Assembly: GCF_902497555.1 (NCBI RefSeq)
Contig: NZ_CABVGP010000001.1
Location: 1-64,000, forward strand
Length of the DNA stretch: 64,000 nucleotides
From: Amycolatopsis camponoti
GTDB lineage: Bacteria > Actinomycetota > Actinomycetes > Mycobacteriales > Pseudonocardiaceae
Direction of reading: 5' to 3'
Every line of letters starts with the position of its first letter. Within the stretch, counting starts at the first letter, position 1. The position numbers were made by a program, and so were the translations under genes. The notes beneath the pieces were generated by a model. It had not been told where the DNA came from. It saw only the letters and a program-made list of their open reading frames with translations, and did no database searches. Of this stretch, positions 1 to 64,000 are shown piece after piece.

Positions 1-669
1 CGCGGCGGCGAAGCCGTCGGCCGCCGCGGCGAGCAGCAGCACCGGCGCCAGCCACGGGTTGAGCAAGCCCGCGGTGAGCATCGCCGCCGCGAGCGAGATC
101 GCCGACGACGTCAGGTCGGCCACCCGGCGCAGGCTCGTCTCGATCGACCGGACGCCGAACCGCGCGCCCTGCCTGGCCAGCTCCCGGAAGTCCGCGTCCT
201 CGAACGCGATCAGCCCGACGCGCACGACCGCCGCCGTCACCGCGTCGTCCGCCGCCGCGGTGACGCGAGGCCGCAGCGCCCCCTCGACGGCCGCGACCGC
301 GGCGTCGAGCATCGCGCGCGCCGCGTACGAACCCATGACGACCGCGATCGCCGGCAGCGACTGCAGCACGCGCTCCGGCGTCGGGCCCTGTTCGAGCAGC
401 GCGGTGAAGACGTTCGCGGTGGCGAGCAGCCCGAACGCCGTGACGCAGCCCGAGACGACGTGCACGAGGCCGGCCAGCAGCGTCAGCCTCGGCGACGTCC
501 GCCAGGCCAGCCGCAGCACGACGGCGATCGCGGCCGGCAACGCGCGCACGGCCTGGCCGAACCCGGCGTCGGCCACGCGTTCGTCGACGCGCGCCCATTC
601 GGGCATCTTGACGTTCTCGACCCCGATCAGCGGAGGCGAGTCCTGAGGCGGTTCGGCGGTTCTGCGCAC
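1..669 (-). CDS. ABC exporter transmembrane domain (C-terminal part cut off)
   Basis: Only the N-terminal ~223 residues are inside the window; the ATP-binding half would lie beyond base 1. The translation has alternating hydrophobic segments (for example LTLLAGLVHVVSGCVTAFGL and AISLAAAMLTAGLLNPWLAP) separated by helical stretches, as in the six-helix domain of type-I ABC exporters. The GTG at 669 (VRRTAEPPQ...) follows a purine-rich stretch; an in-frame ATG at 606 (MPEWARVDERV) is the alternative start. No NBD motif is visible, so the family call rests on the membrane domain pattern and substrate cannot be inferred. Confidence 0.6.
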   Translation of the reverse strand, partial: MRRTAEPPQDSPPLIGVENVKMPEWARVDERVADAGFGQAVRALPAAIAVVLRLAWRTSPRLTLLAGLVHVVSGCVTAFGLLATANVFTALLEQGPTPERVLQSLPAIAVVMGSYAARAMLDAAVAAVEGALRPRVTAAADDAVTAAVVRVGLIAFEDADFRELARQGARFGVRSIETSLRRVADLTSSAISLAAAMLTAGLLNPWLAPVLLLAAAADGFAAA

Positions 670-721
670 CCTTACATCTCTACTCCGGGGGTCCGACAAT
701 TCCGGACGCCCGAGCGGTGCC

Positions 722-1189
722 CTACCCGGTTTTCCGGGTGTACCGCGCGCGCAGGAACGGGCTGAATTCGCGGTCTTCGCCCATCTTGACGTCGATTTCG
801 TGCGTCAGGGTGCCGCCGTCGGGGGTCAGCCGGTGCCGGGCCACCCCGCGGGCCGTCTTCTTGTCGAGCACGAGCGTGGTGCCGGCCCAGTCACCGCGGG
901 CGGGTGACTCGGGCGGGAAGCCGTAGCTGTCGAAGCCGTACCAGAGCGTTTCGCCGGACTGCGGGTCGACGGTGAACACGTTGTGCCCCAAGAACTCCGA
1001 GCCGTCTTCGCGGTGCTGGCGATAGTGCTGGACCAGCGCGAAGCCGTTGAGGGCCAAGCGGTATTCGCACTCGGCGCGCGCGGTCGAAGCCGGTGCCCAC
1101 GGCGAGGCGGCGAGGTCTTCGGTGCCGGTCCAGTCGCCCGCGAAGGCCTTCAGGGCGTCGTGCGCGGGCCCGAGGGTGGGCATGTCCAT
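722..1189 (-). CDS. DUF1579-family protein
   Basis: Predicted 155-residue soluble protein of the DUF1579 type: N-terminal LKAFAGDWTGTEDLAASPW, a central QHYRQHREDGSEFLGHNVFT strand region and a C-terminal barrel-like part. These proteins are small beta-rich proteins of unknown biochemical role. Start 1189 is chosen because GGAG lies six bases ahead of that ATG; a second ATG at 1201 overlaps this Shine-Dalgarno. The gene is divergent from a MarR regulator and its promoter region holds a perfect 18-bp palindrome, so it is probably the regulated target of that MarR protein. Confidence 0.75.
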   Translation of the reverse strand: MDMPTLGPAHDALKAFAGDWTGTEDLAASPWAPASTARAECEYRLALNGFALVQHYRQHREDGSEFLGHNVFTVDPQSGETLWYGFDSYGFPPESPARGDWAGTTLVLDKKTARGVARHRLTPDGGTLTHEIDVKMGEDREFSPFLRARYTRKTG

Positions 1190-1202
1190 GGTCGTCTCCA
1201 TT

Positions 1203-1220
1203 TCGACAGGTACCTGTCGA
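1203..1220. promoter_or_regulatory. Perfect 18-bp palindrome, probable MarR operator
   Basis: TCGACAGGTACCTGTCGA reads identically on both strands. It lies between the divergent DUF1579 gene (start 1189) and the MarR gene (start 1239), so one bound dimer could control both. That MarR proteins commonly bind such palindromes in their own divergent promoters is established; the specific pairing is inference. Confidence 0.7.
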
Positions 1221-1238
1221 TGTGCGAGACTAGCACGC

Positions 1239-1685
1239 ATGCGGTCGCATCGAGCCGAGATTTTCACCCGGGTGGTCGACGCGGTCTTCGCGTGCAACGG
1301 CGGTTTCCTCGCGGCGGGTGACGCGCTGACGGAGCCGGTCGGGCTGACGGCGGCCCAGTGGCAGGTCCTCGGTTTCCTCGAGGACGGCCCGGCGACCGCG
1401 GCGGAGGTCGCGCGCCGCCGCGGGCTGCGCCGGCAGAGCGTGCAGGAGACGGTGAACCGATTGCTGCGCAACGGAATGCTCGACCGCTTGCCGAATCCGG
1501 CCGACGCGCGGGCGCCGTTGTTGTCGGTGACGCGGCGGGCGAAGGAAGCGCTGCGCGAGCTGGGGTCGGCGCAGGTCGGCTGGGCGGAGGACGTGGCGGG
1601 ATCCGTGTCCCAGGAGGACCTCGAGACGACGCTGCGGACGTTGCGGCGGCTACGGGAGGTCGTGGCCCAGCCGCGGCTGCTCTGA
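1239..1685 (+). CDS. MarR-family transcriptional regulator
   Basis: 148-residue winged-helix regulator. The DNA-binding core is visible: LTAAQWQVLGFLEDGP, then TAAEVARRRGLRRQSVQETV (helix-turn-helix) followed by NRLLRNGMLDRLPNPADAR and the wing. ATG 1239 is the first start downstream of the 18-bp palindrome. It is transcribed away from the DUF1579 gene and is the likely regulator of it and of itself. Its 3' end overlaps the convergent HxlR gene by about 36 bases. Ligand unknown. Confidence 0.9.
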   Translation: MRSHRAEIFTRVVDAVFACNGGFLAAGDALTEPVGLTAAQWQVLGFLEDGPATAAEVARRRGLRRQSVQETVNRLLRNGMLDRLPNPADARAPLLSVTRRAKEALRELGSAQVGWAEDVAGSVSQEDLETTLRTLRRLREVVAQPRLL

Positions 1686-2144
1686 CGGCTGGTTCGCCGC
1701 GCCGGGGCCGGGGAGCACGTCGATGTCGCGTGCGTGCATCGACTCGCCGCAGTGGGTGCAGCGGAGGTCGACGGTGGTGATCTCGCCGCACGCGTGGTGG
1801 CGGTAGAGCACCGGCGGGCCGGCCTCGCCCGCGAGCCACTTGTCGCCCCAGCGGGTCATGGCCATGAGCATGTCGACGAGCTCGGTGCCCATTTCGGTCA
1901 GGACGTACTCGTAGCGCGGCCGCCGGTCGTACGGCCGCCGCTCGACGATCCCCTGGTCGGCGAGGTGGTTCAGGCGTTCGGTGAGCACTTTGCGCGAGAT
2001 GCCGAGGTCGGCCTGGATCTGCTCGAACCGGCTGATGCCGACCCAGACGTCCCGCAGGATCAGGGGTGACCAGGGTTCGCCGATGACGTCGAGCGTGCGC
2101 GCGATCGAGCACGCGGCCAGCTCGCTGAAGTTCGTGCGCTGCAT
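1650..2144 (-). CDS. HxlR-family transcriptional regulator with C-terminal Cys pair
   Basis: 164-residue regulator. Residues ~10-100 form the HxlR winged helix (CSIARTLDVIGEPWSPLILR, then GISRKVLTERLNHLADQGIV and a wing RPYDRRPRYEYVLTEMG). The C-terminus adds HHACGEITTVDLRCTHCGES, with one Cys followed by a CxxC pair, which could bind zinc or sense redox state/electrophiles. The gene is divergent from a reductase-like gene and a PPOX gene, with a long inverted repeat between them that is the likely operator. Its end overlaps the convergent MarR gene. Confidence 0.9.
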   Translation of the reverse strand: MQRTNFSELAACSIARTLDVIGEPWSPLILRDVWVGISRFEQIQADLGISRKVLTERLNHLADQGIVERRPYDRRPRYEYVLTEMGTELVDMLMAMTRWGDKWLAGEAGPPVLYRHHACGEITTVDLRCTHCGESMHARDIDVLPGPGAANQPSEQPRLGHDLP

Positions 2145-2155
2145 GAAGCCACTTT

Positions 2156-2190
2156 AGCAGTCAGGGTTCCCTCAGGGAACTCTGACTGCT
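2156..2190. promoter_or_regulatory. Long inverted repeat, probable HxlR operator
   Basis: AGCAGTCAG ... CTGACTGCT flank an inner GTTCCC/GGGAAC pair, giving a 35-bp nearly perfect dyad just upstream of the HxlR start (2144). A degenerate copy of the right half (CTCAAGGAACTCCG) follows at about 2207-2220, directly before the rightward gene, so there may be two operator sites. Confidence 0.65.
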
Positions 2191-2234
2191 ACGGTTTTGA
2201 AGTCTCCTCAAGGAACTCCGAAAGGATCGCGGCG

Positions 2235-2822
2235 ATGAGCAAGGTCTTGAGCGCCCACGCGGTGTCGGTCGACGGGTACATCACCGGCCGCGACGCCGGC
2301 CCCGGGCACGGCCTGGGCGACGGCGGCACGCTTTTCGACTGGTACACCGACGGCGACACGCGGAGCCGGGTGTTCGACTTCTTCAAGCTCAGCGCGCCGA
2401 GTGCCCGCGTCTTCGACAGCCTCGCCGGCCGCATCGGCGCGGTCGTCGCGGGCCGCAACACCTACGAGGACTCGGACCGCTTCGGCGGCGGCAGCCCGCA
2501 CCCGGGCGCCCCGCTCTTCCTCGTCAGCCACCGGCCGGCGCCCGAGCTGACCGAGCGGCAGACTCTGTTCGGTGACGTCAAGGAAGCCATCGAGGCCGCT
2601 CGCGAGGCAGCCGGCGGGAAGGACGTCGGCCTCATGGGTGGCGGCGTCCTGACCTCGGCGCTCGCCGCGGGGCTCGTCGACGAGGTCGTCCTCCACCAGG
2701 TGCCCGTGCTGCTCGGCGGCGGCCGGTCGTTCTTCCAGGAGCTTCCCTCGCACGTCCGGCTCCGGCTGATCGAAGCCGTCGCCGCGCCCGGTGTCACCCA
2801 CCTCCACTACGCGATCGCCTGA
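2235..2822 (+). CDS. Dihydrofolate-reductase-like (RibD C-terminal) family protein
   Basis: 195 residues with the RibD_C/DHFR-fold signature: N-terminal VSVDGYITG, central VVAGRNTYED, GLMGGGVLTSALAAGLVDEV and VLLGGGRSFF. These stand-alone homologues are NAD(P)H-binding reductases of mostly unknown substrate and are not folate-pathway enzymes in most cases. The gene is first in a two-gene unit with the PPOX protein (11-base gap) and divergent from an HxlR regulator, suggesting an inducible redox/detoxification function. Confidence 0.85.
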   Translation: MSKVLSAHAVSVDGYITGRDAGPGHGLGDGGTLFDWYTDGDTRSRVFDFFKLSAPSARVFDSLAGRIGAVVAGRNTYEDSDRFGGGSPHPGAPLFLVSHRPAPELTERQTLFGDVKEAIEAAREAAGGKDVGLMGGGVLTSALAAGLVDEVVLHQVPVLLGGGRSFFQELPSHVRLRLIEAVAAPGVTHLHYAIA

Positions 2823-2833
2823 AGGAGACCGTC

Positions 2834-3217
2834 ATGATCAACGCCGACGTCCGCCGCATCCTCGAAACCGCCGTCGTGGGTCACCTCGCCACGCTGCTGC
2901 CCGACGGCGCCCCGCACTCGATCCCGATCTGGGTGGACCCGGAGGGGGACCACATCGCGATCATGACCGGCCCGGACTCCCGCAAGGCCCGCAACCTGCG
3001 GCGCGACCCGCGAGTGGCGCTCTCCCTGACACCGGTGGACAACCCGTTCGAGCCGGTGATCATCCGCGGACGAGTCGAGAAGTGGATCGACGGGGACGCG
3101 GGCTGGGCGATCATCGACCGGATCGCGACCAAGTACATCGGGCAGCCGTACCCGCGCGAGCAGGCGCGGGAGGTGGCGCTGATCGCGGTGGAGCGCCAGA
3201 GCGTGGGCATGGGCTGA
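2834..3217 (+). CDS. PPOX-class (split-barrel) F420/FMN-dependent oxidoreductase
   Basis: 127 residues with the split-barrel flavin/deazaflavin-binding fold: VGHLATLLPDGAPHSIPIWV, then a second strand set ending in SRKARNLRRDPRVALSL and EPVIIRGRVEKW. Length and layout match the actinobacterial PPOX-class enzymes that use F420 or FMN to reduce small electrophiles. GAAGGAG sits just before the ATG. Co-directional with the upstream DHFR-like gene and probably under the same HxlR regulator. Confidence 0.85.
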   Translation: MINADVRRILETAVVGHLATLLPDGAPHSIPIWVDPEGDHIAIMTGPDSRKARNLRRDPRVALSLTPVDNPFEPVIIRGRVEKWIDGDAGWAIIDRIATKYIGQPYPREQAREVALIAVERQSVGMG

Positions 3218-3301
3218 AGAGCGGCCGGGGGCAGGCTGCGCTCGGCGGCGGACGCACTCGCGCGCTACGGCGCGGGGAAGTCCCAGCCGGTCGTGGCCGC
3301 G

Positions 3302-3883
3302 TCAGTCCGGCTTGATGCCCAGCAGCGTCAGGAACGTGCGGAACCCGGCCGGCATGTCGACCTCCGCCGGGTCGAGCAGCCACTGCAGCTGCAAGCCGTC
3401 CAGGACCGCGATCGCGATCGGCGCCAGCTGTTCCGGCGTCGCTCCCGGCGGGAGCTCGTCGCGGTGGCGTTCGAGCATCTGGGTCATGCCCGCCCGCACG
3501 CGCTCGTAGCGGTCGTGGAAGTACTCGCGCGCCGGGTGGTCCTCCGTGACGCTGTCCGCCGCCAGCACCGTGTACGTCTGGACGATCCCCGGCCGGGTCG
3601 CGTTGTAGTCGACCAGCTCGGCCAGCTGGTTGACCGTCATCGACGACTCGTCGCCCTGCGGGGCGTGGCCGAAGTGCAGCAGATCCCACTCGTCGCGGGT
3701 CTCCAGCACCGCCGCCAGCAGATCCTCCTTCGTGGGGAAGTAATGCATCAGCCCCTGCTGGGTCAGCCCCACGCGGTCGGCCACCGCCGCCAGCGAAGTG
3801 CCGCGATAGCCGCGTTCGGCGATCACTTCGAACGCCGCTCGGACGATGCTCGCTCGGCGGTCGGCGCCCCTGGCCCGGGTCAT
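3302..3883 (-). CDS. TetR-family transcriptional regulator
   Basis: 193-residue regulator with an N-terminal HTH (ASIVRAAFEVIAERGYRGTS, then LAAVADRVGLTQQGLMHYFP) and a helical ligand domain. ATG 3883 (MTRARG) is preferred; a TTG seven codons upstream is an alternative. It is divergent from a GH3 beta-glucosidase with only ~74 bp between the starts, so it is the natural candidate regulator of that gene; such an arrangement suggests derepression by a sugar or aglycone (inference). Confidence 0.9.
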   Translation of the reverse strand: MTRARGADRRASIVRAAFEVIAERGYRGTSLAAVADRVGLTQQGLMHYFPTKEDLLAAVLETRDEWDLLHFGHAPQGDESSMTVNQLAELVDYNATRPGIVQTYTVLAADSVTEDHPAREYFHDRYERVRAGMTQMLERHRDELPPGATPEQLAPIAIAVLDGLQLQWLLDPAEVDMPAGFRTFLTLLGIKPD

Positions 3884-3957
3884 GATCCCGAGCCTACGGG
3901 ACAAGCTGTCACGGAACCATAACGTTCACTACCCGACGCCAGGTAGAGTACGCGCCC

Positions 3958-6384
3958 ATGAGCTTCGACGTCGACGCGCTGCTGGCCGAGCTCGACCTGG
4001 ACGCCAAGGCGAGGCTGCTCGCCGGCCAGGACGTCTGGAGCCTGCCCGGGCTCCCGCGGATCGGGCTCCGGTCCGTGGTGCTCTCGGACGGCCCGGTCGG
4101 CGTCCGCGGCGTCCGGTGGAGCCCGGACGACCCCTCGGTGACGCTCCCCAGCCCGACGGCCCTCGCCGCGAGCTGGGACCCGCGCCTGGCGGTGCGGGCC
4201 GGCCGCCTGCTCGCGCAGGAGGCCCGCCGCAAGGGCGTGCACGTCCTCCTCGCCCCGACGGTCAACCTCCAGCGCTCGCCCCTGGGCGGCCGTCACTTCG
4301 AGTGCTACTCGGAAGATCCCCTCCTCACCGGGATGATCGGCGCCGGCTACGTCACCGGCGTTCAGGACGGCGGGGTCGCCGTCACGGTCAAGCACTTCGT
4401 GGCCAACGACTTCGAGACCGAACGCTTCACCGCCGATGTCCACCTCAGCGAGCGCGCGTTGCGCGAGCTCTACCTCGCGCCGTTCGAACTCATCGTCCGG
4501 CGGGCCAAGCCGTGGGGGATCATGGCCGCCTACAACAGTGTCAACGGCACCACGATGACCCAGCACGACGAACTGCTCAACGGCGTGCTGCGCGACGAAT
4601 GGGGCTTCGACGGCTTCATCGTCTCCGACTGGCTGGCCGCGCGCGACACCGTCGCCTCCGCCAACGGCGGCCTCGACGTCGCGATGCCCGGCCCCCGCAC
4701 GGTTTTCGGGGAACAGCTCGCGGAAGCCGTGCGCGGCGGCGAGGTCGACGAAGACGTCGTCGACGAGATGGTGCGGCGCGTGCTCTTGCTGGCCCACCGG
4801 ACCGGCGCGCTCGGCGGCGGCCCCACCCCATGGCAATCCACTGTGGACGGTGAGGCGATCGCGCGCGAGATCGCGCACCGGTCGTTCGTGCTGCTCAGCA
4901 ACGAAACCGGCGTGCTCCCCCTGCGTGCCCCGCAGAGCATCGCCCTGATCGGCGCGCTGGCCGCGGACCCCAAGATCCTCGGCGGCGGCAGCGCCACCGT
5001 GTTCCCCGAACACATCGTCTCCCCTCTGGACGGCCTCCGGAAGGCCGTTCCCCCGAGCACCGACCTGGCGTTCGCCATCGGTGCCGATCCGCGAACGACG
5101 CTACCGCCGGCCACCGACAATTTCCGGCTCCGCGCGACGGCCAAGGCGGCAGACGGCACCCGATTGGCTGAATTTCCGCTCAGGGAAGCCAAAATAAACT
5201 GGATCGGCGAGCTGCCGAGAGGGCTCGACCTGGCCACGCTCGCGTCGGTCGAGATCGAAGGCACCTACCTGCCGGAGCGGAGCGGCACGCACACCTTCGC
5301 CGTCACCGGCCCCGGCGACCTCCGCCTCACCGTCGCGGGTCAGACCCTCTTCGACGGCGTCAACCTGCCCGAAGGCGGCGACGTCTTCACGTCGATCATG
5401 CAGGTGATCGAGCAGCGCCGGGAGGTCGAGCTGACGGCGGGCGAGCTCGTCGACGTCAGCCTGACGTACTGGATCCCGTCGGAGATGGCGGAGTTCGCCC
5501 GCGGCACCTTCGCCTGGGTCACCTTCGCGCTCGGCCACCGCGGCCCGGTCCTCGACCCGGACGCCGCCCTCGACGAAGCCGTTGCCCTGGCGGGGAAGTC
5601 GGACGTCGCGGTCGTCGTGGTCGGCACCACCGCCGAGGTCGAGAGCGAGGGCTTCGACCGGACTTCCCTGGCGCTGCCGGGAAGACAGGACGAACTCGTG
5701 CGGCGGGTCGCGGCGGCCAACCCGAACACGGTGGTCGTCGTCAACGCCGGCTCCCCGGTGGAGCTGCCGTGGCGAGACGACGTCGCCGCGGTGCTGCTCA
5801 CCTGGTTCCCCGGCCAGGCGGGCGGCGACGCGCTCGCCGACGTCCTCTTCGGTCGCGAGGAGCCCGGCGGCCGCTTGCCGACGACGTGGCCCGCGAAGCT
5901 CGAAGACGCCCCGGTCACCGACGTGACGCCGGAAGAAGGCGTTCTCGAGTACGGCGAAGGCGTGTACATCGGGTACAGCGCCTACGCGAAGACAGAGACG
6001 CAACCCGCGTACTGGTTCGGCCACGGCCTGGGCTACACGACCTGGGTCTACGAAGAACTCGACGTCTACCCGGACGACGAAGGCGGCGCACGCGTCCGGG
6101 TCCGCGTCCGCAACTCGGGGACGCGCAAGGGCCGTGAAGTCGTGCAGCTCTACCTGGCCCCGACCGAGCGCGGTGACCGGCCGCCCCGCTGGCTCGTGGG
6201 GTTCGCGAGCGTCGAAGCGGGCCCCGGTGAATCGGTCGAGTCCGACATCGTCGTGCCGCCGAGGTCCGCTGAAGTCTGGCGAGACGGCTGGCGGCACATC
6301 GCCGGCGAGTACGTCCTGGAGGCTTCGCACTCCTACGCGCAGCCGCGGCTGAGCACGCGGGTCGTCCTCCAGAAAATACGTTGA
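3958..6384 (+). CDS. Glycoside hydrolase family 3 beta-glucosidase with PA14 insert
   Basis: 808 residues, full length for GH3 enzymes with an inserted PA14 domain. The N-terminal TIM barrel holds KHFVANDFETER and the nucleophile region IVSDWLAARDTV, with the catalytic Asp near residue 224. A second alpha/beta domain follows (LPLRAPQSIALIGALA), is interrupted by a PA14-like region at about residues 380-530 (YLPERSGTHTFAVTGPGDLR), and ends with a fibronectin-III-like domain. No signal peptide, so it is probably cytosolic and cleaves imported beta-glucosides. TetR-type gene divergent upstream. Confidence 0.92.
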   Translation: MSFDVDALLAELDLDAKARLLAGQDVWSLPGLPRIGLRSVVLSDGPVGVRGVRWSPDDPSVTLPSPTALAASWDPRLAVRAGRLLAQEARRKGVHVLLAPTVNLQRSPLGGRHFECYSEDPLLTGMIGAGYVTGVQDGGVAVTVKHFVANDFETERFTADVHLSERALRELYLAPFELIVRRAKPWGIMAAYNSVNGTTMTQHDELLNGVLRDEWGFDGFIVSDWLAARDTVASANGGLDVAMPGPRTVFGEQLAEAVRGGEVDEDVVDEMVRRVLLLAHRTGALGGGPTPWQSTVDGEAIAREIAHRSFVLLSNETGVLPLRAPQSIALIGALAADPKILGGGSATVFPEHIVSPLDGLRKAVPPSTDLAFAIGADPRTTLPPATDNFRLRATAKAADGTRLAEFPLREAKINWIGELPRGLDLATLASVEIEGTYLPERSGTHTFAVTGPGDLRLTVAGQTLFDGVNLPEGGDVFTSIMQVIEQRREVELTAGELVDVSLTYWIPSEMAEFARGTFAWVTFALGHRGPVLDPDAALDEAVALAGKSDVAVVVVGTTAEVESEGFDRTSLALPGRQDELVRRVAAANPNTVVVVNAGSPVELPWRDDVAAVLLTWFPGQAGGDALADVLFGREEPGGRLPTTWPAKLEDAPVTDVTPEEGVLEYGEGVYIGYSAYAKTETQPAYWFGHGLGYTTWVYEELDVYPDDEGGARVRVRVRNSGTRKGREVVQLYLAPTERGDRPPRWLVGFASVEAGPGESVESDIVVPPRSAEVWRDGWRHIAGEYVLEASHSYAQPRLSTRVVLQKIR

Positions 6385-6409
6385 CGCCCACCGCAGGAGC
6401 CCCTAGCTT
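6381..6409 (+). promoter_or_regulatory. Candidate promoter for leader ORF and GNAT gene
   Basis: TTGACG and TAGCTT separated by 17 bases, directly at the stop of the GH3 gene and ~45 bases ahead of the leader ORF. Spacing matches a housekeeping-sigma promoter, although the -10 is not a strong consensus. Confidence 0.4.
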
Positions 6410-6450
6410 CAGCGGCGCACCCCGGAACGAGCGGAAGGGAGGTGGGTCCG

Positions 6451-6507
6451 ATGATCACGCAACCGATCACGCGCTCCCACCTCGCCTCGAGGGTGCCGGG
6501 TTTCTGA
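6451..6507 (+). CDS. Candidate 18-residue leader peptide upstream of GNAT gene
   Basis: ATG followed by 17 sense codons (MITQPITRSHLASRVPGF) and TGA. It is preceded by a strong Shine-Dalgarno (GGGAGGTG), stronger than that of the main gene. A 7-bp hairpin (CCGGGAG/CTCCCGG, 6508-6527) sits between its stop and the ribosome-binding site of the GNAT gene. This layout is typical of translation-coupled attenuation, but coding potential of so short a frame cannot be proved by eye. Confidence 0.4.
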   Translation: MITQPITRSHLASRVPGF

Positions 6508-6527
6508 CCGGGAGCGCGTACTCCCGG
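6508..6527 (+). promoter_or_regulatory. Hairpin abutting the GNAT ribosome-binding site
   Basis: CCGGGAG-cgcgta-CTCCCGG begins at the stop codon of the leader ORF and ends immediately before the AAGGA of the GNAT gene. Its folding would depend on whether a ribosome occupies the leader ORF. Confidence 0.45.
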
Positions 6528-6537
6528 AAGGACTTCC

Positions 6538-7440
6538 ATGACCGATCTGGTCGTGCGCCCGCTCGAAGCGGGCGAAGAATCACTGTTCACCTCCCTGCCC
6601 GACCGCGGCCTCGTCGGCCGCAAGCTGCTCGGCAACGACTTCGCCGAGATGGCGGCCAAGGGCGAATACCGGCCCGAATGGGTCTGGGTCGCGCTGCGCG
6701 ATGACGTCGTCGTGGCGCGGGCCGCGTGGTGGGGCACCCCCAAGGACGCGGAACCGATCGCGCTCGACTGGTTCGACTTCACCGACTTCGACGCGGGCGT
6801 CGAGCTGCTGAAACGGGTCCCGCTGCGCGCGGAGTACTCCCTGACCACGCCGCCCGGCTGGCAGGACGACCCGGACGTCGCGCACGAGGTCACCATCCGC
6901 GTGGAGGCGGCCGAGAAGGCGGGCTACCGCAAGCTCGTCGAGCGCTACCGGTTCTGCTGGACGCCGGAGAACGGCCTGCCGGCGCGAACCGGCCGGCTCG
7001 TCTTCCGGCCCGAGCCGGACGACGACGTGATCCTCGACGTCTTCAGGCGGGTGCACGCCGGCAGCCTCGACGCGCACGTGCGGAAGACGGTCGAGGAGCA
7101 CGGGCTCGACGCGGCCGCCCGCGAGGACCTCGACATCATGCTGTGGATGCCGGCGCCGCGGGACTGGTGGCGGCTGGCGTACACACCCGAGGGCGAGCTG
7201 GCCGGGTTCGTCCTGCCGAGCCGCAACGCCTACGACCCGGTGGTCGGCTACGTCGCCGTCGTGCCGGAGCAGCGCGGCCACGGCTACGCGTACGACCTGG
7301 TGGTCGAGGCTACGCACGACCTCATCGGGTACGGCGCGGAGCAGATCGTCGCGGGCACCGACGTCGGCAACGTCCCGATGGCCAAGGCCTTCGCCAAGGC
7401 GGGCTACCCGGTGACCCAGCACCGCATCGACCTCGTGTGA
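6538..7440 (+). CDS. GNAT-family N-acetyltransferase, duplicated-domain type
   Basis: 300 residues. The C-terminal half has the acetyl-CoA-binding signature VGYVAVVPEQRGHGYAYDLV followed by GTDVGNVPMAKAFAKAGYPV, the classic GNAT motifs A and B. The N-terminal half (LRDDVVVARAAWWG) looks like a second degenerate GNAT domain. Substrate unknown; related proteins acetylate small amines, including antibiotics. The unusual feature is the 5' leader with a short ORF and hairpin. A strong GC hairpin follows the stop. Confidence 0.85.
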   Translation: MTDLVVRPLEAGEESLFTSLPDRGLVGRKLLGNDFAEMAAKGEYRPEWVWVALRDDVVVARAAWWGTPKDAEPIALDWFDFTDFDAGVELLKRVPLRAEYSLTTPPGWQDDPDVAHEVTIRVEAAEKAGYRKLVERYRFCWTPENGLPARTGRLVFRPEPDDDVILDVFRRVHAGSLDAHVRKTVEEHGLDAAAREDLDIMLWMPAPRDWWRLAYTPEGELAGFVLPSRNAYDPVVGYVAVVPEQRGHGYAYDLVVEATHDLIGYGAEQIVAGTDVGNVPMAKAFAKAGYPVTQHRIDLV

Positions 7441-7447
7441 TCCCCGG

Positions 7448-7479
7448 CGGCGGCCGCGTCTTGCCCGGCGCGGCCGCCG
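7448..7479 (+). terminator. Strong GC hairpin after the GNAT gene
   Basis: CGGCGGCCGCG and CGCGGCCGCCG form an 11-bp perfect stem with a 10-base loop beginning eight bases after the stop codon. No U tract, as usual for actinobacterial terminators. Confidence 0.7.
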
Positions 7480-7529
7480 CGCGGTAACGTCGCTAGAGCG
7501 ATCTATCAAATCGGCACAGGGGGCCCGAG

Positions 7530-7967
7530 ATGGACGTTCTGCAGGAGAAGGGTCTGACGCCGCTTCGCGTGATCCTCGGCTTTTCGCTGGTCAGTACGAC
7601 AATCCACTACGCGCACAACGCCATTCGCGTCGCGGACTACCCGCAGCTGCCGGGCGTCTCGGCGACGGTGGCGGGCATCGTCGTCGCCTTCGGCTGGGTG
7701 CTGTTCACGACGTTCGGCTGGCTCGGCTACCGCGCGTACGTCCGGAAGAAGTACCCGCGGGCGCTGGCCTTCCTGTTGGTCTATTCGCTGGCCGGGATGA
7801 TCACCCTCGGCCACTTCCTGACCGGCGTACCGCAGATCCCGGGGTTCTTCTTCGCGACGATCTTCACGGATGCCGCAGCGGGGCTCGCACTCTGGGTGTT
7901 CCTCACCTGGGCCTGGGCGACACTCGACCGGGTGACCTCGCGAGATCAAGTTTCTACACAACATTGA
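7530..7967 (+). CDS. Small four-helix membrane protein of unknown function
   Basis: 145 residues with four predicted membrane helices (about residues 12-32, 45-68, 78-100 and 108-130), cytoplasmic N-terminus rich in charged residues, and no recognisable catalytic motif. The extracellular loops carry His/Asn/Tyr residues (HYAHNAIRVADYPQ). It lies between the GNAT gene and the box cluster; its last codons overlap the left half of an inverted repeat that belongs to the boxC promoter. No function assigned. Confidence 0.7.
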   Translation: MDVLQEKGLTPLRVILGFSLVSTTIHYAHNAIRVADYPQLPGVSATVAGIVVAFGWVLFTTFGWLGYRAYVRKKYPRALAFLLVYSLAGMITLGHFLTGVPQIPGFFFATIFTDAAAGLALWVFLTWAWATLDRVTSRDQVSTQH

Positions 7968-7990
7968 CGTTCGTCGGAACTGTGTAGACA
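7953..7990 (+). promoter_or_regulatory. Inverted repeat and promoter-like elements ahead of boxC
   Basis: TCTACACA (7953-7960) and TGTGTAGA (7981-7988) are perfect inverted half-sites. Between and over them lie TTGACG (7964-7969) and TAGACA (7985-7990), spaced 15 bases. The presumed start point would fall at or a few bases before the GTG at 8000, so the box transcript may be leaderless. A repressor bound to the repeat would block this promoter. Confidence 0.55.
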
Positions 7991-7999
7991 CTCGGACGG

Positions 8000-9619
8000 G
8001 TGACCACCACCACACCGGTGACCTTCGAACGCCGTCCGGACGAGTACCGCCACTGGCGCCTCCAGCTCGACGGGGAGGTGGCGTGGCTGGAAATGGACGT
8101 CGACGAGCAGGGCGGGCTCGTCCCGGGCTACGAGCTCAAGCTCAACTCCTACGACCTCGGGGTCGACATCGAGCTGTACGACGCGACCCAGCGGCTGCGG
8201 TTCGAGCACCCCGAGGTCCGCGTGGTGGTGGTGACCAGTGCGAAGGACAAGGTCTTCTGCGCGGGCGCGAACATCCGGATGCTCGCCGCGTCCGAGCACC
8301 ACTGGAAGGTGAACTTCTGCAAGTTCACCAACGAGACCCGCAACGGCATGGAGGACGCGACCGCGCACTCCGGCCAGACGTACGTGGCCGCGGTGAACGG
8401 CACCTGCGCCGGCGGCGGCTACGAGATCGCGCTGGCCTGCGAAAAGATCCTGCTGATCGACGACAACTCGTCGACCGTCGCGCTGCCGGAGGTGCCGCTG
8501 CTCGGTGTGCTGCCCGGCACCGGCGGCCTGACCCGGGTCGTCGACAAGCGGCGCGTGCGCAAGGACCTCGCCGACGTCTTCGCGACGCGCTCCGACGGCG
8601 TCAAGGGCAAGACCGCGGTCGACTGGCGGCTGGTCGACGAACTGGTGCCGCGCCAGGGGTTCCGCGAGGCCGTGGCGGCGCGGGCTCGGGAGATCGCGCG
8701 GGAGTCCGACCGGACCGGTGAGGGCGGGATCGAGCTGACGCCGCTCGAACATCGCTATGTCGACACGGAAGTGGCCAAGGACCAGGTCACCATCACCGTC
8801 AAGGGACCCGAAAACGACCCCGGTGACCTGCACGAAGAAGGCGCGAACGGCTGGTTCCTCGCGATGACCCGCGAGCTGGACGACGCCATCCTGCGGCTGC
8901 GCACCAACGAGGTCGAAGCCGGCACGTGGATCCTGAAGACCCAGGGCGACCCGGAGAAGGTGCTCGCGCACGAACGGGCCGTGTTCGGCGCGAAGGACTG
9001 GCTGGGCAACGAGATCACGCAGTACTTCAAGCGCACGCTCAAGCGCCTCGACGTCACCAGCCGCACGCTGATCGCGCTGATCGAGCCCGGCAGCTGCTTC
9101 GCCGGGTCGCTGCTCGAACTCGCGCTCGCCGCCGACCGCCAGTACCTCCTCGACGGCCCGCCGATCGACGACGAAGACAGCGACGCACGCGCGACCATCA
9201 GGCTCAGTGAGGCCAACTTCGGCCCGTTCCCGATGGGCAACGGCCTGACCCGCCTGCAGACGCGCTTCTACGGCGACGACGACCACCTCGCCTGGCTCGC
9301 GCGCGAAAAGGACCACGAGCTGAGCGCGGCCGAGGCCGTCGAACTCGGCCTGGTCACCGACGCCCCGGACGACCTCGACTGGGAGGACGAGATCCGGATC
9401 GCGCTGGAGGGCCGGGCGTCGCTGTCCCCGGACGCGCTCACCGGCATGGAGGCCAACCACCGGTTCGTCGGTCCCGAGACCGTCGAGACCAAGATCTTCG
9501 GCCGGTTGGCGGCTTGGCAGAACTGGATTTTCACCCGGCCGAACGCATCCGGGCCCGAAGGCGCGCTGCGCCGATACGGTACGGGACAGAAGGCCGTCTT
9601 CGACAGGAAGCGGGTCTGA
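8000..9619 (+). CDS. boxC: 2,3-epoxybenzoyl-CoA dihydrolase (BoxC)
   Basis: 539 residues, the usual BoxC length, made of two crotonase-like halves: VVVVTSAKDKVFCAGANIRM, VNGTCAGGGYEIALACEKIL and PLLGVLPGTGGLTRV in the first half, and the longer C-terminal half (IALIEPGSCFAGSLLELALA) typical of this enzyme. BoxC converts 2,3-epoxybenzoyl-CoA to 3,4-dehydroadipyl-CoA semialdehyde plus formate in the aerobic benzoyl-CoA pathway. GTG start with no visible Shine-Dalgarno, consistent with a leaderless message. Followed at six bases by boxB. Confidence 0.93.
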   Translation: MTTTTPVTFERRPDEYRHWRLQLDGEVAWLEMDVDEQGGLVPGYELKLNSYDLGVDIELYDATQRLRFEHPEVRVVVVTSAKDKVFCAGANIRMLAASEHHWKVNFCKFTNETRNGMEDATAHSGQTYVAAVNGTCAGGGYEIALACEKILLIDDNSSTVALPEVPLLGVLPGTGGLTRVVDKRRVRKDLADVFATRSDGVKGKTAVDWRLVDELVPRQGFREAVAARAREIARESDRTGEGGIELTPLEHRYVDTEVAKDQVTITVKGPENDPGDLHEEGANGWFLAMTRELDDAILRLRTNEVEAGTWILKTQGDPEKVLAHERAVFGAKDWLGNEITQYFKRTLKRLDVTSRTLIALIEPGSCFAGSLLELALAADRQYLLDGPPIDDEDSDARATIRLSEANFGPFPMGNGLTRLQTRFYGDDDHLAWLAREKDHELSAAEAVELGLVTDAPDDLDWEDEIRIALEGRASLSPDALTGMEANHRFVGPETVETKIFGRLAAWQNWIFTRPNASGPEGALRRYGTGQKAVFDRKRV

Positions 9620-9625
9620 GCGCAG

Positions 9626-11047
9626 ATGCCCGAGAAGATCGACTACGACGCCAAGATCCCCAACAACGTCAACCTCTCCGAAGACCGGCGGCTGCAGCGC
9701 GCGCTGGAGGGCTGGCAGCCGAAGTTCATGCACTGGTGGGGCGAGATGGGCCCGACGCTGGAGACCCAGGGCGTCTACCTGCGCACCGCCGTCAGCGTCG
9801 GCCGGGAGGGGTGGGCGCACTTCGACCACGTCAACGTGCCGGACTACCGGTGGGGCATCTTCCTCGCCGAGCGCGACCCCGACCGGCGGATCGCCTTCGG
9901 CGAGCACAAGGGCGAAGAGGTCTGGCAGCAGGTGCCCGGCGAATACCGCGCCGACCTGCAGCGGCTGATCGTCATCCAGGGCGACACCGAGCCGGCGTCG
10001 GTCGAGCAGCAGAAGCTCCTCGGGCTCACCGCGCCGAGCCTCTACGACCTGCGGAACCTGTTCCAGGTCAACGTCGAAGAGGGCAGGCACCTGTGGGCGA
10101 TGGTGTACCTGCTGCACGCCTATTTCGGCCGCGAAGGCCGTGACGAGGCCGAAGGGCTGCTGCTGCGCAACTCCGGCAGCCCCGACGCGCCCCGCATCCT
10201 CGGCGCGTTCAACGAGGAGACCGCCGACTGGCTGGCCTTCTACATGTTCACCTACTTCACCGACCGCGACGGGAAGTACCAGCTCGGCACGCTCAAGGAG
10301 TCCTCCTTCGACCCGCTCTCGCGCACCTGCGAGTTCATGCTGAAGGAGGAGGCGCACCACATGATGGTCGGCACCACCGGCGTCGACCGCGTGGTGACCC
10401 GCAGCGCCGAGCTGATCCGCGAGCACGACACGCTCGACATCGCCGCGCACGGCGGCATCCCGCTGGACATCATCCAGAAGTACATCAACTTCCACTACAC
10501 CGTCTCGCTCGACCTGTTCGGCAGCGAGACGTCGACGAACGCGGCCAACTACTACACTGCCGGGCTCAAGGGCCGCTGGCAGGAGGGCCGCCGCAAGGAC
10601 GACCACAAGCTCACCGGCGACGCCCGCACGCTGGAGAAACCGGGCGGCGACGGCACCTGGACGTCGGAGGAGATGCAGGCGATCCTGCTGCTGAACCTCG
10701 ACCTGCGCAGCGAGTACGTGGCCGACTGCCAGACCGGCGTGAAGCGCTGGAACAAGATCCTCTCCGACGCCGGGATCGACTTCACGTTCCGCTTGCCGCA
10801 CCCTGGCTTCAACCGGGAAGTCGGCATAAACTCCGGCCACCACGTCACTCCCGACGGCACCATCGTCGACGAGCCGACCTGGCAGGCGGGCAAGAGCAAG
10901 TGGCTGCCCACCACCGAGGACCTCACGTTCGTCCGCTCGCTGATGCACCCGGTGTACGAGCGGGGGAAGATCGCGAGCTGGGTGGCGCCGCCGCGGCAGG
11001 GCATCAACGGGAAGCCCTTCGACTACGAGTACGTCTACCTCACGTAG
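9626..11047 (+). CDS. boxB: Benzoyl-CoA 2,3-epoxidase oxygenase subunit (BoxB)
   Basis: 473 residues. A diiron monooxygenase of the BoxB family: carboxylate/His ligand motifs are visible in the central helices (FNEETADWLAF and LKEEAHHMMVG), with the characteristic start DYDAKIPNNVNLSEDRRLQR. BoxB with its reductase BoxA epoxidises benzoyl-CoA using O2 and NADPH. The reductase gene boxA is not in this window, so electrons must come from a subunit encoded elsewhere or a different reductase. Confidence 0.94.
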   Translation: MPEKIDYDAKIPNNVNLSEDRRLQRALEGWQPKFMHWWGEMGPTLETQGVYLRTAVSVGREGWAHFDHVNVPDYRWGIFLAERDPDRRIAFGEHKGEEVWQQVPGEYRADLQRLIVIQGDTEPASVEQQKLLGLTAPSLYDLRNLFQVNVEEGRHLWAMVYLLHAYFGREGRDEAEGLLLRNSGSPDAPRILGAFNEETADWLAFYMFTYFTDRDGKYQLGTLKESSFDPLSRTCEFMLKEEAHHMMVGTTGVDRVVTRSAELIREHDTLDIAAHGGIPLDIIQKYINFHYTVSLDLFGSETSTNAANYYTAGLKGRWQEGRRKDDHKLTGDARTLEKPGGDGTWTSEEMQAILLLNLDLRSEYVADCQTGVKRWNKILSDAGIDFTFRLPHPGFNREVGINSGHHVTPDGTIVDEPTWQAGKSKWLPTTEDLTFVRSLMHPVYERGKIASWVAPPRQGINGKPFDYEYVYLT

Positions 11048-11055
11048 GAGGCCTG

Positions 11056-12600
11056 GTGGCGACAGGGTTCAATGCCGCGGAGTACCTGCTTTCGGCCGGG
11101 CGACCGGACGCGACCGCGGTCGTGTCGCCCCGCCGCACGCTCACCTACGCCGAGCTGGCGGCCGAGTCGCGGCGGGTCGCGGGCGGGCTCGTCGAGCTCG
11201 GTGTGCGGCCCGAAGAGCGCGTCATGTTCTGCATGGTGGACGACGTCGAGCTGCTCACCGGGATCCTCGGCGCGATGCTGGCCGGCGCGGTCGCCGTGCC
11301 GGTGTCGACCATGGTCACCGGGCTCGAGCTGGGCAAGATGCTGGCCGACTCGCGGGCGCGCCTGCTGTGCGTGTCCGGCGAGTTCGCCGAGCAGGCGGTG
11401 ACCGCGCTCGGGTTCGCGCCGGAGGTCACCGACGTCGTGCTCGACCGGTCGGACGCGGCGGCGTTCGGCGTCCGGACGCACGAGTGGTCGTCGCTGACCG
11501 GCGCGTTCCGAAGTGGACAGACGTGGGAGGACTCGCCCGCGTTGTGGCTCTACACGTCCGGGACGACGGGACAGCCGAAGGGCGCGATGCACCGGCACGC
11601 GAGCATCCGCGCGGTGTGCGAGACGTACGCGCGCGGCGTGCTGGCGACGACGTCGGTGGACCGGTTCCTGTCCGTCCCGAAGCTCTTCTTCGCCTACGGG
11701 CTGGGGAACTCGTGCTTCTTCCCGCTGGGGGCGGGCGGGACGACGCTGCTCGAGCCCGCGCGTCCGACGCCGGCGTTGTTCGCCAGACGGGCTCGTGAAG
11801 AGAAGCCTTCGCTGTTCTTCGCCGTCCCGACGTTCTACGCGGCTCTGCTCGCGAGCGACGTCCCGGACGACTCGTTTTCCTCGGTGCGGCACGCGGTTTC
11901 GGCCGGTGAGCCGCTGCCCGCGTCGTTGTTCGAACGGTTCCGGGCCCGCTTCGGGCTGGAGATCCTCGACGGCATCGGGTCCACCGAGGCGTTGCACATC
12001 TTCCTGTCGAACCAGCCCGGCGCGGTGCGGCCGGGCACCACCGGCGTCGCGGTGCCGGGCTACTCCGTGCAGATCCGCGACGAGGCGGGCGCGGTGATCG
12101 ACGCCGCCGGCAAGCCCGGCGAGCTGTTCGTGGCCGGGCCGTCGACGGCGACCGGCTACTGGGCCCGGTACGACGCGACGAAGCTCGTCTTCCAGGGCGA
12201 GTGGCTGCGGACCGGCGACAGCTACGTCCGCAACGAGGACGGCACGTACTCCTGCCTGGGCCGGTTCGGGGACATGCTGAAGGCGGGCGGGATCTGGGTG
12301 TCACCGTCCGAAGTGGAGGAACGGCTGCGGCAGCACCCGGCGGTGGCGGAGGTGGCGGTGGTCGCCGCGCCGGACGCCGACGGGCTCGACAAGCCGGTCG
12401 CGTGCGTGGTGGCCGCGCCCGGGTTCGCCGTGGACCCGGCCGAGCTGATCGAGTTCTGCCGCGAAGGTCTCGCGGCGTTCAAGCGCCCGCGAGGAGTGGT
12501 CGAACTGGCGGAACTGCCGAAGACGGCGACGGGCAAGATCCGCCGGAACGTGATCCGCGAGCAGGTCCGGGACGTCCTGCGGGTGGTGCCCAGCCAGTGA
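11056..12600 (+). CDS. Benzoate-CoA ligase
   Basis: 514 residues of the adenylate-forming superfamily. The P-loop LYTSGTTGQPKG, the A5-type motif and the C-terminal PKTATGKIRRN lysine region are all present; similarity pattern and context fit benzoate-CoA ligase (BadA/BclA type) that feeds benzoyl-CoA to BoxB. The GTG at 11056 is chosen because AGGAGG lies five bases upstream and overlaps the boxB stop region. Aromatic acid specificity (benzoate versus a substituted benzoate) cannot be fixed by eye. Confidence 0.88.
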   Translation: MATGFNAAEYLLSAGRPDATAVVSPRRTLTYAELAAESRRVAGGLVELGVRPEERVMFCMVDDVELLTGILGAMLAGAVAVPVSTMVTGLELGKMLADSRARLLCVSGEFAEQAVTALGFAPEVTDVVLDRSDAAAFGVRTHEWSSLTGAFRSGQTWEDSPALWLYTSGTTGQPKGAMHRHASIRAVCETYARGVLATTSVDRFLSVPKLFFAYGLGNSCFFPLGAGGTTLLEPARPTPALFARRAREEKPSLFFAVPTFYAALLASDVPDDSFSSVRHAVSAGEPLPASLFERFRARFGLEILDGIGSTEALHIFLSNQPGAVRPGTTGVAVPGYSVQIRDEAGAVIDAAGKPGELFVAGPSTATGYWARYDATKLVFQGEWLRTGDSYVRNEDGTYSCLGRFGDMLKAGGIWVSPSEVEERLRQHPAVAEVAVVAAPDADGLDKPVACVVAAPGFAVDPAELIEFCREGLAAFKRPRGVVELAELPKTATGKIRRNVIREQVRDVLRVVPSQ

Positions 12601-13451
12601 TCGACGGTTACTTCGTGGTCGACGCGCACGTCCACACGCCGCGCCTGCCGACGCTCAAGCCCGCCTGGACGCAGTGGGCGCACGACTTCGCGGGTTCGTA
12701 CCCGTGGCGTTCGGTGTACTCCTCTTCGGGGGAGGTGATCCCGTCGGCGATGGACGAGCTGATGGAGTCCGAGGGCGTCGACCGGGTGCTGCTGTTCTGC
12801 GAATACAGCCCGCGGGCGACCGGGATCCAGCCGATCGAAGACAACTTGCCTTTGGTGGAGCACAACCCTTCTCGCTTCCGGCTGGTGGCGAACGTCAACC
12901 CGTACCTGCACCACCCGCCGGCGTCGGAGGTCGCCCGGCAGCTGGACCTGGGCGCGGTGGCGCTGAAGATCCACCCGGTGCACGGCGCGTTTTCCCCGGC
13001 GGACAAGGAGCTGTACCCGGTCTACCAGCTGTGTGCCGAGCGCGGGGTGCCGGTGATCCTCCACTCGGGAACGTCGAGCTTCCCGGGGTCTCGCACGAGT
13101 TTCGGGAACCCCGAGCTGATGTCCGATGTGGTCGAGGACTTCCCGTCGCTGCAGTTCGTCTTCGCCCACGGCGGCCGCGGGTGGTGGTACGACGTGGCGG
13201 CTTTCCTGGCCTTGGCCCGGGACAACGTCTGGCTGGACCTGGCCGGGTTGCCGCCGAAGAAGCTGCCGGAGTACTACCAGCGGTTCGACCTCGCCCGGCT
13301 GGCGGGGAAGTTCGTGTTCGGGACGGATTGGCCGGGAGTGCCGTCGGTGGCGAAGAACGTGCGGGCGTTGACCGGGCTGGGCTGGCCCGAGGACGTCTTG
13401 AACGGCGTTCTCGGCGGCAATGCGATCAAATTGATGCCGTCATTGGGGTAA
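12597..13451 (+). CDS. Amidohydrolase-2 family metal-dependent hydrolase/decarboxylase
   Basis: 284 residues, GTGA overlap with the ligase gene, so the two are translationally coupled. Metal-site motifs of the ACMSD/amidohydrolase-2 fold are visible: DAHVHTPR (HxH), LKIHPVHG, VILHSGT, FAHGG and the terminal Asp in FGTDWPG. The family includes decarboxylases, hydratases and hydrolases of aromatic breakdown. Its operon position suggests a role in benzoate or a substituted-benzoate route (for example converting a precursor to benzoate), which is inference. Confidence 0.82.
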   Translation: MIDGYFVVDAHVHTPRLPTLKPAWTQWAHDFAGSYPWRSVYSSSGEVIPSAMDELMESEGVDRVLLFCEYSPRATGIQPIEDNLPLVEHNPSRFRLVANVNPYLHHPPASEVARQLDLGAVALKIHPVHGAFSPADKELYPVYQLCAERGVPVILHSGTSSFPGSRTSFGNPELMSDVVEDFPSLQFVFAHGGRGWWYDVAAFLALARDNVWLDLAGLPPKKLPEYYQRFDLARLAGKFVFGTDWPGVPSVAKNVRALTGLGWPEDVLNGVLGGNAIKLMPSLG

Positions 13452-13502
13452 TTGTTCAGCCGAACGGATGAAAGCGGCACCCCGGGTAACGAGCGCGGAA
13501 GC

Positions 13503-14024
13503 ATGCGCGACTGGGGTGGCATGATTGCCGAGATAATCACGGCTGCCGTGCCGACCCTCGTCACGCGTCTCGCGGACGAATTCTTCGCGAAGCGCCGTGA
13601 CAGCGTGGACGTCGGCGAACTCCAGGAGCAGGTCGCGCGGCTCGTGGCGGAAAAAACCAGCCTGGGCTGCGAACTGGCGGAGATCAGACAGGCGGTGCTG
13701 GTGCTGGCCCGGTACCTCGCGGTGACCCGGCAGGACGTGTTCGTGCTGGAAACCGACCACCTGGCCCTGACCGAGCGGTTCCGGATCGACCGCGAGAAGA
13801 CGGTGGTGCCCGTCATCGACGATTTCCGTACGCGAGTCGAGCGATCCGTCGAACGGAGGCAGAACAACGCCATCGAGTCGTTCCGGCGGCGTGCCGAGGG
13901 CCTGCCCGGGCGGGGGGAAATCGCGCCGGCGGTGATCGAAGGCCGAGCGGTCGACGATTTCCTGAGTGATTTTTCCGAAGAAGTCCTCCGCCTGCGGACC
14001 GGACGGGATGAGGGGCGCTCATGA
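13503..14024 (+). CDS. Unknown helical protein, first gene of AAA+/HORMA-like cassette
   Basis: 173 residues, predicted almost wholly helical. An N-terminal amphipathic/hydrophobic stretch (MIAEIITAAVPTLVTRLADE) is followed by heptad-like helices (ELQEQVARLVAEKTSLGCEL, then EIRQAVLVLARYLAVTRQDV) and a charged C-terminus. No catalytic motif was found. ATG 13503 is used; ATG 13521 is a good alternative. The stop overlaps the ATG of the AAA+ gene (ATGA), so it is co-translated with it. It could be an adaptor or an effector/target-binding subunit; I do not recognise the family. Confidence 0.75.
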   Translation: MRDWGGMIAEIITAAVPTLVTRLADEFFAKRRDSVDVGELQEQVARLVAEKTSLGCELAEIRQAVLVLARYLAVTRQDVFVLETDHLALTERFRIDREKTVVPVIDDFRTRVERSVERRQNNAIESFRRRAEGLPGRGEIAPAVIEGRAVDDFLSDFSEEVLRLRTGRDEGRS

Positions 14025-14875
14025 ACGACGTTTTCCTGCTGCCCCGGTTCTTCGAGCAGGTCCGGCTGCACCTGTGGGCGAACTACCTGCACCTCCCGGC
14101 CCACGCGCCCATCATGGGGTTCTTCGGCAGGCCGGGCGACGGCAAGTCGGCCCAGCTGGCCGCCGCGCTGGAGCGGTGCCACGTCGAAGTGCTGCGGATC
14201 AACGCTTCGGACCTCGAGAGCGGGCTGGCCGGCGAGCCGGGGAAGCTCGTCGCGCGGACCTACTCCGCGGGGTCGGAAGCGATCCGCCAAGGCGTGCCGA
14301 CCGCCGTGCTCGTGGACGACATCGACACCACCGTCGGCGAATGGGAGCAGAACACCGGAACCGTCAACCACCAGCAGATCCTCGCGGAGCTGATGCACAT
14401 CGCGGACCGCCCGGTCGACCCTGGCCGCAAGCGGCCCTGCCGCGTGCCCGTCTTCGTCACGGGCAACAACCTCCTCCGCATCTACCCGCCGTTGCGGCGG
14501 CACGGCCGGATGGCCCCCGTCGAATGGTCGCCGACCCGCCAGGAAGTGGCCGAAGTCGTCCATTGGATGCTGGGTGCCCTCGCCGACGGCGATGCGATCG
14601 GCAAGCTGCTCGCCGAGTTCGACTCCGAACCTCTCGCCTACTTCGCCGAGGTGCGCACGATGCTGCTCCGGTCGCACCTGCTCGGCTACCTGGAGCAGGC
14701 GCCCGCCGACATGCGGACCGTGGTGCGGGAGCGGGCGGCACGCGGCAGCGCGATGCTGTCCAGCCAGCCGCGGTTCGACGAAATCGCCGTCCTGGACGCG
14801 GCGCGGACGGTGCACAGGCTGAGGTCGGCCGTACTCCGCGACTACCTCTACGAGCCGGCGAAGGGAGCGAAGTGA
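14021..14875 (+). CDS. RuBisCO-activase-like AAA+ ATPase
   Basis: 284 residues, a single AAA+ module. Walker A is GFFGRPGDGKS, Walker B is TAVLVDDID, with an Asn sensor in VFVTGNNL and an arginine-bearing HGRM motif. The order and wording of LESGLAGEPGKL, VNHQQILAELMHIADRP, RVPVFVTGNNL, PLRRHGRM and WSPTRQE closely match what I recall of the plant/cyanobacterial RuBisCO activase core (LESGNAGEPAKL, LMNIADNP, RVPIIVTGNDF, GRM, WAPTRED). No RuBisCO gene is present. RuBisCO activase threads or remodels a partner protein, so the probable client here is a cassette neighbour. Confidence 0.85.
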   Translation: MNDVFLLPRFFEQVRLHLWANYLHLPAHAPIMGFFGRPGDGKSAQLAAALERCHVEVLRINASDLESGLAGEPGKLVARTYSAGSEAIRQGVPTAVLVDDIDTTVGEWEQNTGTVNHQQILAELMHIADRPVDPGRKRPCRVPVFVTGNNLLRIYPPLRRHGRMAPVEWSPTRQEVAEVVHWMLGALADGDAIGKLLAEFDSEPLAYFAEVRTMLLRSHLLGYLEQAPADMRTVVRERAARGSAMLSSQPRFDEIAVLDAARTVHRLRSAVLRDYLYEPAKGAK

Positions 14876-15414
14876 CCACTCCGAGGACTTACACCCACAC
14901 CTGGGTCCAGGCTCGACTCGAGTCCATTCAGGATCAGTTCCGGTTCTTGCTCATGTACGCGGACGTCGGCGAGTCCCATGTGGACAAGGTGGCCGACGGC
15001 GTCGCCGAGGAGGCCATCGAATCCGTCGGCGTCTACGCCTGTGATGCCACCGGCCTGCGTGTGATCGAGGTGGAGCTGAAGGTCGACTGGTCCGACCACG
15101 CGCGCCTGACGCTGGAGACGCCCTTCATCGTCAGTGGCCTGCCCGGGTGGAAGGACCACGAAACGCCCGAGATGCGCGTGGCCGGCCGCCGGTTCGCGGA
15201 GACCGTCAAGGAGCAGAAGCTGACCACCGGCTGGTGGATCAGGCTGAGCCGGCGGATCCGGCAGGACGACCGGCGCAACGAGCACTGGAGATCGCGGCTG
15301 AACATGAGCGGGAAGAACGCCCCGGACTGGAAGGGCGGTGGCTTCGACGAACGAACGGAGAACCTGTTCGACCTCGAGGAAGGCGACATCTTCATCCGCC
15401 GGAACCGCGAGTGA
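14872..15414 (+). CDS. HORMA-like candidate client protein of the AAA+ cassette
   Basis: 180 residues; GTG start overlapping the AAA+ stop (GTGA). The N-terminus RTYTHTWVQARLESIQDQFR followed by a long helix and a strand-rich core (VIEVELKVDWSDHARLTL) resembles the start of bacterial HORMA proteins (Y-T-T pattern, long helix, then beta strands), and the C-terminus ends in a strand segment (FDLEEGDIFIRR) as a safety belt would. No transmembrane segment or catalytic motif. HORMA assignment is from memory of family patterns only and is tentative; otherwise it is an unknown protein. Confidence 0.7.
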   Translation: MTTPRTYTHTWVQARLESIQDQFRFLLMYADVGESHVDKVADGVAEEAIESVGVYACDATGLRVIEVELKVDWSDHARLTLETPFIVSGLPGWKDHETPEMRVAGRRFAETVKEQKLTTGWWIRLSRRIRQDDRRNEHWRSRLNMSGKNAPDWKGGGFDERTENLFDLEEGDIFIRRNRE

Positions 15415-15420
15415 TCCCGG

Positions 15421-15801
15421 TCAGGCCAGAACCTCGTGCAGGCAGAGTACGTTGCCTTCGGAGTCGGAGAACCACGCCGCCCGCTCGTTGCCCAGCTGCG
15501 CGATGTGGTCGACGGTCTTCAGGTCTTCCAGCTCGAAGTCCTGGAACCGAATCCCGCGGTTCTCCAGCGCTTTGACCTCGGCCGGGAGATCCGAGACTTC
15601 GAAGCTCAACGCCGTGCTCTCGCTCTGCGCGCCCGCCGGCATGGTGCGGAGCCCGATGGCTCCCGCGCCCGCCGCGAAGTACAGCGTTCCGTCTTCGCCC
15701 TTCCCCGTCTGCTTCAGGCCCAGGGAGTCCGCGTAGAAGTGGCCGGCGCGTTCGCTGTCGGTCACCGGGAGCATCGTCGTGATGGTCGATTCGGTCAGCA
15801 T
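15421..15801 (-). CDS. VOC (glyoxalase/bleomycin-resistance fold) family protein
   Basis: 126 residues, two beta-alpha-beta-beta-beta modules: MLPVTDSERAGHFYADSLGL, then DGTLYFAAGAGAIGLRTMPA, and a C-terminal AAWFSDSEGNVLCLHEV. The start is ATG 15801 (MLTESTITTM). Small VOC proteins bind or modify electrophiles or antibiotics; the substrate is unknown. It is transcribed toward the cassette terminus and ends six bases after the convergent HORMA-like gene. Confidence 0.85.
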   Translation of the reverse strand: MLTESTITTMLPVTDSERAGHFYADSLGLKQTGKGEDGTLYFAAGAGAIGLRTMPAGAQSESTALSFEVSDLPAEVKALENRGIRFQDFELEDLKTVDHIAQLGNERAAWFSDSEGNVLCLHEVLA

Positions 15802-15853
15802 GGACCCATCGTGCGCGCTGACGAAACCGCTGACCAGCGAAGCTTTTTCAACC

Positions 15854-16300
15854 TCAGGCGTTGAACGCGCGCAGTGTCCGCATGGCTTCCGCGAGTGCCG
15901 GCGCGTCGTCACCCAGCGGGGTCAGCACGATGCGGCGCAGGATCTCCGCCGCCGCGGTCTGGGCCTTGTTCGCCATGTCCAGCCCGTGGTCGGTCAGTGC
16001 CGCGAACGTGACGCGGCGGTCGTCCGGGCTCGGGACGCGGCAGATCAGGTCTGCCGCCACCAGGCGGTCGGCCACCTTCGTGAAGCCGCCGCTGGACAGC
16101 GCCGCCTCCGTGGCCAGCTTGGTCATCGGCATCCGGTGGTCGGGCGAGCGGACCAGCCGCAGCAGGATGTCGAACGACGCGGGCGCGAGCCCGAGCCGGT
16201 CGGCGATCTCGCCCATCAGCTTCTCCTGCGTGGCCAGGTAGCCCTCGATGACCAGGCCCCACCACGTGACGATCTCGTCGTCGTCGGTCTTCGGATCCAC
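15854..16300 (-). CDS. MarR-family regulator, MhqR-like by context
   Basis: 148 residues with the MarR winged helix: LGLAPASFDILLRLVRSPDH, HRMPMTKLATEAALSSGGFT and the wing VPSPDDRRVTFAALTDHG. GTG start. It is divergent from genes resembling mhqO and mhqD, and in Bacillus the MarR-type MhqR controls such genes in response to quinones; the same arrangement suggests electrophile sensing here. No conserved cysteine is obvious in the sensing region, so direct ligand binding is more likely than thiol modification. Confidence 0.87.
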   Translation of the reverse strand: MDPKTDDDEIVTWWGLVIEGYLATQEKLMGEIADRLGLAPASFDILLRLVRSPDHRMPMTKLATEAALSSGGFTKVADRLVAADLICRVPSPDDRRVTFAALTDHGLDMANKAQTAAAEILRRIVLTPLGDDAPALAEAMRTLRAFNA

Positions 16301-16322
16301 CGGCTCAGCCTACCGGAAAGTC

Positions 16323-16337
16323 TGTACGGAATATATC
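16323..16337. promoter_or_regulatory. Motif TGTACGGA-n-TATATC ahead of mhqO-like gene
   Basis: TGTACGGAATATATC in the divergent MarR/mhqO region. A closely related sequence, TGTACGGAGCGTATATC, occurs at 17953-17969 ahead of the dipeptidase gene. Shared bases TGTACGGA and TATATC suggest one regulator, probably the MarR protein, at both sites. Confidence 0.5.
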
Positions 16338-16383
16338 TTGCTCGCGAGAGGTTCTGCGGTTACCTTGAATCCAGGAGGCAACC

Positions 16384-17349
16384 ATGGCGATCAAGACGTC
16401 CGGCCTGCACCACGTCACCGCGATCGGGGGCGACCCGCAGCGCAACGCCGACTTCTACCTGCGGACCCTGGGCCTGCGGCTGGTGAAGACCACCGTGAAC
16501 TTCGACGACCCGGGCACCTACCACCTCTACTACGGCGACAGCGCGGGCAAGCCGGGCTCGCTGATGACCTTCTTCCCGTGGCCCGACGCGCCGAGTGGCC
16601 GCCACGGCACCGGGCAGGCGACGACCACGTCGTTCTCGATCCCCGAATCCTCCCTCGGCTGGTGGAAGCAGCACCTCGCCGCGAACAGCGTCGAGACCGG
16701 CGCAGTCCGCAACGCCGACGACGACGAGACGCTCACCTTCCGTGATCCCGACGGCCTGAAGCTGGCTCTCGTCGCGCACCCGCAGGGCGACCCGCGCGAC
16801 CCGTGGGACACCGAGCTGGTCCCGGCCGAGCACGCGATCCGCGGCCTGCACTCGGTGACGCTCTCCGTGACCAAGGAAGACGCCACCGCGGGCATGCTCA
16901 CCGACGGTCTCGGCCTCAGCTTCGCCCACCAGGACAGCAATCGTTTGCGCTTCGCCGCCGGCGAAGGCGGGCCGGGCGCGCTGGTCGACGTCCTCGTGAC
17001 GCCGGACGCGCCGCGCGGGCTGGTCGCCGCGGGCACCGTGCACCACGTCGCCTGGCGCGCGCCGGACGAGGACACCCAGAAGGCCTGGCGCGAAGAGCTC
17101 GTCGACCAGGGCGTGCACGTCACTTCGATCCTGGACCGCCAGTACTTCCGCTCGATCTACTTCCGCGAGCCGGGCGGCACGCTGCTGGAGGTGGCGACCG
17201 ACGAACCGGGCTTCGCGATCGACGAACCGCTGCTGGAGCTGGGCCGCGCGCTCAAGCTGCCGCCGTGGCTGGAGCCGCGCCGCGAAGAGATCCAGCACAT
17301 GCTGCCCAAGCTCAACCTCCCCGCCGAGAACAATCCGGAGCTGTCATGA
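16384..17349 (+). CDS. Ring-cleaving dioxygenase of the MhqO type (VOC fold)
   Basis: 321 residues, two VOC repeats: GLHHVTAIGGDPQRNADFYL at the start and GLHSVTLSVTKEDATAGMLT at mid-length, plus the third conserved segment HHVAWRAPDEDTQ and FREPGGTLLEVATDEPGF. The HHVT/HHVAW/LLEVAT residues fit the two-His-one-Glu metal site. MhqO-like enzymes open hydroquinone/catechol-type rings or detoxify quinones. AGGAGG lies just ahead of the ATG. Overlapping ATGA couples it to the hydrolase gene downstream. Confidence 0.87.
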   Translation: MAIKTSGLHHVTAIGGDPQRNADFYLRTLGLRLVKTTVNFDDPGTYHLYYGDSAGKPGSLMTFFPWPDAPSGRHGTGQATTTSFSIPESSLGWWKQHLAANSVETGAVRNADDDETLTFRDPDGLKLALVAHPQGDPRDPWDTELVPAEHAIRGLHSVTLSVTKEDATAGMLTDGLGLSFAHQDSNRLRFAAGEGGPGALVDVLVTPDAPRGLVAAGTVHHVAWRAPDEDTQKAWREELVDQGVHVTSILDRQYFRSIYFREPGGTLLEVATDEPGFAIDEPLLELGRALKLPPWLEPRREEIQHMLPKLNLPAENNPELS

Positions 17350-17948
17350 CGCTGGAGCACAAGTACGTCGAAGGCTCGCCGGAGGCGCCGGTGCTGCTCC
17401 TGCTGCACGGCACCGGCGGCAGCCCCGACGACCTGCTCGGCCTGGCGCGCGAGCTGAGCCCGGACGCCGCCGTCCTGGCCCCCTTCGGGCCGGTGTCGGA
17501 GCACGGCGCCGCGCGGTGGTTCCGTCGGCTCGCCGAGGGCGTCTTCGACCACGAAGACGTCATCAAGCGCGCGAACCAGCTCGCGGACTTCGTCCTCGAA
17601 GCACGCGAGAAGTACGGGCTGGGCGACCGGCGGCTGGTCGCCGTCGGCTTCTCCAACGGCGCCAACATCGCGGCCGCGGTGACGTTGCTGCGGCCGGAGG
17701 TCGTGCGCGAGGCCGCGTTGTTCGCGGCGATGTCGCCGGTCCCGGAGCCGCCGTCGCACGACCTGTCCGGCTCCCGCGTCTTCCTGGCGAACGGCGAACA
17801 CGACCCGATGGCGCCCCTGGCGTCCACGGAGGAGCTGATCGGGCTGCTGCGCGAGCGCGGGGCCGACGTCGTCACGCAGCGCCACCGCGGCGGGCACCAG
17901 ATCACGCCCGACGGCGTCCGCGCGGCCGTCAAGTGGTTCACGCCCTGA
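17346..17948 (+). CDS. Alpha/beta hydrolase of the MhqD type
   Basis: 200 residues of the phospholipase/carboxylesterase group: VLLLLHGTGGSPDDLL (oxyanion region), nucleophile elbow VAVGFSNGANIA, Asp in ANGEHDPMAPL and His in HRGGHQIT complete the triad. It overlaps the dioxygenase stop by ATGA and is therefore co-translated. MhqD-type enzymes accompany MhqO in quinone-stress operons; the exact ester or thioester cleaved is unknown. Confidence 0.87.
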   Translation: MTLEHKYVEGSPEAPVLLLLHGTGGSPDDLLGLARELSPDAAVLAPFGPVSEHGAARWFRRLAEGVFDHEDVIKRANQLADFVLEAREKYGLGDRRLVAVGFSNGANIAAAVTLLRPEVVREAALFAAMSPVPEPPSHDLSGSRVFLANGEHDPMAPLASTEELIGLLRERGADVVTQRHRGGHQITPDGVRAAVKWFTP

Positions 17949-17952
17949 CGTT

Positions 17953-17969
17953 TGTACGGAGCGTATATC
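17953..17969 (+). promoter_or_regulatory. Second TGTACGGA...TATATC site, ahead of dipeptidase
   Basis: TGTACGGAGCGTATATC contains the small dyad TACG-gag-CGTA and matches the element at 16323. TATATC may double as a -10 box. It lies ~22 bases before the dipeptidase ATG, which has no good Shine-Dalgarno. Confidence 0.45.
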
Positions 17970-17990
17970 GGTGCGCCCTACGATCGGGCG

Positions 17991-19130
17991 ATGACTAACG
18001 AGGCACTACAGCGTGCTACGAAACTGCTGGACGCCGCCATCCTCGCCGACGGGCACAACGACCTGCCGTGGGAGCTGCGGGAGCACGGCGGCCCGAACCC
18101 GGTCGAGGCGGCCGCGTCGCTCGACCTGACCGTCCGGCAGCCGGCTCTGCACACCGACTTCCCGAAGCTCGCCGACGGGAAGCTCGGGATGCAGTTCTGG
18201 TCGGTGTACGTGCCCTGCGAGTTCGAAGGCCACAGCGCCGTGACGGCGGTCCTCGAGCAGATCGAGGTCGTCCACCAGCTGGCCGAGCGCTACCCCGATC
18301 GCCTGCGGCTGGTCGACACCGCCGACGAGGCCGAGGCCGCGTTCGCCGACGGCCGGATCGCGTCGCTGCTGGGGGCCGAGGGCGGGCACAGCATCGCCGA
18401 ATCGCTGGGCGTGCTGCGGATCCTGCGCCGCCTCGGCGTCCGCTACATGACGCTGACGCACAACTTCAACACCACCTGGGCCGACTCGGGCACCGACGAG
18501 CCGGCCCACGGCGGCCTCACCGAGTTCGGCCGCGACGTCGTGCGCGAGATGAACAAGATCGGCATGATGGTCGACCTCTCGCACGTCGCGCCGACGACCA
18601 TGCGCGCGGCGATCGAGGTCAGCTCGGCGCCGGTGATCTTCAGCCACTCCTCCTGCCTCGCGGTGAACGACCACCCGCGCAACATCCCCGACGACGTCCT
18701 CGCGTTGCTGCCCGGCAACGGCGGCGTCGCGATGACCACGTTCGTGCCGGCGTTCATCTCGCCGAAGGTCAGCGCGTGGGACCAGGAGCTGAAGGCCGCG
18801 ATGGAGACCGCGGGCAAGGAGTACCGGAACCTGGCCCAGCGCGGGGAGTTCGTGAAGGAGTGGGACGGCCCGGTCAAGCCGAAGGCCACCGTCGACGACG
18901 TCGTCGCGCACGTCGAGCACGCCCGCGAGGTCGCCGGGATCGACCACATCGGCCTCGGCGGCGACTACGACGGCGTCGGCACGCTGCCGGAGGGGCTGGA
19001 GGACACGTCCAAGTACCCGGTGTTGTTCGCGGCGCTGCTCGAGCGCGGGTGGAGTGACGAAGACTGCGTGAAGCTGGCCGGGAAGAACACGCTCCGCGTG
19101 CTGCGGGAGGTCGACGGCTTCGCCCGTTAG
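17991..19130 (+). CDS. Membrane-dipeptidase family (M19) zinc dipeptidase
   Basis: 379 residues. Renal-dipeptidase-type motifs are in order: DGHNDLPW (HxD metal ligands), LLGAEGGHSI, MTLTHNFNTTWADS, GMMVDLSHV, VIFSHSSCLAVNDHPRN and IGLGGDYDG. Soluble, no signal sequence, so presumably cytosolic. ATG 17991 is used; there is no clear Shine-Dalgarno. Family members cleave dipeptides, including D-residue and dehydro-dipeptides. A promoter motif shared with the mhqO-like gene hints at common control. Confidence 0.92.
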   Translation: MTNEALQRATKLLDAAILADGHNDLPWELREHGGPNPVEAAASLDLTVRQPALHTDFPKLADGKLGMQFWSVYVPCEFEGHSAVTAVLEQIEVVHQLAERYPDRLRLVDTADEAEAAFADGRIASLLGAEGGHSIAESLGVLRILRRLGVRYMTLTHNFNTTWADSGTDEPAHGGLTEFGRDVVREMNKIGMMVDLSHVAPTTMRAAIEVSSAPVIFSHSSCLAVNDHPRNIPDDVLALLPGNGGVAMTTFVPAFISPKVSAWDQELKAAMETAGKEYRNLAQRGEFVKEWDGPVKPKATVDDVVAHVEHAREVAGIDHIGLGGDYDGVGTLPEGLEDTSKYPVLFAALLERGWSDEDCVKLAGKNTLRVLREVDGFAR

Positions 19131-19176
19131 GGGGTTTGACACAGCGCTCCCCGCGCGCCGGACGGACACTGGTCAC

Positions 19177-19635
19177 ATGACGCACGCGCGCGGGGGCGCG
19201 GCCGACCGCCCCACCGGCCCGACCCACCACGACCTGCCCGGAAACGGCCGCCATGACCTGCCCGGCGACGAGGTGCCCGAGGGTGCCCTCGAGCCCGCCG
19301 AGCTGCGCGCCGGCGACGTCCGGCCCGGCGCCGAGGAGGTCACGCCGGTGCGCCCGGCGCCGGCCAGGACCAGCGCGGCCACCAAGAAACGCTCCCGGCC
19401 GACGCGGATCAGCGGCACCTGGGTCGCGGTCATCGCCGGGCTGGTGGTGCTGGTGGTGCTGCTGGTCTTCATCCTGCAGAACCTCGACCCGGCGACGGTG
19501 CACTTCTTCGGCGCCGAGGGCAGCCTGCCACTGGCGATCGCCATGCTGTTCTCGGCCATCGGCGGCGCGGTGCTGGTCGCGCTGATCGGCGGGGCCCGGA
19601 TCCTGCAGCTGCGGAAGCAGGCACGCCGCCGCTGA
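19177..19635 (+). CDS. LapA/DUF1049-domain membrane protein
   Basis: 152 residues. A long hydrophilic, Pro/Gly/His-rich N-terminus (~75 residues) precedes a LapA-type hairpin of two membrane helices: TWVAVIAGLVVLVVLLVFIL followed by QNLDPATVHFFGAEGSLPLA and a second helix ending in RILQLRKQARRR. The Q-N-hydrophobic junction is the typical LapA signature. Role unknown; in other bacteria LapA aids envelope assembly. Confidence 0.85.
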   Translation: MTHARGGAADRPTGPTHHDLPGNGRHDLPGDEVPEGALEPAELRAGDVRPGAEEVTPVRPAPARTSAATKKRSRPTRISGTWVAVIAGLVVLVVLLVFILQNLDPATVHFFGAEGSLPLAIAMLFSAIGGAVLVALIGGARILQLRKQARRR

Positions 19636-19638
19636 GCT

Positions 19639-20460
19639 CTAGACGATGATCGACGTCATCGTCAGCACCTGGGCGCAAACGTTTTCGTCGCCGGTCGTGC
19701 GGACGCGGCCGACGTCGGCGGCGCTGCGGGTGCAGAGCCGCCAGAACGTGTCCAGGTCCGTAGTCACGGTGGCCAAGGGCGTGCGTGACGGCGGCGCGCC
19801 GCGGTCCAGGACCCAGCCGTCGCGCTCGCGGCGGGCGTGCCACTTGCCGGCGCCGGTGACCGTGTAGCCCACCTGCTTGCCGACCCGCGCCTCGACGGCG
19901 CGCAGGGTGTGCGGCAGCGCGCGGACGAACGTGTCGGCGATCGGCTCGGCGTACTCGGCCTCCAGCGGCGTGTGTTCCAGCGCTTCGCGGATCTGCACGT
20001 GGTGGACCCAGAACTCCGAATAGTCACGGGCCGCGTCGAGCCAGCGCGGCGCCGGCCCGTCGCCCGCCCAGCTCACGGGCTCGCCGTCGGCGTCGAGGTC
20101 CAGCTTCGCCCAGTGTTCGGTCGTCTGGCCCATGAGCTCGTACATCATCGTGAGCAGCACGTCCGTCGAGAGACGGCGGCACGCGACGACCCACTCCTCG
20201 TTGATCCGGTCGATGAAGCGGGCGAAGGACTCACCCGGGCGGGGGGCTTCGGCGGTGTGCCCGTCACGGCTTCGCGACAGCCGGCCGGCCTTGTCACCCA
20301 GCAGATGGGCGGCGATGTCCTTGACCGTCCAGCCGGCGCACATGGTCGGCCGCTCCCAGTCTTCCTCGGTCAGCGCGCCGAGCAGCGTCATCAGCGACTG
20401 TTCTTCCTTGGAGAAGTACGGGAGGACGTCGATCGGCGGGCCCCAGCGCGTCGGACTCAT
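19639..20460 (-). CDS. Maleylpyruvate-isomerase-type mycothiol-dependent enzyme
   Basis: 273 residues of the DinB-like/TIGR03083-type family: N-terminal four-helix bundle with WTVKDIAAHLLGDKAGRL (metal-ligand His), and WVHHVQIREAL further on, then a C-terminal small sterol-carrier-like domain (LATVTTDLDTFWRLCTR). Such proteins use mycothiol, the actinobacterial thiol. The substrate of this paralogue is unknown. It converges on the LapA-like gene with a 3-base gap. Confidence 0.87.
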   Translation of the reverse strand: MSPTRWGPPIDVLPYFSKEEQSLMTLLGALTEEDWERPTMCAGWTVKDIAAHLLGDKAGRLSRSRDGHTAEAPRPGESFARFIDRINEEWVVACRRLSTDVLLTMMYELMGQTTEHWAKLDLDADGEPVSWAGDGPAPRWLDAARDYSEFWVHHVQIREALEHTPLEAEYAEPIADTFVRALPHTLRAVEARVGKQVGYTVTGAGKWHARRERDGWVLDRGAPPSRTPLATVTTDLDTFWRLCTRSAADVGRVRTTGDENVCAQVLTMTSIIV

Positions 20461-20542
20461 GGGCTACATGATGCCGGTCGTCACACCACCGTTCGGCCTA
20501 CCCGCAGGTAGCATCAGCGCGGAAGCAGAGGGGAGCCCACCG

Positions 20543-21334
20543 GTGAACGCAGAGCGACCGAACGGCCGGGGCACCGGCGACGAGGTGGCCGACCTGGCGC
20601 GGCGCGCCGGGCAGCTGGCGGGCTGGGCCGCGCGCACCGGGTTCGCGCTGGGGCGCAAGCTCCCCGGCGTCGAGACCGCCGAACGCGGGGTGCGGCAGGT
20701 CGAGCGCCAGCTGCTGGGCGAGCTGCGCCGCCGCCTCGACGAGGTCGACGACCCGTACCACGCGGCGCTGACGGCGGCGTCCGCGATGAACCGCCCGGCG
20801 GTGCCCGGGAAGGTCGAAGCCAGCGTCACGCTCGTGCCCGCGCGCGACAACCACGCCGAGCCGCTGCGCGCCGCGATGGCCGAGCTGCTCAACCACTCCA
20901 TCGGCTTCGGCCGCGAGCGGGCCCGCGAGTACTTCTACGCGATCATCCTGCGCCAGCTCACGCCGGACGAGGCCCGCATCCTCTCCGCGCTGTCGGACGG
21001 CTCGCCGTTCCCCGCGATCGACGTCGTCGAGCGCACCGGCCTCGGCGGCAGCGGGCGCGTCGCGCTGCGCAACGCGTCGACGGTCGGCAAGGCGGCCGGG
21101 GTGTCGCTGCCCGACCAGGTGCCCGGGTACGTCACGCGGCTGATCGGGCTGGGCCTGGTCGACCTCGACGAAGAGGTGCCGTCGCTGGAGACGCAGTACG
21201 AGATCCTGCTGACCGACGAGACCGTGCGCGACGCGGAGAAGCACGTCAAACGCGCGAAGTACGTCCGGCGGACGATCCACGTTTCGCGCCTGGGGGCGCA
21301 GTTCTGGCAAGCCTGCGACCCGAGCTTCGGCTGA
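20543..21334 (+). CDS. Abi-alpha (DUF4393) family protein
   Basis: 263 residues. Layout fits the Abi-alpha/DUF4393 group: an N-terminal helical segment (AGWAARTGFALGRKLPGVET) and a C-terminal half with LNHSIGFGRERAREYFYAII, LRQLTPDEARILSALSDGSP and VTRLIGLGLVD, ending in winged-helix-like strands. GTG 20543 follows GGGAG by eight bases. The family name derives from abortive-infection contexts; no experimental function is implied here. It is five bases upstream of a DUF445 membrane protein gene and probably co-transcribed. Confidence 0.72.
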   Translation: MNAERPNGRGTGDEVADLARRAGQLAGWAARTGFALGRKLPGVETAERGVRQVERQLLGELRRRLDEVDDPYHAALTAASAMNRPAVPGKVEASVTLVPARDNHAEPLRAAMAELLNHSIGFGRERAREYFYAIILRQLTPDEARILSALSDGSPFPAIDVVERTGLGGSGRVALRNASTVGKAAGVSLPDQVPGYVTRLIGLGLVDLDEEVPSLETQYEILLTDETVRDAEKHVKRAKYVRRTIHVSRLGAQFWQACDPSFG

Positions 21335-21338
21335 CCGC

Positions 21339-22574
21339 ATGGGGTCGTTCCTCGCCGGCATCGTCGCCGACTTCGCGCAGCACTGGCCCCTCTACGTCTC
21401 GATCCCGGTCGTCGCCGCGCTGATCGGCTACGGCACCAAGCTCGTCGCGATCCGGATGATGTTCCAGCCGGTGGAGTTCATCGGCGTCAAGCCGTTCCTC
21501 GGCTGGCAGGGCATCGTGCCCAAGCGCGCCGCGCGGATGGCGAGCATCGCCTGCGACACGATGACCGAGCAGCTGATCGAGCCGGCCGAGGTCGTGGCGC
21601 GGCTGGACGCGTCCCGGATCGCCCAGGAGATCGAGAAACCGCTGCTCGCGGGCGTCGAAGACATCGTGCGCGAGGTGGCGGGGCACTACCAGCCGGGGCT
21701 GTGGGAGTCGCTGCCGGTACGGGTCCAGCGGCTGGTGATCGAACGCGTCCAGCACGAGTCGCCGCGGATGGTCGCGGCCGTGCTCGACCTGATCAAGTCC
21801 GATGTGGACAGTGTGTTCGACCTCAAGGGCATGGTCGTCACCAGCCTGGTCAAGGACAAGCGGCTGCTGAACCGGATCTTCCAGGAGGCGGGCGCGAAGG
21901 AGTTCAAGTTCATCGCCCGCTCGGGCCTGGTCTTCGGCGGCGCGATCGGCGTGATCCAGATGGTGGCCTGGATCCTGTTCAAGTTCCCGCTGATCATGCC
22001 GTTGTTCGGCCTGTTCACCGGCTGGTTCACCGACTGGCTGGCGCTGCGGATGATCTTCTACCCGATCGAGCCGAAGCGCTATTTCGGCGTGGAGTGGCAG
22101 GGCCTGTTCCTGAAGCGGCGCGCGGAGGTCGCGGAGGCGTACGGAGCGCTGATCGCCCAGGAGATCATCACCCCGCACAACGTGATCGAGGCAATCCTGC
22201 ACGGCCCGCTGTCCGACCGGGTACTGGCGCTGATCCAGCGTCAGCTCGACCGGGAGCTGGGGAGCGTCGCGAGGCCCCTGCTGGTGTTCGCGGTCGGCAG
22301 CCGCAAGTACCAGGACGTGAAGCTGGCGATCGCGGAGCAGATCATGTCCCGCCTCCCGGAGACGATGCGCTACATCGAGGACTACGCGACCGACGCGATG
22401 GACATCAGGAACGTGCTGGTGTCGAAGATGAAGGAGCTGTCCCCGCACGAGTTCGAGCGGTTGCTGCGGCCGGCCTTCGAACAGGACGAGTGGATTTTGA
22501 TCGCCACCGGGGCGGTACTGGGCTTCGCCGTCGGTGAAGGTCAGGTGCTCTTGCTGGAGCACCTGGCCGCATAG
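21339..22574 (+). CDS. DUF445-family membrane protein
   Basis: 411 residues with the two DUF445 membrane-facing repeats: IPVVAALIGYGTKLVAIRMM near the N-terminus and GLFTGWFTDWLALRMIFYPI near residue 225, each followed by a 'P+R' loop (GWQGIVPKRAARMA / EWQGLFLKRRAEVA). Three or four predicted membrane helices, the last at the very C-terminus (ILIATGAVLGFAVGEGQVLL). The family is thought to be an envelope or organelle-associated membrane protein with no known activity. Confidence 0.85.
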   Translation: MGSFLAGIVADFAQHWPLYVSIPVVAALIGYGTKLVAIRMMFQPVEFIGVKPFLGWQGIVPKRAARMASIACDTMTEQLIEPAEVVARLDASRIAQEIEKPLLAGVEDIVREVAGHYQPGLWESLPVRVQRLVIERVQHESPRMVAAVLDLIKSDVDSVFDLKGMVVTSLVKDKRLLNRIFQEAGAKEFKFIARSGLVFGGAIGVIQMVAWILFKFPLIMPLFGLFTGWFTDWLALRMIFYPIEPKRYFGVEWQGLFLKRRAEVAEAYGALIAQEIITPHNVIEAILHGPLSDRVLALIQRQLDRELGSVARPLLVFAVGSRKYQDVKLAIAEQIMSRLPETMRYIEDYATDAMDIRNVLVSKMKELSPHEFERLLRPAFEQDEWILIATGAVLGFAVGEGQVLLLEHLAA

Positions 22575-22634
22575 GGCCGCGGTCGACCTCACTTGAGGGG
22601 GTTTCGGCCCGCTGTCGCTGCCAGCCTCGCGGGC

Positions 22635-23429
22635 ATGTCTTGCATGACCCGCCGCTTGGAGCAGTCGATTGCCGCTCGCTGGCGTACTCGGACGGCCGGT
22701 GACGGTGGACGAGCGCGCAACTGGCAGACCCGCCTCGGCTACTACGAAGCTCTCGACGCCGCGCTGGAGCGGAACGGCTCGCCCGACATCGACGTCAACG
22801 ACATCGTGCGGGCGCACCGGAACGGAAAGTTGTCGACCGCGTACGCCATCGTGACCAACGGTGGCCTGGCGCGGTTCTACCGCACCGAGCAGATACCCCC
22901 CGACCGGCGGCGGATCGCCGACTTCGTTCCCGAGTCACCGATCCACCAGTTGCTCGCCGAAACGAAGGTCTGGAGCTTCTGGCCGGGCCGCGAAGCGTGG
23001 CTGCGGGAACTGGACGAGCGGTTTCCGACAGCGCCGTTCCGGACCGCGGCGCAACGGCTCGCGCAGGTGCTCGCCGGGTGGCGGGAGCGGCATCCCCTGC
23101 TTGCCGCGACCCAGGGCGGGCTCCCGCCGCTCTGCGCGATCGAAGACCTGGTGATCCTCGGCCGCGGCGCCCTGTCCGCCGCTCGGGCGGTGGAACTCCT
23201 GCTCGGGGCCGGCCCAGCGGGTGAGCTCGAGTTCCCCCAGGAACTCGGGTGCGGACAGGTGCCGGTCCTGAATCACTCCGCGATCGACGACATCGCGACC
23301 CGGCTCGACACCGCCATCGGCCTGCTCGGTGCGGGTGACGGGACTCGGTTCGCGATGGGGCTGCTCACCTCGGCCCGTCGCGACTTGGCGGCCCTGCGCC
23401 GGGGCGGGACGCGGTCGCACCCCGGCTGA
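22635..23429 (+). CDS. Unknown protein convergent on the CHAT gene
   Basis: 264 residues, soluble and helical, Trp- and Arg-rich. A segment RLGYYEALDAALERNG, then VNDIVRAHRNGKLSTAYAIV, looks helix-turn-helix-like; the C-terminus is alpha-helical (LDTAIGLLGAGDGTRFAMGL). No catalytic motif. ATG 22635 is chosen; ATG 22644 is also possible, and neither has a strong Shine-Dalgarno. It converges with seven bases on the CHAT gene and may be a regulator or accessory factor of that system (inference). Family not recognised. Confidence 0.65.
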   Translation: MSCMTRRLEQSIAARWRTRTAGDGGRARNWQTRLGYYEALDAALERNGSPDIDVNDIVRAHRNGKLSTAYAIVTNGGLARFYRTEQIPPDRRRIADFVPESPIHQLLAETKVWSFWPGREAWLRELDERFPTAPFRTAAQRLAQVLAGWRERHPLLAATQGGLPPLCAIEDLVILGRGALSAARAVELLLGAGPAGELEFPQELGCGQVPVLNHSAIDDIATRLDTAIGLLGAGDGTRFAMGLLTSARRDLAALRRGGTRSHPG

Positions 23430-23436
23430 GCCGGAT

Positions 23437-26400
23437 TCACCTTCCGTGGCAGGCGAACGCCGCCCAGACGGTGACCTCGGTCAGGTCGCACTCCTCGAGG
23501 TCGCCGAGCATCGCCTCCGGCATTTCCGGGAGCTCGGCCCGGCCGGCGTCGAGCATCCAGAGCTGTGCCGAACGCAGCGCGTGGGCGGGATCTTGCGCTT
23601 CGCGGGCGAGGAAGTGGTGGAAGGCGAACATCGCGGCGGCGGTGGCCTGGTCGTCGACGGGCCACCGGGACCCGACCACGGTCACCGCACCCGCCGCGAC
23701 GAACGCCGTGGCCAAGGTCAGCGCTTCGTCGTAGTCCTGTTCGGTCAGGTCGCTGAGGCAGGTCGACAGGACGACGAGCGGACCCGGGGTGTCGGCGGCG
23801 CGGCCCGCCGCGTGCTCGAGCACGGCCTTGATGGTCAGCTGCCGGGTGAGCTCGAGGTACGACGCCTCGACCGCGCCCGCGTTGCGCGCGTGGCACGCCA
23901 GGTGCAGCATCGACGCGCCGAGGGAACGGTCACCCGGCAGGTTCGCGAGCACCTCTTCCGGCGTTCCGATCCCGGTGGCCGGTGCATCGCCGCCTTCGGG
24001 CGGGGTGAAAGCGGACAGATCACCGAAGATCTTGGCGTCGGGGTAGAAGGCGTCGCGCAGGGAGATCACTTCGTCGGCCGCGAACGTCAGGTCGCCGAGG
24101 GGCTCGGTCACCAGGACCGGTTCCAGGTGGAGGGGCAGCGCGGCCCGGGACGCCGTGTCCAAGAACTGGCGCGCCGACGCGGCGCTCGAGAGCACGAACT
24201 CCTCGATGGCGGGCCGGCCGTCGAGGAGGCGGGCCGCGGGCCACGGCACGACGCCGAGGACACCGCTCGGCACCAGCACGACCCGCGCCGGGCGCCGCTG
24301 CGTGCAGAGTGCGGCCCGCAGCGGTTCGAAGACCGCCTCGCCGGCCCAAGTGCACACGTCGGCGATGGCCGCGGCCCTGGCGTCCTTGTCCTTCGCGCCG
24401 ACGACGCGGGAGAAGCGTTCAGGCGGACCACCGGGCTGGATTCGCAGGGCCGGCGCGGGCACCGCGGTGGGTACGCCGTCCTGGTCGACGACCAGCAGGC
24501 AGCCGTCGCGGTCGCCGGCTCCGGGCAGGAGGTACACGAGAGCGTCCGCGCCCACGGCGGTGAGCGCGTCGGCGATTTCGGCGGGCGCGGGCGGCGTGAA
24601 GAGCCGGCCGCCTTCGGTTGTGCCGCGCAGCACGGCCAGCACCTTGTGCCGCAGATCGGTGGCGGCTCGCGCGTGGTCGGGCTCGCCCGCGCCGGCCGGG
24701 TCGCCCGTCGCCGCCCACGGCGCGGGTTCGTCCCGCCGCGCCGCGGAGTCGGCTTCCCACGCCGCGGCCAGGTCGGACCGGCCGATCCGGCGCAGCAGGC
24801 CGGAGACGGCGAGCGCGGAGGTGGCAGCGTGCAGGGCCAGTCCCCGGCCCAGTTCGACGGCTTGCACGGCGCCCGCGATCTCGCCGTCGTCGAGGCACCA
24901 GGCCGCCAGGGCGGCGGCTTCGGCCGTGGCTCCCCGGGCGGTCACGACGGCGTGCCCGACACCGGTCTGCAGCAGCACCGTGCCGGCGTGCACCGCGAGC
25001 GCTTCGAACGCCGTGCGCCGGGCCGGTTCGAGGTCGCCGCGCTTGCGGTAGGCGTGGGCGAGCTCCCGGAGGACGTCGGCCATCGCCACGCCCGCCCGGT
25101 GCCGCTCGAGGGTCTGCCGGGCGCCCTCGAGGTGGTCGACCGCGCGGTCCGCGGCGACCTCCGGGTCGACTCCCGCGTCGTGGGCGGCGAGGTACGCCTT
25201 CGCCAGCAGCGCCTGCTGTCCCGCCTGCTGGACGGAGGCGGCCGCGGCGGCCGCGACCTGCTGTTCCATCCGGTTGATGCCGTTCACCATCGCCGCGGCG
25301 TCGGCGGTCATCAGGCCGTCGAGGACCTCGACCGTGTCCGACATGGTCGCGATCACGCCTTCGGGGATGCCGGGGAACCTGCCGCCGGTCAAGAGGCCGC
25401 GCAGACCGCCCAGCCCGGCCCGGATGTCGCCTCCGTCCGACGTCGCCAGCCGCAGCTTCGCGAGGGTCAGCACGAGCTCGGCGTTCGGGCGCATGACGTG
25501 CTGGGCGGGAAGCCGGTCCAGGCTGTCCCCCAGGGTGGCCGCGGCGGCACGCACGCTGCCGTCGTCCTTCGCTCCCAAGGCCTGGATGACGCGGCTGACC
25601 GCGGCGAGGCACGACAGAAAAGCGGCCGAGCCGTCGTCGTCGTCGGCCGCGACCGCGCTGGTCGCGCGATCCAGCAGGTGCCGCGCGGCTTCGGCGTCCT
25701 CGACCAGGCCCTCCCGCAGATGACGGTCGGACAGCAGCGCGGCCAGCTGCCCCACGGCCGCCGGCCGGAGATCGTGGCCGGCGGGCAGCACTTCGAGCGC
25801 TTCGACGAGGTCCTCGAACGCCTGCTCGGGATGGTCCTCGCCGTCGGCGTGGCCGCGTAGCAACCCGACCATCGAGCGGAGGAACAGCTCGGGCCCCGCG
25901 ACGGTGGATCCGCTGTCGCGAGCTTGGGCCAGCACCTGCGCGGCGACCTGCTCGGCCCGCGCCAGGCTGTCCTCGGTGGCGTCGGCCGCGGCTGACGCGA
26001 CGAGCGCTCCCGCCAGGGTTCGCACCGTTTCGCCGTAGAACGGGTGGTCTTCGGGCATGCCGGCCGCGGCCTGCTCCATCAGCTGCGTGACGCGCGCCAG
26101 CCCCTCGGGGCCGTGCTGGTCACTGCGTTTGACGAGCGCCTGCGCGAGGTCACGCCGGAGTATCGGGGTGAGGAGGTGGTCTTCGCTCAGGCCGGTGAGG
26201 GCTTCTTCGAGCTCGGCGATCCGGCCGGGTGCGGGCGTCGGCCGCAGCCACGCCTCCGTGGCCCGGAGCAGATCGAGCCCGGGCATGGCCGGGGTGGCCT
26301 GACCGACGGCCTGGGCCAGCACCTCCGCCGCGTCGGGCTCGTCCGCTCCGGAGCCGAGCAGGGGCGCGAGGGTGCGGAAGACTTCGAGGCTGGCTCGCAG

Positions 26401-26829
26401 GTCGGGGGGCAGGGACTCGAGATCGTGGACGTCGGCGATGGCGGTCAGGACGTCGGCGATCCCGGTCTCGACCGCGTCGGGATCGGCGTCGCGCCGCCAC
26501 TTCTCGGTCTCGCGCAGCAGGTCCATGTCCGGCTTCCAGCTCCGGCCACGCAGCGCGTGGGCCACGGTGCCCCGGCCGATCCGGAGGGCCACCCGGGCCA
26601 CCGAGGCCTGCTGCCGCTGCTCCGCGGTGGCGTCCGCGTCCGCGAGCACCGAGCTCAGGATCTCGTCCGCACGCGAGCAGTCCGTCTCCACGCCCTGGTG
26701 CTCGATGTAGCGGGAGCTGAGCCCCGCGGCCAGCTTCATGCGCACGGACCGGGTTTCGGGATCATCCGCGGCGGAGCCGGTCAGCACCTCTTCGAGCTCG
26801 GCGATGCGTCTGTCCAGGTCTTCAGGCAT
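23437..26829 (-). CDS. Large helical-repeat CHAT-domain (caspase-like) protease
   Basis: 1130 residues. The first ~700 are alpha-helical, rich in Ala/Leu/Asp/Glu with tetratricopeptide-like spacing. The C-terminal CHAT domain holds the caspase-type dyad: His near residue 980 in LHLACHARNAG and Cys near residue 1024 in VVLSTCLSD. Downstream VVGSRWPVDDQATAAAMFAF is typical of CHAT domains. CHAT proteases are executors in several conflict systems; the repeat region is likely a sensor or substrate platform. The gene overlaps the upstream FHA gene by eight bases. Last gene of the leftward operon. Confidence 0.9.
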   Translation of the reverse strand: MPEDLDRRIAELEEVLTGSAADDPETRSVRMKLAAGLSSRYIEHQGVETDCSRADEILSSVLADADATAEQRQQASVARVALRIGRGTVAHALRGRSWKPDMDLLRETEKWRRDADPDAVETGIADVLTAIADVHDLESLPPDLRASLEVFRTLAPLLGSGADEPDAAEVLAQAVGQATPAMPGLDLLRATEAWLRPTPAPGRIAELEEALTGLSEDHLLTPILRRDLAQALVKRSDQHGPEGLARVTQLMEQAAAGMPEDHPFYGETVRTLAGALVASAAADATEDSLARAEQVAAQVLAQARDSGSTVAGPELFLRSMVGLLRGHADGEDHPEQAFEDLVEALEVLPAGHDLRPAAVGQLAALLSDRHLREGLVEDAEAARHLLDRATSAVAADDDDGSAAFLSCLAAVSRVIQALGAKDDGSVRAAAATLGDSLDRLPAQHVMRPNAELVLTLAKLRLATSDGGDIRAGLGGLRGLLTGGRFPGIPEGVIATMSDTVEVLDGLMTADAAAMVNGINRMEQQVAAAAAASVQQAGQQALLAKAYLAAHDAGVDPEVAADRAVDHLEGARQTLERHRAGVAMADVLRELAHAYRKRGDLEPARRTAFEALAVHAGTVLLQTGVGHAVVTARGATAEAAALAAWCLDDGEIAGAVQAVELGRGLALHAATSALAVSGLLRRIGRSDLAAAWEADSAARRDEPAPWAATGDPAGAGEPDHARAATDLRHKVLAVLRGTTEGGRLFTPPAPAEIADALTAVGADALVYLLPGAGDRDGCLLVVDQDGVPTAVPAPALRIQPGGPPERFSRVVGAKDKDARAAAIADVCTWAGEAVFEPLRAALCTQRRPARVVLVPSGVLGVVPWPAARLLDGRPAIEEFVLSSAASARQFLDTASRAALPLHLEPVLVTEPLGDLTFAADEVISLRDAFYPDAKIFGDLSAFTPPEGGDAPATGIGTPEEVLANLPGDRSLGASMLHLACHARNAGAVEASYLELTRQLTIKAVLEHAAGRAADTPGPLVVLSTCLSDLTEQDYDEALTLATAFVAAGAVTVVGSRWPVDDQATAAAMFAFHHFLAREAQDPAHALRSAQLWMLDAGRAELPEMPEAMLGDLEECDLTEVTVWAAFACHGR

Positions 26830-27310
26830 CGTGGTCCCCTCGCATCAACTTCACCGTTCCGGTCACGGTCAGGCTGAGCCGGACGGAGTCCTCCTGGCTC
26901 AGGACGTGCTTCTTGCCCGGGGGCAGCGCTTCGCCGTTCACGTGGGTCAGGTTGGTCGCGTAGTGGTCGCTGACCCAGGCCCGCCCGTCCTCGTCCAAGC
27001 CGAACACCGCGTGCCGGCGCGAGACGCTGTCATCGCTTTCGAACAGCTTCGCGTGGGCCGAGAACTCGGGGTCCCGTCCCACCATCGCTTCCGTGCCCGC
27101 CGCGATGGCGACGGTGCCGGTCTTGAAGACGACCCGCAGTTCGCGCACGGCTCGCAGCCGGGTGGTCCGCGGTGCGGGAGCGGCCGGCGCCTCGGAGACG
27201 GCCCCGTCGGCCGTCACCGGGCTGCGGTCCATCGGGCACAGCCCGTTCTCCGGCACGGCGTCGGCGGAGAACCGGTGCCCGTTTTCGCAGAGGTACGTCG
27301 GCTCACTCAT
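26822..27310 (-). CDS. FHA-domain protein with zinc-ribbon-like start
   Basis: 162 residues. Residues ~6-26 contain CENGHRF and CPMD, a half zinc-ribbon look. Residues ~60-150 are an FHA phosphothreonine-binding domain: VGRDPEF, SVSRRHAVFGLDEDG and ATNLTHVNGEAL give the Gly-Arg, Ser-Arg-x-His and Asn signature. It sits between the AAA+ ATPase (overlap of eight bases) and the CHAT gene, so it is a likely adaptor reading phosphothreonine made by the kinase of the same operon. Confidence 0.88.
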   Translation of the reverse strand: MSEPTYLCENGHRFSADAVPENGLCPMDRSPVTADGAVSEAPAAPAPRTTRLRAVRELRVVFKTGTVAIAAGTEAMVGRDPEFSAHAKLFESDDSVSRRHAVFGLDEDGRAWVSDHYATNLTHVNGEALPPGKKHVLSQEDSVRLSLTVTGTVKLMRGDHDA

Positions 27311-29171
27311 CGACGACGAGCTCCAGCGCGGGCGGAGTGCTCCGCTGGTCGAAACCGGACACGGTCACCCGGGTGCCGCGGGGCAGCGGCTCGTCGAACA
27401 ACGCGCGGGCGAGCGGGTTCACGAGCCGCGCTTCCACCTGGTTGCCGATCCCGCGGCCACCGAAGGTCAGGTCGGTCGTGCAGTCCTTCTTGAGCGCGCC
27501 CGTGACCCACTCCGCGAGTTCGACGGACACGCCGTGCTCCGCGGCGACCAGGTTCCGCACGTTCGCGACCTGGCCGAAGAAGATCATTTCGGCCGCGGCC
27601 TGGCCGATGAAGTCGAAGACGACGATGTTGTCCCCGATCCGGTTGAGCAGCTCCGGGCGCTTGATCTCGTAGCGGAAGTGGTCGGAGATCGCTTCGCGCA
27701 CGGCGACATCGACCTTGTCGAACGCGAGGCCGGGTTCGATCAGGTTGCGCAGCACGCCGGTCTTCGGGTCCTTCTTCTGCACGCCGAGGTTGGACGTGAA
27801 GATCAGGATCGACTCCGAGAAGTAAGCCGTGTCGCCGCGGCCGTCGGTCAGGCGGCCGTCCTCGAGGATCTGGAGGAACTTGTCCAGCACCAAGGGGTGC
27901 GCTTTCTCGATCTCGTCGAAGAGCACGACCCGGAACGGCTGGCGGCGCATGGCGTTCGTCAGCTGGCCGCCCGCGTCGTGGCCGACGTAGCCGGGCGGTG
28001 AGCCGATCAGCCGGTCGGCCGCGTGCGACTCCGAGAACTCGCTCATGTCCAGCCGGAGGAGTGCGCTCTCGTCGCCGTAGACGAGCTGCGCGATGCCCTT
28101 GGCGAGCTCGGTCTTGCCGACCCCGGTCGGTCCGGCGAAGAACAGCACGCCGCGCGGTCGCGTGCCGGGCTTGCCGGTGTGCGCGCCGGAGAGACCCATC
28201 GCCGCCCGCTTGAGGACGTCCAGCGCCTTGGCCACGGCCTGTGGCTGGCCCTTCACCCGCGCTCCCAGGTCGCCGGCGCGTTGCTGTAGCCGCGCCCGCA
28301 GGTGCGACTGGCGCCACGGGTTCTCGATCACGCCGAGCCGGTAGGTGGCGACGCTCTCGGCCAGCCGGTCGAACGGGACGCGGCTTTCCTGGGCGAGCTG
28401 CGCGACCCCGGCCATCGCGTCGAGCGTCATCCCGTGGGACTCGACGGCGAAGGCGTCCACCACCTTCTGTTTCGCTTCCGCGGCAACGGACTCGGCGCCC
28501 TCGTAGTCCTCGATCAGCAAGGCGGCCGCGCGCTGTCGGTCCCCGAGGTCCGGCGGCGGCACCGCGATGCTGCGGACGTGCGCGTTGCCCACGGTGAGCC
28601 AGTTCGGCAGGTCGCCTTCGTTGTCGACGAGCCAGATCACCGGGTTGTAGGGAGCGGCGCCGCCGCGGCGCAAGGCGTTGACCCCGAGCTTGGCGCAGAA
28701 CAGGAAGAAGTCACGCTCTTTCGCCCCGAGGTCGCTGTTGCGGAGGCTGAGGCGGGACGCGTGGGCGAGGACGAACGCGCACCGCTCGCCGGCGCCCACG
28801 ACCGCGCTGATGTCCTGCTGCAGCTCGGTCAGGTCGGGGGTGCGGCCGAGGCCGTTGAGGAGCCGGCCGGCCGCGAGCTTGGCCTTGTCGGCCCCGGGCC
28901 CGGCCGCCGGCCGGACACCGAGCCCGTCGATCTGGTCGTAGGTGAACAGGCAGGTGAAGCCGTTCTCGCGCAGGACTTCCCACAGCAGCGCGGGCAGCGA
29001 CGTGAGCCGGCCGCCGTCGGCGGTCACGAACTGGTCGTGCACGTTGCCGTGGAACACGAACTGGGAGTGCACGGACAGGGTCGTGGCGAACTCGCGCAGC
29101 CAGCCGGGGCTTCCGGCGGCGGAGGGAGCGAGCTCGGGTCCGGTCGCCGGGGCGTGCTCGGTCATGGTCAT
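27303..29171 (-). CDS. ClpB/ClpA-type AAA+ ATPase with degenerate N-terminal ATPase half
   Basis: 622 residues. The C-terminal module is a full AAA_2-type ATPase: Walker A FFAGPTGVGKTELAKGIAQL, Walker B VVLFDEIEKAHPLVLDKFLQ, the conserved SEFSESHAADRLIGSPPGYV and sensor NLGVQKKDP. The first ~300 residues (VHSQFVFHGNVHDQFV, then VIWLVDNEGDLPNWLTVGNA) look like an AAA domain that has lost Walker A. This two-part design, one catalytic and one scaffold ring, points to a specialised remodelling machine, not a housekeeping chaperone. Overlaps its neighbour by four bases (ATGA). Confidence 0.9.
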   Translation of the reverse strand: MTMTEHAPATGPELAPSAAGSPGWLREFATTLSVHSQFVFHGNVHDQFVTADGGRLTSLPALLWEVLRENGFTCLFTYDQIDGLGVRPAAGPGADKAKLAAGRLLNGLGRTPDLTELQQDISAVVGAGERCAFVLAHASRLSLRNSDLGAKERDFFLFCAKLGVNALRRGGAAPYNPVIWLVDNEGDLPNWLTVGNAHVRSIAVPPPDLGDRQRAAALLIEDYEGAESVAAEAKQKVVDAFAVESHGMTLDAMAGVAQLAQESRVPFDRLAESVATYRLGVIENPWRQSHLRARLQQRAGDLGARVKGQPQAVAKALDVLKRAAMGLSGAHTGKPGTRPRGVLFFAGPTGVGKTELAKGIAQLVYGDESALLRLDMSEFSESHAADRLIGSPPGYVGHDAGGQLTNAMRRQPFRVVLFDEIEKAHPLVLDKFLQILEDGRLTDGRGDTAYFSESILIFTSNLGVQKKDPKTGVLRNLIEPGLAFDKVDVAVREAISDHFRYEIKRPELLNRIGDNIVVFDFIGQAAAEMIFFGQVANVRNLVAAEHGVSVELAEWVTGALKKDCTTDLTFGGRGIGNQVEARLVNPLARALFDEPLPRGTRVTVSGFDQRSTPPALELVVDE

Positions 29172-30541
29172 CGCGGGAGGGGCCTTTCTGCGAACTTCGG
29201 CGTCTGGCGCCGGGCGTATTCGTCGTCACCGATGTCGCGGACCGGCAGGTCGGGAAGCCCTTCCACGTAAAGCTTCCCGCACCGGACGCCGGCTTCCTCC
29301 AGCCGTTGCCTGGCTTCCGAAGCGTCCTTCGCCCACTGCGTCAGGCGCAGGTCCGCGCGGCCGGCCGATCCCGTGGTCCGGAAGTCGGCGGTGAACTCTC
29401 CGGCGTGGATGTCGACGTCGGCGTGGTGGTCGCCGCCCCAGTTCTCGTGCGTCACCCGCATACCGGTGCCGTGCTGTTCATCGACGGCGTAGCCCATGAG
29501 CTTCAGCTGCAGGGCGAACTCGGTTCGGATGGCCCGGTCTTCCGCGGCGCGCACGGCTACGGCCTGGAGCTCTTCCGCGGCCAGCCGCAGCCCGGGATCC
29601 AGCTCCCGCCGTTCGGCGAGCACCTCCTCGAGCGCGGCGAGCACCTTTCGCTGGTGAGCCGACAGTCCGTCCGGGGTACCGGCCAGCGGGGCGAGGGCCG
29701 CGAGCCACTTCGCGGCGTCCTCGGCGTCCGCGACCCGGCGTTCCTGGCGCACCCTGGCTTCGTGGGCCTGCAGGTAGAGCTCGTCGAGGAAAGCTTTGCC
29801 CGCGCTGACGCCATCCTGGGCGAGCACTTCGGCCGCCAGCTCGCTCAACGAGGCCATGTCGTCACCACCGATCCTGCCGATCGCGCCGGCCAGGATGTCG
29901 TCGACCACCGGGCGCAGGTCGACCGGGAACCGGCCGCCCGGTCCGGGGCGGGGTCCGCCGGAGCCGGGGCCGCCCGACGGGGGACGGTTGCCCGGACCGG
30001 ATGCCGGCCGGGAGACGACCACGCGTTGGACACGCTGGTAGACGACCCGGGCCCGGTCGCTCACCGGCCGGCCGAGGGAGGCTCGGATCCGAGCGTCCGA
30101 GAGCTCCTGCTCGGTCTTGAGCAGCTGGGCGTCCACGGTGGTGCACCAGGAGGCGATCTCCTCCGTCGTCTGTCCGTTGTAGACGAACGACGGGGGTGGG
30201 CTCACCGGGGTCGACGCCGAAGTGGACAGTCCGCGCAGCCGGGCGATCCGGTTGTTCCGGATCAGCACTTCGGCGAAGGCGCGGTCCCAGGCGATCGTCT
30301 CCGCCCGGTTCTTGTTCGCTTCGGCCAGTTTGCCTTCTTCCGCCTCGGCGACCCGGCCGAGTCCGCGCAAGGCCGCCCGGGTCAGGAACACCGCACCGGC
30401 CGCGGCCGCGGCTCCGGCCACGAACGGCGCCGCCGAAGCGGCCGCGCTGCCCAGGGAGTGGAGTGCCGGGGCGAGCGAAATGCTCGGGGTCGGCGCGAAC
30501 GCCGGCGTCAGGTTCATGGCCAACGCCTTGCCAGTGCTCAT
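29168..30541 (-). CDS. Unknown Pro/Gly-linker protein of the CHAT operon
   Basis: 457 residues. ATG 30541 is used because it overlaps the stop of the kinase gene. An N-terminal hydrophobic, Ala-rich stretch (LGSAAASAAPFVAGAAAAAG) is followed by a helix (FLTRAALRGLGRVAEAEEGK), a ~25-residue Pro/Gly linker near residue 175, and a helical/strand C-terminus (EFALQLKLMGYAVDEQHGTG). It is predicted to be membrane-associated or secreted-adjacent. No known domain recognised; its fixed place between kinase and AAA+ suggests a structural or coupling role. Confidence 0.72.
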   Translation of the reverse strand: MSTGKALAMNLTPAFAPTPSISLAPALHSLGSAAASAAPFVAGAAAAAGAVFLTRAALRGLGRVAEAEEGKLAEANKNRAETIAWDRAFAEVLIRNNRIARLRGLSTSASTPVSPPPSFVYNGQTTEEIASWCTTVDAQLLKTEQELSDARIRASLGRPVSDRARVVYQRVQRVVVSRPASGPGNRPPSGGPGSGGPRPGPGGRFPVDLRPVVDDILAGAIGRIGGDDMASLSELAAEVLAQDGVSAGKAFLDELYLQAHEARVRQERRVADAEDAAKWLAALAPLAGTPDGLSAHQRKVLAALEEVLAERRELDPGLRLAAEELQAVAVRAAEDRAIRTEFALQLKLMGYAVDEQHGTGMRVTHENWGGDHHADVDIHAGEFTADFRTTGSAGRADLRLTQWAKDASEARQRLEEAGVRCGKLYVEGLPDLPVRDIGDDEYARRQTPKFAERPLPR

Positions 30542-32919
30542 GACGGCTGCCTTTCCGGTGTGGCCGCAGGGCCGGTGCTGCTGTTGCGCAGCTCTTCGTG
30601 GTCGTCCTGCCAACGCCGGTACCTGCGGCGCGCCGAACGGAGATGGAGTACGAGAAGCGCCGAAGTGACGAGGTAGGGCGCGGTGAGCAGGATCGCCAGT
30701 GTCGCGGCGGCCGCGGCCGCCACGCCGACGAGCAGGAGGGCCGACCGGACGAGGCCGGCGTCCTTGCCGCCGACGCGGTTCACGGCCCGCAGGAAGATCA
30801 TGATCAGGGAGTACTCGCGGTGGTAGGGAGCGCCGATCAGCGCGGCCAGCCAAACCTCGCACGCCGTCTGCGCGGCCAGCCCGACCGCGACGAAACCCCA
30901 GGCGGTGCTGATCGCGTCGGCGGAAGCGAGCGAGATGGATCTCGGCAGGTTGTCGGCACCCACGAGCAGGCCCGCCATCGCCACGACGACGATGGCCATC
31001 GAGGCCGCCGCCCAGCCCATCGCGGCCGGGCGCTCGATCTCCCGCCACCGCTCCCGGCGGCGCCAGGCGAGGGTGCGGATCGACTCGTCCGCCATCAGCG
31101 ACCGGCGGTGGGCGAGTTCGTCGTCGACGCCCTGCCGGACGTCCGGCGCGAGGAGGTGGAGTATCAGCAGCCCGACGAGCTCCTCGGGCACGGGCTTGGC
31201 GGATCGGCCACGCCGCCGCTCCGGCAGCACCGTGGCGGCCAAGTGCTCGAACATCGGCAGTGGCGCGCCCAGCTGAGCCGAGATGTACTCGCGCAGCCGC
31301 GAAAGATCACCGGACAGCTTCGCCTGGAACGTCCGGTCGACGGCGACCCGCAAGAAGGGCGCCCGCCACTCTTCCTCGGAAATCCGGGTCAAGGGTGCGG
31401 TGTAGGGATTGTCGCTGCGGAGCACCGATATGACGGCCCGGCAGCGGGCCACCAGTTTCCGCCACAGGTCGTCGACGTTCTTCAGCTCCCGGGCCCCCGC
31501 CGCGCCGTCCAGCTCCCTGAACAGGCGCCACCGCCAGAAGTCCTCCGCGAAATCGGCGAACTTCGGATCCTTCCACCGTGCCGCCTGCCGCATCCCGGTC
31601 GGCTCGGCCGGCAGGTCGCGGTACCGGGGGACCAGAGAAGGATCCGCGTGCCGGAGCAGGACGAGCAGCAGTGCGTCGGGGGAGCCGGGGTCCGCGCCGC
31701 TGCCGATCCGGTCGACGTGCTCGATCACCCGGGCGGCGGAGAACCCCGGGCGGCCGTCGAACTGGCTCAGCCAGTCCGCGAGCTCGGCCCAGCGGGGCTC
31801 TTCGGTACCGAAGAGCGCCGCGGCCGCTTCGCTCCAGTGCTTCTGGAGACACTCCATCAGCGCGTGGACGTGCCAGAACTCTTCTCCCGCGAACCTGAAG
31901 GGGCGCACGGAAAGGGCCGGCTCCGGCGGCGGCGCCGAAGTGGGTTCCTGCGCGATCCGCGATCGGACCTGGTCGGCACCCCAACGGTGGTAGTGATCAC
32001 GTGTCGTGAGCCCGCGGAACAGCGGCGCGACGCGTGCGGCCAAGCCGGCCGGTTCGGGGACGTTCCAGGTCGCCAGCTGCCGCCGGATGTTGGGTTCGGA
32101 CAGGTCCCCGAAGGGGTGGCGGCCGGTGGACAACTCGGCCGTGATCATGCCGAGCGACCACCAGTCCGTCTCGGCCGAAACGGAAGCGGACAGCAGTTCC
32201 GGTGCCGTGTAGGGGGTCAGGGGTCGCGAAACCTCCCAGGTGACCCCCTTGTCGAGTGGCTGCGCGAGTCCGAAGTCGACAACGGTCACCTCCCAGCCCG
32301 TGCCGCTTTCGCGAGGGGAAACCAGGACGTTCTCGGGTCGGAGGTCGAGGTGGGCCAACGACACCCGGCCGAGCGCTTCCAGCGCGCCCGCCAGCTGGCC
32401 GACGACGTCCGCGACCGCGTCGTCGGTCAACCCTCCCGGGTGGTCGGCCAGCACGTCGCGCAGGGTCGTCCGGCGCGCGCTCTCCGGCGCGCCGGAGCCG
32501 CCCACCCGGGCGCCGCGGTCGTCCATGATCTCGAACGTCCGCCCGGCGACCTGGCCCGAGGTGTGCAGGCGCACCACGTTCGGCGCTTTGTCCGTGATGC
32601 CCCGCCATGCTTTGTGGACACCGTCGACCGGCCCACGGCCGGGCTTGTACAGCTTGAGGATCCGGTCCGGCGCCTTGCTCTTCCGTCCGTGCCCGACGAG
32701 CGCGACCCGCTCGACTTCGCCGGCGCCTTCGACGTCGATCCAGTGGCGGAGTTCGCAGTCCTTCGGCAACTCCACCGGGTCGGCCGGCGCACGCCCTTCC
32801 GGTTCGCTCTCGGGACGGGTCGTCGGGCGCAGGGCGGCGGGCCTGCCCGCGTCCCTGACGGTCGGCGTCAATGCCGTCATGAATTGCCCGCCGTTCCGTT
32901 GTAGCCAGTTCGTCGGCAT
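30538..32919 (-). CDS. Membrane Ser/Thr protein kinase-like protein
   Basis: 793 residues. The N-terminal ~300 residues are a complete kinase domain: ILKLYKPG (VAIK-equivalent), HLDLRPENVLVSP (catalytic loop), VVDFGLAQPL (DFG), TPYTAPELL and TDWWSLGMI. A helical middle region leads to at least three membrane helices near residues 640-760 (AAASMAIVVVAMAGLLVGAD, TAWGFVAVGLAAQTACEVWL, LLVGVAAAAAATLAILLTAP). No PASTA repeats. It is first in the leftward operon, and the FHA protein nearby could read its products. ATG 32880 is an alternative start. Confidence 0.88.
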   Translation of the reverse strand: MPTNWLQRNGGQFMTALTPTVRDAGRPAALRPTTRPESEPEGRAPADPVELPKDCELRHWIDVEGAGEVERVALVGHGRKSKAPDRILKLYKPGRGPVDGVHKAWRGITDKAPNVVRLHTSGQVAGRTFEIMDDRGARVGGSGAPESARRTTLRDVLADHPGGLTDDAVADVVGQLAGALEALGRVSLAHLDLRPENVLVSPRESGTGWEVTVVDFGLAQPLDKGVTWEVSRPLTPYTAPELLSASVSAETDWWSLGMITAELSTGRHPFGDLSEPNIRRQLATWNVPEPAGLAARVAPLFRGLTTRDHYHRWGADQVRSRIAQEPTSAPPPEPALSVRPFRFAGEEFWHVHALMECLQKHWSEAAAALFGTEEPRWAELADWLSQFDGRPGFSAARVIEHVDRIGSGADPGSPDALLLVLLRHADPSLVPRYRDLPAEPTGMRQAARWKDPKFADFAEDFWRWRLFRELDGAAGARELKNVDDLWRKLVARCRAVISVLRSDNPYTAPLTRISEEEWRAPFLRVAVDRTFQAKLSGDLSRLREYISAQLGAPLPMFEHLAATVLPERRRGRSAKPVPEELVGLLILHLLAPDVRQGVDDELAHRRSLMADESIRTLAWRRRERWREIERPAAMGWAAASMAIVVVAMAGLLVGADNLPRSISLASADAISTAWGFVAVGLAAQTACEVWLAALIGAPYHREYSLIMIFLRAVNRVGGKDAGLVRSALLLVGVAAAAAATLAILLTAPYLVTSALLVLHLRSARRRYRRWQDDHEELRNSSTGPAATPERQPS

Positions 32920-33210
32920 CGAGGTTTACCCGAAGTCGCGCGCCGCTCGCAAGCTACTACACGGTTTTATTCTGATCTGTCGAAAAGCGTAACAGAGTTC
33001 GCCGCCGAGACGAACTGAAGCCCGTACAGCATGCACAGCAGGGATTTCCAGGAGGATGCACCGGTTCGTGGAATCCCCGCCGTGAGCGCGGTGTGGCACC
33101 TACAATGCGGAGGCACATATGCGGAACCCGATGCGGGAGAACGCGTCCTCGTGCTGTCGCGGACCACTGTCCGAGTAAATTCGTGATCATTTCAGGGGTT
33201 GTCGAAGAAC
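32920..33210. promoter_or_regulatory. Divergent promoter region of the kinase and lipoprotein operons
   Basis: About 290 bp with locally lower GC than the surrounding genes. On the minus strand TTACGC and TAAAAC with a 17-base spacer (about 32958-32998) could serve the kinase gene. On the plus strand TAAATT near 33176 may be part of a -10 for the rightward operon. No clear long dyad was found, so a shared operator cannot be pointed to. Confidence 0.4.
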
Positions 33211-33849
33211 ATGATTAAACGCTCTCGAACAGAGGGCTGGCCTGGTGGTTCTCCGCGCAATGCAGTGGTCCGCTTGCGGCATCGCGTCGAGGCTCGGTGG
33301 CAGGCCGCCCGGGACAGCCGATCCGGCGCCTTGCTGACGCTGGAACAGTCCGGCGGGATCACGGTCGCGTCGACGAGGTACGTGTGGAGCCTGCACGCCG
33401 AAGCCGACCGCGCGTCGAACGAAGCCCTCGTGCGGCTGCACACCGACAACGAGCCACTCATCGTCGAGATCCGGAACCGGGCGTGGGCGGTCATCCGCGC
33501 GGAAGAGCTGGGCGCCACGAAGTCGGTGCACCACCGCCGGCTCGGGCACAGCCTCGCCGAATGGGAGACCGTGGCCAGCTGCGCCGCGCACGACGTCGGC
33601 GCGGTGGTGTCGGGCCTGAACCGGATCATCGACCGCTACTGGGCTCGGCTGGCCACCGCCCACCGGGCCTTGCGGTCCGACGGGCCGGCGGCGTCCACGT
33701 CGCCGCTGCAGCCTCGCCGGATCGTGCGTGACGACCGGTGGTCCCGGCCGCTCGACCTGCTCCCGCACCGGTGCAGCCCCAACCCCGCCGTGCCGGCGGC
33801 CGTCATCGACCGCGCCGTCGAAATCGTCGTCTTCGGAGCGACCGCGTGA
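33211..33849 (+). CDS. Unknown protein, first gene of rightward operon
   Basis: 212 residues, soluble, mixed helix and strand (LLTLEQSGGITVASTRYVWS, then IIDRYWARLATAHRAL). No recognised motif. ATG 33211 is taken; a TTG four codons upstream is an alternative. It is divergent from the kinase gene and is followed 31 bases later by the lipoprotein gene. It may belong to the same system, but its own function is open. Confidence 0.65.
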   Translation: MIKRSRTEGWPGGSPRNAVVRLRHRVEARWQAARDSRSGALLTLEQSGGITVASTRYVWSLHAEADRASNEALVRLHTDNEPLIVEIRNRAWAVIRAEELGATKSVHHRRLGHSLAEWETVASCAAHDVGAVVSGLNRIIDRYWARLATAHRALRSDGPAASTSPLQPRRIVRDDRWSRPLDLLPHRCSPNPAVPAAVIDRAVEIVVFGATA

Positions 33850-33880
33850 AACCCGCGGCCCTCCGTCGAAAGGAGACCAG

Positions 33881-34612
33881 ATGACCACCGAACACAGACG
33901 CCGTCGCGGGCGGTACGCGGGTGTTCTGCTCGCCGCGTGCCTCTCGTCGACCCTGTCGGCTTGCGGCAGCGACGGAATCTTCACTGACGACGCGCCGACC
34001 CGGGCCTGCGGGGTCGTCGTCGACGCGTCGGGGTCGGGTGCCGACTTCCACGCGGACGAGCGGATCAAGACGAAGCTCGAGTCCTTCTTGGAGCAGCAGA
34101 GCTGCGGTCAGCTGACGTTCGTCGCCCTGAACAGCCTCAGCGACACGTCGACCTGCAACGAGGAGCGCTTGGACCTCGATCCGAAGGTCGGTGACCCGCA
34201 GGCGGTGCGCGCGGCCCAGCGGCAGGAAGCGGTCACCCGGGCACTGCGGCTGCTGGACTGCGCCCGGAAGGAGTCCCACGACTCGAACGTGCTCGGCGCG
34301 CTGCGCAAGGCCGCCTCGACCCGTCCGAGCGGAACGGGACCGTACGCGGTCCTGGTCATCAGCGACATGGTCCAGGCCGACCGGCGCGTGAACATGCTGA
34401 CCGCGAACATCAGCACGCCGGAGGCGCGCGCGGCGATCATCGACCAGCTGGGTGATCTGACGCCGCACCTGACCGACACCGTCCTCTACCCGACCGACCT
34501 CAGCGCGAACCTTGCCGACCCCAAGCACGGCCTGAACGTCCGCGAGTTCTGGACGGAGCTGTTCGCCACCGACGCGTCCGGCCGGCCGAAGATCGAGATG
34601 AACTATGGCTGA
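33881..34612 (+). CDS. Lipoprotein, predicted vWA-like fold
   Basis: 243 residues. The N-terminus is RRRRGRYAGVLLAACLSSTL followed by the lipobox LSAC, so the mature protein begins at that Cys (residue ~28). The mature part starts ACGVVVDASGSGADF, which resembles the DxSxS (MIDAS-like) start of a von Willebrand A domain but with DASGSG, and continues YAVLVISDMVQADR. It would sit on the outer face of the membrane. AGGAG is five bases ahead of the ATG; overlaps the next gene by eight bases. Confidence 0.75.
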   Translation: MTTEHRRRRGRYAGVLLAACLSSTLSACGSDGIFTDDAPTRACGVVVDASGSGADFHADERIKTKLESFLEQQSCGQLTFVALNSLSDTSTCNEERLDLDPKVGDPQAVRAAQRQEAVTRALRLLDCARKESHDSNVLGALRKAASTRPSGTGPYAVLVISDMVQADRRVNMLTANISTPEARAAIIDQLGDLTPHLTDTVLYPTDLSANLADPKHGLNVREFWTELFATDASGRPKIEMNYG

Positions 34613-35777
34613 GAACCGGAAACGAGCAGGCGCCGCCGAGTCCGAGCTGGTCCGCCGCGGACGGGCTGACGGCACCCGCGCCGCGCGGGCCGGCCAGTAC
34701 GACGAGTGGTCGTTCGAGCAGGAGCAGTCGATCCCGTACGCGCAGCTGCTCGACGCACAGGAGCAGTGCGACGTCACCGAGGAGGCGATCAACCACGAGA
34801 CACGGTTGATGGCTCTCCGGACCGCGCAGGCGGCCCAGACCCGGCAACGGCGGATCGCGCGGGAGGCGGCCGAAGCCGAGATCGGTCAGGCGCGGGGACG
34901 GCTCGCGCGGAACCAGGACCACCGCGAGACGAGCCGGGCCCAGCTCGACCTGCTGACCGGCGTCCACGACCCGATCCCGGAGGACGGGGTGGACCCCGGT
35001 CCGACCGTGCCGGGGCGGTGGATCGGGCCGGCGGACGGACAGCTGAGCCCGGTGGTGCCACCCCTGCTGAAGTACGTCCTGATGGTCCTGCTCGCCGTCG
35101 TCGAGGTTCCCATCTACTTCTCGACGTTCCGCGCGTTCGACCCCCGGAACTTCGCCCTGGTCTGGTGTTTCACCATTCCGGTTGCGCTGTGCATGGTGCT
35201 GGCGCCGCACCTGTCCGGGCTGTGGCTGCGAAAACGGCTGGCCAAGCCGTCGATCGGGATCGTCCCGACGGTGGCTTCGGGCGTCTTGATGACGGCGTGG
35301 TTCGGTGCCGCGGTGCTCCTCGCCAAGCTGCGCAGCACGACGCTGGTGCAGCCGCTGTTCCTGAACGGGCACCGCATCGAGAGCCCGGTGAGCAACCTCG
35401 GGCCGACGACCCTGCTGGCGACGTTCGGTCTCGTCATCGTCGTGTCCGGTCTCCTCTCGTTCCTGCTCGGCATCGCCGACAACCACCCCGCGGTCAGTGC
35501 GTTCGCCCGCGCCGACCGGGGGCTCCGGCAGGCGGAGGAGGCGAACCTGAAGGCCGTCAGGACCCACGCGTCCGTGCTGATCGAAGACGCCGAAGAGCCC
35601 GAAGTGTCTCCGGAGGAGAGCCTGACCTTGGAACACGAGAAGCGACTCGAGGTGCTCCAAGCCGACTACGCCGCGGCCTGGGCCGCCTACCGGGACGCCT
35701 GGTCCCTCGCCGCCGGGAACCCGTCGAGGACGCAGGCCGCCGGTTCGGCCGCTCCGCACACCGGGGTGCGGGTGTGA
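34605..35777 (+). CDS. Coiled-coil membrane protein of the rightward operon
   Basis: 390 residues. Residues ~1-130 form a charged coiled coil (EEAINHETRLMALRTAQAAQ, RQRRIAREAAEAEIGQARGR), residues ~150-310 contain at least four membrane helices (YVLMVLLAVVEVPIYFSTF, VWCFTIPVALCMVLAPHLSG, VASGVLMTAWFGAAVLLAK, LLATFGLVIVVSGLLSFLLG), and the C-terminus is another coiled coil. It is probably an oligomeric membrane scaffold linking the lipoprotein outside to the cytosolic components. Overlaps the radical-SAM gene by four bases (GTGA). Confidence 0.78.
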   Translation: MAENRKRAGAAESELVRRGRADGTRAARAGQYDEWSFEQEQSIPYAQLLDAQEQCDVTEEAINHETRLMALRTAQAAQTRQRRIAREAAEAEIGQARGRLARNQDHRETSRAQLDLLTGVHDPIPEDGVDPGPTVPGRWIGPADGQLSPVVPPLLKYVLMVLLAVVEVPIYFSTFRAFDPRNFALVWCFTIPVALCMVLAPHLSGLWLRKRLAKPSIGIVPTVASGVLMTAWFGAAVLLAKLRSTTLVQPLFLNGHRIESPVSNLGPTTLLATFGLVIVVSGLLSFLLGIADNHPAVSAFARADRGLRQAEEANLKAVRTHASVLIEDAEEPEVSPEESLTLEHEKRLEVLQADYAAAWAAYRDAWSLAAGNPSRTQAAGSAAPHTGVRV

Positions 35778-36451
35778 CGCCGGCGACCGTGGTCCGGCTG
35801 GAGCGGCTCCACTACCCCGTCACGGCCCTCGGCCCCGGGCGGCGGCTGGGTCTGTGGGTGCAGGGGTGCTCGCTGGCCTGCCCGGGCTGTATGTCCCAGC
35901 ACACGTGGGACCCGTCCGGTGGCCGCGAGACGACCGTCGCGGCTGTGGGAGACGCCTGGCGGGAGGCCCTCGACGACGGTGCGGACGGCGTGACGATCTC
36001 CGGCGGCGAACCCCTGCAGCAGGCCGGGATCGTGAGCCTGCTCGCGGCGCTGGCCGAAGCTCGGGACCGGGCCCGCCCGGAGGCGGACATCCTGCTCTAC
36101 ACCGGATACACGACTCGTGAGGCCGAGCTCCGGGAGCCCGCGGCGCTGGCCTTCGCCGACGCGGTGATCACCGGGCGGTACGCGCGGGCCCGGCCGACCC
36201 GGCTGATCTGGCGGGGCTCGGCCAACCAGCGGCTGGTCCCGCTGACGGCGCTGGGCCGGCGCCGGTACGAGCCCTACCTCGATGCCCAGCCCGCACAACC
36301 CCCGATCCAGGTCGGCCAGGACGGCGACGACGTCTGGTTGATCGGCGTCCCCCGTTCCGGCGATCTGGCGAAGCTCGGGCACGCCGTGCGGGACTCGGGC
36401 ATCGGGTTCACCGAAACGACCTGGTCCAGAGAGGAACACACCCGTGGTTGA
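35774..36451 (+). CDS. Radical-SAM 4Fe-4S activase-like protein
   Basis: 225 residues. The cluster motif is CSLACPGCMSQ (CxxxCxxC), with GVTISGGEPLQQ (SAM-binding GGE) after it and a short TIM-like remainder, the size of NrdG/PflA-type activases. No glycyl-radical enzyme gene is near, so its target is probably another protein of this operon or a metabolite. GTG start overlapping the previous stop (GTGA), and the gene overlaps the following gene, so it is firmly embedded in the operon. Confidence 0.87.
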   Translation: MTPATVVRLERLHYPVTALGPGRRLGLWVQGCSLACPGCMSQHTWDPSGGRETTVAAVGDAWREALDDGADGVTISGGEPLQQAGIVSLLAALAEARDRARPEADILLYTGYTTREAELREPAALAFADAVITGRYARARPTRLIWRGSANQRLVPLTALGRRRYEPYLDAQPAQPPIQVGQDGDDVWLIGVPRSGDLAKLGHAVRDSGIGFTETTWSREEHTRG

Positions 36452-37565
36452 AATCCCCGTCGAGGCGCTGCCCGACGAAGTCCTCGCCCAAGTCGACCTC
36501 GTCGCGAAGGGCGCGGGTGACCGCAGCGAGCTGGGCGGAGAGAGGCGCTTCGGCGGCGTGGTGCTGCGGAAGCCGCTGCTCTACCCCGCCCGTCCCGACG
36601 ACCTGCCGGCGCCGGCCCGAAGGCGTGCCGACCAGGGAACGACCCAGCTCCTGGGGTTTCTCGCCGCGGTCGAGCTGGAGCCGCTGCGGCGGGGACGGAC
36701 CTACGGCGCGGTCGAGCTGGAAGTCACGCTGCCGGAGTCCTGCCGGATCGTCGCGTTCCCGGGTGGTGAGCCGGACGTCGTGGGTCTGCACGGGAACGTC
36801 TTCGGCCGGACCGTCAAGACCATGGACGGGTCGGGCCTGGTGGTGCACGTCATCGTGGAAGCGCCGCGTGAGCTGCTCGAACTCGCCGGCCAGGTGCGGT
36901 GCAGTGCCCAGATCTGCCGGTCGGTGGGCAAGCTCGTGCACATCGTCCAGACGGAGACGGAGAAGTCCGCGCCGTTCGCCGAGCGCGTCGCGAGCGGCCG
37001 CGCCGTGCGATTGGTGGTCGCCGCCGACGTCCACGCGTACAGCGGGCGGGATGCCGGAGGCACGGAACGCGCCCAGGACCGGCTCGCGACGGTGCTGGAC
37101 CGGGCCAGCCGCGCCACGGGTTCGGAGCTCGAGGACCGGCAGGAGGGCGGCGACTCGTTCATGGTCGTCTTCCCGCCCGGTATCGACGAACGAGCCGTCC
37201 TGGTCGCCTTCTACTCCGAGCTGGCGTCCGGCCTTCGCGAGGCCAACGTCGATCTCAGCGCCGACGCCGCGATGCGCCTGCGCGTCGGGGCGGACCGGGG
37301 CCTGACCCTGCGCGGAGCCAGTGGGTGGGTGGGCCACGGGCCCATCACGGCGGCCCGGCTGCGCGATTGCCGTCAGGCTCGAGATGTGCTCCGGGGCGAC
37401 GCCGGCGTTCCCTTCGTCTTCGCCGTTTCCGACTGCCTGTACCGGGACGTCTTCAGCGAGCGAGGTCTGGTGCCCACGCCCGCTTCGTTCACCTCGGCGG
37501 AGGTGGACATGCCCGAGAAGGGATTCACCGCGAAGGCGTGGATCCACGCCGGTGCCGCGAGCTGA
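36444..37565 (+). CDS. Nucleotide-cyclase-homology protein of the rightward operon
   Basis: 373 residues, GTG start overlapping the radical-SAM gene. The C-terminal half resembles a class III nucleotide cyclase homology domain: VVAADVHAYSGRDAGGTERA (start of the domain with a metal-type Asp), EDRQEGGDSFMVVFPPG (the GD hairpin), and MRLRVGADRGLTLRG. The N-terminal ~170 residues are an unrecognised beta-rich region. Whether it is catalytic is unclear, because both metal Asp positions and the purine-binding residues cannot be confirmed by eye. A Crp/Fnr gene follows in convergent orientation. Confidence 0.7.
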   Translation: MVEIPVEALPDEVLAQVDLVAKGAGDRSELGGERRFGGVVLRKPLLYPARPDDLPAPARRRADQGTTQLLGFLAAVELEPLRRGRTYGAVELEVTLPESCRIVAFPGGEPDVVGLHGNVFGRTVKTMDGSGLVVHVIVEAPRELLELAGQVRCSAQICRSVGKLVHIVQTETEKSAPFAERVASGRAVRLVVAADVHAYSGRDAGGTERAQDRLATVLDRASRATGSELEDRQEGGDSFMVVFPPGIDERAVLVAFYSELASGLREANVDLSADAAMRLRVGADRGLTLRGASGWVGHGPITAARLRDCRQARDVLRGDAGVPFVFAVSDCLYRDVFSERGLVPTPASFTSAEVDMPEKGFTAKAWIHAGAAS

Positions 37566-38270
37566 TCAGAAACCGGCGAGCTCGTCGAGCCGCCGCTCGT
37601 CGAGGATCCGGATCCACCGGTAGCCGGTCTCGGCGATCTCTTCTTCCCGCATCGACGTGAGAACGCGCTGGATGGTCGCTTCGGTCGCGCCGGCCAAGGC
37701 GGCGAGCTCCGGCTGGGCCAGCGCGATCTCGATGAGGACCCCGCGCTCGTTCCGGGTTCCGTGCGCCGCCGCGAGCTCCCGCAGCACGCGCGCCGCCCGG
37801 ACGGGCGCGGGGAAGGTCGCGAACTCCACCCGACGGCGGGTGGCGGACCGCAGCTTCGCGGCCATGGCCCGGGAAGCGGCCCGGTTGGCGTCCGGGTGGG
37901 TCCGGAGGATCGCGTGGTAGTCGCGTTCTCCGAGCCGGAGGCACTCTCCGCGAGCGGCGGCCCGGACGCTCGCACTGCGCGGCTCGCCGTCCGCGATCCC
38001 CAGTTCCCCCACGAGGTCGCCGCCGACGCGGATGGCGAGCAGGGCCTCGCGTCCGGTTTCGGTGAGGCCGACGACCTTGTAGAGGCCGGACAGCAGGATG
38101 ACCGCGGAATCGGAACGCGCGCCTTCGTGGATCACGGTCTCCCCCGCGGAGCACTGCCGGCGCGTGCCCCGGCGCAGGATGGCGGCGCGAGTCCCGGGAG
38201 TGAGCTGGCCGAAGAAGCCGGTGGACGGCCACGCGTGTCCGGCGGACTCCGCGTTCGGGTTCGTTGCCAT
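37566..38270 (-). CDS. Crp/Fnr-family transcriptional regulator
   Basis: 234 residues. Cyclic-nucleotide-binding beta-roll with the phosphate-binding cassette GELGIADGEPRSASVRAAAR, retaining Glu and Arg that bind cAMP/cGMP. A long helix and C-terminal HTH follow (IALAQPELAALAGATEATIQ, RVLTSMREEEI). ATG 38270 (MATNPNAES) is used. It is directly convergent with the cyclase-homology gene (no gap), and upstream it is divergent from the patatin gene. Cyclic-nucleotide control of one of the flanking operons is a reasonable inference. Confidence 0.9.
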   Translation of the reverse strand: MATNPNAESAGHAWPSTGFFGQLTPGTRAAILRRGTRRQCSAGETVIHEGARSDSAVILLSGLYKVVGLTETGREALLAIRVGGDLVGELGIADGEPRSASVRAAARGECLRLGERDYHAILRTHPDANRAASRAMAAKLRSATRRRVEFATFPAPVRAARVLRELAAAHGTRNERGVLIEIALAQPELAALAGATEATIQRVLTSMREEEIAETGYRWIRILDERRLDELAGF

Positions 38271-38467
38271 CGGTGCGACCCCGTCCTGGGTGCCGGAGTG
38301 TGAGGACGGTTCTACGTGCCCGGCGTCCGGGAGCGCAATGCGCTTAGGCCGTCCGAGGGGTCCGGCCGGGGGAGGAAGTCCACCCGAACGGCCGTACACC
38401 CGGACGTGTCCCCGCGCTTACCTTGCGCCTCTATTCTGCGCAGGACGACTACGGGCGGGGGAGCCCC

Positions 38468-41422
38468 ATGCCTCAACCAGATGAACCTTGGCAGCAGGAG
38501 ATCCGGCTGGCCATGACGATGGTGGGCGGTGCCAGCCTCGCCATCTGGATGGGCGGGGTCGCCACCGAGACGTCGCAGCTGTTGCGGGAGTCGCGGGGTG
38601 ATGCCGGACCCGGGCTCTACCGGCGGCTGCTCGACCTGCTGCGCGCGTCGGTGTCGATCGACGTTCTCACCGGGACCAGTGCCGGTGGGGTCAACGCCGC
38701 CTGTCTGGGCCTGGCCGAGGCCTTCGGCTCGACGCCGCAGGTGTTGCGGGACACCTGGATCGAGATCGGCTCGCTGGAGAACCTCGTGCGCGACCCCGCC
38801 GAGGCGCAGCCGCGGTCGATCCTCGACGGGGACCGCGTGCTGCTCGGTGATCTCGAACGCGCGCTGCACCGGATCACCGATCCCGGCGCGCCGCCCGCCG
38901 AACCGCCGGACATCACCGTGCTGCTCACCGGCACCATGATCGACGGCGAGACCACCCGGTTCGACGACGCGCTCGGGAACCTCGTGCGGGACACCGAACA
39001 CCGGATGCTCTTCCGCTTCGATGGTCCACTGTGGACTCAAGGCGTACAGACCCCGTTGGCGCTCGCCGCGCGCTCGACGGCGTCGTTCCCGGGCGCTTTC
39101 GAGCTGTCGCGGATGCCGATCGGCCCGGACGGCGCCGACGAGCTGCACCCCGACATGACCGCCTACACCGACCTGACCCGGTCGCACTGGCTCACCGACG
39201 GCGGTGTGCTGCTCAACAAGCCGCTGCGGCCGGCGCTGCGGGAGATCTTCGAACGCCCGTCGCACGCCGACGTCCGGCGCCTGCTGCTCTACGTCGTGCC
39301 GACCGGGGAACGGGAGGCGACCGAGATCGCCTGCGACGCGGCGAACCCGCCGTTGCTGTCGAACGCGATGAGCAAGGTCGTCTCGACGGTGATGAGCCAG
39401 TCGATCAGCGCCGAGCTGGAGGACCTGACCCGGCACAACGACGCCGTCGTCCGGACCCGCGACACCCGCGTCTCGCTGGCCGCGCTGGGGCTGCGCGGCG
39501 GGCCGGAGTGCCTGGTGGACAAGGGGATCGCCACTTCGTACCTGGAGCGGCGGACGGCCGAGGACGCGGCCGAGCTCGTCCGCGTCGCCACCCGCCGGTA
39601 CGCGCTGTCCGATGTGGACACCGAGGACCGGGAGTGGGCCTCGGGGATGTCGCAGCAGCTGCGCGCGGTCGCCGTGGCCGGGCTGAGCAGCGGCATCCCG
39701 CCGGAGCCGCCGTCGGCGAGCATGACCGTCGCCGACCTCGTCGCGTACCGCACGAGCGCGCTCGACGACGCCGTCGCGACCGGGCTGCAGCTGATCAACG
39801 CGGGGTTCAAGCTCGGCCCCGACCCCACGCAGGCCAAGGAGCTCAACAACGCGCGGGCGGGCCTGCACGCGGCGCGGAAGACGTCCGCCAGGGGCGTGCG
39901 GCTGGCGCAGTGGGTCGCCGCGCACGACGAACCCGGCGCGAGCAGCACGCTCGACGGCTGGATCCGCGAGCTCGCCCAGGAGTGGGCCGGGCTCGGCCGC
40001 TCGGACGCCGTCGCGCAGGCCTGGCCGATGGTGGTGACGGCGTTGCGGTCCGCGACACCCGCGTTGCGGACCCTGAGCGCGGAGACCCCCGGCACGGTCA
40101 AGACGCTGCTCGACTGGCTGGCCCTGCCCGACGGCGGTGACGACGTCGTCCAGGCGCGGCTGCTCGGCCTGCACATCGCGACGCGCGGGCTGCTCGCCCA
40201 AGCGCCGTCGGTCGACCAGCGGGTCGAGCTCGTGCAGGTCAGCGCCGATTCGCGGACGCTGCTGGACCTCAAGCGGCGCCGGTCGGGAGACAAGCTGACC
40301 GGGTTGCAGGCCGACTACTTCGGCGCGTTCTACAAGTCGTCGTGGCGCGCCAGCGACTGGATGTGGGGCCGCGTCGACGGCGCCGGCTGGCTGGTGCAGT
40401 GCCTGCTCGATCCACGGCGGCTGGAGACCCTGCGCGACCTCGTCGGGGCGGAGACCTTCCGCGAGGAGATCAGGACCGCGTTCAAGCCGGCCTGGCGCGC
40501 ACCTGATCGCGACGACAACGCCGAGCCCGCCGAGATCGGGGAGCTGACCGGCCAGCTCGACGCCGAGCTGGCGTTCCTCGGGCTGGACTCGGCGCTGAAC
40601 ACCGTGGACTTCGCCACCGACCGGCCGGTCAGCATGCCGGTGACGGCGATGGTGCTGGCCCGCACGCGCCAGGCGGAGATCGCCGCGGAGGAGCTGCCGG
40701 TCGTGGCGACGCAGGCGGCCGCCGACGTCAAGGTGGGCGGTTGCAGCGGCGCGGCCTCGGCCGGGTTCCGCGCGCGGGCCGCGCAGCCGATCGCCGACGC
40801 GGCCGCGGCTCAGCGCGTGTTCCAGGCGTGCCAGGTGTCGGCGGAGAAGCTCGCCGGTGAGCAGGGCACGGCCCAGCTCACGCGGACGCTGGTCAGGCTC
40901 GGCGCGGCGACGGTCAACGCGGGGACGGTGGCGTTCCGCCTGCCCGGCGGCTGGCCGAAGACCGTCGCGGGCATCCTCCGGACGGTGGCCCGGAGCACGG
41001 CGAAGGTCACGCAGAGCGCGTCCCGGCTGGGCACGCCGGGTTCACTGGCGGCGGGCGTGCTGGCGCTGCTGGCCGGCCTGGTGATCGGCGACAGCGGCGG
41101 CGCGATCCTGCAGTGGATCGGCCTCCCGGTGCTGGCGGGCGCCGTCATCTACCTCGCGACGGCGCTGCTGACCATGGGCCGCACCGCGCGCCGGCTGTTC
41201 GCGGCCCTGGGCGTGCTGGTCGTGGCGGCGTTGCTGCTGGCGGCGTTCCTGCCCCCGATCGCGCAGCCGTTCTTCGGCTGGCTGGGCAGCGTGGTGGCCG
41301 GCTGGCGGCGCGGTGAGGCCGCGGTGTGGTGGCTCGTGGTGTCCGGCCTGCTGATCCTGCCCGCGGTGGTGATGCCGGTGAGCGGGATCTGGCGCCGTCT
41401 GCGGCACCGGCGCGGGGCCTGA
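38468..41422 (+). CDS. Large patatin-like phospholipase with C-terminal membrane helices
   Basis: 984 residues. The N-terminal patatin domain has GGASLAIWMGGV (oxyanion-type glycines), nucleophile TGTSAGGVNAACL with Ser near residue 71, and the Asp of LTDGGVLLNKPL completing the dyad. Residues ~300-800 are helical with no motif recognised. The last ~150 residues hold about four membrane helices (AGVLALLAGLVIGDSGGAIL and LVVAALLLAAFLPPIAQPFF among them). Patatin effectors in conflict systems degrade membrane phospholipids, but a housekeeping lipase role is equally possible. GGGGGAG precedes the ATG. Confidence 0.87.
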   Translation: MPQPDEPWQQEIRLAMTMVGGASLAIWMGGVATETSQLLRESRGDAGPGLYRRLLDLLRASVSIDVLTGTSAGGVNAACLGLAEAFGSTPQVLRDTWIEIGSLENLVRDPAEAQPRSILDGDRVLLGDLERALHRITDPGAPPAEPPDITVLLTGTMIDGETTRFDDALGNLVRDTEHRMLFRFDGPLWTQGVQTPLALAARSTASFPGAFELSRMPIGPDGADELHPDMTAYTDLTRSHWLTDGGVLLNKPLRPALREIFERPSHADVRRLLLYVVPTGEREATEIACDAANPPLLSNAMSKVVSTVMSQSISAELEDLTRHNDAVVRTRDTRVSLAALGLRGGPECLVDKGIATSYLERRTAEDAAELVRVATRRYALSDVDTEDREWASGMSQQLRAVAVAGLSSGIPPEPPSASMTVADLVAYRTSALDDAVATGLQLINAGFKLGPDPTQAKELNNARAGLHAARKTSARGVRLAQWVAAHDEPGASSTLDGWIRELAQEWAGLGRSDAVAQAWPMVVTALRSATPALRTLSAETPGTVKTLLDWLALPDGGDDVVQARLLGLHIATRGLLAQAPSVDQRVELVQVSADSRTLLDLKRRRSGDKLTGLQADYFGAFYKSSWRASDWMWGRVDGAGWLVQCLLDPRRLETLRDLVGAETFREEIRTAFKPAWRAPDRDDNAEPAEIGELTGQLDAELAFLGLDSALNTVDFATDRPVSMPVTAMVLARTRQAEIAAEELPVVATQAAADVKVGGCSGAASAGFRARAAQPIADAAAAQRVFQACQVSAEKLAGEQGTAQLTRTLVRLGAATVNAGTVAFRLPGGWPKTVAGILRTVARSTAKVTQSASRLGTPGSLAAGVLALLAGLVIGDSGGAILQWIGLPVLAGAVIYLATALLTMGRTARRLFAALGVLVVAALLLAAFLPPIAQPFFGWLGSVVAGWRRGEAAVWWLVVSGLLILPAVVMPVSGIWRRLRHRRGA

Positions 41423-41721
41423 CCGGACGTCTCGGCGGCCGGCGGGCGGCCGAGACCCCAACCGTCCGGCCCGGGGCGCCGCTCGTGCGGAATCGTGCGG
41501 AATGCGGCCCGTCGCCTTGCGATCACGGCGCCGAAGGTTCAAGGTGCGGGTAGGTCGCGAGCCATGGGCGCGCGACCCAGCCGCGCGTATGCCCCGGAAT
41601 GATCCACATCAAACATGTTTGTGGGCCTCCTCACCGGGTACTCCGCGTCGCCGCAGGTCATTGCGGGGGTCGTGAGCTGCGTCGCTGGCACGGCGAAAAT
41701 TCTCTGTTACGTTTCCTGAGT
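41423..41721 (+). promoter_or_regulatory. Upstream region of the ectoine operon
   Basis: The 299-bp gap contains the patatin terminator, then a region leading to ectA. At 41610-41621 the perfect 12-bp palindrome CAAACATGTTTG stands alone in otherwise GC-rich DNA and is the best operator candidate. ectA itself begins ~100 bases downstream with no strong Shine-Dalgarno; TTAC/GTTAC stretches near 41708 could include a -10 element. Osmotic control of the operon presumably acts here (inference). Confidence 0.45.
41429..41456 (+). terminator. Hairpin after the patatin gene
   Basis: GTCTCGGC and GCCGAGAC form an eight-bp perfect stem starting seven bases after the patatin stop; further GC pairing is possible inside the loop. 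Confidence 0.65.
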
Positions 41722-42231
41722 ATGTCCGTAACGCACTTGATCGAATCGCCGACCAAGGCGGACGGCGCGGAGCTCTGGCGAATCGCGCGCGATTCCGCCA
41801 AGCTCGATCTCAACTCGCCGTACGCATACATGCTGTGGTGCCGCGATTTCGCCGAGACATCGGTGGTCGCGCGCGAGGGCGGCAAGGCGGTCGGATTCGT
41901 GACCGGCTACCGCCGGCCGCGGGAACCCGGTGTCGGGTTCGTCTGGCAGGTCGCGGTCGACGCGTCGCAGCGGGGAAAGGGCCTGGCCGGCACGCTGCTG
42001 GATGCGCTGTACACGCGGCTCGTCGCCGACGGGGTGCGTTACCTCGAGACCACCATCACCCCGGACAACGAAGCGTCCATCCGGCTGTTCACATCGTTCG
42101 CGAAGCGCTGGAACGCCGCGGTGGAAACCAGTGTGCTGTTCGACGGAGAGGATTTCCCCGAAGCCGGGCACCTCGCCGAAGAGCTTTACCGCATCGGTCC
42201 GCTCACCGCACGCAAAGATCCGGGCGAGTAG
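41722..42231 (+). CDS. ectA: L-2,4-diaminobutyrate N-acetyltransferase (ectoine synthesis)
   Basis: 169-residue GNAT enzyme with the EctA layout: LNSPYAYMLWCRDFAETSVV, the acetyl-CoA motif VAVDASQRGKGLAGTLLDAL and ITPDNEASIRLFTSFAKRW. Acetylates 2,4-diaminobutyrate to the ectoine precursor. ATG 41722 (MSVTHLIES) is used. First gene of ectABCD, 15 bases before ectB. Confidence 0.95.
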   Translation: MSVTHLIESPTKADGAELWRIARDSAKLDLNSPYAYMLWCRDFAETSVVAREGGKAVGFVTGYRRPREPGVGFVWQVAVDASQRGKGLAGTLLDALYTRLVADGVRYLETTITPDNEASIRLFTSFAKRWNAAVETSVLFDGEDFPEAGHLAEELYRIGPLTARKDPGE

Positions 42232-42246
42232 GAGAAAAGAAACGTC

Positions 42247-43500
42247 ATGAGCATCTTCGAAGAGCTCGAATCCGAGGTCCGCAGCTACAGCCGCGGGTGG
42301 CCGGTCGTGTTCGATCGAGCCCAGGGCAGCCACCTCTACGACGAGAGCGGAAAGCCCTATCTGGACTTCTTCGCCGGAGCGGGCGCGCTGAACTACGGGC
42401 ACAACAACCCGCGGCTCAAGCAGGCGCTGATCGACTACATCCAGCGCGACGGCGTCACCCACGCGCTCGACATGTACACCGTGGCCAAGCGCGACTTCCT
42501 GCAGACCTTCCGCGACCGGATCCTCGACCCGCGCGACCTGAACTACAAGGTCGTGTTCCCGGGTCCGGGTGGCGCGAACGCCGTCGAGGCCGCGCTGAAG
42601 CTGGCGCGCAAGGTGACCGGCAAGGAGTCGGTCATCAACTTCACCAACGCCTTCCACGGCATGACGCTGGGCGCGCTGTCGGTCACCGGCAACTCGATGA
42701 AGCGCGGCGCGGCGGGCATCCCGCTGGTGCACGCCACCCCGATGCCGTACGACAAGTACTTCGACGGCGCGATGCCGGACTTCCTCTACTTCGAGAAGCT
42801 CCTCGAGGACTCCGGCAGCGGGCTCAACGAGCCGGCCGCGGTGATCGTCGAAGGCGTGCAGGGCGAAGGCGGCATCAACGCCGCGCGCCTGGAGTGGCTG
42901 AAGGGGCTCGACGACCTCTGCAAGCGCCACAACATCCTGCTGATCCTCGACGACGTCCAGATGGGCTGCGGCCGCACCGGCCCGTTCTTCAGCTTCGAGG
43001 ACGCCGGGATCAAGCCGGACATCGTCTGCCTGTCGAAGTCCATCAGCGGCTACGGCATCCCGATGGCGCTGACGCTGATCAAGCCGGAGCTCGACGTCTG
43101 GGAGCCGGGCGAGCACAACGGCACCTTCCGCGGCATCAGCCCCGCGTTCGTCACCGCGACCGAGGCGATCAACGCCTACTGGAGCGACGACGAGCTCGAG
43201 AAGTCGACCAAGGCGAAGGGCGAGCGCATCGCCGCCGCGTTCTCGGGCATCGTCGAGGCCTACCCGGAAGCGAACCTGGTCGCCAAGGGCCGCGGGCTCG
43301 CGCGCGGTCTCGAGTTCGAATCCGGCGACACGGCCGGCCGCGTCTGCGCCGAAGCGTTCGCGCGCGGGATGCTGATGGAAACCTCCGGTCCCGACGGCGA
43401 GGTCATGAAGCTTCTGCCGCCGCTCACCCTGACCGACGACGAGCTGACCCAGGGCCTGTCGACCATCGACGAGTCCATCAAGGCCGTCCTCAAGAAGTAA
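42247..43500 (+). CDS. ectB: Diaminobutyrate-2-oxoglutarate aminotransferase
   Basis: 417-residue class III aminotransferase. The EctB signatures [38 protein letters not shown] and [14 protein letters not shown] followed by [10 protein letters not shown] (PLP lysine) are all present. Converts aspartate semialdehyde to 2,4-diaminobutyrate. AGGAG lies upstream. Second gene of the ectoine operon. Confidence 0.96.
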
Positions 43501-43512
43501 AGGAGTTCACCC

Positions 43513-43905
43513 GTGCTCGTCCGCACACTCGACGAGGTCACCGACACCGACGCCGACATCAAGACCCCGAACTGGCGCAGCAAGCGGATCATCCTCGCCA
43601 AGGAGGGCGTCGGCTTCTCGGTGCACGAGACCACGCTGTACGCGGGAACGGTCAACGACTTCTGGTACGCCAACCACATCGAGGCGGTGTTCATCACCTC
43701 GGGCGAGGGCGAGATCGAGGACCTCGCCACCGGCAAGGTGTACGAGCTCAAGCCGGGGACGCTGTACCTGCTCAACGACCACGACAAGCACCAGGTCCGG
43801 CCGCGGACCGAGATCAAGTGCGTGTGCGTGTTCAACCCGCCGGTGACCGGCCGCGAGGTCCACGACGAGAACGGTGTGTACCCGCTGATCACCGAGGACT
43901 CGTAA
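43513..43905 (+). CDS. ectC: Ectoine synthase
   Basis: 130-residue cupin-type EctC: MLVRTLDEVTDTDADI start, HETTLYAGTVNDFWYANHIE with metal-site residues and LYLLNDHDKHQVRPRTEIKC near the end. Cyclises N-acetyl-diaminobutyrate to ectoine. GTG start, preceded by AGGAG. Its end is 30 bases before ectD. Confidence 0.96.
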   Translation: MLVRTLDEVTDTDADIKTPNWRSKRIILAKEGVGFSVHETTLYAGTVNDFWYANHIEAVFITSGEGEIEDLATGKVYELKPGTLYLLNDHDKHQVRPRTEIKCVCVFNPPVTGREVHDENGVYPLITEDS

Positions 43906-43935
43906 ACACCGGAGAGGAAACAGGAGGCGAAGCCC

Positions 43936-44838
43936 GTGACGCTGACGGACACCCGGGTCGACGACACCTACCCGACCCGGATCACCGGTACGCCGGAGCA
44001 CCTGCCGCGCGTGCACCCCACGGTGTGGGGCACCGAAGCCGACGGCCCGATCGACGCCGCGACGCTGGCGAACCACGAGACCAAGGGCTACACCGTGGTC
44101 GACGACATGCTCTCCGTCGGGGAGGTGCAGACGTACTGGCAGGAGCTGGTGCGGCTGTCCTCCGACCGGGAGCCGGCCGGGGACGAGCGCGTGATCGCCG
44201 AGGCGAAGACCGGTGAGGTCCGGTCGATCTTCGACGTCCACGAGATCTCGGACCTGATCGCCGAGCTGGTGCGCGACCCGCGCGTGCTGGACCGGGCCCG
44301 GCAACTGCTCGGCTCGGACGTCTACGTGCACCAGAGCCGCGTCAACTACATGCCGGGGTTCAAGGGCACCGGGTTCTACTGGCACTCGGACTTCGAAACC
44401 TGGCACGCGGAGGACGGCATGCCGTCGCCGCGCGCGGTCAGCTGCTCCATCGCGCTGACGGACAACTACCCGTTCAACGGCGGCCTGATGATCATGCCGG
44501 GGTCGCAGCGGACGTTCGTCCAGTGCGCCGGCGAGACGCCGGACGACAACTACAAGGCGTCGCTCAAGGACCAGCGGGTCGGCGTGCCGAGCGAGGACGA
44601 CATCACGAAGATGGCGGCCGAGCACGGCATCGACCAGTTCACCGGCCAGTCCGGCTCGGCGCTGTGGTTCGACTCGAACATCATGCACGGCTCCGGCAAC
44701 AACATCACCCCGTACCCGCGCTCGAACATCTTCCTGGTGTTCAACAGCGTGGAGAACGCGTTGCAGGAGCCGTTCGCGGCGAGTGCCCCGCGGCCCGCGT
44801 TCATCGCCGGCCGCGACTCGACACCGATCTCGCGCTAG
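43936..44838 (+). CDS. ectD: Ectoine hydroxylase
   Basis: 300-residue Fe(II)/2-oxoglutarate dioxygenase. Fe ligands are visible in FYWHSDFETWHAEDGMPSPR (HxD) and the distal His in FDSNIMHGSGNN; TKGYTVVDDML starts the fold. Converts ectoine to 5-hydroxyectoine. GTG start. Last gene of the operon, followed by a strong hairpin terminator. Confidence 0.95.
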   Translation: MTLTDTRVDDTYPTRITGTPEHLPRVHPTVWGTEADGPIDAATLANHETKGYTVVDDMLSVGEVQTYWQELVRLSSDREPAGDERVIAEAKTGEVRSIFDVHEISDLIAELVRDPRVLDRARQLLGSDVYVHQSRVNYMPGFKGTGFYWHSDFETWHAEDGMPSPRAVSCSIALTDNYPFNGGLMIMPGSQRTFVQCAGETPDDNYKASLKDQRVGVPSEDDITKMAAEHGIDQFTGQSGSALWFDSNIMHGSGNNITPYPRSNIFLVFNSVENALQEPFAASAPRPAFIAGRDSTPISR

Positions 44839-44849
44839 CCACAGTGTCA

Positions 44850-44880
44850 TTCCGGGGCTCCCCCATCCGGAGCCCCGGAA
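44850..44880 (+). terminator. Terminator of the ectABCD operon
   Basis: TTCCGGGGCTCC (44850-44861) and GGAGCCCCGGAA (44869-44880) form a 12-bp perfect stem with a seven-base loop, 11 bases after the ectD stop. Confidence 0.85.
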
Positions 44881-45287
44881 CGCGGATGGCCCGGCGGTGA
44901 CCGACCCGGTGCGCTTTGTTACCGTGTCGCCACCGCGCGGGCGTGTGGCCCGCGCGACAGACGTCTTCGCGGACGATCGGCGGGTGCTTCGCTCGGGGTG
45001 AGCTCACCCGCCCGGTCGCCTGGGAAGACGACGGGTGGACCGCGCCCCCTGGCGGCCCAGCCGGGAGTTCCAGCACGACCCCGTACCAGCGGCTCGGGAC
45101 CGCCGGCACGGGGTCGTGTCACGTCCGGGGGTGACGCTCCGCCGGTGGATGTCGCACCCCGTCCCACTCGCCGCTGCGGAATCCGCAGGACGGCCAAAAC
45201 TCCTGGTACCGGCCCCCTTCGACAACCCGTGACCACGGTAGGTTGATTTTCGCGGCGAGGGAGACCCCCGGGGAGGTGGGCGCGAGC
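44881..45287. promoter_or_regulatory. Intergenic region upstream of the SARP gene
   Basis: About 400 bp without a convincing gene. It contains an 11-bp perfect inverted repeat, CACGACCCCGT (45074-45084) and ACGGGGTCGTG (45108-45118), with a 23-base loop, and a short dyad CCGTG-AC-CACGG at 45227-45238 close to the SARP start. Either could be a regulator site or RNA structure. Short open frames here lack ribosome-binding sites and codon bias. Confidence 0.4.
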
Positions 45288-48065
45288 ATGGCCGAATGCC
45301 GGTTCCAGCTGCTCGGGCCCGTCCAGCTCTTCGACGGCGACGTGGCTGTCCCGATCGGCGGCCCCGGCGTCCGCGGGCTGCTCGCCCTGCTCGCGCTCAA
45401 GCCCGGCAAGGTCGTCGGGCTCGACGAGATCATCGACGCTCTCTGGGGCCACGACCCGCCCGCCACGGCCCGGACCATCGTCCACGGCAACGTTTCCCAC
45501 CTGCGGCGGATCCTCCGCGACATCGACGGCCCCAGCATCGTGACCACGCCGCCGGGCTACCGCCTGGCGGTCGAGCCCGACCGGGTCGACGTCCACCGGG
45601 CGCGCGGCCTGCTCGACCGCGCGTCGGAGGCCACCCCGGAGGTCGCCGCCGCGCTGCTGGCCGAAGCGCTCGCGCTCTGGCAGGGCCCGGCGCTCGGCGG
45701 CGTGCCCGACTCGCTGCGGGCACCCGAACTCGAGGACCTCCGGCTCGCCGTGCACGGTGCTCGCGTCGACGCCGACCTCGACCTCGGCCGGCACGCCGAG
45801 CTGATCGTCGAGCTGAGCCCGATCGTCCGCGCCGACCCCCTCGCCGAGCGGACCGCCGGCCAGCTCATGCGGGCGCTGTACCACGCCGGGCGCCGCGGGG
45901 ACGCGCTCGAGCTGTACCGGACCGTCTCGCGCGCCACCCTCCGCACCCTGGGCGTCGAACCCGGCGCCGAGCTGCGCTGGCTGCACGAGCGCGTGCTCAA
46001 CGCCGACCTCCCGGAGCTCTCCCGTGAAAGCTCCCACCTGCGGGCCGAGCTTTCCCGGGAAAGCGCCGTCCTCGACGAGCGGGGGCAGCCGATCTCCCAG
46101 CTGCCCGCCGCGGTGCCGAGCCTGGCCGGGCGCGCCGACGAGCTGGCCTGGCTCGACGGCCTGGTCACCCGCGCCGAAGCCGGCGAAACGACCATCGCGA
46201 TCGTCACCGGGACCGCCGGGGTCGGCAAGAGCACCCTCGTGGTGTGGTGGGCGCACCGCGTCGCGGCGCGGTTCCCGGACGGCGTCCTGTTCGCGTCGCT
46301 GCGCGGCTTCGACCCGCACCACCCGCCGCTGGAGCCCGCCGAGCTGCTCACGCAGTTCCTGCTCGGCCTCGGCGTCGAGACCGCGAAGATCCCCGAGCTG
46401 CTGCACGAACGCGTCGCGCTCTACCGGTCGCTGATCGCCGGACGGCGGATGCTCGTGCTGCTCGACGACGCCCGCACGGCCGAGCAGGTGCGCCCGCTGC
46501 TGCCGCCGAGCGCGCGGACGATGACGGTGGTGACCAGCCGGTCGCGCCTCGACGGGCTCGCCGTGTCGAACGCGGCCAAGCAGCGCGTCCTCGGCACGCT
46601 CGCGCCCGAGGACGCCGTCCGGCTCATCGAGGAGCTCGCCGGCCCGGCCGGGCACAACCACACGCTCGCCCGGCTCTGCGGCTACCTCCCGCTCGCCCTG
46701 CGGATCGCCGGAGCGCGGCTCTCGGCGAGCCCGCAACGGACCGCCGAGGAGCTCGTCGACGAGCTGGGCAACGAGCGGACGCGGCTGGCCGGGCTGCAGG
46801 TCGACGGCGCCGACGACAGCGTGCGTGCCGCCTTCGACGTCTCCTTCCGCGGCCTGCCCGGCGAGATCGCCGAGACGTTCCTGCAGCTCGGCGCGGTGCC
46901 GGGGGTGATGGTCGGGCCGCACCTGATGGCCGCCGTGGCGCAGGTCCCGGTCGTCGAGGCCCGGCGGCGGCTGCGCGCGCTGGCCGCGCACAACCTGATC
47001 GCCGAGACGGCCCGGGACGTCTTCGCCCCGCACGACCTCGTCTGGCTCTACCTGCGCGAGCTCGCGGAACAGGAGCTCGGCGAGAAGGAGCGCGACGAGG
47101 CGATCGGCTGGGCGGTCCGCTACTACCAGGCGGCGGCCGACCGGGCGCGGCGCCGGCTGGGTCACGTCGCCGACCCGCTCGACTACACCGGCGTGCTCGC
47201 CGAGGAGGCGATGCCGTCGCTGACCGGCTTCGCCGAGGCGCAGGACTGGTTCGCGAGGGAGTGGCCGAACCTCCTCGCGGCGCTCGACGCCGCGTTCTCG
47301 GCCGGGCGCCACGACGACGTCTGGCGGCTGGCCCGGATCGGGCACAGCTACCGCGTCGCCTGCCCGCTGCTCGACGAGTGGTCGCGGATGGCCGACCTCG
47401 GCGTCGCCGCCGCCGAAGCCGCGGGCGACGTCGCCGGCCAGTGCTGGCTGCGGCTCGCGCGGTGCGAGATCGCGCTGACCTTCGAGCTGCCGGGTGCCGG
47501 CCTGGCCGACGCCCGGCGGGCGCTGGAGCTCTCCGCGGGCTCCTCGGACGCGCGGCTGGTCACGTCGGTCGACCTGCACCTGGGCCGCGCGCTGAGCCGG
47601 CGCGGCGAGCACCAGAAGGCCATCGACCGGCTGGCTCGCGCGATCGCGGAGGCGCCGGACGTCACCCTGCGCGGCCAGGCGCTCAGCAGCTGCGCGCAGG
47701 CGGAGAAGCGGGCGGGCCGGCTGCCGGACGCGATCGCCCACCAGCTCGCCGGGCTGGCCATCGACCGCTCGCTCGGCGACGACGACCGGGTGGTCGTCTC
47801 CCTGGACAAGCTGGCCGAGCTCAGCCTCCGGGCGGGTGACCTCGAGGCGGCGGAGCGCCACGTCTGGGAAGCGATCGACCTGGCGATCAGCCGCGAGTTC
47901 GCGGCCCGCGAAGGAGCGCTGCGGCTGACGCTGGGCCGGGTGCTGCGGGCGAAGGGCGATCTCGACGGCGCGCGGGAACAGCTGGCGTTGTCGGTGCGCA
48001 TTTACGAACGCGTGCACCCGAAGCTCGTCGGAGAGGTCCGGGCGGAACTCGCCGAACTGCAGTGA
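45288..48065 (+). CDS. AfsR/SARP-type transcriptional regulator with NB-ARC and TPRs
   Basis: 925 residues with the complete AfsR layout. Residues ~1-95 are an OmpR-like winged helix (LLALLALKPGKVVGLDEIID, then GYRLAVEPDRVDVHRAR), residues ~100-245 a BTAD domain, then an NB-ARC ATPase with P-loop TGTAGVGKSTLVVW and LVLLDDARTAEQVRPLLPPS, and finally a C-terminal TPR-like domain. Such proteins are ATP-dependent activators of secondary metabolism. No biosynthetic cluster is directly adjacent, so the target is unknown. Start ATG 45288. Confidence 0.9.
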   Translation: MAECRFQLLGPVQLFDGDVAVPIGGPGVRGLLALLALKPGKVVGLDEIIDALWGHDPPATARTIVHGNVSHLRRILRDIDGPSIVTTPPGYRLAVEPDRVDVHRARGLLDRASEATPEVAAALLAEALALWQGPALGGVPDSLRAPELEDLRLAVHGARVDADLDLGRHAELIVELSPIVRADPLAERTAGQLMRALYHAGRRGDALELYRTVSRATLRTLGVEPGAELRWLHERVLNADLPELSRESSHLRAELSRESAVLDERGQPISQLPAAVPSLAGRADELAWLDGLVTRAEAGETTIAIVTGTAGVGKSTLVVWWAHRVAARFPDGVLFASLRGFDPHHPPLEPAELLTQFLLGLGVETAKIPELLHERVALYRSLIAGRRMLVLLDDARTAEQVRPLLPPSARTMTVVTSRSRLDGLAVSNAAKQRVLGTLAPEDAVRLIEELAGPAGHNHTLARLCGYLPLALRIAGARLSASPQRTAEELVDELGNERTRLAGLQVDGADDSVRAAFDVSFRGLPGEIAETFLQLGAVPGVMVGPHLMAAVAQVPVVEARRRLRALAAHNLIAETARDVFAPHDLVWLYLRELAEQELGEKERDEAIGWAVRYYQAAADRARRRLGHVADPLDYTGVLAEEAMPSLTGFAEAQDWFAREWPNLLAALDAAFSAGRHDDVWRLARIGHSYRVACPLLDEWSRMADLGVAAAEAAGDVAGQCWLRLARCEIALTFELPGAGLADARRALELSAGSSDARLVTSVDLHLGRALSRRGEHQKAIDRLARAIAEAPDVTLRGQALSSCAQAEKRAGRLPDAIAHQLAGLAIDRSLGDDDRVVVSLDKLAELSLRAGDLEAAERHVWEAIDLAISREFAAREGALRLTLGRVLRAKGDLDGAREQLALSVRIYERVHPKLVGEVRAELAELQ

Positions 48066-48369
48066 CGATTTCGCGTGACAACTTTCCGGCGGTGATCCAC
48101 AGTCGTGGGGAGAATGCCGGTTGCGAATGGATCACGACCCGGCTCCGGCGGTCGATCCTTAGTGGATTCTTAGTGCCCCCGGCCGGCGTCCGCGTAGGTT
48201 CGGGAGTGCCGGCTGAGCCCTAGGGGAGGGGCAGGCTGAGACGCCGGCGCCGGGCCCCGTGCGGGAAAACCCCGCCGGGGCCGGGAGCCGCCAGGAGCGG
48301 CTCGTGGCGGCCCGGCCGGCCGACGTGGGGGTAGGCCGGCCGGTCGCCAGGCTCGGCGAAAACCGCAGC
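48066..48369. terminator. Triple-hairpin convergent terminator region
   Basis: The 304-bp gap between the convergent SARP and MmpS-like genes has no convincing gene. It holds three GC hairpins in a row: 48253-48282 (GGCCCCG-t-GCGGG against CCCGC-CGGGGCC, loop aaaac), 48285-48303 (GAGCCGC/GCGGCTC) and 48314-48341 (GGCCGGCC twice). They probably terminate both genes. Confidence 0.6.
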
Positions 48370-49038
48370 TCAGCTCACGTTCGCCGTGCAGAGCGCGATC
48401 GTCGTCCCGCTGTTTTCCGCGACCTTCTTGCCGTCGACCAGAATGGCGCAGGCGATTTCGTTGTTGAGCTGCGAATTGCGGGTGTCCGCGGTCAGCGTCA
48501 GCAGGTACGAACCATTGTTGTAGGAGGCCTGGCCTTCCCACGCGTCGGTGCTCGCGGGCGCGTTTTCCGTGCGCTGGTCCGAGAGGCTGCCGTACCGCAC
48601 GGTCGCGCCGCCGGCGGAGGTCACCTGGAACGTCACGGTGTGCTTGTCCCCGGCCACCGAAGGCAGGTGGAGCCCGGCGTCGCCGCCGCCCAGGAAGGTC
48701 GAGTACAGCAGCATCCCGCCCGTCGTGAGCAGCGCGGCGACCGAGACCACGGTGGCGGTGATCGCCAGCCCGCGATCGCCCGTCGTGCCCTTCTTGACCT
48801 GGACCAGCCCGACCACGGCCAGCACCAGCCCGATCCCGCCCAGCGGCCACGCGACGAACCCGATGTCCGGGACGAACGTGACGACCAGGGCGGCCACGCC
48901 GAGCACCAGGCCGGCGATCGCGAGGAGGTTCCGTCCGGGCTTCGCGTTGGCTTGACGACGCTCCGTGGCCGTCACCGGTGGCGCGGGCCGTCCATGGCGC
49001 GCGGCGGTCGGCGGCGGGTACTGCGGGTCGGTCATCAT
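48370..49038 (-). CDS. DUF4190/MmpS-like membrane protein
   Basis: 222 residues. A short polar start (MTDPQYPPPTAARHGRPAPP) leads to a DUF4190-type membrane region (LLAIAGLVLGVAALVVTFVP, GGIGLVLAVVGLVQVKKGTT, LAITATVVSVAALLTTGGML), and an extracytoplasmic C-terminus with MmpS-like beta strands (VTFQVTSAGGATVRYGS, ending ACAILVDGKKVAENSGTT). Two closely spaced ATGs at the start (49038 and 49035). MmpS proteins assist RND-type lipid or drug transport, but no MmpL gene is adjacent. Confidence 0.75.
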   Translation of the reverse strand: MMTDPQYPPPTAARHGRPAPPVTATERRQANAKPGRNLLAIAGLVLGVAALVVTFVPDIGFVAWPLGGIGLVLAVVGLVQVKKGTTGDRGLAITATVVSVAALLTTGGMLLYSTFLGGGDAGLHLPSVAGDKHTVTFQVTSAGGATVRYGSLSDQRTENAPASTDAWEGQASYNNGSYLLTLTADTRNSQLNNEIACAILVDGKKVAENSGTTIALCTANVS

Positions 49039-49288
49039 GCGAACCCCTTCGGGTGGGAGTGCGACGACGTTAACCCATAAGAGTGCCCACGAACGAAAAT
49101 GTTACATTCTGGAAAAAGTCATTGTCCCACCGTTTCGCGCCAGGTATCGGTATTTCCTGACAACGCGCGCAGGGTGTGGCCCGGTGATCAATGAGAAGAA
49201 TATCGGAGTTCCCACTGTTTCCGTGGCCGTGCGGCCTACGACGACGGTCGGTTCCGGTGTTCAAGACGAAAGTCGCGTACCGGACTTC

Positions 49289-50173
49289 TCAGTCGAAAAG
49301 GCTCACTTCGGGGGTGATTTCGAGGAGCTCGAAAACGGGACGGCCGCGGCGGCCGTCGATCGTCGTCGTCCGCACGACGCGCAGCCGGGCGGTCACCGGG
49401 CGGTCGAGGTTTTCCTTGATCTCGTCGAGCAGGTCCGGCGCCACCGCGCCCTGGATCGTGCCGCCCGACTCGCGGTCGAGGTAGAAGATGCGCCGCCGGG
49501 TGCGGACGCCGTCGAGCCGCCCGCGCACCGTCTCGTAGCCGACCTCCTCGCGGGACTCGCGGAGGCTGCCCTGCAGGATCCGCGCCTGCTCGGTGGTCAT
49601 ACTGCGGGTGACCTGCTCGCCGGCGGTCGGGGTCAGCGCCATCCCGATGCCGGCGTTCTTCGCGACGGCGTTGACGATGTCGCTCACCGCGTTGCGGACG
49701 GTGTCGCGCTGGAGCAGCACGGCGTCGAGCGCGCCGTCGTCCGAGCCGTTCGCCGGCAGGAAGTCGCACAGCTCCTTGACCGCGCGCTCGGACAGCGTCT
49801 CGATGCCGTCGACGATCAGCGCGTCGTCGGAGACGTCGAGCTCCGGGAAGCCGAAGAAGATCGCGTTGCCCGCCTGGCCGCGCTGGATCAGCGGCGCCTT
49901 GTCCCGGTCGGTCTGCTGGACCTGGGTGACCTCGCCGGACGGGTTCCGGATGATGTGCCCGATCTTCGCCGTCGCGTCCTGCAGGGCGCGGCTGATGTCG
50001 GAGAAGGTGTAGGCGTCGATGGTCTGCTCGCCGATCACCGACACGTGCAGCAGCGGTGAGCGGGACGTCCGCTCGAACTTGGCGTTGGCCGCCATCGCCG
50101 AGGCGCGGGCCAGGTCGTCGAGCCACGTGCCGCCGGGGATCTCGTCGGCGATGCGCCGGAACTCGTTCCTCAC
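49289..50173 (-). CDS. Unknown partner protein of the nucleotidyltransferase-like gene
   Basis: 294 residues; GTG start within the stop of the upstream gene (GTGA overlap). Secondary-structure alternation suggests an alpha/beta protein (LLHVSVIGEQTIDAYTFSDI, then GQAGNAIFFGFPELDVSDDA), with a C-terminal strand-rich part (ARLRVVRTTTIDGRRGRPVF). No motif recognised. The strict translational coupling to a nucleotidyltransferase-like gene suggests a functional pair, perhaps toxin-antitoxin-like, but that is speculation. Family not recognised. Confidence 0.68.
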   Translation of the reverse strand: MRNEFRRIADEIPGGTWLDDLARASAMAANAKFERTSRSPLLHVSVIGEQTIDAYTFSDISRALQDATAKIGHIIRNPSGEVTQVQQTDRDKAPLIQRGQAGNAIFFGFPELDVSDDALIVDGIETLSERAVKELCDFLPANGSDDGALDAVLLQRDTVRNAVSDIVNAVAKNAGIGMALTPTAGEQVTRSMTTEQARILQGSLRESREEVGYETVRGRLDGVRTRRRIFYLDRESGGTIQGAVAPDLLDEIKENLDRPVTARLRVVRTTTIDGRRGRPVFELLEITPEVSLFD

Positions 50174-50646
50174 CAGATCATCTCCGGGTAGCCCCTGCCG
50201 CCTCGGGCCCAGACCTCGGCCCACACGTCTTCGTCGCCGGGGCGGCACAGGAAGCCGTCCAGCATGCCGCCGACCGGCTGAACCTGATCGAGGTACATCG
50301 CGGGCTGCCCGACGATCACGCCGCGCAGCGTGAGCAGGCCGTACAGCGCCGACCGGCCGGCGTCGTCGAGCCGCTTGAGCGCGCCCCACTCGTCCGGGAT
50401 GAGGACGACGTCGAGGCTCTGCGGCGGGTGCGCGGTGCGCGTGACGAGCTCGCCGCCGATCCACGCGCGGCCGGACGGCATGATCCGGCGGGCCACGCCG
50501 AGGTAGCTGTTGAGCGCGCTGAAGAGGATCTCGCGCTCGTTCTGGTGCGGGGCGTCGAAGACCAGGCGTTCGTAGACGTCGGCGAGGTCGCAGGCGTGGC
50601 GGCCCGGCGGAAGGACCTGCTGGGGCGTCCAATGGGGGAGCGCCAC
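50170..50646 (-). CDS. Nucleotidyltransferase-like protein (DUF6932-like)
   Basis: 158 residues. WIGGELVTRTAHPPQSLDVV resembles the G-G/S ... D region of a small nucleotidyltransferase fold, but only one acidic residue of the usual DxD pair is evident (SLDVVLIPDEWG), so catalysis is doubtful. First of a two-gene unit with the following gene. It may bind nucleotides or RNA, or serve as an inactive partner; I do not claim activity. Confidence 0.65.
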   Translation of the reverse strand: MALPHWTPQQVLPPGRHACDLADVYERLVFDAPHQNEREILFSALNSYLGVARRIMPSGRAWIGGELVTRTAHPPQSLDVVLIPDEWGALKRLDDAGRSALYGLLTLRGVIVGQPAMYLDQVQPVGGMLDGFLCRPGDEDVWAEVWARGGRGYPEMIW

Positions 50647-50702
50647 GCCACCCCCTCCTCAGGCTCGCTCACAGTGCGTAGCCGAACTTACCAGGATGGG
50701 TG

Positions 50703-51119
50703 TCAGCCACCGCGCCCAGGCTGGTGCGGCCACTGCGGGGTGACCTCGTCGGCTTCCGGCCAGGCGGGTTCCTCTTCGGTCGGCCAGTCCTCGGCCTGTG
50801 CGCCGCGCTGCGGAGGCAGCGGCAGCCGGCCTTCGCGGTGGCCCGCGGGCTCCGGTTCTTCGTCGTCCTGGACGGGTTCGTGGCGGTCGCTCCCGGGCTG
50901 CATCCAGGCCGCGGGGATGAACTGCGTCTGCTCGGCGGCCGACGGCTCGGGCTCGTCGTAGACGTCCACGAACTCGGGCTCGGGCTCGGGCTCCGGTTCG
51001 GGCCGGGGCTTGGGGCGCTGGGTGCGCAGGACCAGCCACGAGGTGAGCGCGCCGAGGGCGAAGGCGATGATCAGCCACAGCCAGATCTGCCCGAACAGCC
51101 ACACCATCTGCTCACTCAC
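50703..51119 (-). CDS. Small membrane protein with long acidic tail, ArfC/LapA-like
   Basis: 138 residues. One N-terminal membrane helix (WLFGQIWLWLIIAFALGALT) is followed by an RTQRPKPRPEPEPEPEPEF stretch and a Pro/Glu-rich tail, a typical small membrane adapter look. GTG start with the Shine-Dalgarno GAGGGG lying in the stop region of the OmpA-like gene, three bases away. In mycobacteria arfA is followed by small membrane genes arfB/arfC; this gene occupies that position. Confidence 0.72.
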   Translation of the reverse strand: MSEQMVWLFGQIWLWLIIAFALGALTSWLVLRTQRPKPRPEPEPEPEPEFVDVYDEPEPSAAEQTQFIPAAWMQPGSDRHEPVQDDEEPEPAGHREGRLPLPPQRGAQAEDWPTEEEPAWPEADEVTPQWPHQPGRGG

Positions 51120-51122
51120 CCC

Positions 51123-51857
51123 TCAAACGACTGTGATCTCGACGCGCCGGTCCTCTTCGCCGCCGGTGGCGGGCCGGGTGTCGCCCAGCCCCCGGTAGGT
51201 CACGCGCTTGGCCGTCAGGCCGTTGGTGGTGAGGATCCGCGTGACGGCCCTGGCGCGGTCCCGGGAAAGCTTCAGCGCGCCGCCGGCGCTGCCGGACCCG
51301 CGGGCGGCGTGCCCGGTGACGCGGTACCGGAAGGTGGCCGGCGACTTGGCGAGGGCGATCGCGACGGTGCGGGCGGCCTGTTCGCCTTCGGGGGTGAGCC
51401 GGGCGGTGTCCGGCACGAAGGTGATCGGCGCCTCGGCGAGCATCCGGTCGATCTCGGCTTGCACACCGGCCTTGTCGGTGGGCGGCGGCGGAGCGGTGGC
51501 ACTGGTGGTCGGCGGCGGGCTGCTGGTGCTGGGCGGGGTGGTCGGGGGCGGCGGCGTGCTGGGGGCGATGGGGGTGACGTCGCCCTGCAGCTGGGCGGCC
51601 CGGACGCCATCGACGTTCTGGACGACTTCGAGGGCCCGCAGCGCCTGGTCGGGCGCGAAGCCGGTGAGGGTGGCGTCCCGGCCGTCGAAAGTGACGGTGC
51701 CGGGGGACAGCCCGGCCTGGGCCAGCGCGGCTTGGGCGTCGGCGGTGAGGTCACGCTGGATGTTCCCGCCCTGGGCCCAGGTGACGACCCCCGCCAGCAA
51801 CGCGGTGACCAGCACCGCGATCGGGACCACGAGGATCCAGCGACGACCACCGGACAT
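51123..51857 (-). CDS. OmpA-family protein, OmpATb/ArfA-like
   Basis: 244 residues. One N-terminal membrane helix (ILVVPIAVLVTALLAGVVTW), a BON-like domain (LAQAGLSPGTVTFDGRDATL, EVVQNVDGVRAAQLQGDV), a Pro/Thr linker and a C-terminal OmpA peptidoglycan-binding domain (ITFVPDTARLTPEGEQAART, TGHAARGSGSAGGALKLSRD with a variant RAxAV region, and YRGLGDTRPATGGEEDRRVE). This is the OmpATb/ArfA architecture. The upstream gap holds DnaA-box-like sites. Confidence 0.87.
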   Translation of the reverse strand: MSGGRRWILVVPIAVLVTALLAGVVTWAQGGNIQRDLTADAQAALAQAGLSPGTVTFDGRDATLTGFAPDQALRALEVVQNVDGVRAAQLQGDVTPIAPSTPPPPTTPPSTSSPPPTTSATAPPPPTDKAGVQAEIDRMLAEAPITFVPDTARLTPEGEQAARTVAIALAKSPATFRYRVTGHAARGSGSAGGALKLSRDRARAVTRILTTNGLTAKRVTYRGLGDTRPATGGEEDRRVEITVV

Positions 51858-52184
51858 AAGGGGACTGTAAGCCGGGTGGGGCGGGTTGGCGAGCGGGGGA
51901 AGAGTGGTCGTCCACAAGTTGTCCCCAGGCAAGTCGACATGTGGACAACTCGAGGGGGAGTGATCGGTTGAGCACTTTGCGTCGGAGGGGGGCGATATGC
52001 TGGAGCAGGGCACGCCCCCCTGGGAGTGGCGGGGGCTGGTCTGGGGGGCTGGGGGTCTTGGGCGGGAGCCGCAAAGGCGCCGCCGGGGGCTGGGTCTGGC
52101 CGCCGGATGGCAGAAACCCGTGACCGCCACCCTCAGGTCTCCCTCAAGGTGGCCGTCACGACCCTCGGCAGCTCCCGGCCGACC
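51858..52184. promoter_or_regulatory. Intergenic region with a cluster of DnaA-box-like sites
   Basis: The 327-bp gap upstream of the ArfA-like gene contains three close matches to the DnaA box TTGTCCACA: TCGTCCACA (51908-51916), TTGTCCCCA (51919-51927) and, on the minus strand, TTGTCCACA (51940-51948). The rest is G-rich and holds no convincing gene. It is the likely promoter region of the ArfA-like gene. Confidence 0.5.
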
Positions 52185-53003
52185 TCAGCTGGCCTGCTGC
52201 CGAGCCTGGGCGTTGTCCGGCACCTCGAGCACGTCCAAAGGCACGTAAGGCGCCAGCTGCGGCCGCTTCGGCGACAACCCGTCGCCCATCGACTCGCCCC
52301 GCAGCTGCCGCCGGATCCACGGCAGCAGGTAGGCCTTCGTCCACGTCAGATCCGATCGCCGCGAGTCGATCCAGCGGTTCGGGACCTCCTCCGCGGGCCA
52401 CGGCTCGCGCCAGTCGCCCTCGATCGGCACTCCCAGGACCTCCGCTGCCTTCAGGGCGATCCGGCGGTGGGCCTCCGGGGAGAAGTGCAGGCGGTCGTCG
52501 CTCCACGCGCGGCGGTCGTGGAGGGGCGCCATCGTCCACAAATCGACCATGCGGGCGCCGTGGCGCTCCGCGATCGCCCACAGGTGGGCGTTGTAGATCC
52601 CCACCTTGCCGCGCAGAACCGACATCACGGACAGCACCTTCGTGTCCGGGCCGTTGAAGATGAGCACTGGGATGCCCGCCGCCCGCAGCTTGGCCACGCC
52701 CTCTTCGAGGCGCGCCGCCACCGCGTCGACGTCCGCTCCCGGGACGATGATGTCGTTGCCGCCCGCGCACAGGGTGACCAGGTCGGGCTTCAGTTCCAGG
52801 GCGATCGGGAGCTGCTCGTCCATGATCTCGTCGAGCATCTTGCCCCGCAGGGACAGGTTCGCGTACTGGAAGCCGGTGCGCCCGGCCGCCAGGATCTCCG
52901 CGAGCCGGTCGGCCCAGCCGCGGTACGAACCGTCCGGCAGCTCGTCGTTGAGCCCTTCGGTGAAGCTGTCCCCGATCGCCACATAGCTGTCGAATCCGTA
53001 CAC
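52185..53003 (-). CDS. SGNH/GDSL hydrolase
   Basis: 272 residues with the four SGNH blocks: VAIGDSFTEG (nucleophile Ser), block II/III regions (ANLSLRGKMLDEIMD and LCAGGNDIIVPG with the Asn), and DDRLHFSPEAHRRIA for the His. GTG 53003 (VYGFDSYV) is used. It is cytosolic by the absence of a signal peptide. A perfect 19-bp inverted repeat lies 42 bases upstream, so it is likely under a dedicated repressor. Substrate unknown; the family hydrolyses esters of lipids or glycans. Confidence 0.88.
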   Translation of the reverse strand: MYGFDSYVAIGDSFTEGLNDELPDGSYRGWADRLAEILAAGRTGFQYANLSLRGKMLDEIMDEQLPIALELKPDLVTLCAGGNDIIVPGADVDAVAARLEEGVAKLRAAGIPVLIFNGPDTKVLSVMSVLRGKVGIYNAHLWAIAERHGARMVDLWTMAPLHDRRAWSDDRLHFSPEAHRRIALKAAEVLGVPIEGDWREPWPAEEVPNRWIDSRRSDLTWTKAYLLPWIRRQLRGESMGDGLSPKRPQLAPYVPLDVLEVPDNAQARQQAS

Positions 53004-53044
53004 GGTGGGTCCCCTTCCCGTCCTGCGACCGACTCCCCGACATG

Positions 53045-53063
53045 TAGTTGTACACGACAACTA
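53045..53063. promoter_or_regulatory. Perfect inverted repeat upstream of the SGNH hydrolase
   Basis: TAGTTGTACACGACAACTA: seven-bp arms TAGTTGT/ACAACTA around ACACG. It matches the typical TetR/GntR operator form. No regulator gene is adjacent, so the protein acts in trans. Confidence 0.65.
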
Positions 53064-53255
53064 ACCGTCCGAGCCCCTCCGGTGTTCAGCCTGTGGTAAC
53101 AGTGTCTTATCTTGTCGGCCTTCCCCGCCTCTCTATTACGTAGTCTTCACCTTCCGCATGCCGTGAGACAGCACACTCGAAGGCAATCACCAGACTCTTG
53201 TGGCGAAAATCTCCCTGCTTGCAGCCTGCCTGGCACGATCCGGCACGCTGGACAG

Positions 53256-53918
53256 GTGTCCGCAGAACCCCGTGAGTCGCTCGCGCAGATCCTCGGCGGC
53301 CGCCGAGGTGCGCTCGACGCCAGTATCCCGCCCGCCGGTTTCGTCGTCGGCTGGCTCGCGGCGGGGCAGTCCATCGCCTGGGGTGCCGGCGCCGCCATCG
53401 CGGTCGCCGTCGCGCTCGGGGTCTACCGGATGGTCCGCGGCGGGAAGGTCCGCGCGGTGGTCGTCAGCCTGGCCGCCGTCGTCGCGGCCGCGCTGATCGC
53501 CTTGCACACCGGCCGCGCCCAGGACTTCTTCCTGCTGCAGCTGATGTCCAATGTGGCCAGCGCGCTGCTCTGGGCCGCGAGCATCGTGGTCCGGTGGCCG
53601 CTGCTCGGCGTCGTCGTCGGCCTGGTGCTCGGCCAGAAGACGCGCTGGCGCCGCGACCCCGTGCTGCTGAAGGCGTACTCGCGCGCCAGCTGGGTCTGGG
53701 TGTTCGGCCAGTACGTGCTGCGCGTCGTCGTCTACGGCCTGCTGTGGTGGTCCGGCCAGGTGATCGCGCTCGGCGTGGCCCGCACGGTGCTGTCGTGGCC
53801 ACTGGTCGCGCTGACCGTCGCGGTGAGCGGCTGGGTGCTCTACCGGGCATTGCCGCCGGAGCACCCCGGCTTGCGATTGGCCCCCGAAACCCGGTCGGAC
53901 GACGTACCCGGGACATAA
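53256..53918 (+). CDS. DUF3159-family membrane protein
   Basis: 220 residues. The sequence begins VSAEPRESLAQILGGRRGAL followed by five or six membrane helices (AGFVVGWLAAGQSIAWGAGA, IAVAVALGVYRMV, WAASIVVRWPLLGVVVGLVL among them) and a short polar C-terminus. The GGRRGALDASIPP start followed by helices is the DUF3159 signature. GTG 53256 is preferred to an upstream start that would add a non-homologous Ser/Arg-rich stretch. Function unknown, actinobacteria-specific. Confidence 0.82.
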   Translation: MSAEPRESLAQILGGRRGALDASIPPAGFVVGWLAAGQSIAWGAGAAIAVAVALGVYRMVRGGKVRAVVVSLAAVVAAALIALHTGRAQDFFLLQLMSNVASALLWAASIVVRWPLLGVVVGLVLGQKTRWRRDPVLLKAYSRASWVWVFGQYVLRVVVYGLLWWSGQVIALGVARTVLSWPLVALTVAVSGWVLYRALPPEHPGLRLAPETRSDDVPGT

Positions 53919-53921
53919 GGC

Positions 53922-53953
53922 GGCCCCCGGCGAGGGGGGAGGGTCCGGGGGCC
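53922..53953 (+). terminator. Terminator of the DUF3159 gene
   Basis: GGCCCCCGG and CCGGGGGCC (nine-bp perfect stem, 14-base loop) begin four bases after the stop codon. The minus-strand kinase gene ends at 54028, so the hairpin may serve both directions. Confidence 0.8.
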
Positions 53954-54027
53954 ACTGACTACGTTACCCGGACTACCGGGCTCCAGTCGACGTTTTGGCG
54001 TCTTCCCGTCGCGTTTTACTCAATTTT

Positions 54028-54984
54028 TTAGGGAAATACTGGTCTAACCACCCCTTCGCCGAAGGCGTCCACGGCCGCGAGCCAGGCCGCCCCGAGCACC
54101 CCATCCGAGCTGGTCAGCACCTCCAGGCCGGACAAACCACGGCGTACGAGGGCACCGACCGGGCTGTTTCCGGTCAGGACCGAACCCACGAGCACCACCG
54201 GGGTCGATTCGCCCGGTTCGCGCGCGGCGAGGGCGTTCGCGACCAGAAGTTCGGCCGCGCGGGCCACTATTCCGCCCGCCGCGGGCTCCCCGGCGTCGTG
54301 CGCCGCGCTCACCAAGGGGGCGAAGCGGGCGAGCCGGACCGGTGCCTCGGCATTGGCGGTCGTGATCAACGCGCGTGCGGCGGCGAGGCGCTCCGCGTCC
54401 GTCCGGACGTCCAAACCGGACGGTCCGAGCGCCGCGGCGAGCACCGCCGAGGGCAGCCCGTCCAGGGAGAGGCCGCGGCCGAGAGCCTCCAAAGTGGATC
54501 GGACGGCTTCGCGGCCGAGCCAGAACGCGGACCCTTCGTCGCCGAGCAGCCAGCCGTAGCCGCCCGCGGTGCCGGTCAGCCGGCGCTTGCGGATCCGGCC
54601 CGCGATGGAACCGGTGCCGGCGACGAGCACCGTCCCGTCCGGCGCCGACGTCGCGGACGCGTAAGCCACTTCGGCGTCGGCGACCACCCGGACGTTCGTG
54701 AGTCCGATTCGCGTCCAGGCCGCGTCGAACACCGCCGCCACGCGCACGTCGCTGAGCTTGCTGACCCCGGCCATGCCGACGACGGACGCCCGCACCTCGC
54801 CCGGGTCGCGCGTGCCCAGCGCCGCGGTGATCGCGTCGGCGATCCGGCCCGCCGCGACCTCGGGTGCGTGCGCGTTGGGGTTGGCGCCTTCGCCGCGGCC
54901 GGTGCCCAGCACGGCGCCGGCGGCGTCGACCAGTGCGGCCCTGGTCGACGTTCCGCCGGCGTCGACGCCGATCGCGTAGGTCAC
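54028..54984 (-). CDS. N-acetylglucosamine kinase (BadF/BadG ATPase family)
   Basis: 318 residues of the sugar-kinase/Hsp70 fold: IGVDAGGTSTRAALVDAAG (phosphate-1), VLVAGTGSIAGRIRKRRLTG and GGYGWLLGDEGSAFWLGREA (adenosine/ substrate region), and VVLVGSVLTGNSPVG near the C-terminus. Pairing with a SIS isomerase gene (four-base ATGA overlap) under a DasR-type operator points to N-acetylglucosamine or glucosamine phosphorylation. Specificity is inference. Confidence 0.88.
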   Translation of the reverse strand: MTYAIGVDAGGTSTRAALVDAAGAVLGTGRGEGANPNAHAPEVAAGRIADAITAALGTRDPGEVRASVVGMAGVSKLSDVRVAAVFDAAWTRIGLTNVRVVADAEVAYASATSAPDGTVLVAGTGSIAGRIRKRRLTGTAGGYGWLLGDEGSAFWLGREAVRSTLEALGRGLSLDGLPSAVLAAALGPSGLDVRTDAERLAAARALITTANAEAPVRLARFAPLVSAAHDAGEPAAGGIVARAAELLVANALAAREPGESTPVVLVGSVLTGNSPVGALVRRGLSGLEVLTSSDGVLGAAWLAAVDAFGEGVVRPVFP

Positions 54985-56027
54985 CTCGTCTTGGTCACCT
55001 TCAGCAGGCCGCGCGGGCTGTCCGGGTCGCCGCCGCGGGCGAGCGACAGGCCGAGCGCGATCCGCTGGATGGGCAGGATCTCCAGGATCGGCGCGAGCTC
55101 TTCGACGGTCGGGGCGACGTCGATGCGCAGCGCCGCCGGCACCTCCGAGGCGGCCGAACCGACGGCGAGCACGTCCGCGCCGCGCTTGCCGACGGCCTCG
55201 AGAACCTCGTGCATCGCCTGCCCGCCCTGCCCCTTGCTGGTCACCGCGAGCACGGCGGTCTCGCCGTCGACCGCCGCGACCGGGCCGTGCAGCAGGTCCG
55301 CGCCGCTGTACGCGCGGGCGGCCAGGTAGCTCGTCTCGGCCAGCTTGAGCGAACCCTCCAGCGCCGACGCGTAGGAGTAGCCGCGGCCGGTGGTGAGGAC
55401 GCGGTCCACGAAGCGGTATCGGTCGACCGCCCGCTGGACGCCTTCGGCGGCGCCGTCCAGGGTCTGCTGCGCCAGCTCGCCGATCTTCTCGGCGTCGGCC
55501 GCCTTGCCGCCGCGCACCGCGTCGATCAGGAGGTAGAGCGCCATCAGCGTCGCCGAGTACGTCTTGGTCGCGGCGACGGCCTTCTCGACGCCGGCGCCGA
55601 TGTCGACGCCGAGCTCGGACGCCGCCCGCAGCGGCGAGTCCGGGGTGTTGGTGACGGACACCGTCAGCGCGCCCTGGCGGCGCGCTGTTTCGGTGACCTC
55701 GATCAGGTCGGGCGAGCCGCCGCTCTGGCTGACCGTGACGAACAGCACGTCCCGCAGATCGGGCCGCGCGCCGTACAGCGTCGCCGTGGACGGGGAGACA
55801 AGACCAGCCGGAAGGCCGAGCAGTACCTCGATCAGGTACTTCGCATACAACGCTGCGTGGTCACTCGATCCACGCGCGGCGAGCAAAGCGAAGCGCGGAG
55901 GCCGTTGTGAGATCTTTTCCGCCACCTCGGCGATTTCCGCCTGACGCCCCACCAGTCCGGCCAGGACGTCCGGTTGCTGGGCGATCTCCGCGGCCATGTG
56001 CTCGCCGGGCCGTTGTTCGGTCATCAT
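54981..56027 (-). CDS. Double-SIS-domain aminosugar isomerase/deaminase
   Basis: 348 residues with two SIS domains: FALLAARGSSDHAALYAKYL and VTVSQSGGSPDLIEVTETAR in the first, and RGYSYASALEGSLKLAETSY with YSGADLLHGPVAAV in the second. It is the isomerase half of GlmS without the glutaminase part, i.e. the AgaS/NagB-II type that converts glucosamine-6-phosphate to fructose-6-phosphate and ammonia. ATG 56027 or 56024 follow GGAGAGG. Divergent from dasR across the operator; overlaps the kinase gene. Confidence 0.9.
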   Translation of the reverse strand: MMTEQRPGEHMAAEIAQQPDVLAGLVGRQAEIAEVAEKISQRPPRFALLAARGSSDHAALYAKYLIEVLLGLPAGLVSPSTATLYGARPDLRDVLFVTVSQSGGSPDLIEVTETARRQGALTVSVTNTPDSPLRAASELGVDIGAGVEKAVAATKTYSATLMALYLLIDAVRGGKAADAEKIGELAQQTLDGAAEGVQRAVDRYRFVDRVLTTGRGYSYASALEGSLKLAETSYLAARAYSGADLLHGPVAAVDGETAVLAVTSKGQGGQAMHEVLEAVGKRGADVLAVGSAASEVPAALRIDVAPTVEELAPILEILPIQRIALGLSLARGGDPDSPRGLLKVTKTR

Positions 56028-56070
56028 TTTCCTCTCCACCTCCGGCATTATGTACCGGACTCAGGCGGCG

Positions 56071-56092
56071 TCGGTCAGGTCTAGACCAATGT
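56071..56092. promoter_or_regulatory. DasR-responsive element (dre)
   Basis: GGTCAGGTCTAGACCAATG contains the full ten-bp core GGTCTAGACC (56078-56087) of the DasR operator, embedded between the divergent SIS gene (start 56027) and dasR (start 56176). It should respond to glucosamine-6-phosphate through DasR. Confidence 0.85.
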
Positions 56093-56175
56093 TAGTGGGG
56101 CGGCGGGTTTGGGGAAAAGGGTACGTTTCTTACGGGGACGTGGCGCGCAATGAGGGAAGACATAGGGAGTCGGGC

Positions 56176-56931
56176 ATGTTGGAGACCACCACCACGGGCG
56201 AGGCGGGCGCCGTCGCCGCGATGCGCGGGCAGCGCGAGCCCAAGTACTGGGCGCTGAAACAGCACCTCCTCGACCTCCTGGACGTGCTGCCGCCCGGGTC
56301 GCCGATCCCGACCGAACGCGCGCTCGCCGGGGAGTTCACGGTCTCCCGCACCACCGTGCGCCAGGCGCTGGCCGACCTCACGGCCGAGGGCCGTCTGCAC
56401 CGTGTGCAGGGGAAAGGCACGTTCGCGGCCGAGCCGAAGCTCGCGCAGCGGCTGCAGTTGTCGTCCTACACCGAGGACATGCGGCGCCAAGGCCTGAAGC
56501 CGTCTTCGAAGCTGCTGGAGCTCGAGGAGCTCCCGGCCGAGGGCGACCTCGCGAAACTGCTCGGAATCCGTACTGGTGCGAAAATTCTTCGCCTTCGACG
56601 GCTTCGACTGGCGGACTCGCAGCCGATGGCGCTGGAGACTTCGCACCTCCCGGCCGGCCGATTCCGCGGACTCCGCAAGCACGTCTCGGCGGGCGGTTCG
56701 TTGTACGCCGTTCTGCGCGAGTACTACGGAGTGGAACTGGAACGCGCCGAAGAGTCGATCGAGACGTCGCTCGCCGGTCCGGAAGAGGCGGAGATGCTCG
56801 GCGCCGACGTCGGCATGCCGGTGCTCCGGCTGACCCGGCACTCGTTCGCCACCGACGGCAAGCCGGTCGAGTACGCCCGCTCCGTCTACCGCGGCGACCG
56901 GTACAAGTTCGTCACCACGCTGATGCCGTGA
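56176..56931 (+). CDS. dasR: GntR/HutC-family aminosugar regulator, DasR-like
   Basis: 251 residues. GntR HTH in PTERALAGEFTVSRTTVRQA LADLTAEGRL, then QGKGTFAAEPKLAQRLQLSS and a UTRA effector domain with YTEDMRRQGLKPSSKLLELE and YRGDRYKFVTTL at the end. The wording from VSRTTVRQAL to the DRYKFV end tracks Streptomyces DasR as I recall it. ATG 56176 is used, preceded by GGGAGT. It sits beside aminosugar genes and a dre, so it probably represses them and itself in the absence of glucosamine-6-phosphate. Confidence 0.9.
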   Translation: MLETTTTGEAGAVAAMRGQREPKYWALKQHLLDLLDVLPPGSPIPTERALAGEFTVSRTTVRQALADLTAEGRLHRVQGKGTFAAEPKLAQRLQLSSYTEDMRRQGLKPSSKLLELEELPAEGDLAKLLGIRTGAKILRLRRLRLADSQPMALETSHLPAGRFRGLRKHVSAGGSLYAVLREYYGVELERAEESIETSLAGPEEAEMLGADVGMPVLRLTRHSFATDGKPVEYARSVYRGDRYKFVTTLMP

Positions 56932-56973
56932 CCCGGTGTTGACGGCGATCACCGCGCAAGGTGGAGTTGCGGG

Positions 56974-58506
56974 GTGACTGCCACCGAAGACACCGGGATC
57001 CGCTGGGGGACGCACGCCGCCCGCGGCGTGCTCGCCACCACCATCCTCGGTTCGGGCATGGCGATGCTCGACGGCACCATCGTCAACGTCGCCCTGCCCC
57101 GCATCGGCACCGAGCTGAACGCCTCCGTCGCCGGGCTCCAATGGATCCTCGACGGCTACCTGCTGGCGCTCGCCGCGCTCATCCTGGTCGCCGGCTCGCT
57201 CGGCGACCGCTACGGCCGCCGCCGGATGTACCTCATCGGCGTCGTCTGGTTCGGCGTCGCGTCCGGGCTGTGCGCCGCCGCGACGTCCACCGAGATGCTG
57301 GTCGCGATGCGGATCCTGCAGGGCATCGGCGGCGCGCTGCTGACGCCCGGGTCGCTCGCGATCCTCCAGTCGTCCTTCGCGCACGACGCGCGCGCCCGCG
57401 CGATCGGCGCGTGGTCCGGCCTCGGCGGCATCGCGGCGGCCGCCGGACCGCTGCTCGGCGGCTTCCTCGTCCAGGTCTGGTCGTGGCGGCTCGCGTTCCT
57501 GATCAACGTCCCGATCGCGGTCGCCGTCGTGCTGATGGCCCGGAAGTTCGTCCCCGAGTCCCGCGACCCGCAGGCGACCGGGCACCCCGACTTCGGCGCC
57601 GCGGCGCTCGGCGCGATCGGCCTCGCCGGGATCACCGGTGCGCTGGTGGAGGCGCCGGCTCGCGGCATCGCGGACCCGATCGTGCTGGTCGCGGGCCTGC
57701 TGGGGATCGCGGGACTGACCGCGTTCGTCGTCGTCCAGCACCGCTCGCGCGAGCCGCTGGTGCCGCCGTCGCTGTTCCGCGACCGGACGTTCACCCTGGC
57801 CAACGCGCTGACCTTCGCCATGTACGCGGCGCTCGGCGGCGTGATGATGCTGCTGGTCATGCAGCTGCAGGTGTCGCTGCACTACTCGCCGACGGCGTCC
57901 GGCCTGGCCGGGCTGCCGCTCACGGTGATCATGCTGCTGCTGTCGGGGCGTTCGGGTGCGCTGGCCCAGCGCATCGGGCCGCGCACCCAGCTGGTGGTGG
58001 GCCCGATCATCGTCGGCATCGGGATGCTGCTGATGCTGCGCATCGCGCCCGGCGCGTCCTACCTCGGGACGGTGCTGCCCGCGGTCGTCGTGTTCGGGCT
58101 GGGCCTGGCGACGGTGGTGGCCCCGGTGACCGCGACGGTGCTCGCCGCGGCCCCGGACCGCTACGCCGGCGTCGCGTCGGGGGTCAACAACGCGATCGCG
58201 CGCTCCGGTGGTCTCTTGGCCGTCGCGGTGCTGCCGGCCGCGGCCGGGCTGACCGGCGAGGCGTACGCCGACCCGGTGGCGCTCACCGCGGGTTGGCGGA
58301 TGGCGCTGGTCATCTGCGCGGCGCTGGCGATCGTGGGCGGGCTGATCGCGCTGGGCATCCACAACGGCGTCCTCGAGCCGCCGTCCGAGCCGCCGGCTTC
58401 TCCCGCGGCCGACGACGAGAGCCCCCACCTGGGCGAGTGCTACCACTGCGGCGTCGAGGGGCCGCCGACCCACATCCGCGGCGGCTCCCCGGTGGCCGGT
58501 TCCTAG
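56974..58506 (+). CDS. MFS drug-efflux transporter (EmrB/QacA, DHA2 type)
   Basis: 510 residues with 14 predicted helices. The helix-1 and motif-A signatures are clear: ILGSGMAMLDGTIVNVALPR and LGDRYGRRRMYLIGVVW; motif C-like GIAAAAGPLLGGFL follows. The C-terminus has an unusual hydrophilic extension ending ECYHCGVEGPPTHIRGG, with a CxxC pair. GTG start. It probably exports a drug or secondary metabolite by proton antiport. The cysteine tail is not usual for this family and could bind metal. Confidence 0.88.
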   Translation: MTATEDTGIRWGTHAARGVLATTILGSGMAMLDGTIVNVALPRIGTELNASVAGLQWILDGYLLALAALILVAGSLGDRYGRRRMYLIGVVWFGVASGLCAAATSTEMLVAMRILQGIGGALLTPGSLAILQSSFAHDARARAIGAWSGLGGIAAAAGPLLGGFLVQVWSWRLAFLINVPIAVAVVLMARKFVPESRDPQATGHPDFGAAALGAIGLAGITGALVEAPARGIADPIVLVAGLLGIAGLTAFVVVQHRSREPLVPPSLFRDRTFTLANALTFAMYAALGGVMMLLVMQLQVSLHYSPTASGLAGLPLTVIMLLLSGRSGALAQRIGPRTQLVVGPIIVGIGMLLMLRIAPGASYLGTVLPAVVVFGLGLATVVAPVTATVLAAAPDRYAGVASGVNNAIARSGGLLAVAVLPAAAGLTGEAYADPVALTAGWRMALVICAALAIVGGLIALGIHNGVLEPPSEPPASPAADDESPHLGECYHCGVEGPPTHIRGGSPVAGS

Positions 58507-59462
58507 CCGGGCTGACCCGCGAGGATCTCGGCGAACAGCGCCGGGTCGGCGTTGCCGCCCGAGATGAGGGCGACCGTGCGCCCGGCCGGCAGCTCGTCGG
58601 CGTGGAACATGTACGCCGCCGTCGTCACCGCGCCGCTGGGCTCGGCGACCAGCCGGGCCTTCCGGGCGAGCGTGCGCACGGCTTCGCGGATCTCGTCCTC
58701 GGTGACCGTGACCATGGCGTCGACGACCTCCCGCAGGTGCGCGAACGTCAGTTCGGACGGCTGCGCGCGCAGGCCGTCGGCGATCGTCCGGGCGCGGTCG
58801 GCCTGGGGCCAGTCGACCCGGTGGCCCAGGCGCAGCCCCTCGGCCGTGTCCCCGGCCAGCGCCGGCTCGACGCCGATGACGCGAGCCCGCGGGCAGCGCG
58901 CCTTGATCGCGACGCCGACACCGGACGCCAGCCCGCCGCCGCTCACCGGCACCAGCACGACCTCGACGTCGGGGAGGTCCTCGGCGATCTCGAGGCCCGC
59001 CGTGCCCTGCCCGGCGATGATGGCCGCGTCGTCGTAGGGCGGGACGAGGGTCAGCCCGCGTTCGGCGGCCAGTTCGTGCGCTTTCCCCTCGTGCTCGCCG
59101 ATCGGCACCTCGATCACCTCAGCGCCGTACGCGCGGGTGGCCTCGACCTTGATCCGCGGCGCGACGTCCGGCACGACGATCACCGCGGGTACGCCGTACT
59201 GCTGCGCGGCGTAGGCGACGGCCTGCGCGTGGTTACCGCTCGAGTACGCGATGACGCCGCGGGAGCGGCTTTCCTCGTCGAGGGAACCGATCGCGTTGAA
59301 CGCGCCGCGCACCTTGAACGCGCCGACCGGTTGCAGGCTTTCGGGTTTGAGCCACAGGGTTCCGCGGGGATCCCACGTCTGGAGCAACAGGGGCGTGTGC
59401 ACGGCGACACCTCGGACGCGCTTCGCCGCGGCCTCGATGTCGGAGATCGTCACCAGTTCCAT
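58503..59462 (-). CDS. Threonine/serine dehydratase (PLP, fold type II)
   Basis: 319 residues. PLP lysine in VGAFKVRGAFNAIGSL, the substrate Ser/Asn loop YSSGNHAQAVAYAA and the phosphate-binding loop VPVSGGGLASGVGVAIK are all present. The length fits catabolic threonine/serine dehydratases without an ACT regulatory domain. ATG 59462. It converges on the MFS gene with a four-base overlap of stops. Confidence 0.9.
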   Translation of the reverse strand: MELVTISDIEAAAKRVRGVAVHTPLLLQTWDPRGTLWLKPESLQPVGAFKVRGAFNAIGSLDEESRSRGVIAYSSGNHAQAVAYAAQQYGVPAVIVVPDVAPRIKVEATRAYGAEVIEVPIGEHEGKAHELAAERGLTLVPPYDDAAIIAGQGTAGLEIAEDLPDVEVVLVPVSGGGLASGVGVAIKARCPRARVIGVEPALAGDTAEGLRLGHRVDWPQADRARTIADGLRAQPSELTFAHLREVVDAMVTVTEDEIREAVRTLARKARLVAEPSGAVTTAAYMFHADELPAGRTVALISGGNADPALFAEILAGQPG

Positions 59463-59608
59463 GTGCCGAGTATGTCAAGAAAGTGTTCGGCGTGGAATGT
59501 CCACTGTGGACGGACGGAGTGGCGCTCCTCACGCTCCGGCAACGCGGGGAGTTCCTCGCGCGCCTTAGACGTTGGACAGGGGAGAAGACTTACTACCGGA
59601 TCGGGATC

Positions 59609-60343
59609 ATGAGCAAGGAGAACGCAGCGACTTCCGAAGCGAAGGAAGAAAAGTCAGGTCTGCGCATCGCGCAGGTGATGGCGGCGGCGCTCGCGGCGGT
59701 GACGGCGGCGCTGCTGGGGTCGACGCTCGGCGTGGCGGGCACGGTCGTCGGCGCGGGCGTGGCGAGCGTGATCACGACGGTCGGCGGCGAGGTGTACCTG
59801 CGCTCACTGCAGCGCACGCGCGAGGCCGCGCTGAAGGCGCGTCAGCTGGCGGCGTCGGGCATCCGGCGGCGTGGAACCGGTTCCGAGGTGGCGCCGGCCG
59901 AGCAGCCGACGGTCCAGCTGCCCCGGCCCGAGGAAGGCCCGCCCGAGGAGGAGCCGTCCCGGCTGCGGAAGCTGCGCTGGCCGTTGATCATCGGCACGAG
60001 CGTGGCGGCGTTCGCGGTGGCGATCCTGGCGATAGTCGGCTTCGAGTCGGCGACGGGCACCCAGATCGGCGGCGGGACGGGTTCGAGCATCGGCAAGATC
60101 TTCGGCAACGGCGGCGGTCAGACGGACAAGACCCCCTCGACGACGCCGACGACCGGCACGACCGACACCCAGGTGTCCCCGTCGGAGACGACGACCCCGT
60201 CGGACACCTCGACGGCCCCGACGACCTCGTCGGAGACGCCGACGACAACGCCGGGCACGACGACACAGCAGCCGTCGACCTCAGCCCCGGCCACGACGAC
60301 CCCGCCGACCAGCAAGGGCGCGGCGACCACCCCGACCCCGTAG
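59609..60343 (+). CDS. Thr/Ser/Pro-rich membrane protein of unknown function
   Basis: 244 residues. An N-terminal hydrophobic region (IAQVMAAALAAVTAALLGST, then TVVGAGVASVITTVGGEVYL) is followed by a charged linker, a second membrane helix (LIIGTSVAAFAVAILAIVGF) and a C-terminal ~80-residue run of Thr/Pro/Ser (TPTTGTTDTQVSPSETTTPS). The tail would be exported and could be glycosylated or cell-wall spanning. ATG 59609 follows no strong Shine-Dalgarno. Found widely in actinomycetes near thiamine genes but unassigned. Confidence 0.72.
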   Translation: MSKENAATSEAKEEKSGLRIAQVMAAALAAVTAALLGSTLGVAGTVVGAGVASVITTVGGEVYLRSLQRTREAALKARQLAASGIRRRGTGSEVAPAEQPTVQLPRPEEGPPEEEPSRLRKLRWPLIIGTSVAAFAVAILAIVGFESATGTQIGGGTGSSIGKIFGNGGGQTDKTPSTTPTTGTTDTQVSPSETTTPSDTSTAPTTSSETPTTTPGTTTQQPSTSAPATTTPPTSKGAATTPTP

Positions 60344-60347
60344 GTCA

Positions 60348-60392
60348 GTGAAGGGCACATCAAGGGTTCAAGTCCCTCGATGTGCCCTTCAC
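60348..60392. terminator. Bidirectional hairpin terminator between membrane gene and thiE
   Basis: GTGAAGGGCACATC pairs perfectly with GATGTGCCCTTCAC, and the inner AGGG/CCCT extend it, ending with TTTTC on the plus strand. It lies 4 bases after the upstream stop and 6 bases before the thiE stop. Confidence 0.85.
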
Positions 60393-60397
60393 GGTTT

Positions 60398-61057
60398 TCA
60401 AGCCAGGTGGGACCGCAACTCCCGCGCCGCGGCTTCCGGGTCCTCGGCCTCGGTGATCGCGCGGACCACCACGATCCGCGACGCGCCCGCCTCCAGCACC
60501 TCCGGGAGCCGCGGGCCGTCGATGCCGCCGATCGCGAACCACGGGCGTTCGGGAGCGGCCGCCGCCGTCGCGCGGACCAGGTCCAACCCCGGCGCCGACC
60601 GGCCCGGTTTCGTCGGTGTCGGCCAGCACGGGCCGGTGCAGAAGTAGTCCACCCCCGGTTCCGAAGCGGCGGCCGAAGCTTGCGCGACGGAGTGCGTCGA
60701 CCGCCCGATGACCACGTCGTCACCCAGAATCCGGCGGGCCAACCCGACCGGGATGTCGTCCTGGCCCAGGTGCAGCACGTCCGCGCCCACCGCCAGTGCC
60801 ACGTCCGCCCGGTCGTTCACCGACAGCAGTGCTCCGTGGCGCGCGCACGCCTCGGCCAGCACCTCCAGCGCCGCGATCTCGCCGGCGGCTTCCAAAGCGC
60901 CGGTCTTGTCGCGCAGCTGGATGATGTCGACGCCACCGGCCAGGGCCGCGTCGGCGAAGGACGCCAAGTCGCCGCGGGACGTGCGGGCGTCCGTGCAGAG
61001 GTACAGGCGCGCCGCGTCGAGGCGGGCGCGGATCTTGTCACCGGAAAGGGCGGGCAT
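60398..61057 (-). CDS. thiE: Thiamine-phosphate synthase
   Basis: 219 residues, TIM-barrel Thi[13 protein letters not shown] (substrate strand), [34 protein letters not shown] and [19 protein letters not shown]. It couples the pyrimidine and thiazole phosphates. ATG 61057 ([10 protein letters not shown]) is used. Divergent from thiO with the TPP riboswitch in between, on the other strand; there is no sign of a riboswitch for thiE itself. Confidence 0.94.
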
Positions 61058-61096
61058 AGCGGCGACCGTACCTTGGGAGCTAGGGTGGACTGGTCC

Positions 61097-61181
61097 GCAC
61101 GGGAGCCCGAGGGACGGGCTGAGAGGGAGCTGCCGCTCCGACCGTGGAACCTGATCCGGGTCATGCCGGCGCAGGGAGCGT
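61097..61181 (+). ncRNA. TPP riboswitch (THI element) upstream of thiO
   Basis: The THI-box consensus appears in order: GGGAGCCCGAGG, then GGCTGAGAGGGAG, then GACCGTGGAACCTGATCCGG and GTCATGCCGGCGCAGGGAG. The CTGAGA and ACCTGATC blocks are diagnostic for TPP binding. It lies in the leader of thiO-thiS-thiG; the thiO Shine-Dalgarno (AGGGAGCG) sits at its 3' edge, so binding of thiamine pyrophosphate likely blocks translation initiation. Confidence 0.95.
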
Positions 61182-61188
61182 GATTCCC

Positions 61189-62264
61189 ATGACGAACACC
61201 TTGGCCGTGGTCGGCGGCGGCGTGATCGGCCTGTCCACGGCGTGGCGAGCCGCACGAGCCGGCCGCGAAGTGACCCTCTACGACCCCGAGCCCGTCCGCG
61301 GCGGCGCGTCCTGGCTGGCCGGCGGCATGCTCGCCCCGGTCACCGAGGCCTGGCCGGGCGAGGAAGACGTCCTGCGCCTCGGCGAAGAATCGCTGAAAAG
61401 GTGGCCCGGCTTCGCGAGCGACCTCGCTCAGGAAGGCCTCGACCCCGGCCTGGCCGAACACGGCACGCTCGTCGTCGCGTTCGACAGCGCCGACGCCGGC
61501 CACCTCGACATCCTCGCCGCGCACCTGCACTCGCTCGGCCGCGTGGCCGAACGCCTCACCAGTCGCGAGACGAAGCGGCTCGAACCGGGCACCGGGTCCG
61601 TCCGAAGTGGACTCCACGTGCCCGGCGACCTGGCCGTGGACAACCGGAAACTGCTCCACGCCCTGTACGCGGCGTGCCAAGAACGAGACGTCCGGTTCGT
61701 CCGCGAACGCGTCGAACGCGTCCCGGACGCCGACGCCGTCGTGCTCGCCGCCGGCGCCTGGACCGGACGGCTGCACCCGCAGCTCGCCGACGCCGTCCGC
61801 CCGCTCAAGGGCGAGATCCTGCGCCTGAAACCCCGCCGCGGCTGCCTGCCCCCGCCCACGCGCACCGTCCGCGCCGTCGTCGAGAGCCGGCCGATCTACC
61901 TCGTGCCGCGCGGCGACCAGGAGCTCGTCCTCGGCGCGACGCAGTACGAGGCGGGTTTCGACCGGGCCGTCACCGCGCGCGGCGTCCGCGAGCTGATCGA
62001 GGGCGCCGAGCGCGTCTTCCCCGCGATCACCGAGTACGAGCTCGTCGAGACCGCCGCCGGCCTGCGGGCCGGCAGCCGGGACGTGCTGCCCTACATCGGC
62101 GTCCTTGACGACGGCGTCTTCGCCGCCACCGGGCACCACCGCAACGGCCTGCTGATGGCCCCCGTGACCGCGGACGCCGTGGTTGCCTGGCTCGAGGGTG
62201 AGAAGCCGCCCGAAGGCGTCGAAGCGGCTTCACCCGCCCGCCTGCACCAGAAGGAGCACGTGTG

Positions 62265-62265
<1 letters not shown>
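61189..62265 (+). CDS. thiO: Glycine oxidase ThiO
   Basis: 358-residue FAD amine oxidase of the DAO fold: [20 protein letters not shown] (FAD-binding), [18 protein letters not shown], and the C-terminal [18 protein letters not shown] with [17 protein letters not shown]. Makes iminoglycine for thiazole synthesis. ATG 61189. Overlaps thiS by one or four bases depending on the thiS start. Confidence 0.94.
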
Positions 62266-63225
<960 letters not shown>

Positions 63226-63236
63226 ACTGCTGCTTT

Positions 63237-63282
63237 CGGGGGCTCCGGGTGGCGGAGCCCCCGGCCCGGGGCGGAGCCCCGG
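63237..63282 (+). terminator. Tandem hairpins terminating the thiOSG operon
   Basis: CGGGGGCTCC/GGAGCCCCCG (63237-63263, ten-bp stem) is followed by CCGGGGC-gga-GCCCCGG (63266-63282, seven-bp stem, three-base loop). Two stems in series make a strong termination region, 11 bases after the thiG stop. Confidence 0.85.
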
Positions 63283-63384
63283 TATAACACCGGGTGCCTT
63301 AACGCCGAACGTGCACCGCGAACCCGTAAGGTTGACGGCACTTTCCGGCGCACCCGCGGCGGGGCAGGGCAGAAGGAGCCAGCC

Positions 63385-63819
63385 GTGACCAGCACATCCG
63401 TCCAGGACGTCTCGGGCAGGTTGTACCTCGCTGTCGGCAGGCTGTCCCGGTCACTGCGGCAGGCCGGCGTGCCCGGCCCCGGCCACGGCGCCATCTCGGC
63501 CCTCGCGACGCTGGTGATCTCCGGCCAGCTGCGTCTCGGCGATCTCGCCGCGAAGGAGGGCGTCGCCGCGGCGACCATGTCGCGGATCATCGCGTCCCTG
63601 GTCGAGGCGGGGTACGTGAGCCGCGAGTCCGACCCGGTCGACCGCCGCGCGTGGCTGGCGAAGGCGACCGAAGAGGGCGAGCGGCTGGTGTCCGGTGTGC
63701 GGTCGACGCGGGTGCAGGAGCTGAACCGGCGTCTCGACCGCTTGACGCCGGAGCACCGCGAGGCCCTGACGGCGGCGCTCCCGGCGCTGGAGGCGCTGAT
63801 CGCGGACGAGGACCGCTAA
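63385..63819 (+). CDS. MarR-family transcriptional regulator
   Basis: 144 residues. Helices RLYLAVGRLSRSLRQAG, ATLVISGQLRLGDLAAKEGV and VAAATMSRIIASLVEAGYVS, then the wing RESDPVDRRAWLAKATEEG: the usual MarR set. GTG start with AAGGAG ahead. TTGACG at ~63334 may be part of its -35. It overlaps the stop of the channel gene on the opposite strand by a few bases. Confidence 0.88.
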   Translation: MTSTSVQDVSGRLYLAVGRLSRSLRQAGVPGPGHGAISALATLVISGQLRLGDLAAKEGVAAATMSRIIASLVEAGYVSRESDPVDRRAWLAKATEEGERLVSGVRSTRVQELNRRLDRLTPEHREALTAALPALEALIADEDR

Positions 63820-64000
63820 GCGGCCTGCTCCCGCCTCAGCTCGGCCAGCTCCGCGCGGACGGCGCGCAGCTCCTCGAGGATCTCCCGGTTGGCTTCGGCC
63901 TGCGTCGCGGCCTGCTTGGCCTCTTCCTCGCGGATGTCCTGGCGCAGCTCGTCCTCCATGCCGCTGACGACCACGGCGATGAAGAGGTTCAGCACCGCGA
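63816..64000 (-). CDS. Voltage-gated ion channel, C-terminal end only
   Basis: The reverse strand reads AVLNLFIAVVVSGMEDELRQ followed by a Glu/Ala/Lys-rich coiled coil ending RAELAELRREQAA and a stop. NLFIAVVVSxM is the end of helix S6 in bacterial voltage-gated sodium channels, and a coiled coil after it is typical. Only the last ~60 residues are in the window; the pore and voltage sensor lie beyond base 64000. Confidence 0.8.
   Translation of the reverse strand, partial: AVLNLFIAVVVSGMEDELRQDIREEEAKQAATQAEANREILEELRAVRAELAELRREQAA

What the first reader, a model, noticed from the sequence alone, without database searches (positions are those of the whole stretch)
22635..38270. Multi-component kinase-FHA-AAA+-CHAT protease system with a radical-SAM and cyclase-homology partner operon
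Two divergent operons sharing one promoter region hold a membrane Ser/Thr kinase, an unknown protein, a ClpB-like ATPase, an FHA protein and a CHAT caspase-like protease on one side, and a lipoprotein, coiled-coil membrane protein, radical-SAM enzyme and cyclase-homology protein on the other, with a Crp/Fnr gene at the end. Kinase plus FHA suggests phospho-dependent switching, the ATPase remodels a substrate, and the CHAT protease is a known executor type. Lipoprotein and membrane coiled coil could sense the envelope. I know the component families from conflict systems but not this combination as a named system.
Basis: partly seen in the sequence, partly recalled or inferred. Interest (0 to 1): 0.85.

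Follow-up and report, generated by a model that had tools for sequence, protein, structure and literature searches.

The report
Kinase-gated, effector-swapping bacterial defence-like island
A 15.8 kb block of genes inserted in this soil bacterium carries a membrane kinase, a phospho-reader, a protein-unfolding motor, a radical enzyme and a caspase-like protease that look like one switchable, probably immune or cell-death, machine found patchily in actinomycetes, whose killing part appears to be swapped between relatives.

Summary
The two divergent operons are real and form one unit. Window 22576 to about 38376 is an inserted 15.8 kb block: its flanking genes lie 65-1625 bp apart in 24 of 24 Amycolatopsis loci. 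An Actinoplanes contig keeps ten of the twelve genes, ending before the other two. Distant relatives carry genes of both operons on one strand. Among 29 loci picked by a strong radical-SAM match, AAA+, kinase and FHA are each found in 28; CHAT in 17. Single relatives have Peptidase_C14 or TIR instead; in a Rhizobium plasmid the kinase is fused to a helicase-nuclease. Loci with the membrane coiled-coil protein also carry a lipoprotein, in relatives with an OmpA domain. Kinase tails carry threonine motifs T-x-x-D/E, 35 against 8.4 by shuffling and, in a test written down beforehand, 50 against 15.6 in fresh loci, like the FHA ligand pTxxD. Best reading: the kinase marks its tail, FHA docks, the AAA+ acts, an effector is released. 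Defence or altruistic death is likely but untested; the radical SAM chemistry is unknown. Eight literature searches found no description of this set.

The parts
22576..38376 (.). inserted block holding the whole system
   Evidence: DUF445-to-patatin distance 65-1625 bp in 24 of 24 fetched Amycolatopsis loci; in 3 of 8 loci aligned by blastn (L164, L180, L186) the two window flanks are 4-8 bases apart
22635..23429 (+). G22635, 264-aa protein without Pfam match
   Evidence: Actinoplanes homologue 33% over 193 aa, there on the same strand as CHAT
23437..26829 (-). 1130-aa protein with C-terminal CHAT caspase-fold protease, His-Cys dyad present
   Evidence: Pfam CHAT 118.3 bits, cut-off 24; HLACH at 976, STC at 1022
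26822..27310 (-). FHA protein, 162 aa, N-terminus zinc-ribbon-like by eye
   Evidence: Pfam FHA 41.9 bits; Arg, Ser, His kept in 10 of 10 aligned rows; zinc-ribbon-type Pfam match only in the Actinoplanes homologue
27303..29171 (-). ClpB-D2-type AAA+ ATPase with family-specific N-terminal part, 622 aa
   Evidence: Pfam AAA_2 160 bits; Walker A, GYVG, RPELLNR; generic ClpB-like controls at most 257 bits, members next to the radical SAM gene 341-1110
29168..30541 (-). protein of unknown family with one N-terminal hydrophobic stretch, 457 aa
   Evidence: no Pfam match (longer frame); homologues in 15 of 29 loci
30538..32919 (-). Ser/Thr kinase with C-terminal membrane stretches, 793 aa
   Evidence: Pfam Pkinase 76.5 bits; ILKLYK, HLDLRPEN, DFG and hydrophobic stretches 631-659, 676-695, 720-760
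32842..32862 (-). kinase-tail motif TVRDAGR, putative FHA docking site (one copy here)
32920..33210 (.). divergent intergenic region
   Evidence: no sigma-70 consensus site; imperfect 13-nt inverted repeat 33034-33084
33211..33849 (+). R0, 212-aa protein of unknown family
   Evidence: weak homologue at the same place in Actinoplanes, 23% over 112 aa
33881..34612 (+). lipoprotein with von Willebrand A fold and DxSxS motif, 243 aa
34605..35777 (+). coiled-coil protein with four hydrophobic stretches, 390 aa
   Evidence: 11 proteins at E <= 1e-3, its own included (7994 candidates scored)
35774..36451 (+). NrdG-like radical SAM protein, 225 aa, CX3CX2C
   Evidence: TIGR02491 100.8 bits, below cut-off 126.1; CSLACPGC
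36444..37565 (+). beta-rich domain plus class III cyclase-fold domain, 373 aa
   Evidence: Foldseek 4wp8 E 2.7e-7, TM to target 0.65-0.76 in the top 15 rows; D195 and D237 invariant in 14 rows
37566..38270 (-). Crp/Fnr-type regulator inside the block
   Evidence: Pfam cNMP_binding and HTH_Crp_2 (longer frame); not found in the 24 relatives' loci; a 33% homologue lies on the Actinoplanes contig, at another place

Best explanation
It is a horizontally acquired, phosphorylation-gated effector system of the biological-conflict kind. Proposed steps: (1) an envelope or infection signal, read here perhaps by the vWA lipoprotein and the membrane coiled-coil protein, activates the membrane kinase [inferred; lipoprotein and membrane protein occur together]; (2) the kinase phosphorylates threonines in its own N-terminal tail, whose motifs are tandemly repeated in relatives [motif shown, phosphorylation inferred]; (3) the FHA protein binds the phosphorylated tail and brings in the ClpB-type AAA+ ATPase, with the unknown protein as scaffold [inferred from constant linkage]; (4) the ATPase threads or remodels a guarded partner, possibly one altered by the radical SAM enzyme, so that the effector is let loose [inferred]; (5) here the effector is the CHAT protease, with the cyclase-fold protein as a possible nucleotide branch [inferred]. 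The outcome would be growth arrest or death of the infected or damaged cell.
For: One unit: among 29 loci with a radical SAM score of 160 bits or more, AAA+, kinase and FHA are each in 28 (L090 lacks AAA+ and FHA because its contig ends inside the kinase gene, L152 lacks a recognised kinase). Effectors: CHAT in the fetched flanks of 17 of 29 against about 0.013 expected per 20 kb, from 51 CHAT matches in ten system-bearing genomes of about 80 Mb; one Peptidase_C14 (L090) and one TIR (L147); kinase-helicase-nuclease fusion in L201, matching PADLOC PDC-S37 (9e-139), Hhe (8e-65), MkoA (2e-46). Tail motif: 35 against 8.4 in ten kinases, 50 against 15.6 in 18 fresh ones. FHA Arg, Ser, His kept in 10 of 10 rows. 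PP2C-type phosphatase genes between FHA and kinase in L237 and L239. Accessory: empty site, membrane protein in 3 of 80 genus genomes, all of the divergent type.
Against: No function was measured. The window kinase has one clear motif copy and its own shuffle test is weak (285 of 2000 shuffles reach two T..[DE]; 27 of 2000 reach one T..[DE][PA]G); L147 is weak too (299 of 2000). Four of 18 fresh tails have none or one T..[DE] and carry TVQQG (L237-239) or T-x-D (L249) repeats. Tail limits were set by hand. C14 and TIR are single cases and could be chance neighbours. For ten neighbour proteins of nine fresh loci Pfam named no effector domain, so in many loci without CHAT the effector is unknown. 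L153 lies beside an FtsK/SpoIIIE ATPase, which could mean secretion. PADLOC gives the window proteins only partial matches to kinase, AAA+ and CHAT models.
Confidence: 0.5

Rival explanations
1. A phospho-regulated secretion or envelope machine: lipoprotein, membrane kinase, FHA and a ClpB/ClpV-like ATPase work as in the threonine phosphorylation pathway of type VI secretion or in kinase- and FHA-bearing type VII variants, and the CHAT protein is a processing protease.
For: Similar part list: PpkA kinase and Fha in T6SS (PMC3953482, abstract read; ClpV and the lipoprotein recalled), T7SS variants with kinase, PP2C and FHA (PMC11217815, passages read). Relative L153 has kinase, PP2C, FHA, AAA+ and radical SAM beside an FtsK/SpoIIIE ATPase. 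Lipoproteins with an OmpA domain precede the kinase in relatives.
Against: None of the 12 island genes matches a secretion component in Pfam. Where other effectors were named in relatives they are TIR, caspase and nuclease types. The rest of the genome could not be searched.
Confidence: 0.15
2. An envelope-stress or developmental signalling system: the kinase-FHA switch controls proteolysis and a cyclic-nucleotide branch (cyclase-fold protein, Crp/Fnr) as ordinary physiology, without killing.
For: Membrane kinase, vWA lipoprotein, cyclase-fold protein and Crp/Fnr gene in one block; lipoprotein constantly paired with the membrane protein in the collinear relatives.
Against: Patchy, inserted and associated with differing toxic-type proteins, unusual for core physiology; the cyclase-fold protein is missing from all 29 loci.
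Confidence: 0.2
3. The radical SAM enzyme matures a peptide or radical enzyme, and the rest is its delivery or quality control (a maturation system rather than a switch).
For: The radical SAM family is NrdG-like and constantly linked to the AAA+; Kaur et al. propose peptide modification by a radical SAM domain in one type of FtsH ternary system (PMC7159879, section 21 read).
Against: No glycyl-radical enzyme was matched among the 12 island genes; short peptide genes were not searched for. It would not explain the kinase tail repeats.
Confidence: 0.1
4. Two unrelated operons that happen to be neighbours.
For: Divergent transcription; R0, the cyclase-fold protein and the window-type lipoprotein are not part of the wider family.
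Against: The same divergent pair in Actinoplanes at 23-58% identity; radical SAM and membrane-protein genes collinear with kinase, AAA+ and FHA in distant relatives.
Confidence: 0.02

Closest known systems
FtsH ternary conflict systems (Kaur et al. 2020, PMC7159879)
   Same: AAA+ protein, vWA domain, a radical SAM enzyme in one type, a caspase-like effector in the other, presence in multicellular actinobacteria (section 21 read)
   Different: Here the ATPase is ClpB-D2/AAA_2 type, not FtsH; no MoxR gene was recognised; the centre is a membrane kinase with a threonine-motif tail and an FHA protein, which that section does not describe
Threonine phosphorylation pathway of type VI secretion (PpkA-Fha)
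   Same: Ser/Thr kinase and FHA reader of phosphothreonine (abstract); ClpB/ClpV-like ATPase and lipoprotein (recalled)
   Different: no secretion genes recognised in the island; radical SAM, CHAT and cyclase-fold proteins have no counterpart that I know of
Kinase-bearing phage-defence proteins (Mokosh MkoA, Hhe, MADS MAD6, PD-T4-6, PDC-S37)
   Same: kinase domain; in the L201 relative the kinase is fused to a helicase-nuclease part that PADLOC models as PDC-S37, Hhe and MkoA
   Different: window kinase is far below the MAD6 cut-off (60.5 against 460 bits) and has no helicase
Csx29 and other TPR-CHAT proteases
   Same: long N-terminal region followed by a CHAT protease domain
   Different: NCBIfam Csx29 20 bits against cut-off 300; no CRISPR genes among the island genes
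GarA/OdhI phospho-switches of actinobacteria (mechanism recalled)
   Same: kinase plus small FHA protein
   Different: here the threonine motifs sit in the kinase's own tail; the FHA protein is far below the OdhI and FhaB cut-offs

Membership tests
FtsH ternary conflict system | FtsH-type AAA+ pair | tested here: not met
   Pfam AAA_2 and weak ClpB_D2-small, no FtsH-specific match; NCBIfam best ClpB
FtsH ternary conflict system | MoxR plus vWA pair | tested here: not met
   no MoxR gene among the 12 island genes; a vWA fold is present but as a lipoprotein
CHAT protease family | CHAT profile over cut-off and His-Cys dyad | tested here: met
   118.3 bits against 24; dyad aligned
FHA domain family | profile over cut-off, pThr-binding Arg, Ser, His (residues recalled) | tested here: met
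   41.9 bits against 20.7
Ser/Thr protein kinase | catalytic Lys, HxD, DFG | tested here: met
   ILKLYK, HLDLRPEN, DFGLA
ClpB disaggregase | full-length two-ring ClpB over cut-off | tested here: not met
   249 bits against 1232, D2 part only
NrdG activase | equivalog score over cut-off | tested here: not met
   100.8 against 126.1
Radical SAM superfamily | CX3CX2C cluster motif and profile match | tested here: met
   CSLACPGC; Fer4_12 99.9 bits, cut-off 22 (longer frame)
Class III nucleotide cyclase | cyclase fold | tested here: met
   Foldseek E 2.7e-7
Class III nucleotide cyclase | complete catalytic set | tested here: inconclusive
   both presumed metal Asp kept in 14 rows; the usual transition-state Asn is not seen in the motif (recalled, judged by eye)
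von Willebrand A domain | VWA fold and metal-site DxSxS | tested here: met
Mokosh / Hhe / PDC-S37 | helicase-nuclease core | tested here: not met
   absent from the window genes; present in the L201 relative
MADS defence system | MAD6 kinase over cut-off | tested here: not met
   60.5 against 460 bits
Type VI / type VII secretion | secretion core genes with the kinase-FHA pair | tested here: inconclusive
   none in the island; rest of the genome not available
Anti-phage defence system | measured protection from phage | not testable with these tools
   needs an experiment

The most novel reading that the evidence does not exclude
A new class of bacterial immune machine in which a membrane kinase, wired to an envelope lipoprotein and a membrane coiled-coil protein, writes phosphothreonines on its own repeat tail, an FHA adaptor reads it, and a ClpB-type motor together with a radical SAM enzyme converts this into release of an interchangeable effector (CHAT or caspase protease, TIR, or helicase-nuclease). 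Tail motif and FHA reader have co-diverged, so that each system is insulated from its paralogues.
Probability: 0.35. Interest if true: 0.88.

Novelty: new variant of a known kind. Interest (0 to 1): 0.75.

Why it matters
Regulatory cores with changing effectors have repeatedly turned out to be immune systems (general knowledge). This one would add two features not described together in the papers found: radical SAM chemistry as a constant partner of a ClpB-type motor, and a kinase that carries its own phospho-reader docking tail. The tail motifs make a direct prediction about which FHA protein binds which kinase, and the lipoprotein pairing points to where to look for the signal. It would also link CHAT proteases of actinomycetes to a defined switch.

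Tried and rejected
Chance adjacency was rejected by synteny. Housekeeping was rejected by the empty site and patchy spread. The AAA+ search of viral contigs kept 80 generic ClpB-like loci, none with the radical SAM gene; they served as a score control. A plasmid search with the kinase found nothing at E 1e-20; with the radical SAM eight records. Profile searches for a vWA match of the lipoprotein gave nothing in PDB sequences and one weak Pfam hit among 13 members; Foldseek gave no match under 1e-3; only the structural re-alignment gave clear VWA rows. A relation of the unknown protein to coiled-coil proteins of the plasmids and of L153 is only suggested (hhalign probability 34 and 67; no support between L153 and the plasmid ones alone). 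No promoter consensus was found in the divergent gap. Ten neighbour proteins of nine fresh loci (L240-L244, L246-L249; seven of these loci without a CHAT match over 80 bits) gave TPR repeats in one and nothing in nine; L245 was not examined. Of 18 loci first fetched around radical SAM hits (L088-L090, L145-L159), 9 had the AAA+; L090 was cut by the contig end; the other eight have 119 bits or less and are probably other activases.

Rows left out of counts: the 29 loci are those with radical SAM 160 bits or more among fetched stretches; window and L087 are not in the 29; the three plasmids (156-159 bits), L149, L151 and L153 (110 bits or less) are below the line. Four of the 27 genomes (G669, G163, G841, G857) have weak matches (130 bits or less); of these only G163 was fetched (L148, no AAA+). 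A second, weak match in G782 was not fetched. Kinases L243 and L245 were left out of the fresh tail count because no start was set for them; by eye they carry TRRD three times and TRHE three times. L086/L091 was a marginal hit without the system.
Full report
What is there. Two divergent gene runs are separated by 291 bp. Leftward from 32919: membrane Ser/Thr kinase, a protein of unknown family, ClpB-D2-type AAA+ ATPase, FHA protein, CHAT protease. Rightward from 33211: R0 (unknown family), vWA-fold lipoprotein, coiled-coil protein with four hydrophobic stretches, NrdG-like radical SAM protein, cyclase-fold protein. A Crp/Fnr gene (37566-38270, minus strand) and G22635 (22635-23429) close the two ends. 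Seven neighbouring pairs overlap by 4 or 8 bases, so translational coupling is likely (inference). The strain is probably an Amycolatopsis: the cyclase-fold protein is 99% identical to one from Amycolatopsis sp. NPDC005961.

Catalytic residues. The kinase keeps ILKLYK, HLDLRPEN and DFG; the AAA+ keeps Walker A, GYVG and RPELLNR; the FHA keeps Arg, Ser and His; the CHAT keeps HLACH and STC; the radical SAM keeps CSLACPGC. Of ten CHAT rows aligned, eight keep the dyad; the two that do not (L092b, L196a) stand beside an intact copy. Of ten kinases checked by pattern, nine show Lys and HxD; L146 shows neither. The cyclase-fold protein keeps D195 and D237 in all 14 rows.

One inserted block. DUF445 (window 21339-22574) is found in 80 of 80 genomes of one genus. 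In 24 of 24 fetched loci it is followed by the patatin-like gene at 65-1625 bp, where the window has 15.8 kb. In three of eight loci aligned by blastn the window flanks, ending at 22570-22588 and resuming at 38368-38379, are only 4-8 bases apart; in the other five about 0.4-1.5 kb of other sequence lies between, in L176 an HxlR-like and an oxidoreductase-like gene (by eye). Neither the Crp/Fnr protein nor G22635 was found in the 24 loci at 1e-10, so both probably came with the block. No recombinase was matched among the 12 genes.

One system. The membrane coiled-coil protein has 11 hits at 1e-3, its own included, among the 7994 candidates scored from 5.8 billion proteins. A two-pattern scan of the 84,980-genome collection gave one locus, Actinoplanes sp. 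RD1. There the contig keeps kinase, unknown, AAA+, FHA and CHAT one way and R0, lipoprotein and membrane protein the other; homologues of G22635 and Crp also lie on it, in other positions or orientation, and it ends before the place of the radical SAM and cyclase genes (identities 23-58%). Eleven more distant loci (L088, L089, L196, L197, L230-L236) carry kinase, unknown, AAA+, FHA, membrane protein and radical SAM on one strand. Recounted with filters off in 29 loci with a radical SAM score of 160 bits or more: AAA+ 28, kinase 28, FHA 28, unknown protein 15, CHAT over 80 bits 17; membrane protein 13, of which L249 is weak at 22 bits; cyclase-fold protein, R0 and G22635 none. L090 lacks AAA+ and FHA because its contig ends inside the kinase gene; L152 lacks a recognised kinase. 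The FHA of L237 is confirmed by Pfam (43.9 bits).

Lipoproteins. The window-type lipoprotein was found at full strength only in Actinoplanes; four of the 29 loci gave 15-21 bits. Three of these hits (L232, L234, L235) are proteins just before the kinase with a lipobox, no DxSxS motif and an OmpA domain (37.6-45.5 bits, cut-off 27.2). A profile of these three finds relatives (397 bits or more) in all eleven collinear loci and a weaker one in L249 (110 bits), and none of this strength in the other 17 loci. So loci with the membrane protein, L090 apart, also have such a gene. Whether the window lipoprotein and these are true homologues is not settled by 15-21 bits.

Control for the AAA+ family. 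AAA+ proteins next to the radical SAM gene score 341-1110 bits (four were used to build the profile; the others reach 1016); the best frames of 80 generic ClpB-like viral loci reach at most 257 (median 216), and none of those loci has the radical SAM gene.

Spread. Radical SAM matches at 1e-28 or better: 27 of 376 genomes in one family, 23 of them with 178 bits or more. At 1e-15: 25 of 348 in the order and 23 of 296 in the phylum, many of them weak; of the weak ones fetched most lack the AAA+. In the genus, 3 of 80 carry a divergent membrane protein. Outside the phylum, two Rhizobium plasmids and one Caballeronia plasmid carry AAA+, radical SAM and a kinase frame of about 2100 aa in a row (L200, L201, L203). 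L201, examined further, is on a plasmid typed as conjugative; its kinase is fused to helicase and nuclease domains and matches PADLOC PDC-S37, Hhe and MkoA. A Geminocystis plasmid has a radical SAM match about 4 kb from an annotated anti-phage dCTP deaminase.

Effectors. CHAT proteins stand in the fetched flanks of 17 of 29 loci. Ten system-bearing genomes have 51 CHAT matches in about 80 Mb (a few are split pieces, some are the system's own), so about 0.013 are expected per 20 kb; some loci were read over up to about 58 kb. L090 has a Peptidase_C14 protein within 2 kb of the radical SAM gene, on the other strand, and L147 a TIR protein just before the kinase; these are single cases. Ten neighbour proteins of nine fresh loci gave no effector domain.

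Kinase tail. In ten system kinases the tail before the kinase core (limits set by hand) has 35 T-x-x-[DE] against a shuffle mean of 8.4 (highest of 2000: 20); T-x-x-[DE]-[PA]-G occurs 19 times against 0.25 (highest 3). I wrote down the prediction of two or more copies before fetching new loci. Of 20 fresh kinases 18 were scored: 14 have two or more; total 50 against 15.6 (highest 28). The exceptions carry other threonine repeats: TVQQG-type three to four times (L237-L239; their FHA proteins score only 21-28 bits against the family profile, and L237 and L239 have a PP2C gene between FHA and kinase) and T-x-D (L249). Rad53 FHA1 binds pTxxD (title of a reference listed in PMC3146460, passage seen). 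The window kinase has one clear copy, TVRDAGR. That the kinase phosphorylates these sites and FHA reads them is inference.

Mechanism and doubts. The set suggests kinase activation at the membrane, tail phosphorylation, FHA docking, AAA+ action, effector release. The radical SAM step is unexplained: it scores below the NrdG cut-off and no radical enzyme partner was matched. Defence is favoured because of insertion, patchiness, effector changes and the L201 link; secretion control and stress signalling remain open (L153: kinase, PP2C, FHA, AAA+ and radical SAM next to an FtsK/SpoIIIE ATPase).

Literature. Of ten searches of open full texts, eight aimed at this gene set and the listings showed no paper on it; preprints and most subscription papers are not held. 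The other two sought FHA and T6SS background. Kaur et al. 2020 (PMC7159879; passages and section 21 read) is the nearest. PMC11217815 (passages) and PMC3953482 (abstract) give the secretion parallels.

Noticed in passing
window 20132-21334: Protein with Abi_alpha domain (PF14337, 130 bits) next to DUF445; homologues stand beside DUF445 in the six loci whose fetched stretch reached that far (of 24), so it is probably core genome rather than island.
   Followed up: partly
window 22575/38376; L176: The site between DUF445 and the patatin gene holds other sequence in some relatives (L176: HxlR-like and oxidoreductase-like genes by eye), so it may be a hot spot.
   Followed up: partly
L201 10187-20283 (Rhizobium leguminosarum plasmid typed conjugative): Four genes in a row: AAA+, radical SAM, kinase-helicase-nuclease fusion, protein of unknown family; looks like a defence system of its own.
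   Followed up: partly
L237, L238, L239: System variant with TVQQG-type repeats in the kinase tail; PP2C gene between FHA and kinase confirmed by Pfam in L237 and L239, by eye in L238.
   Followed up: partly
L092 5895-10124, L196 445-3561: Second CHAT copies beside the system without the His-Cys dyad; possible regulators or decoys.
   Followed up: no
L153: Cluster with kinase, PP2C, FHA, AAA+, radical SAM and an FtsK/SpoIIIE-type ATPase in a 3.4 Mb genome; may be a secretion variant with this core.
   Followed up: partly
L146 11300-13645: Kinase with eight T-x-x-D/E motifs in its tail but without the usual Lys and HxD in the pattern check; possibly a pseudokinase.
   Followed up: no
L232 17537-19081, L234 17724-18929, L235 17732-19252: Lipobox proteins with an OmpA domain just before the kinase; relatives in all eleven collinear loci; possible wall-anchored sensors.
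   Followed up: partly
L145 491-2611: Kinase domain fused to a glycosyl hydrolase family 3 domain near the cluster.
   Followed up: no
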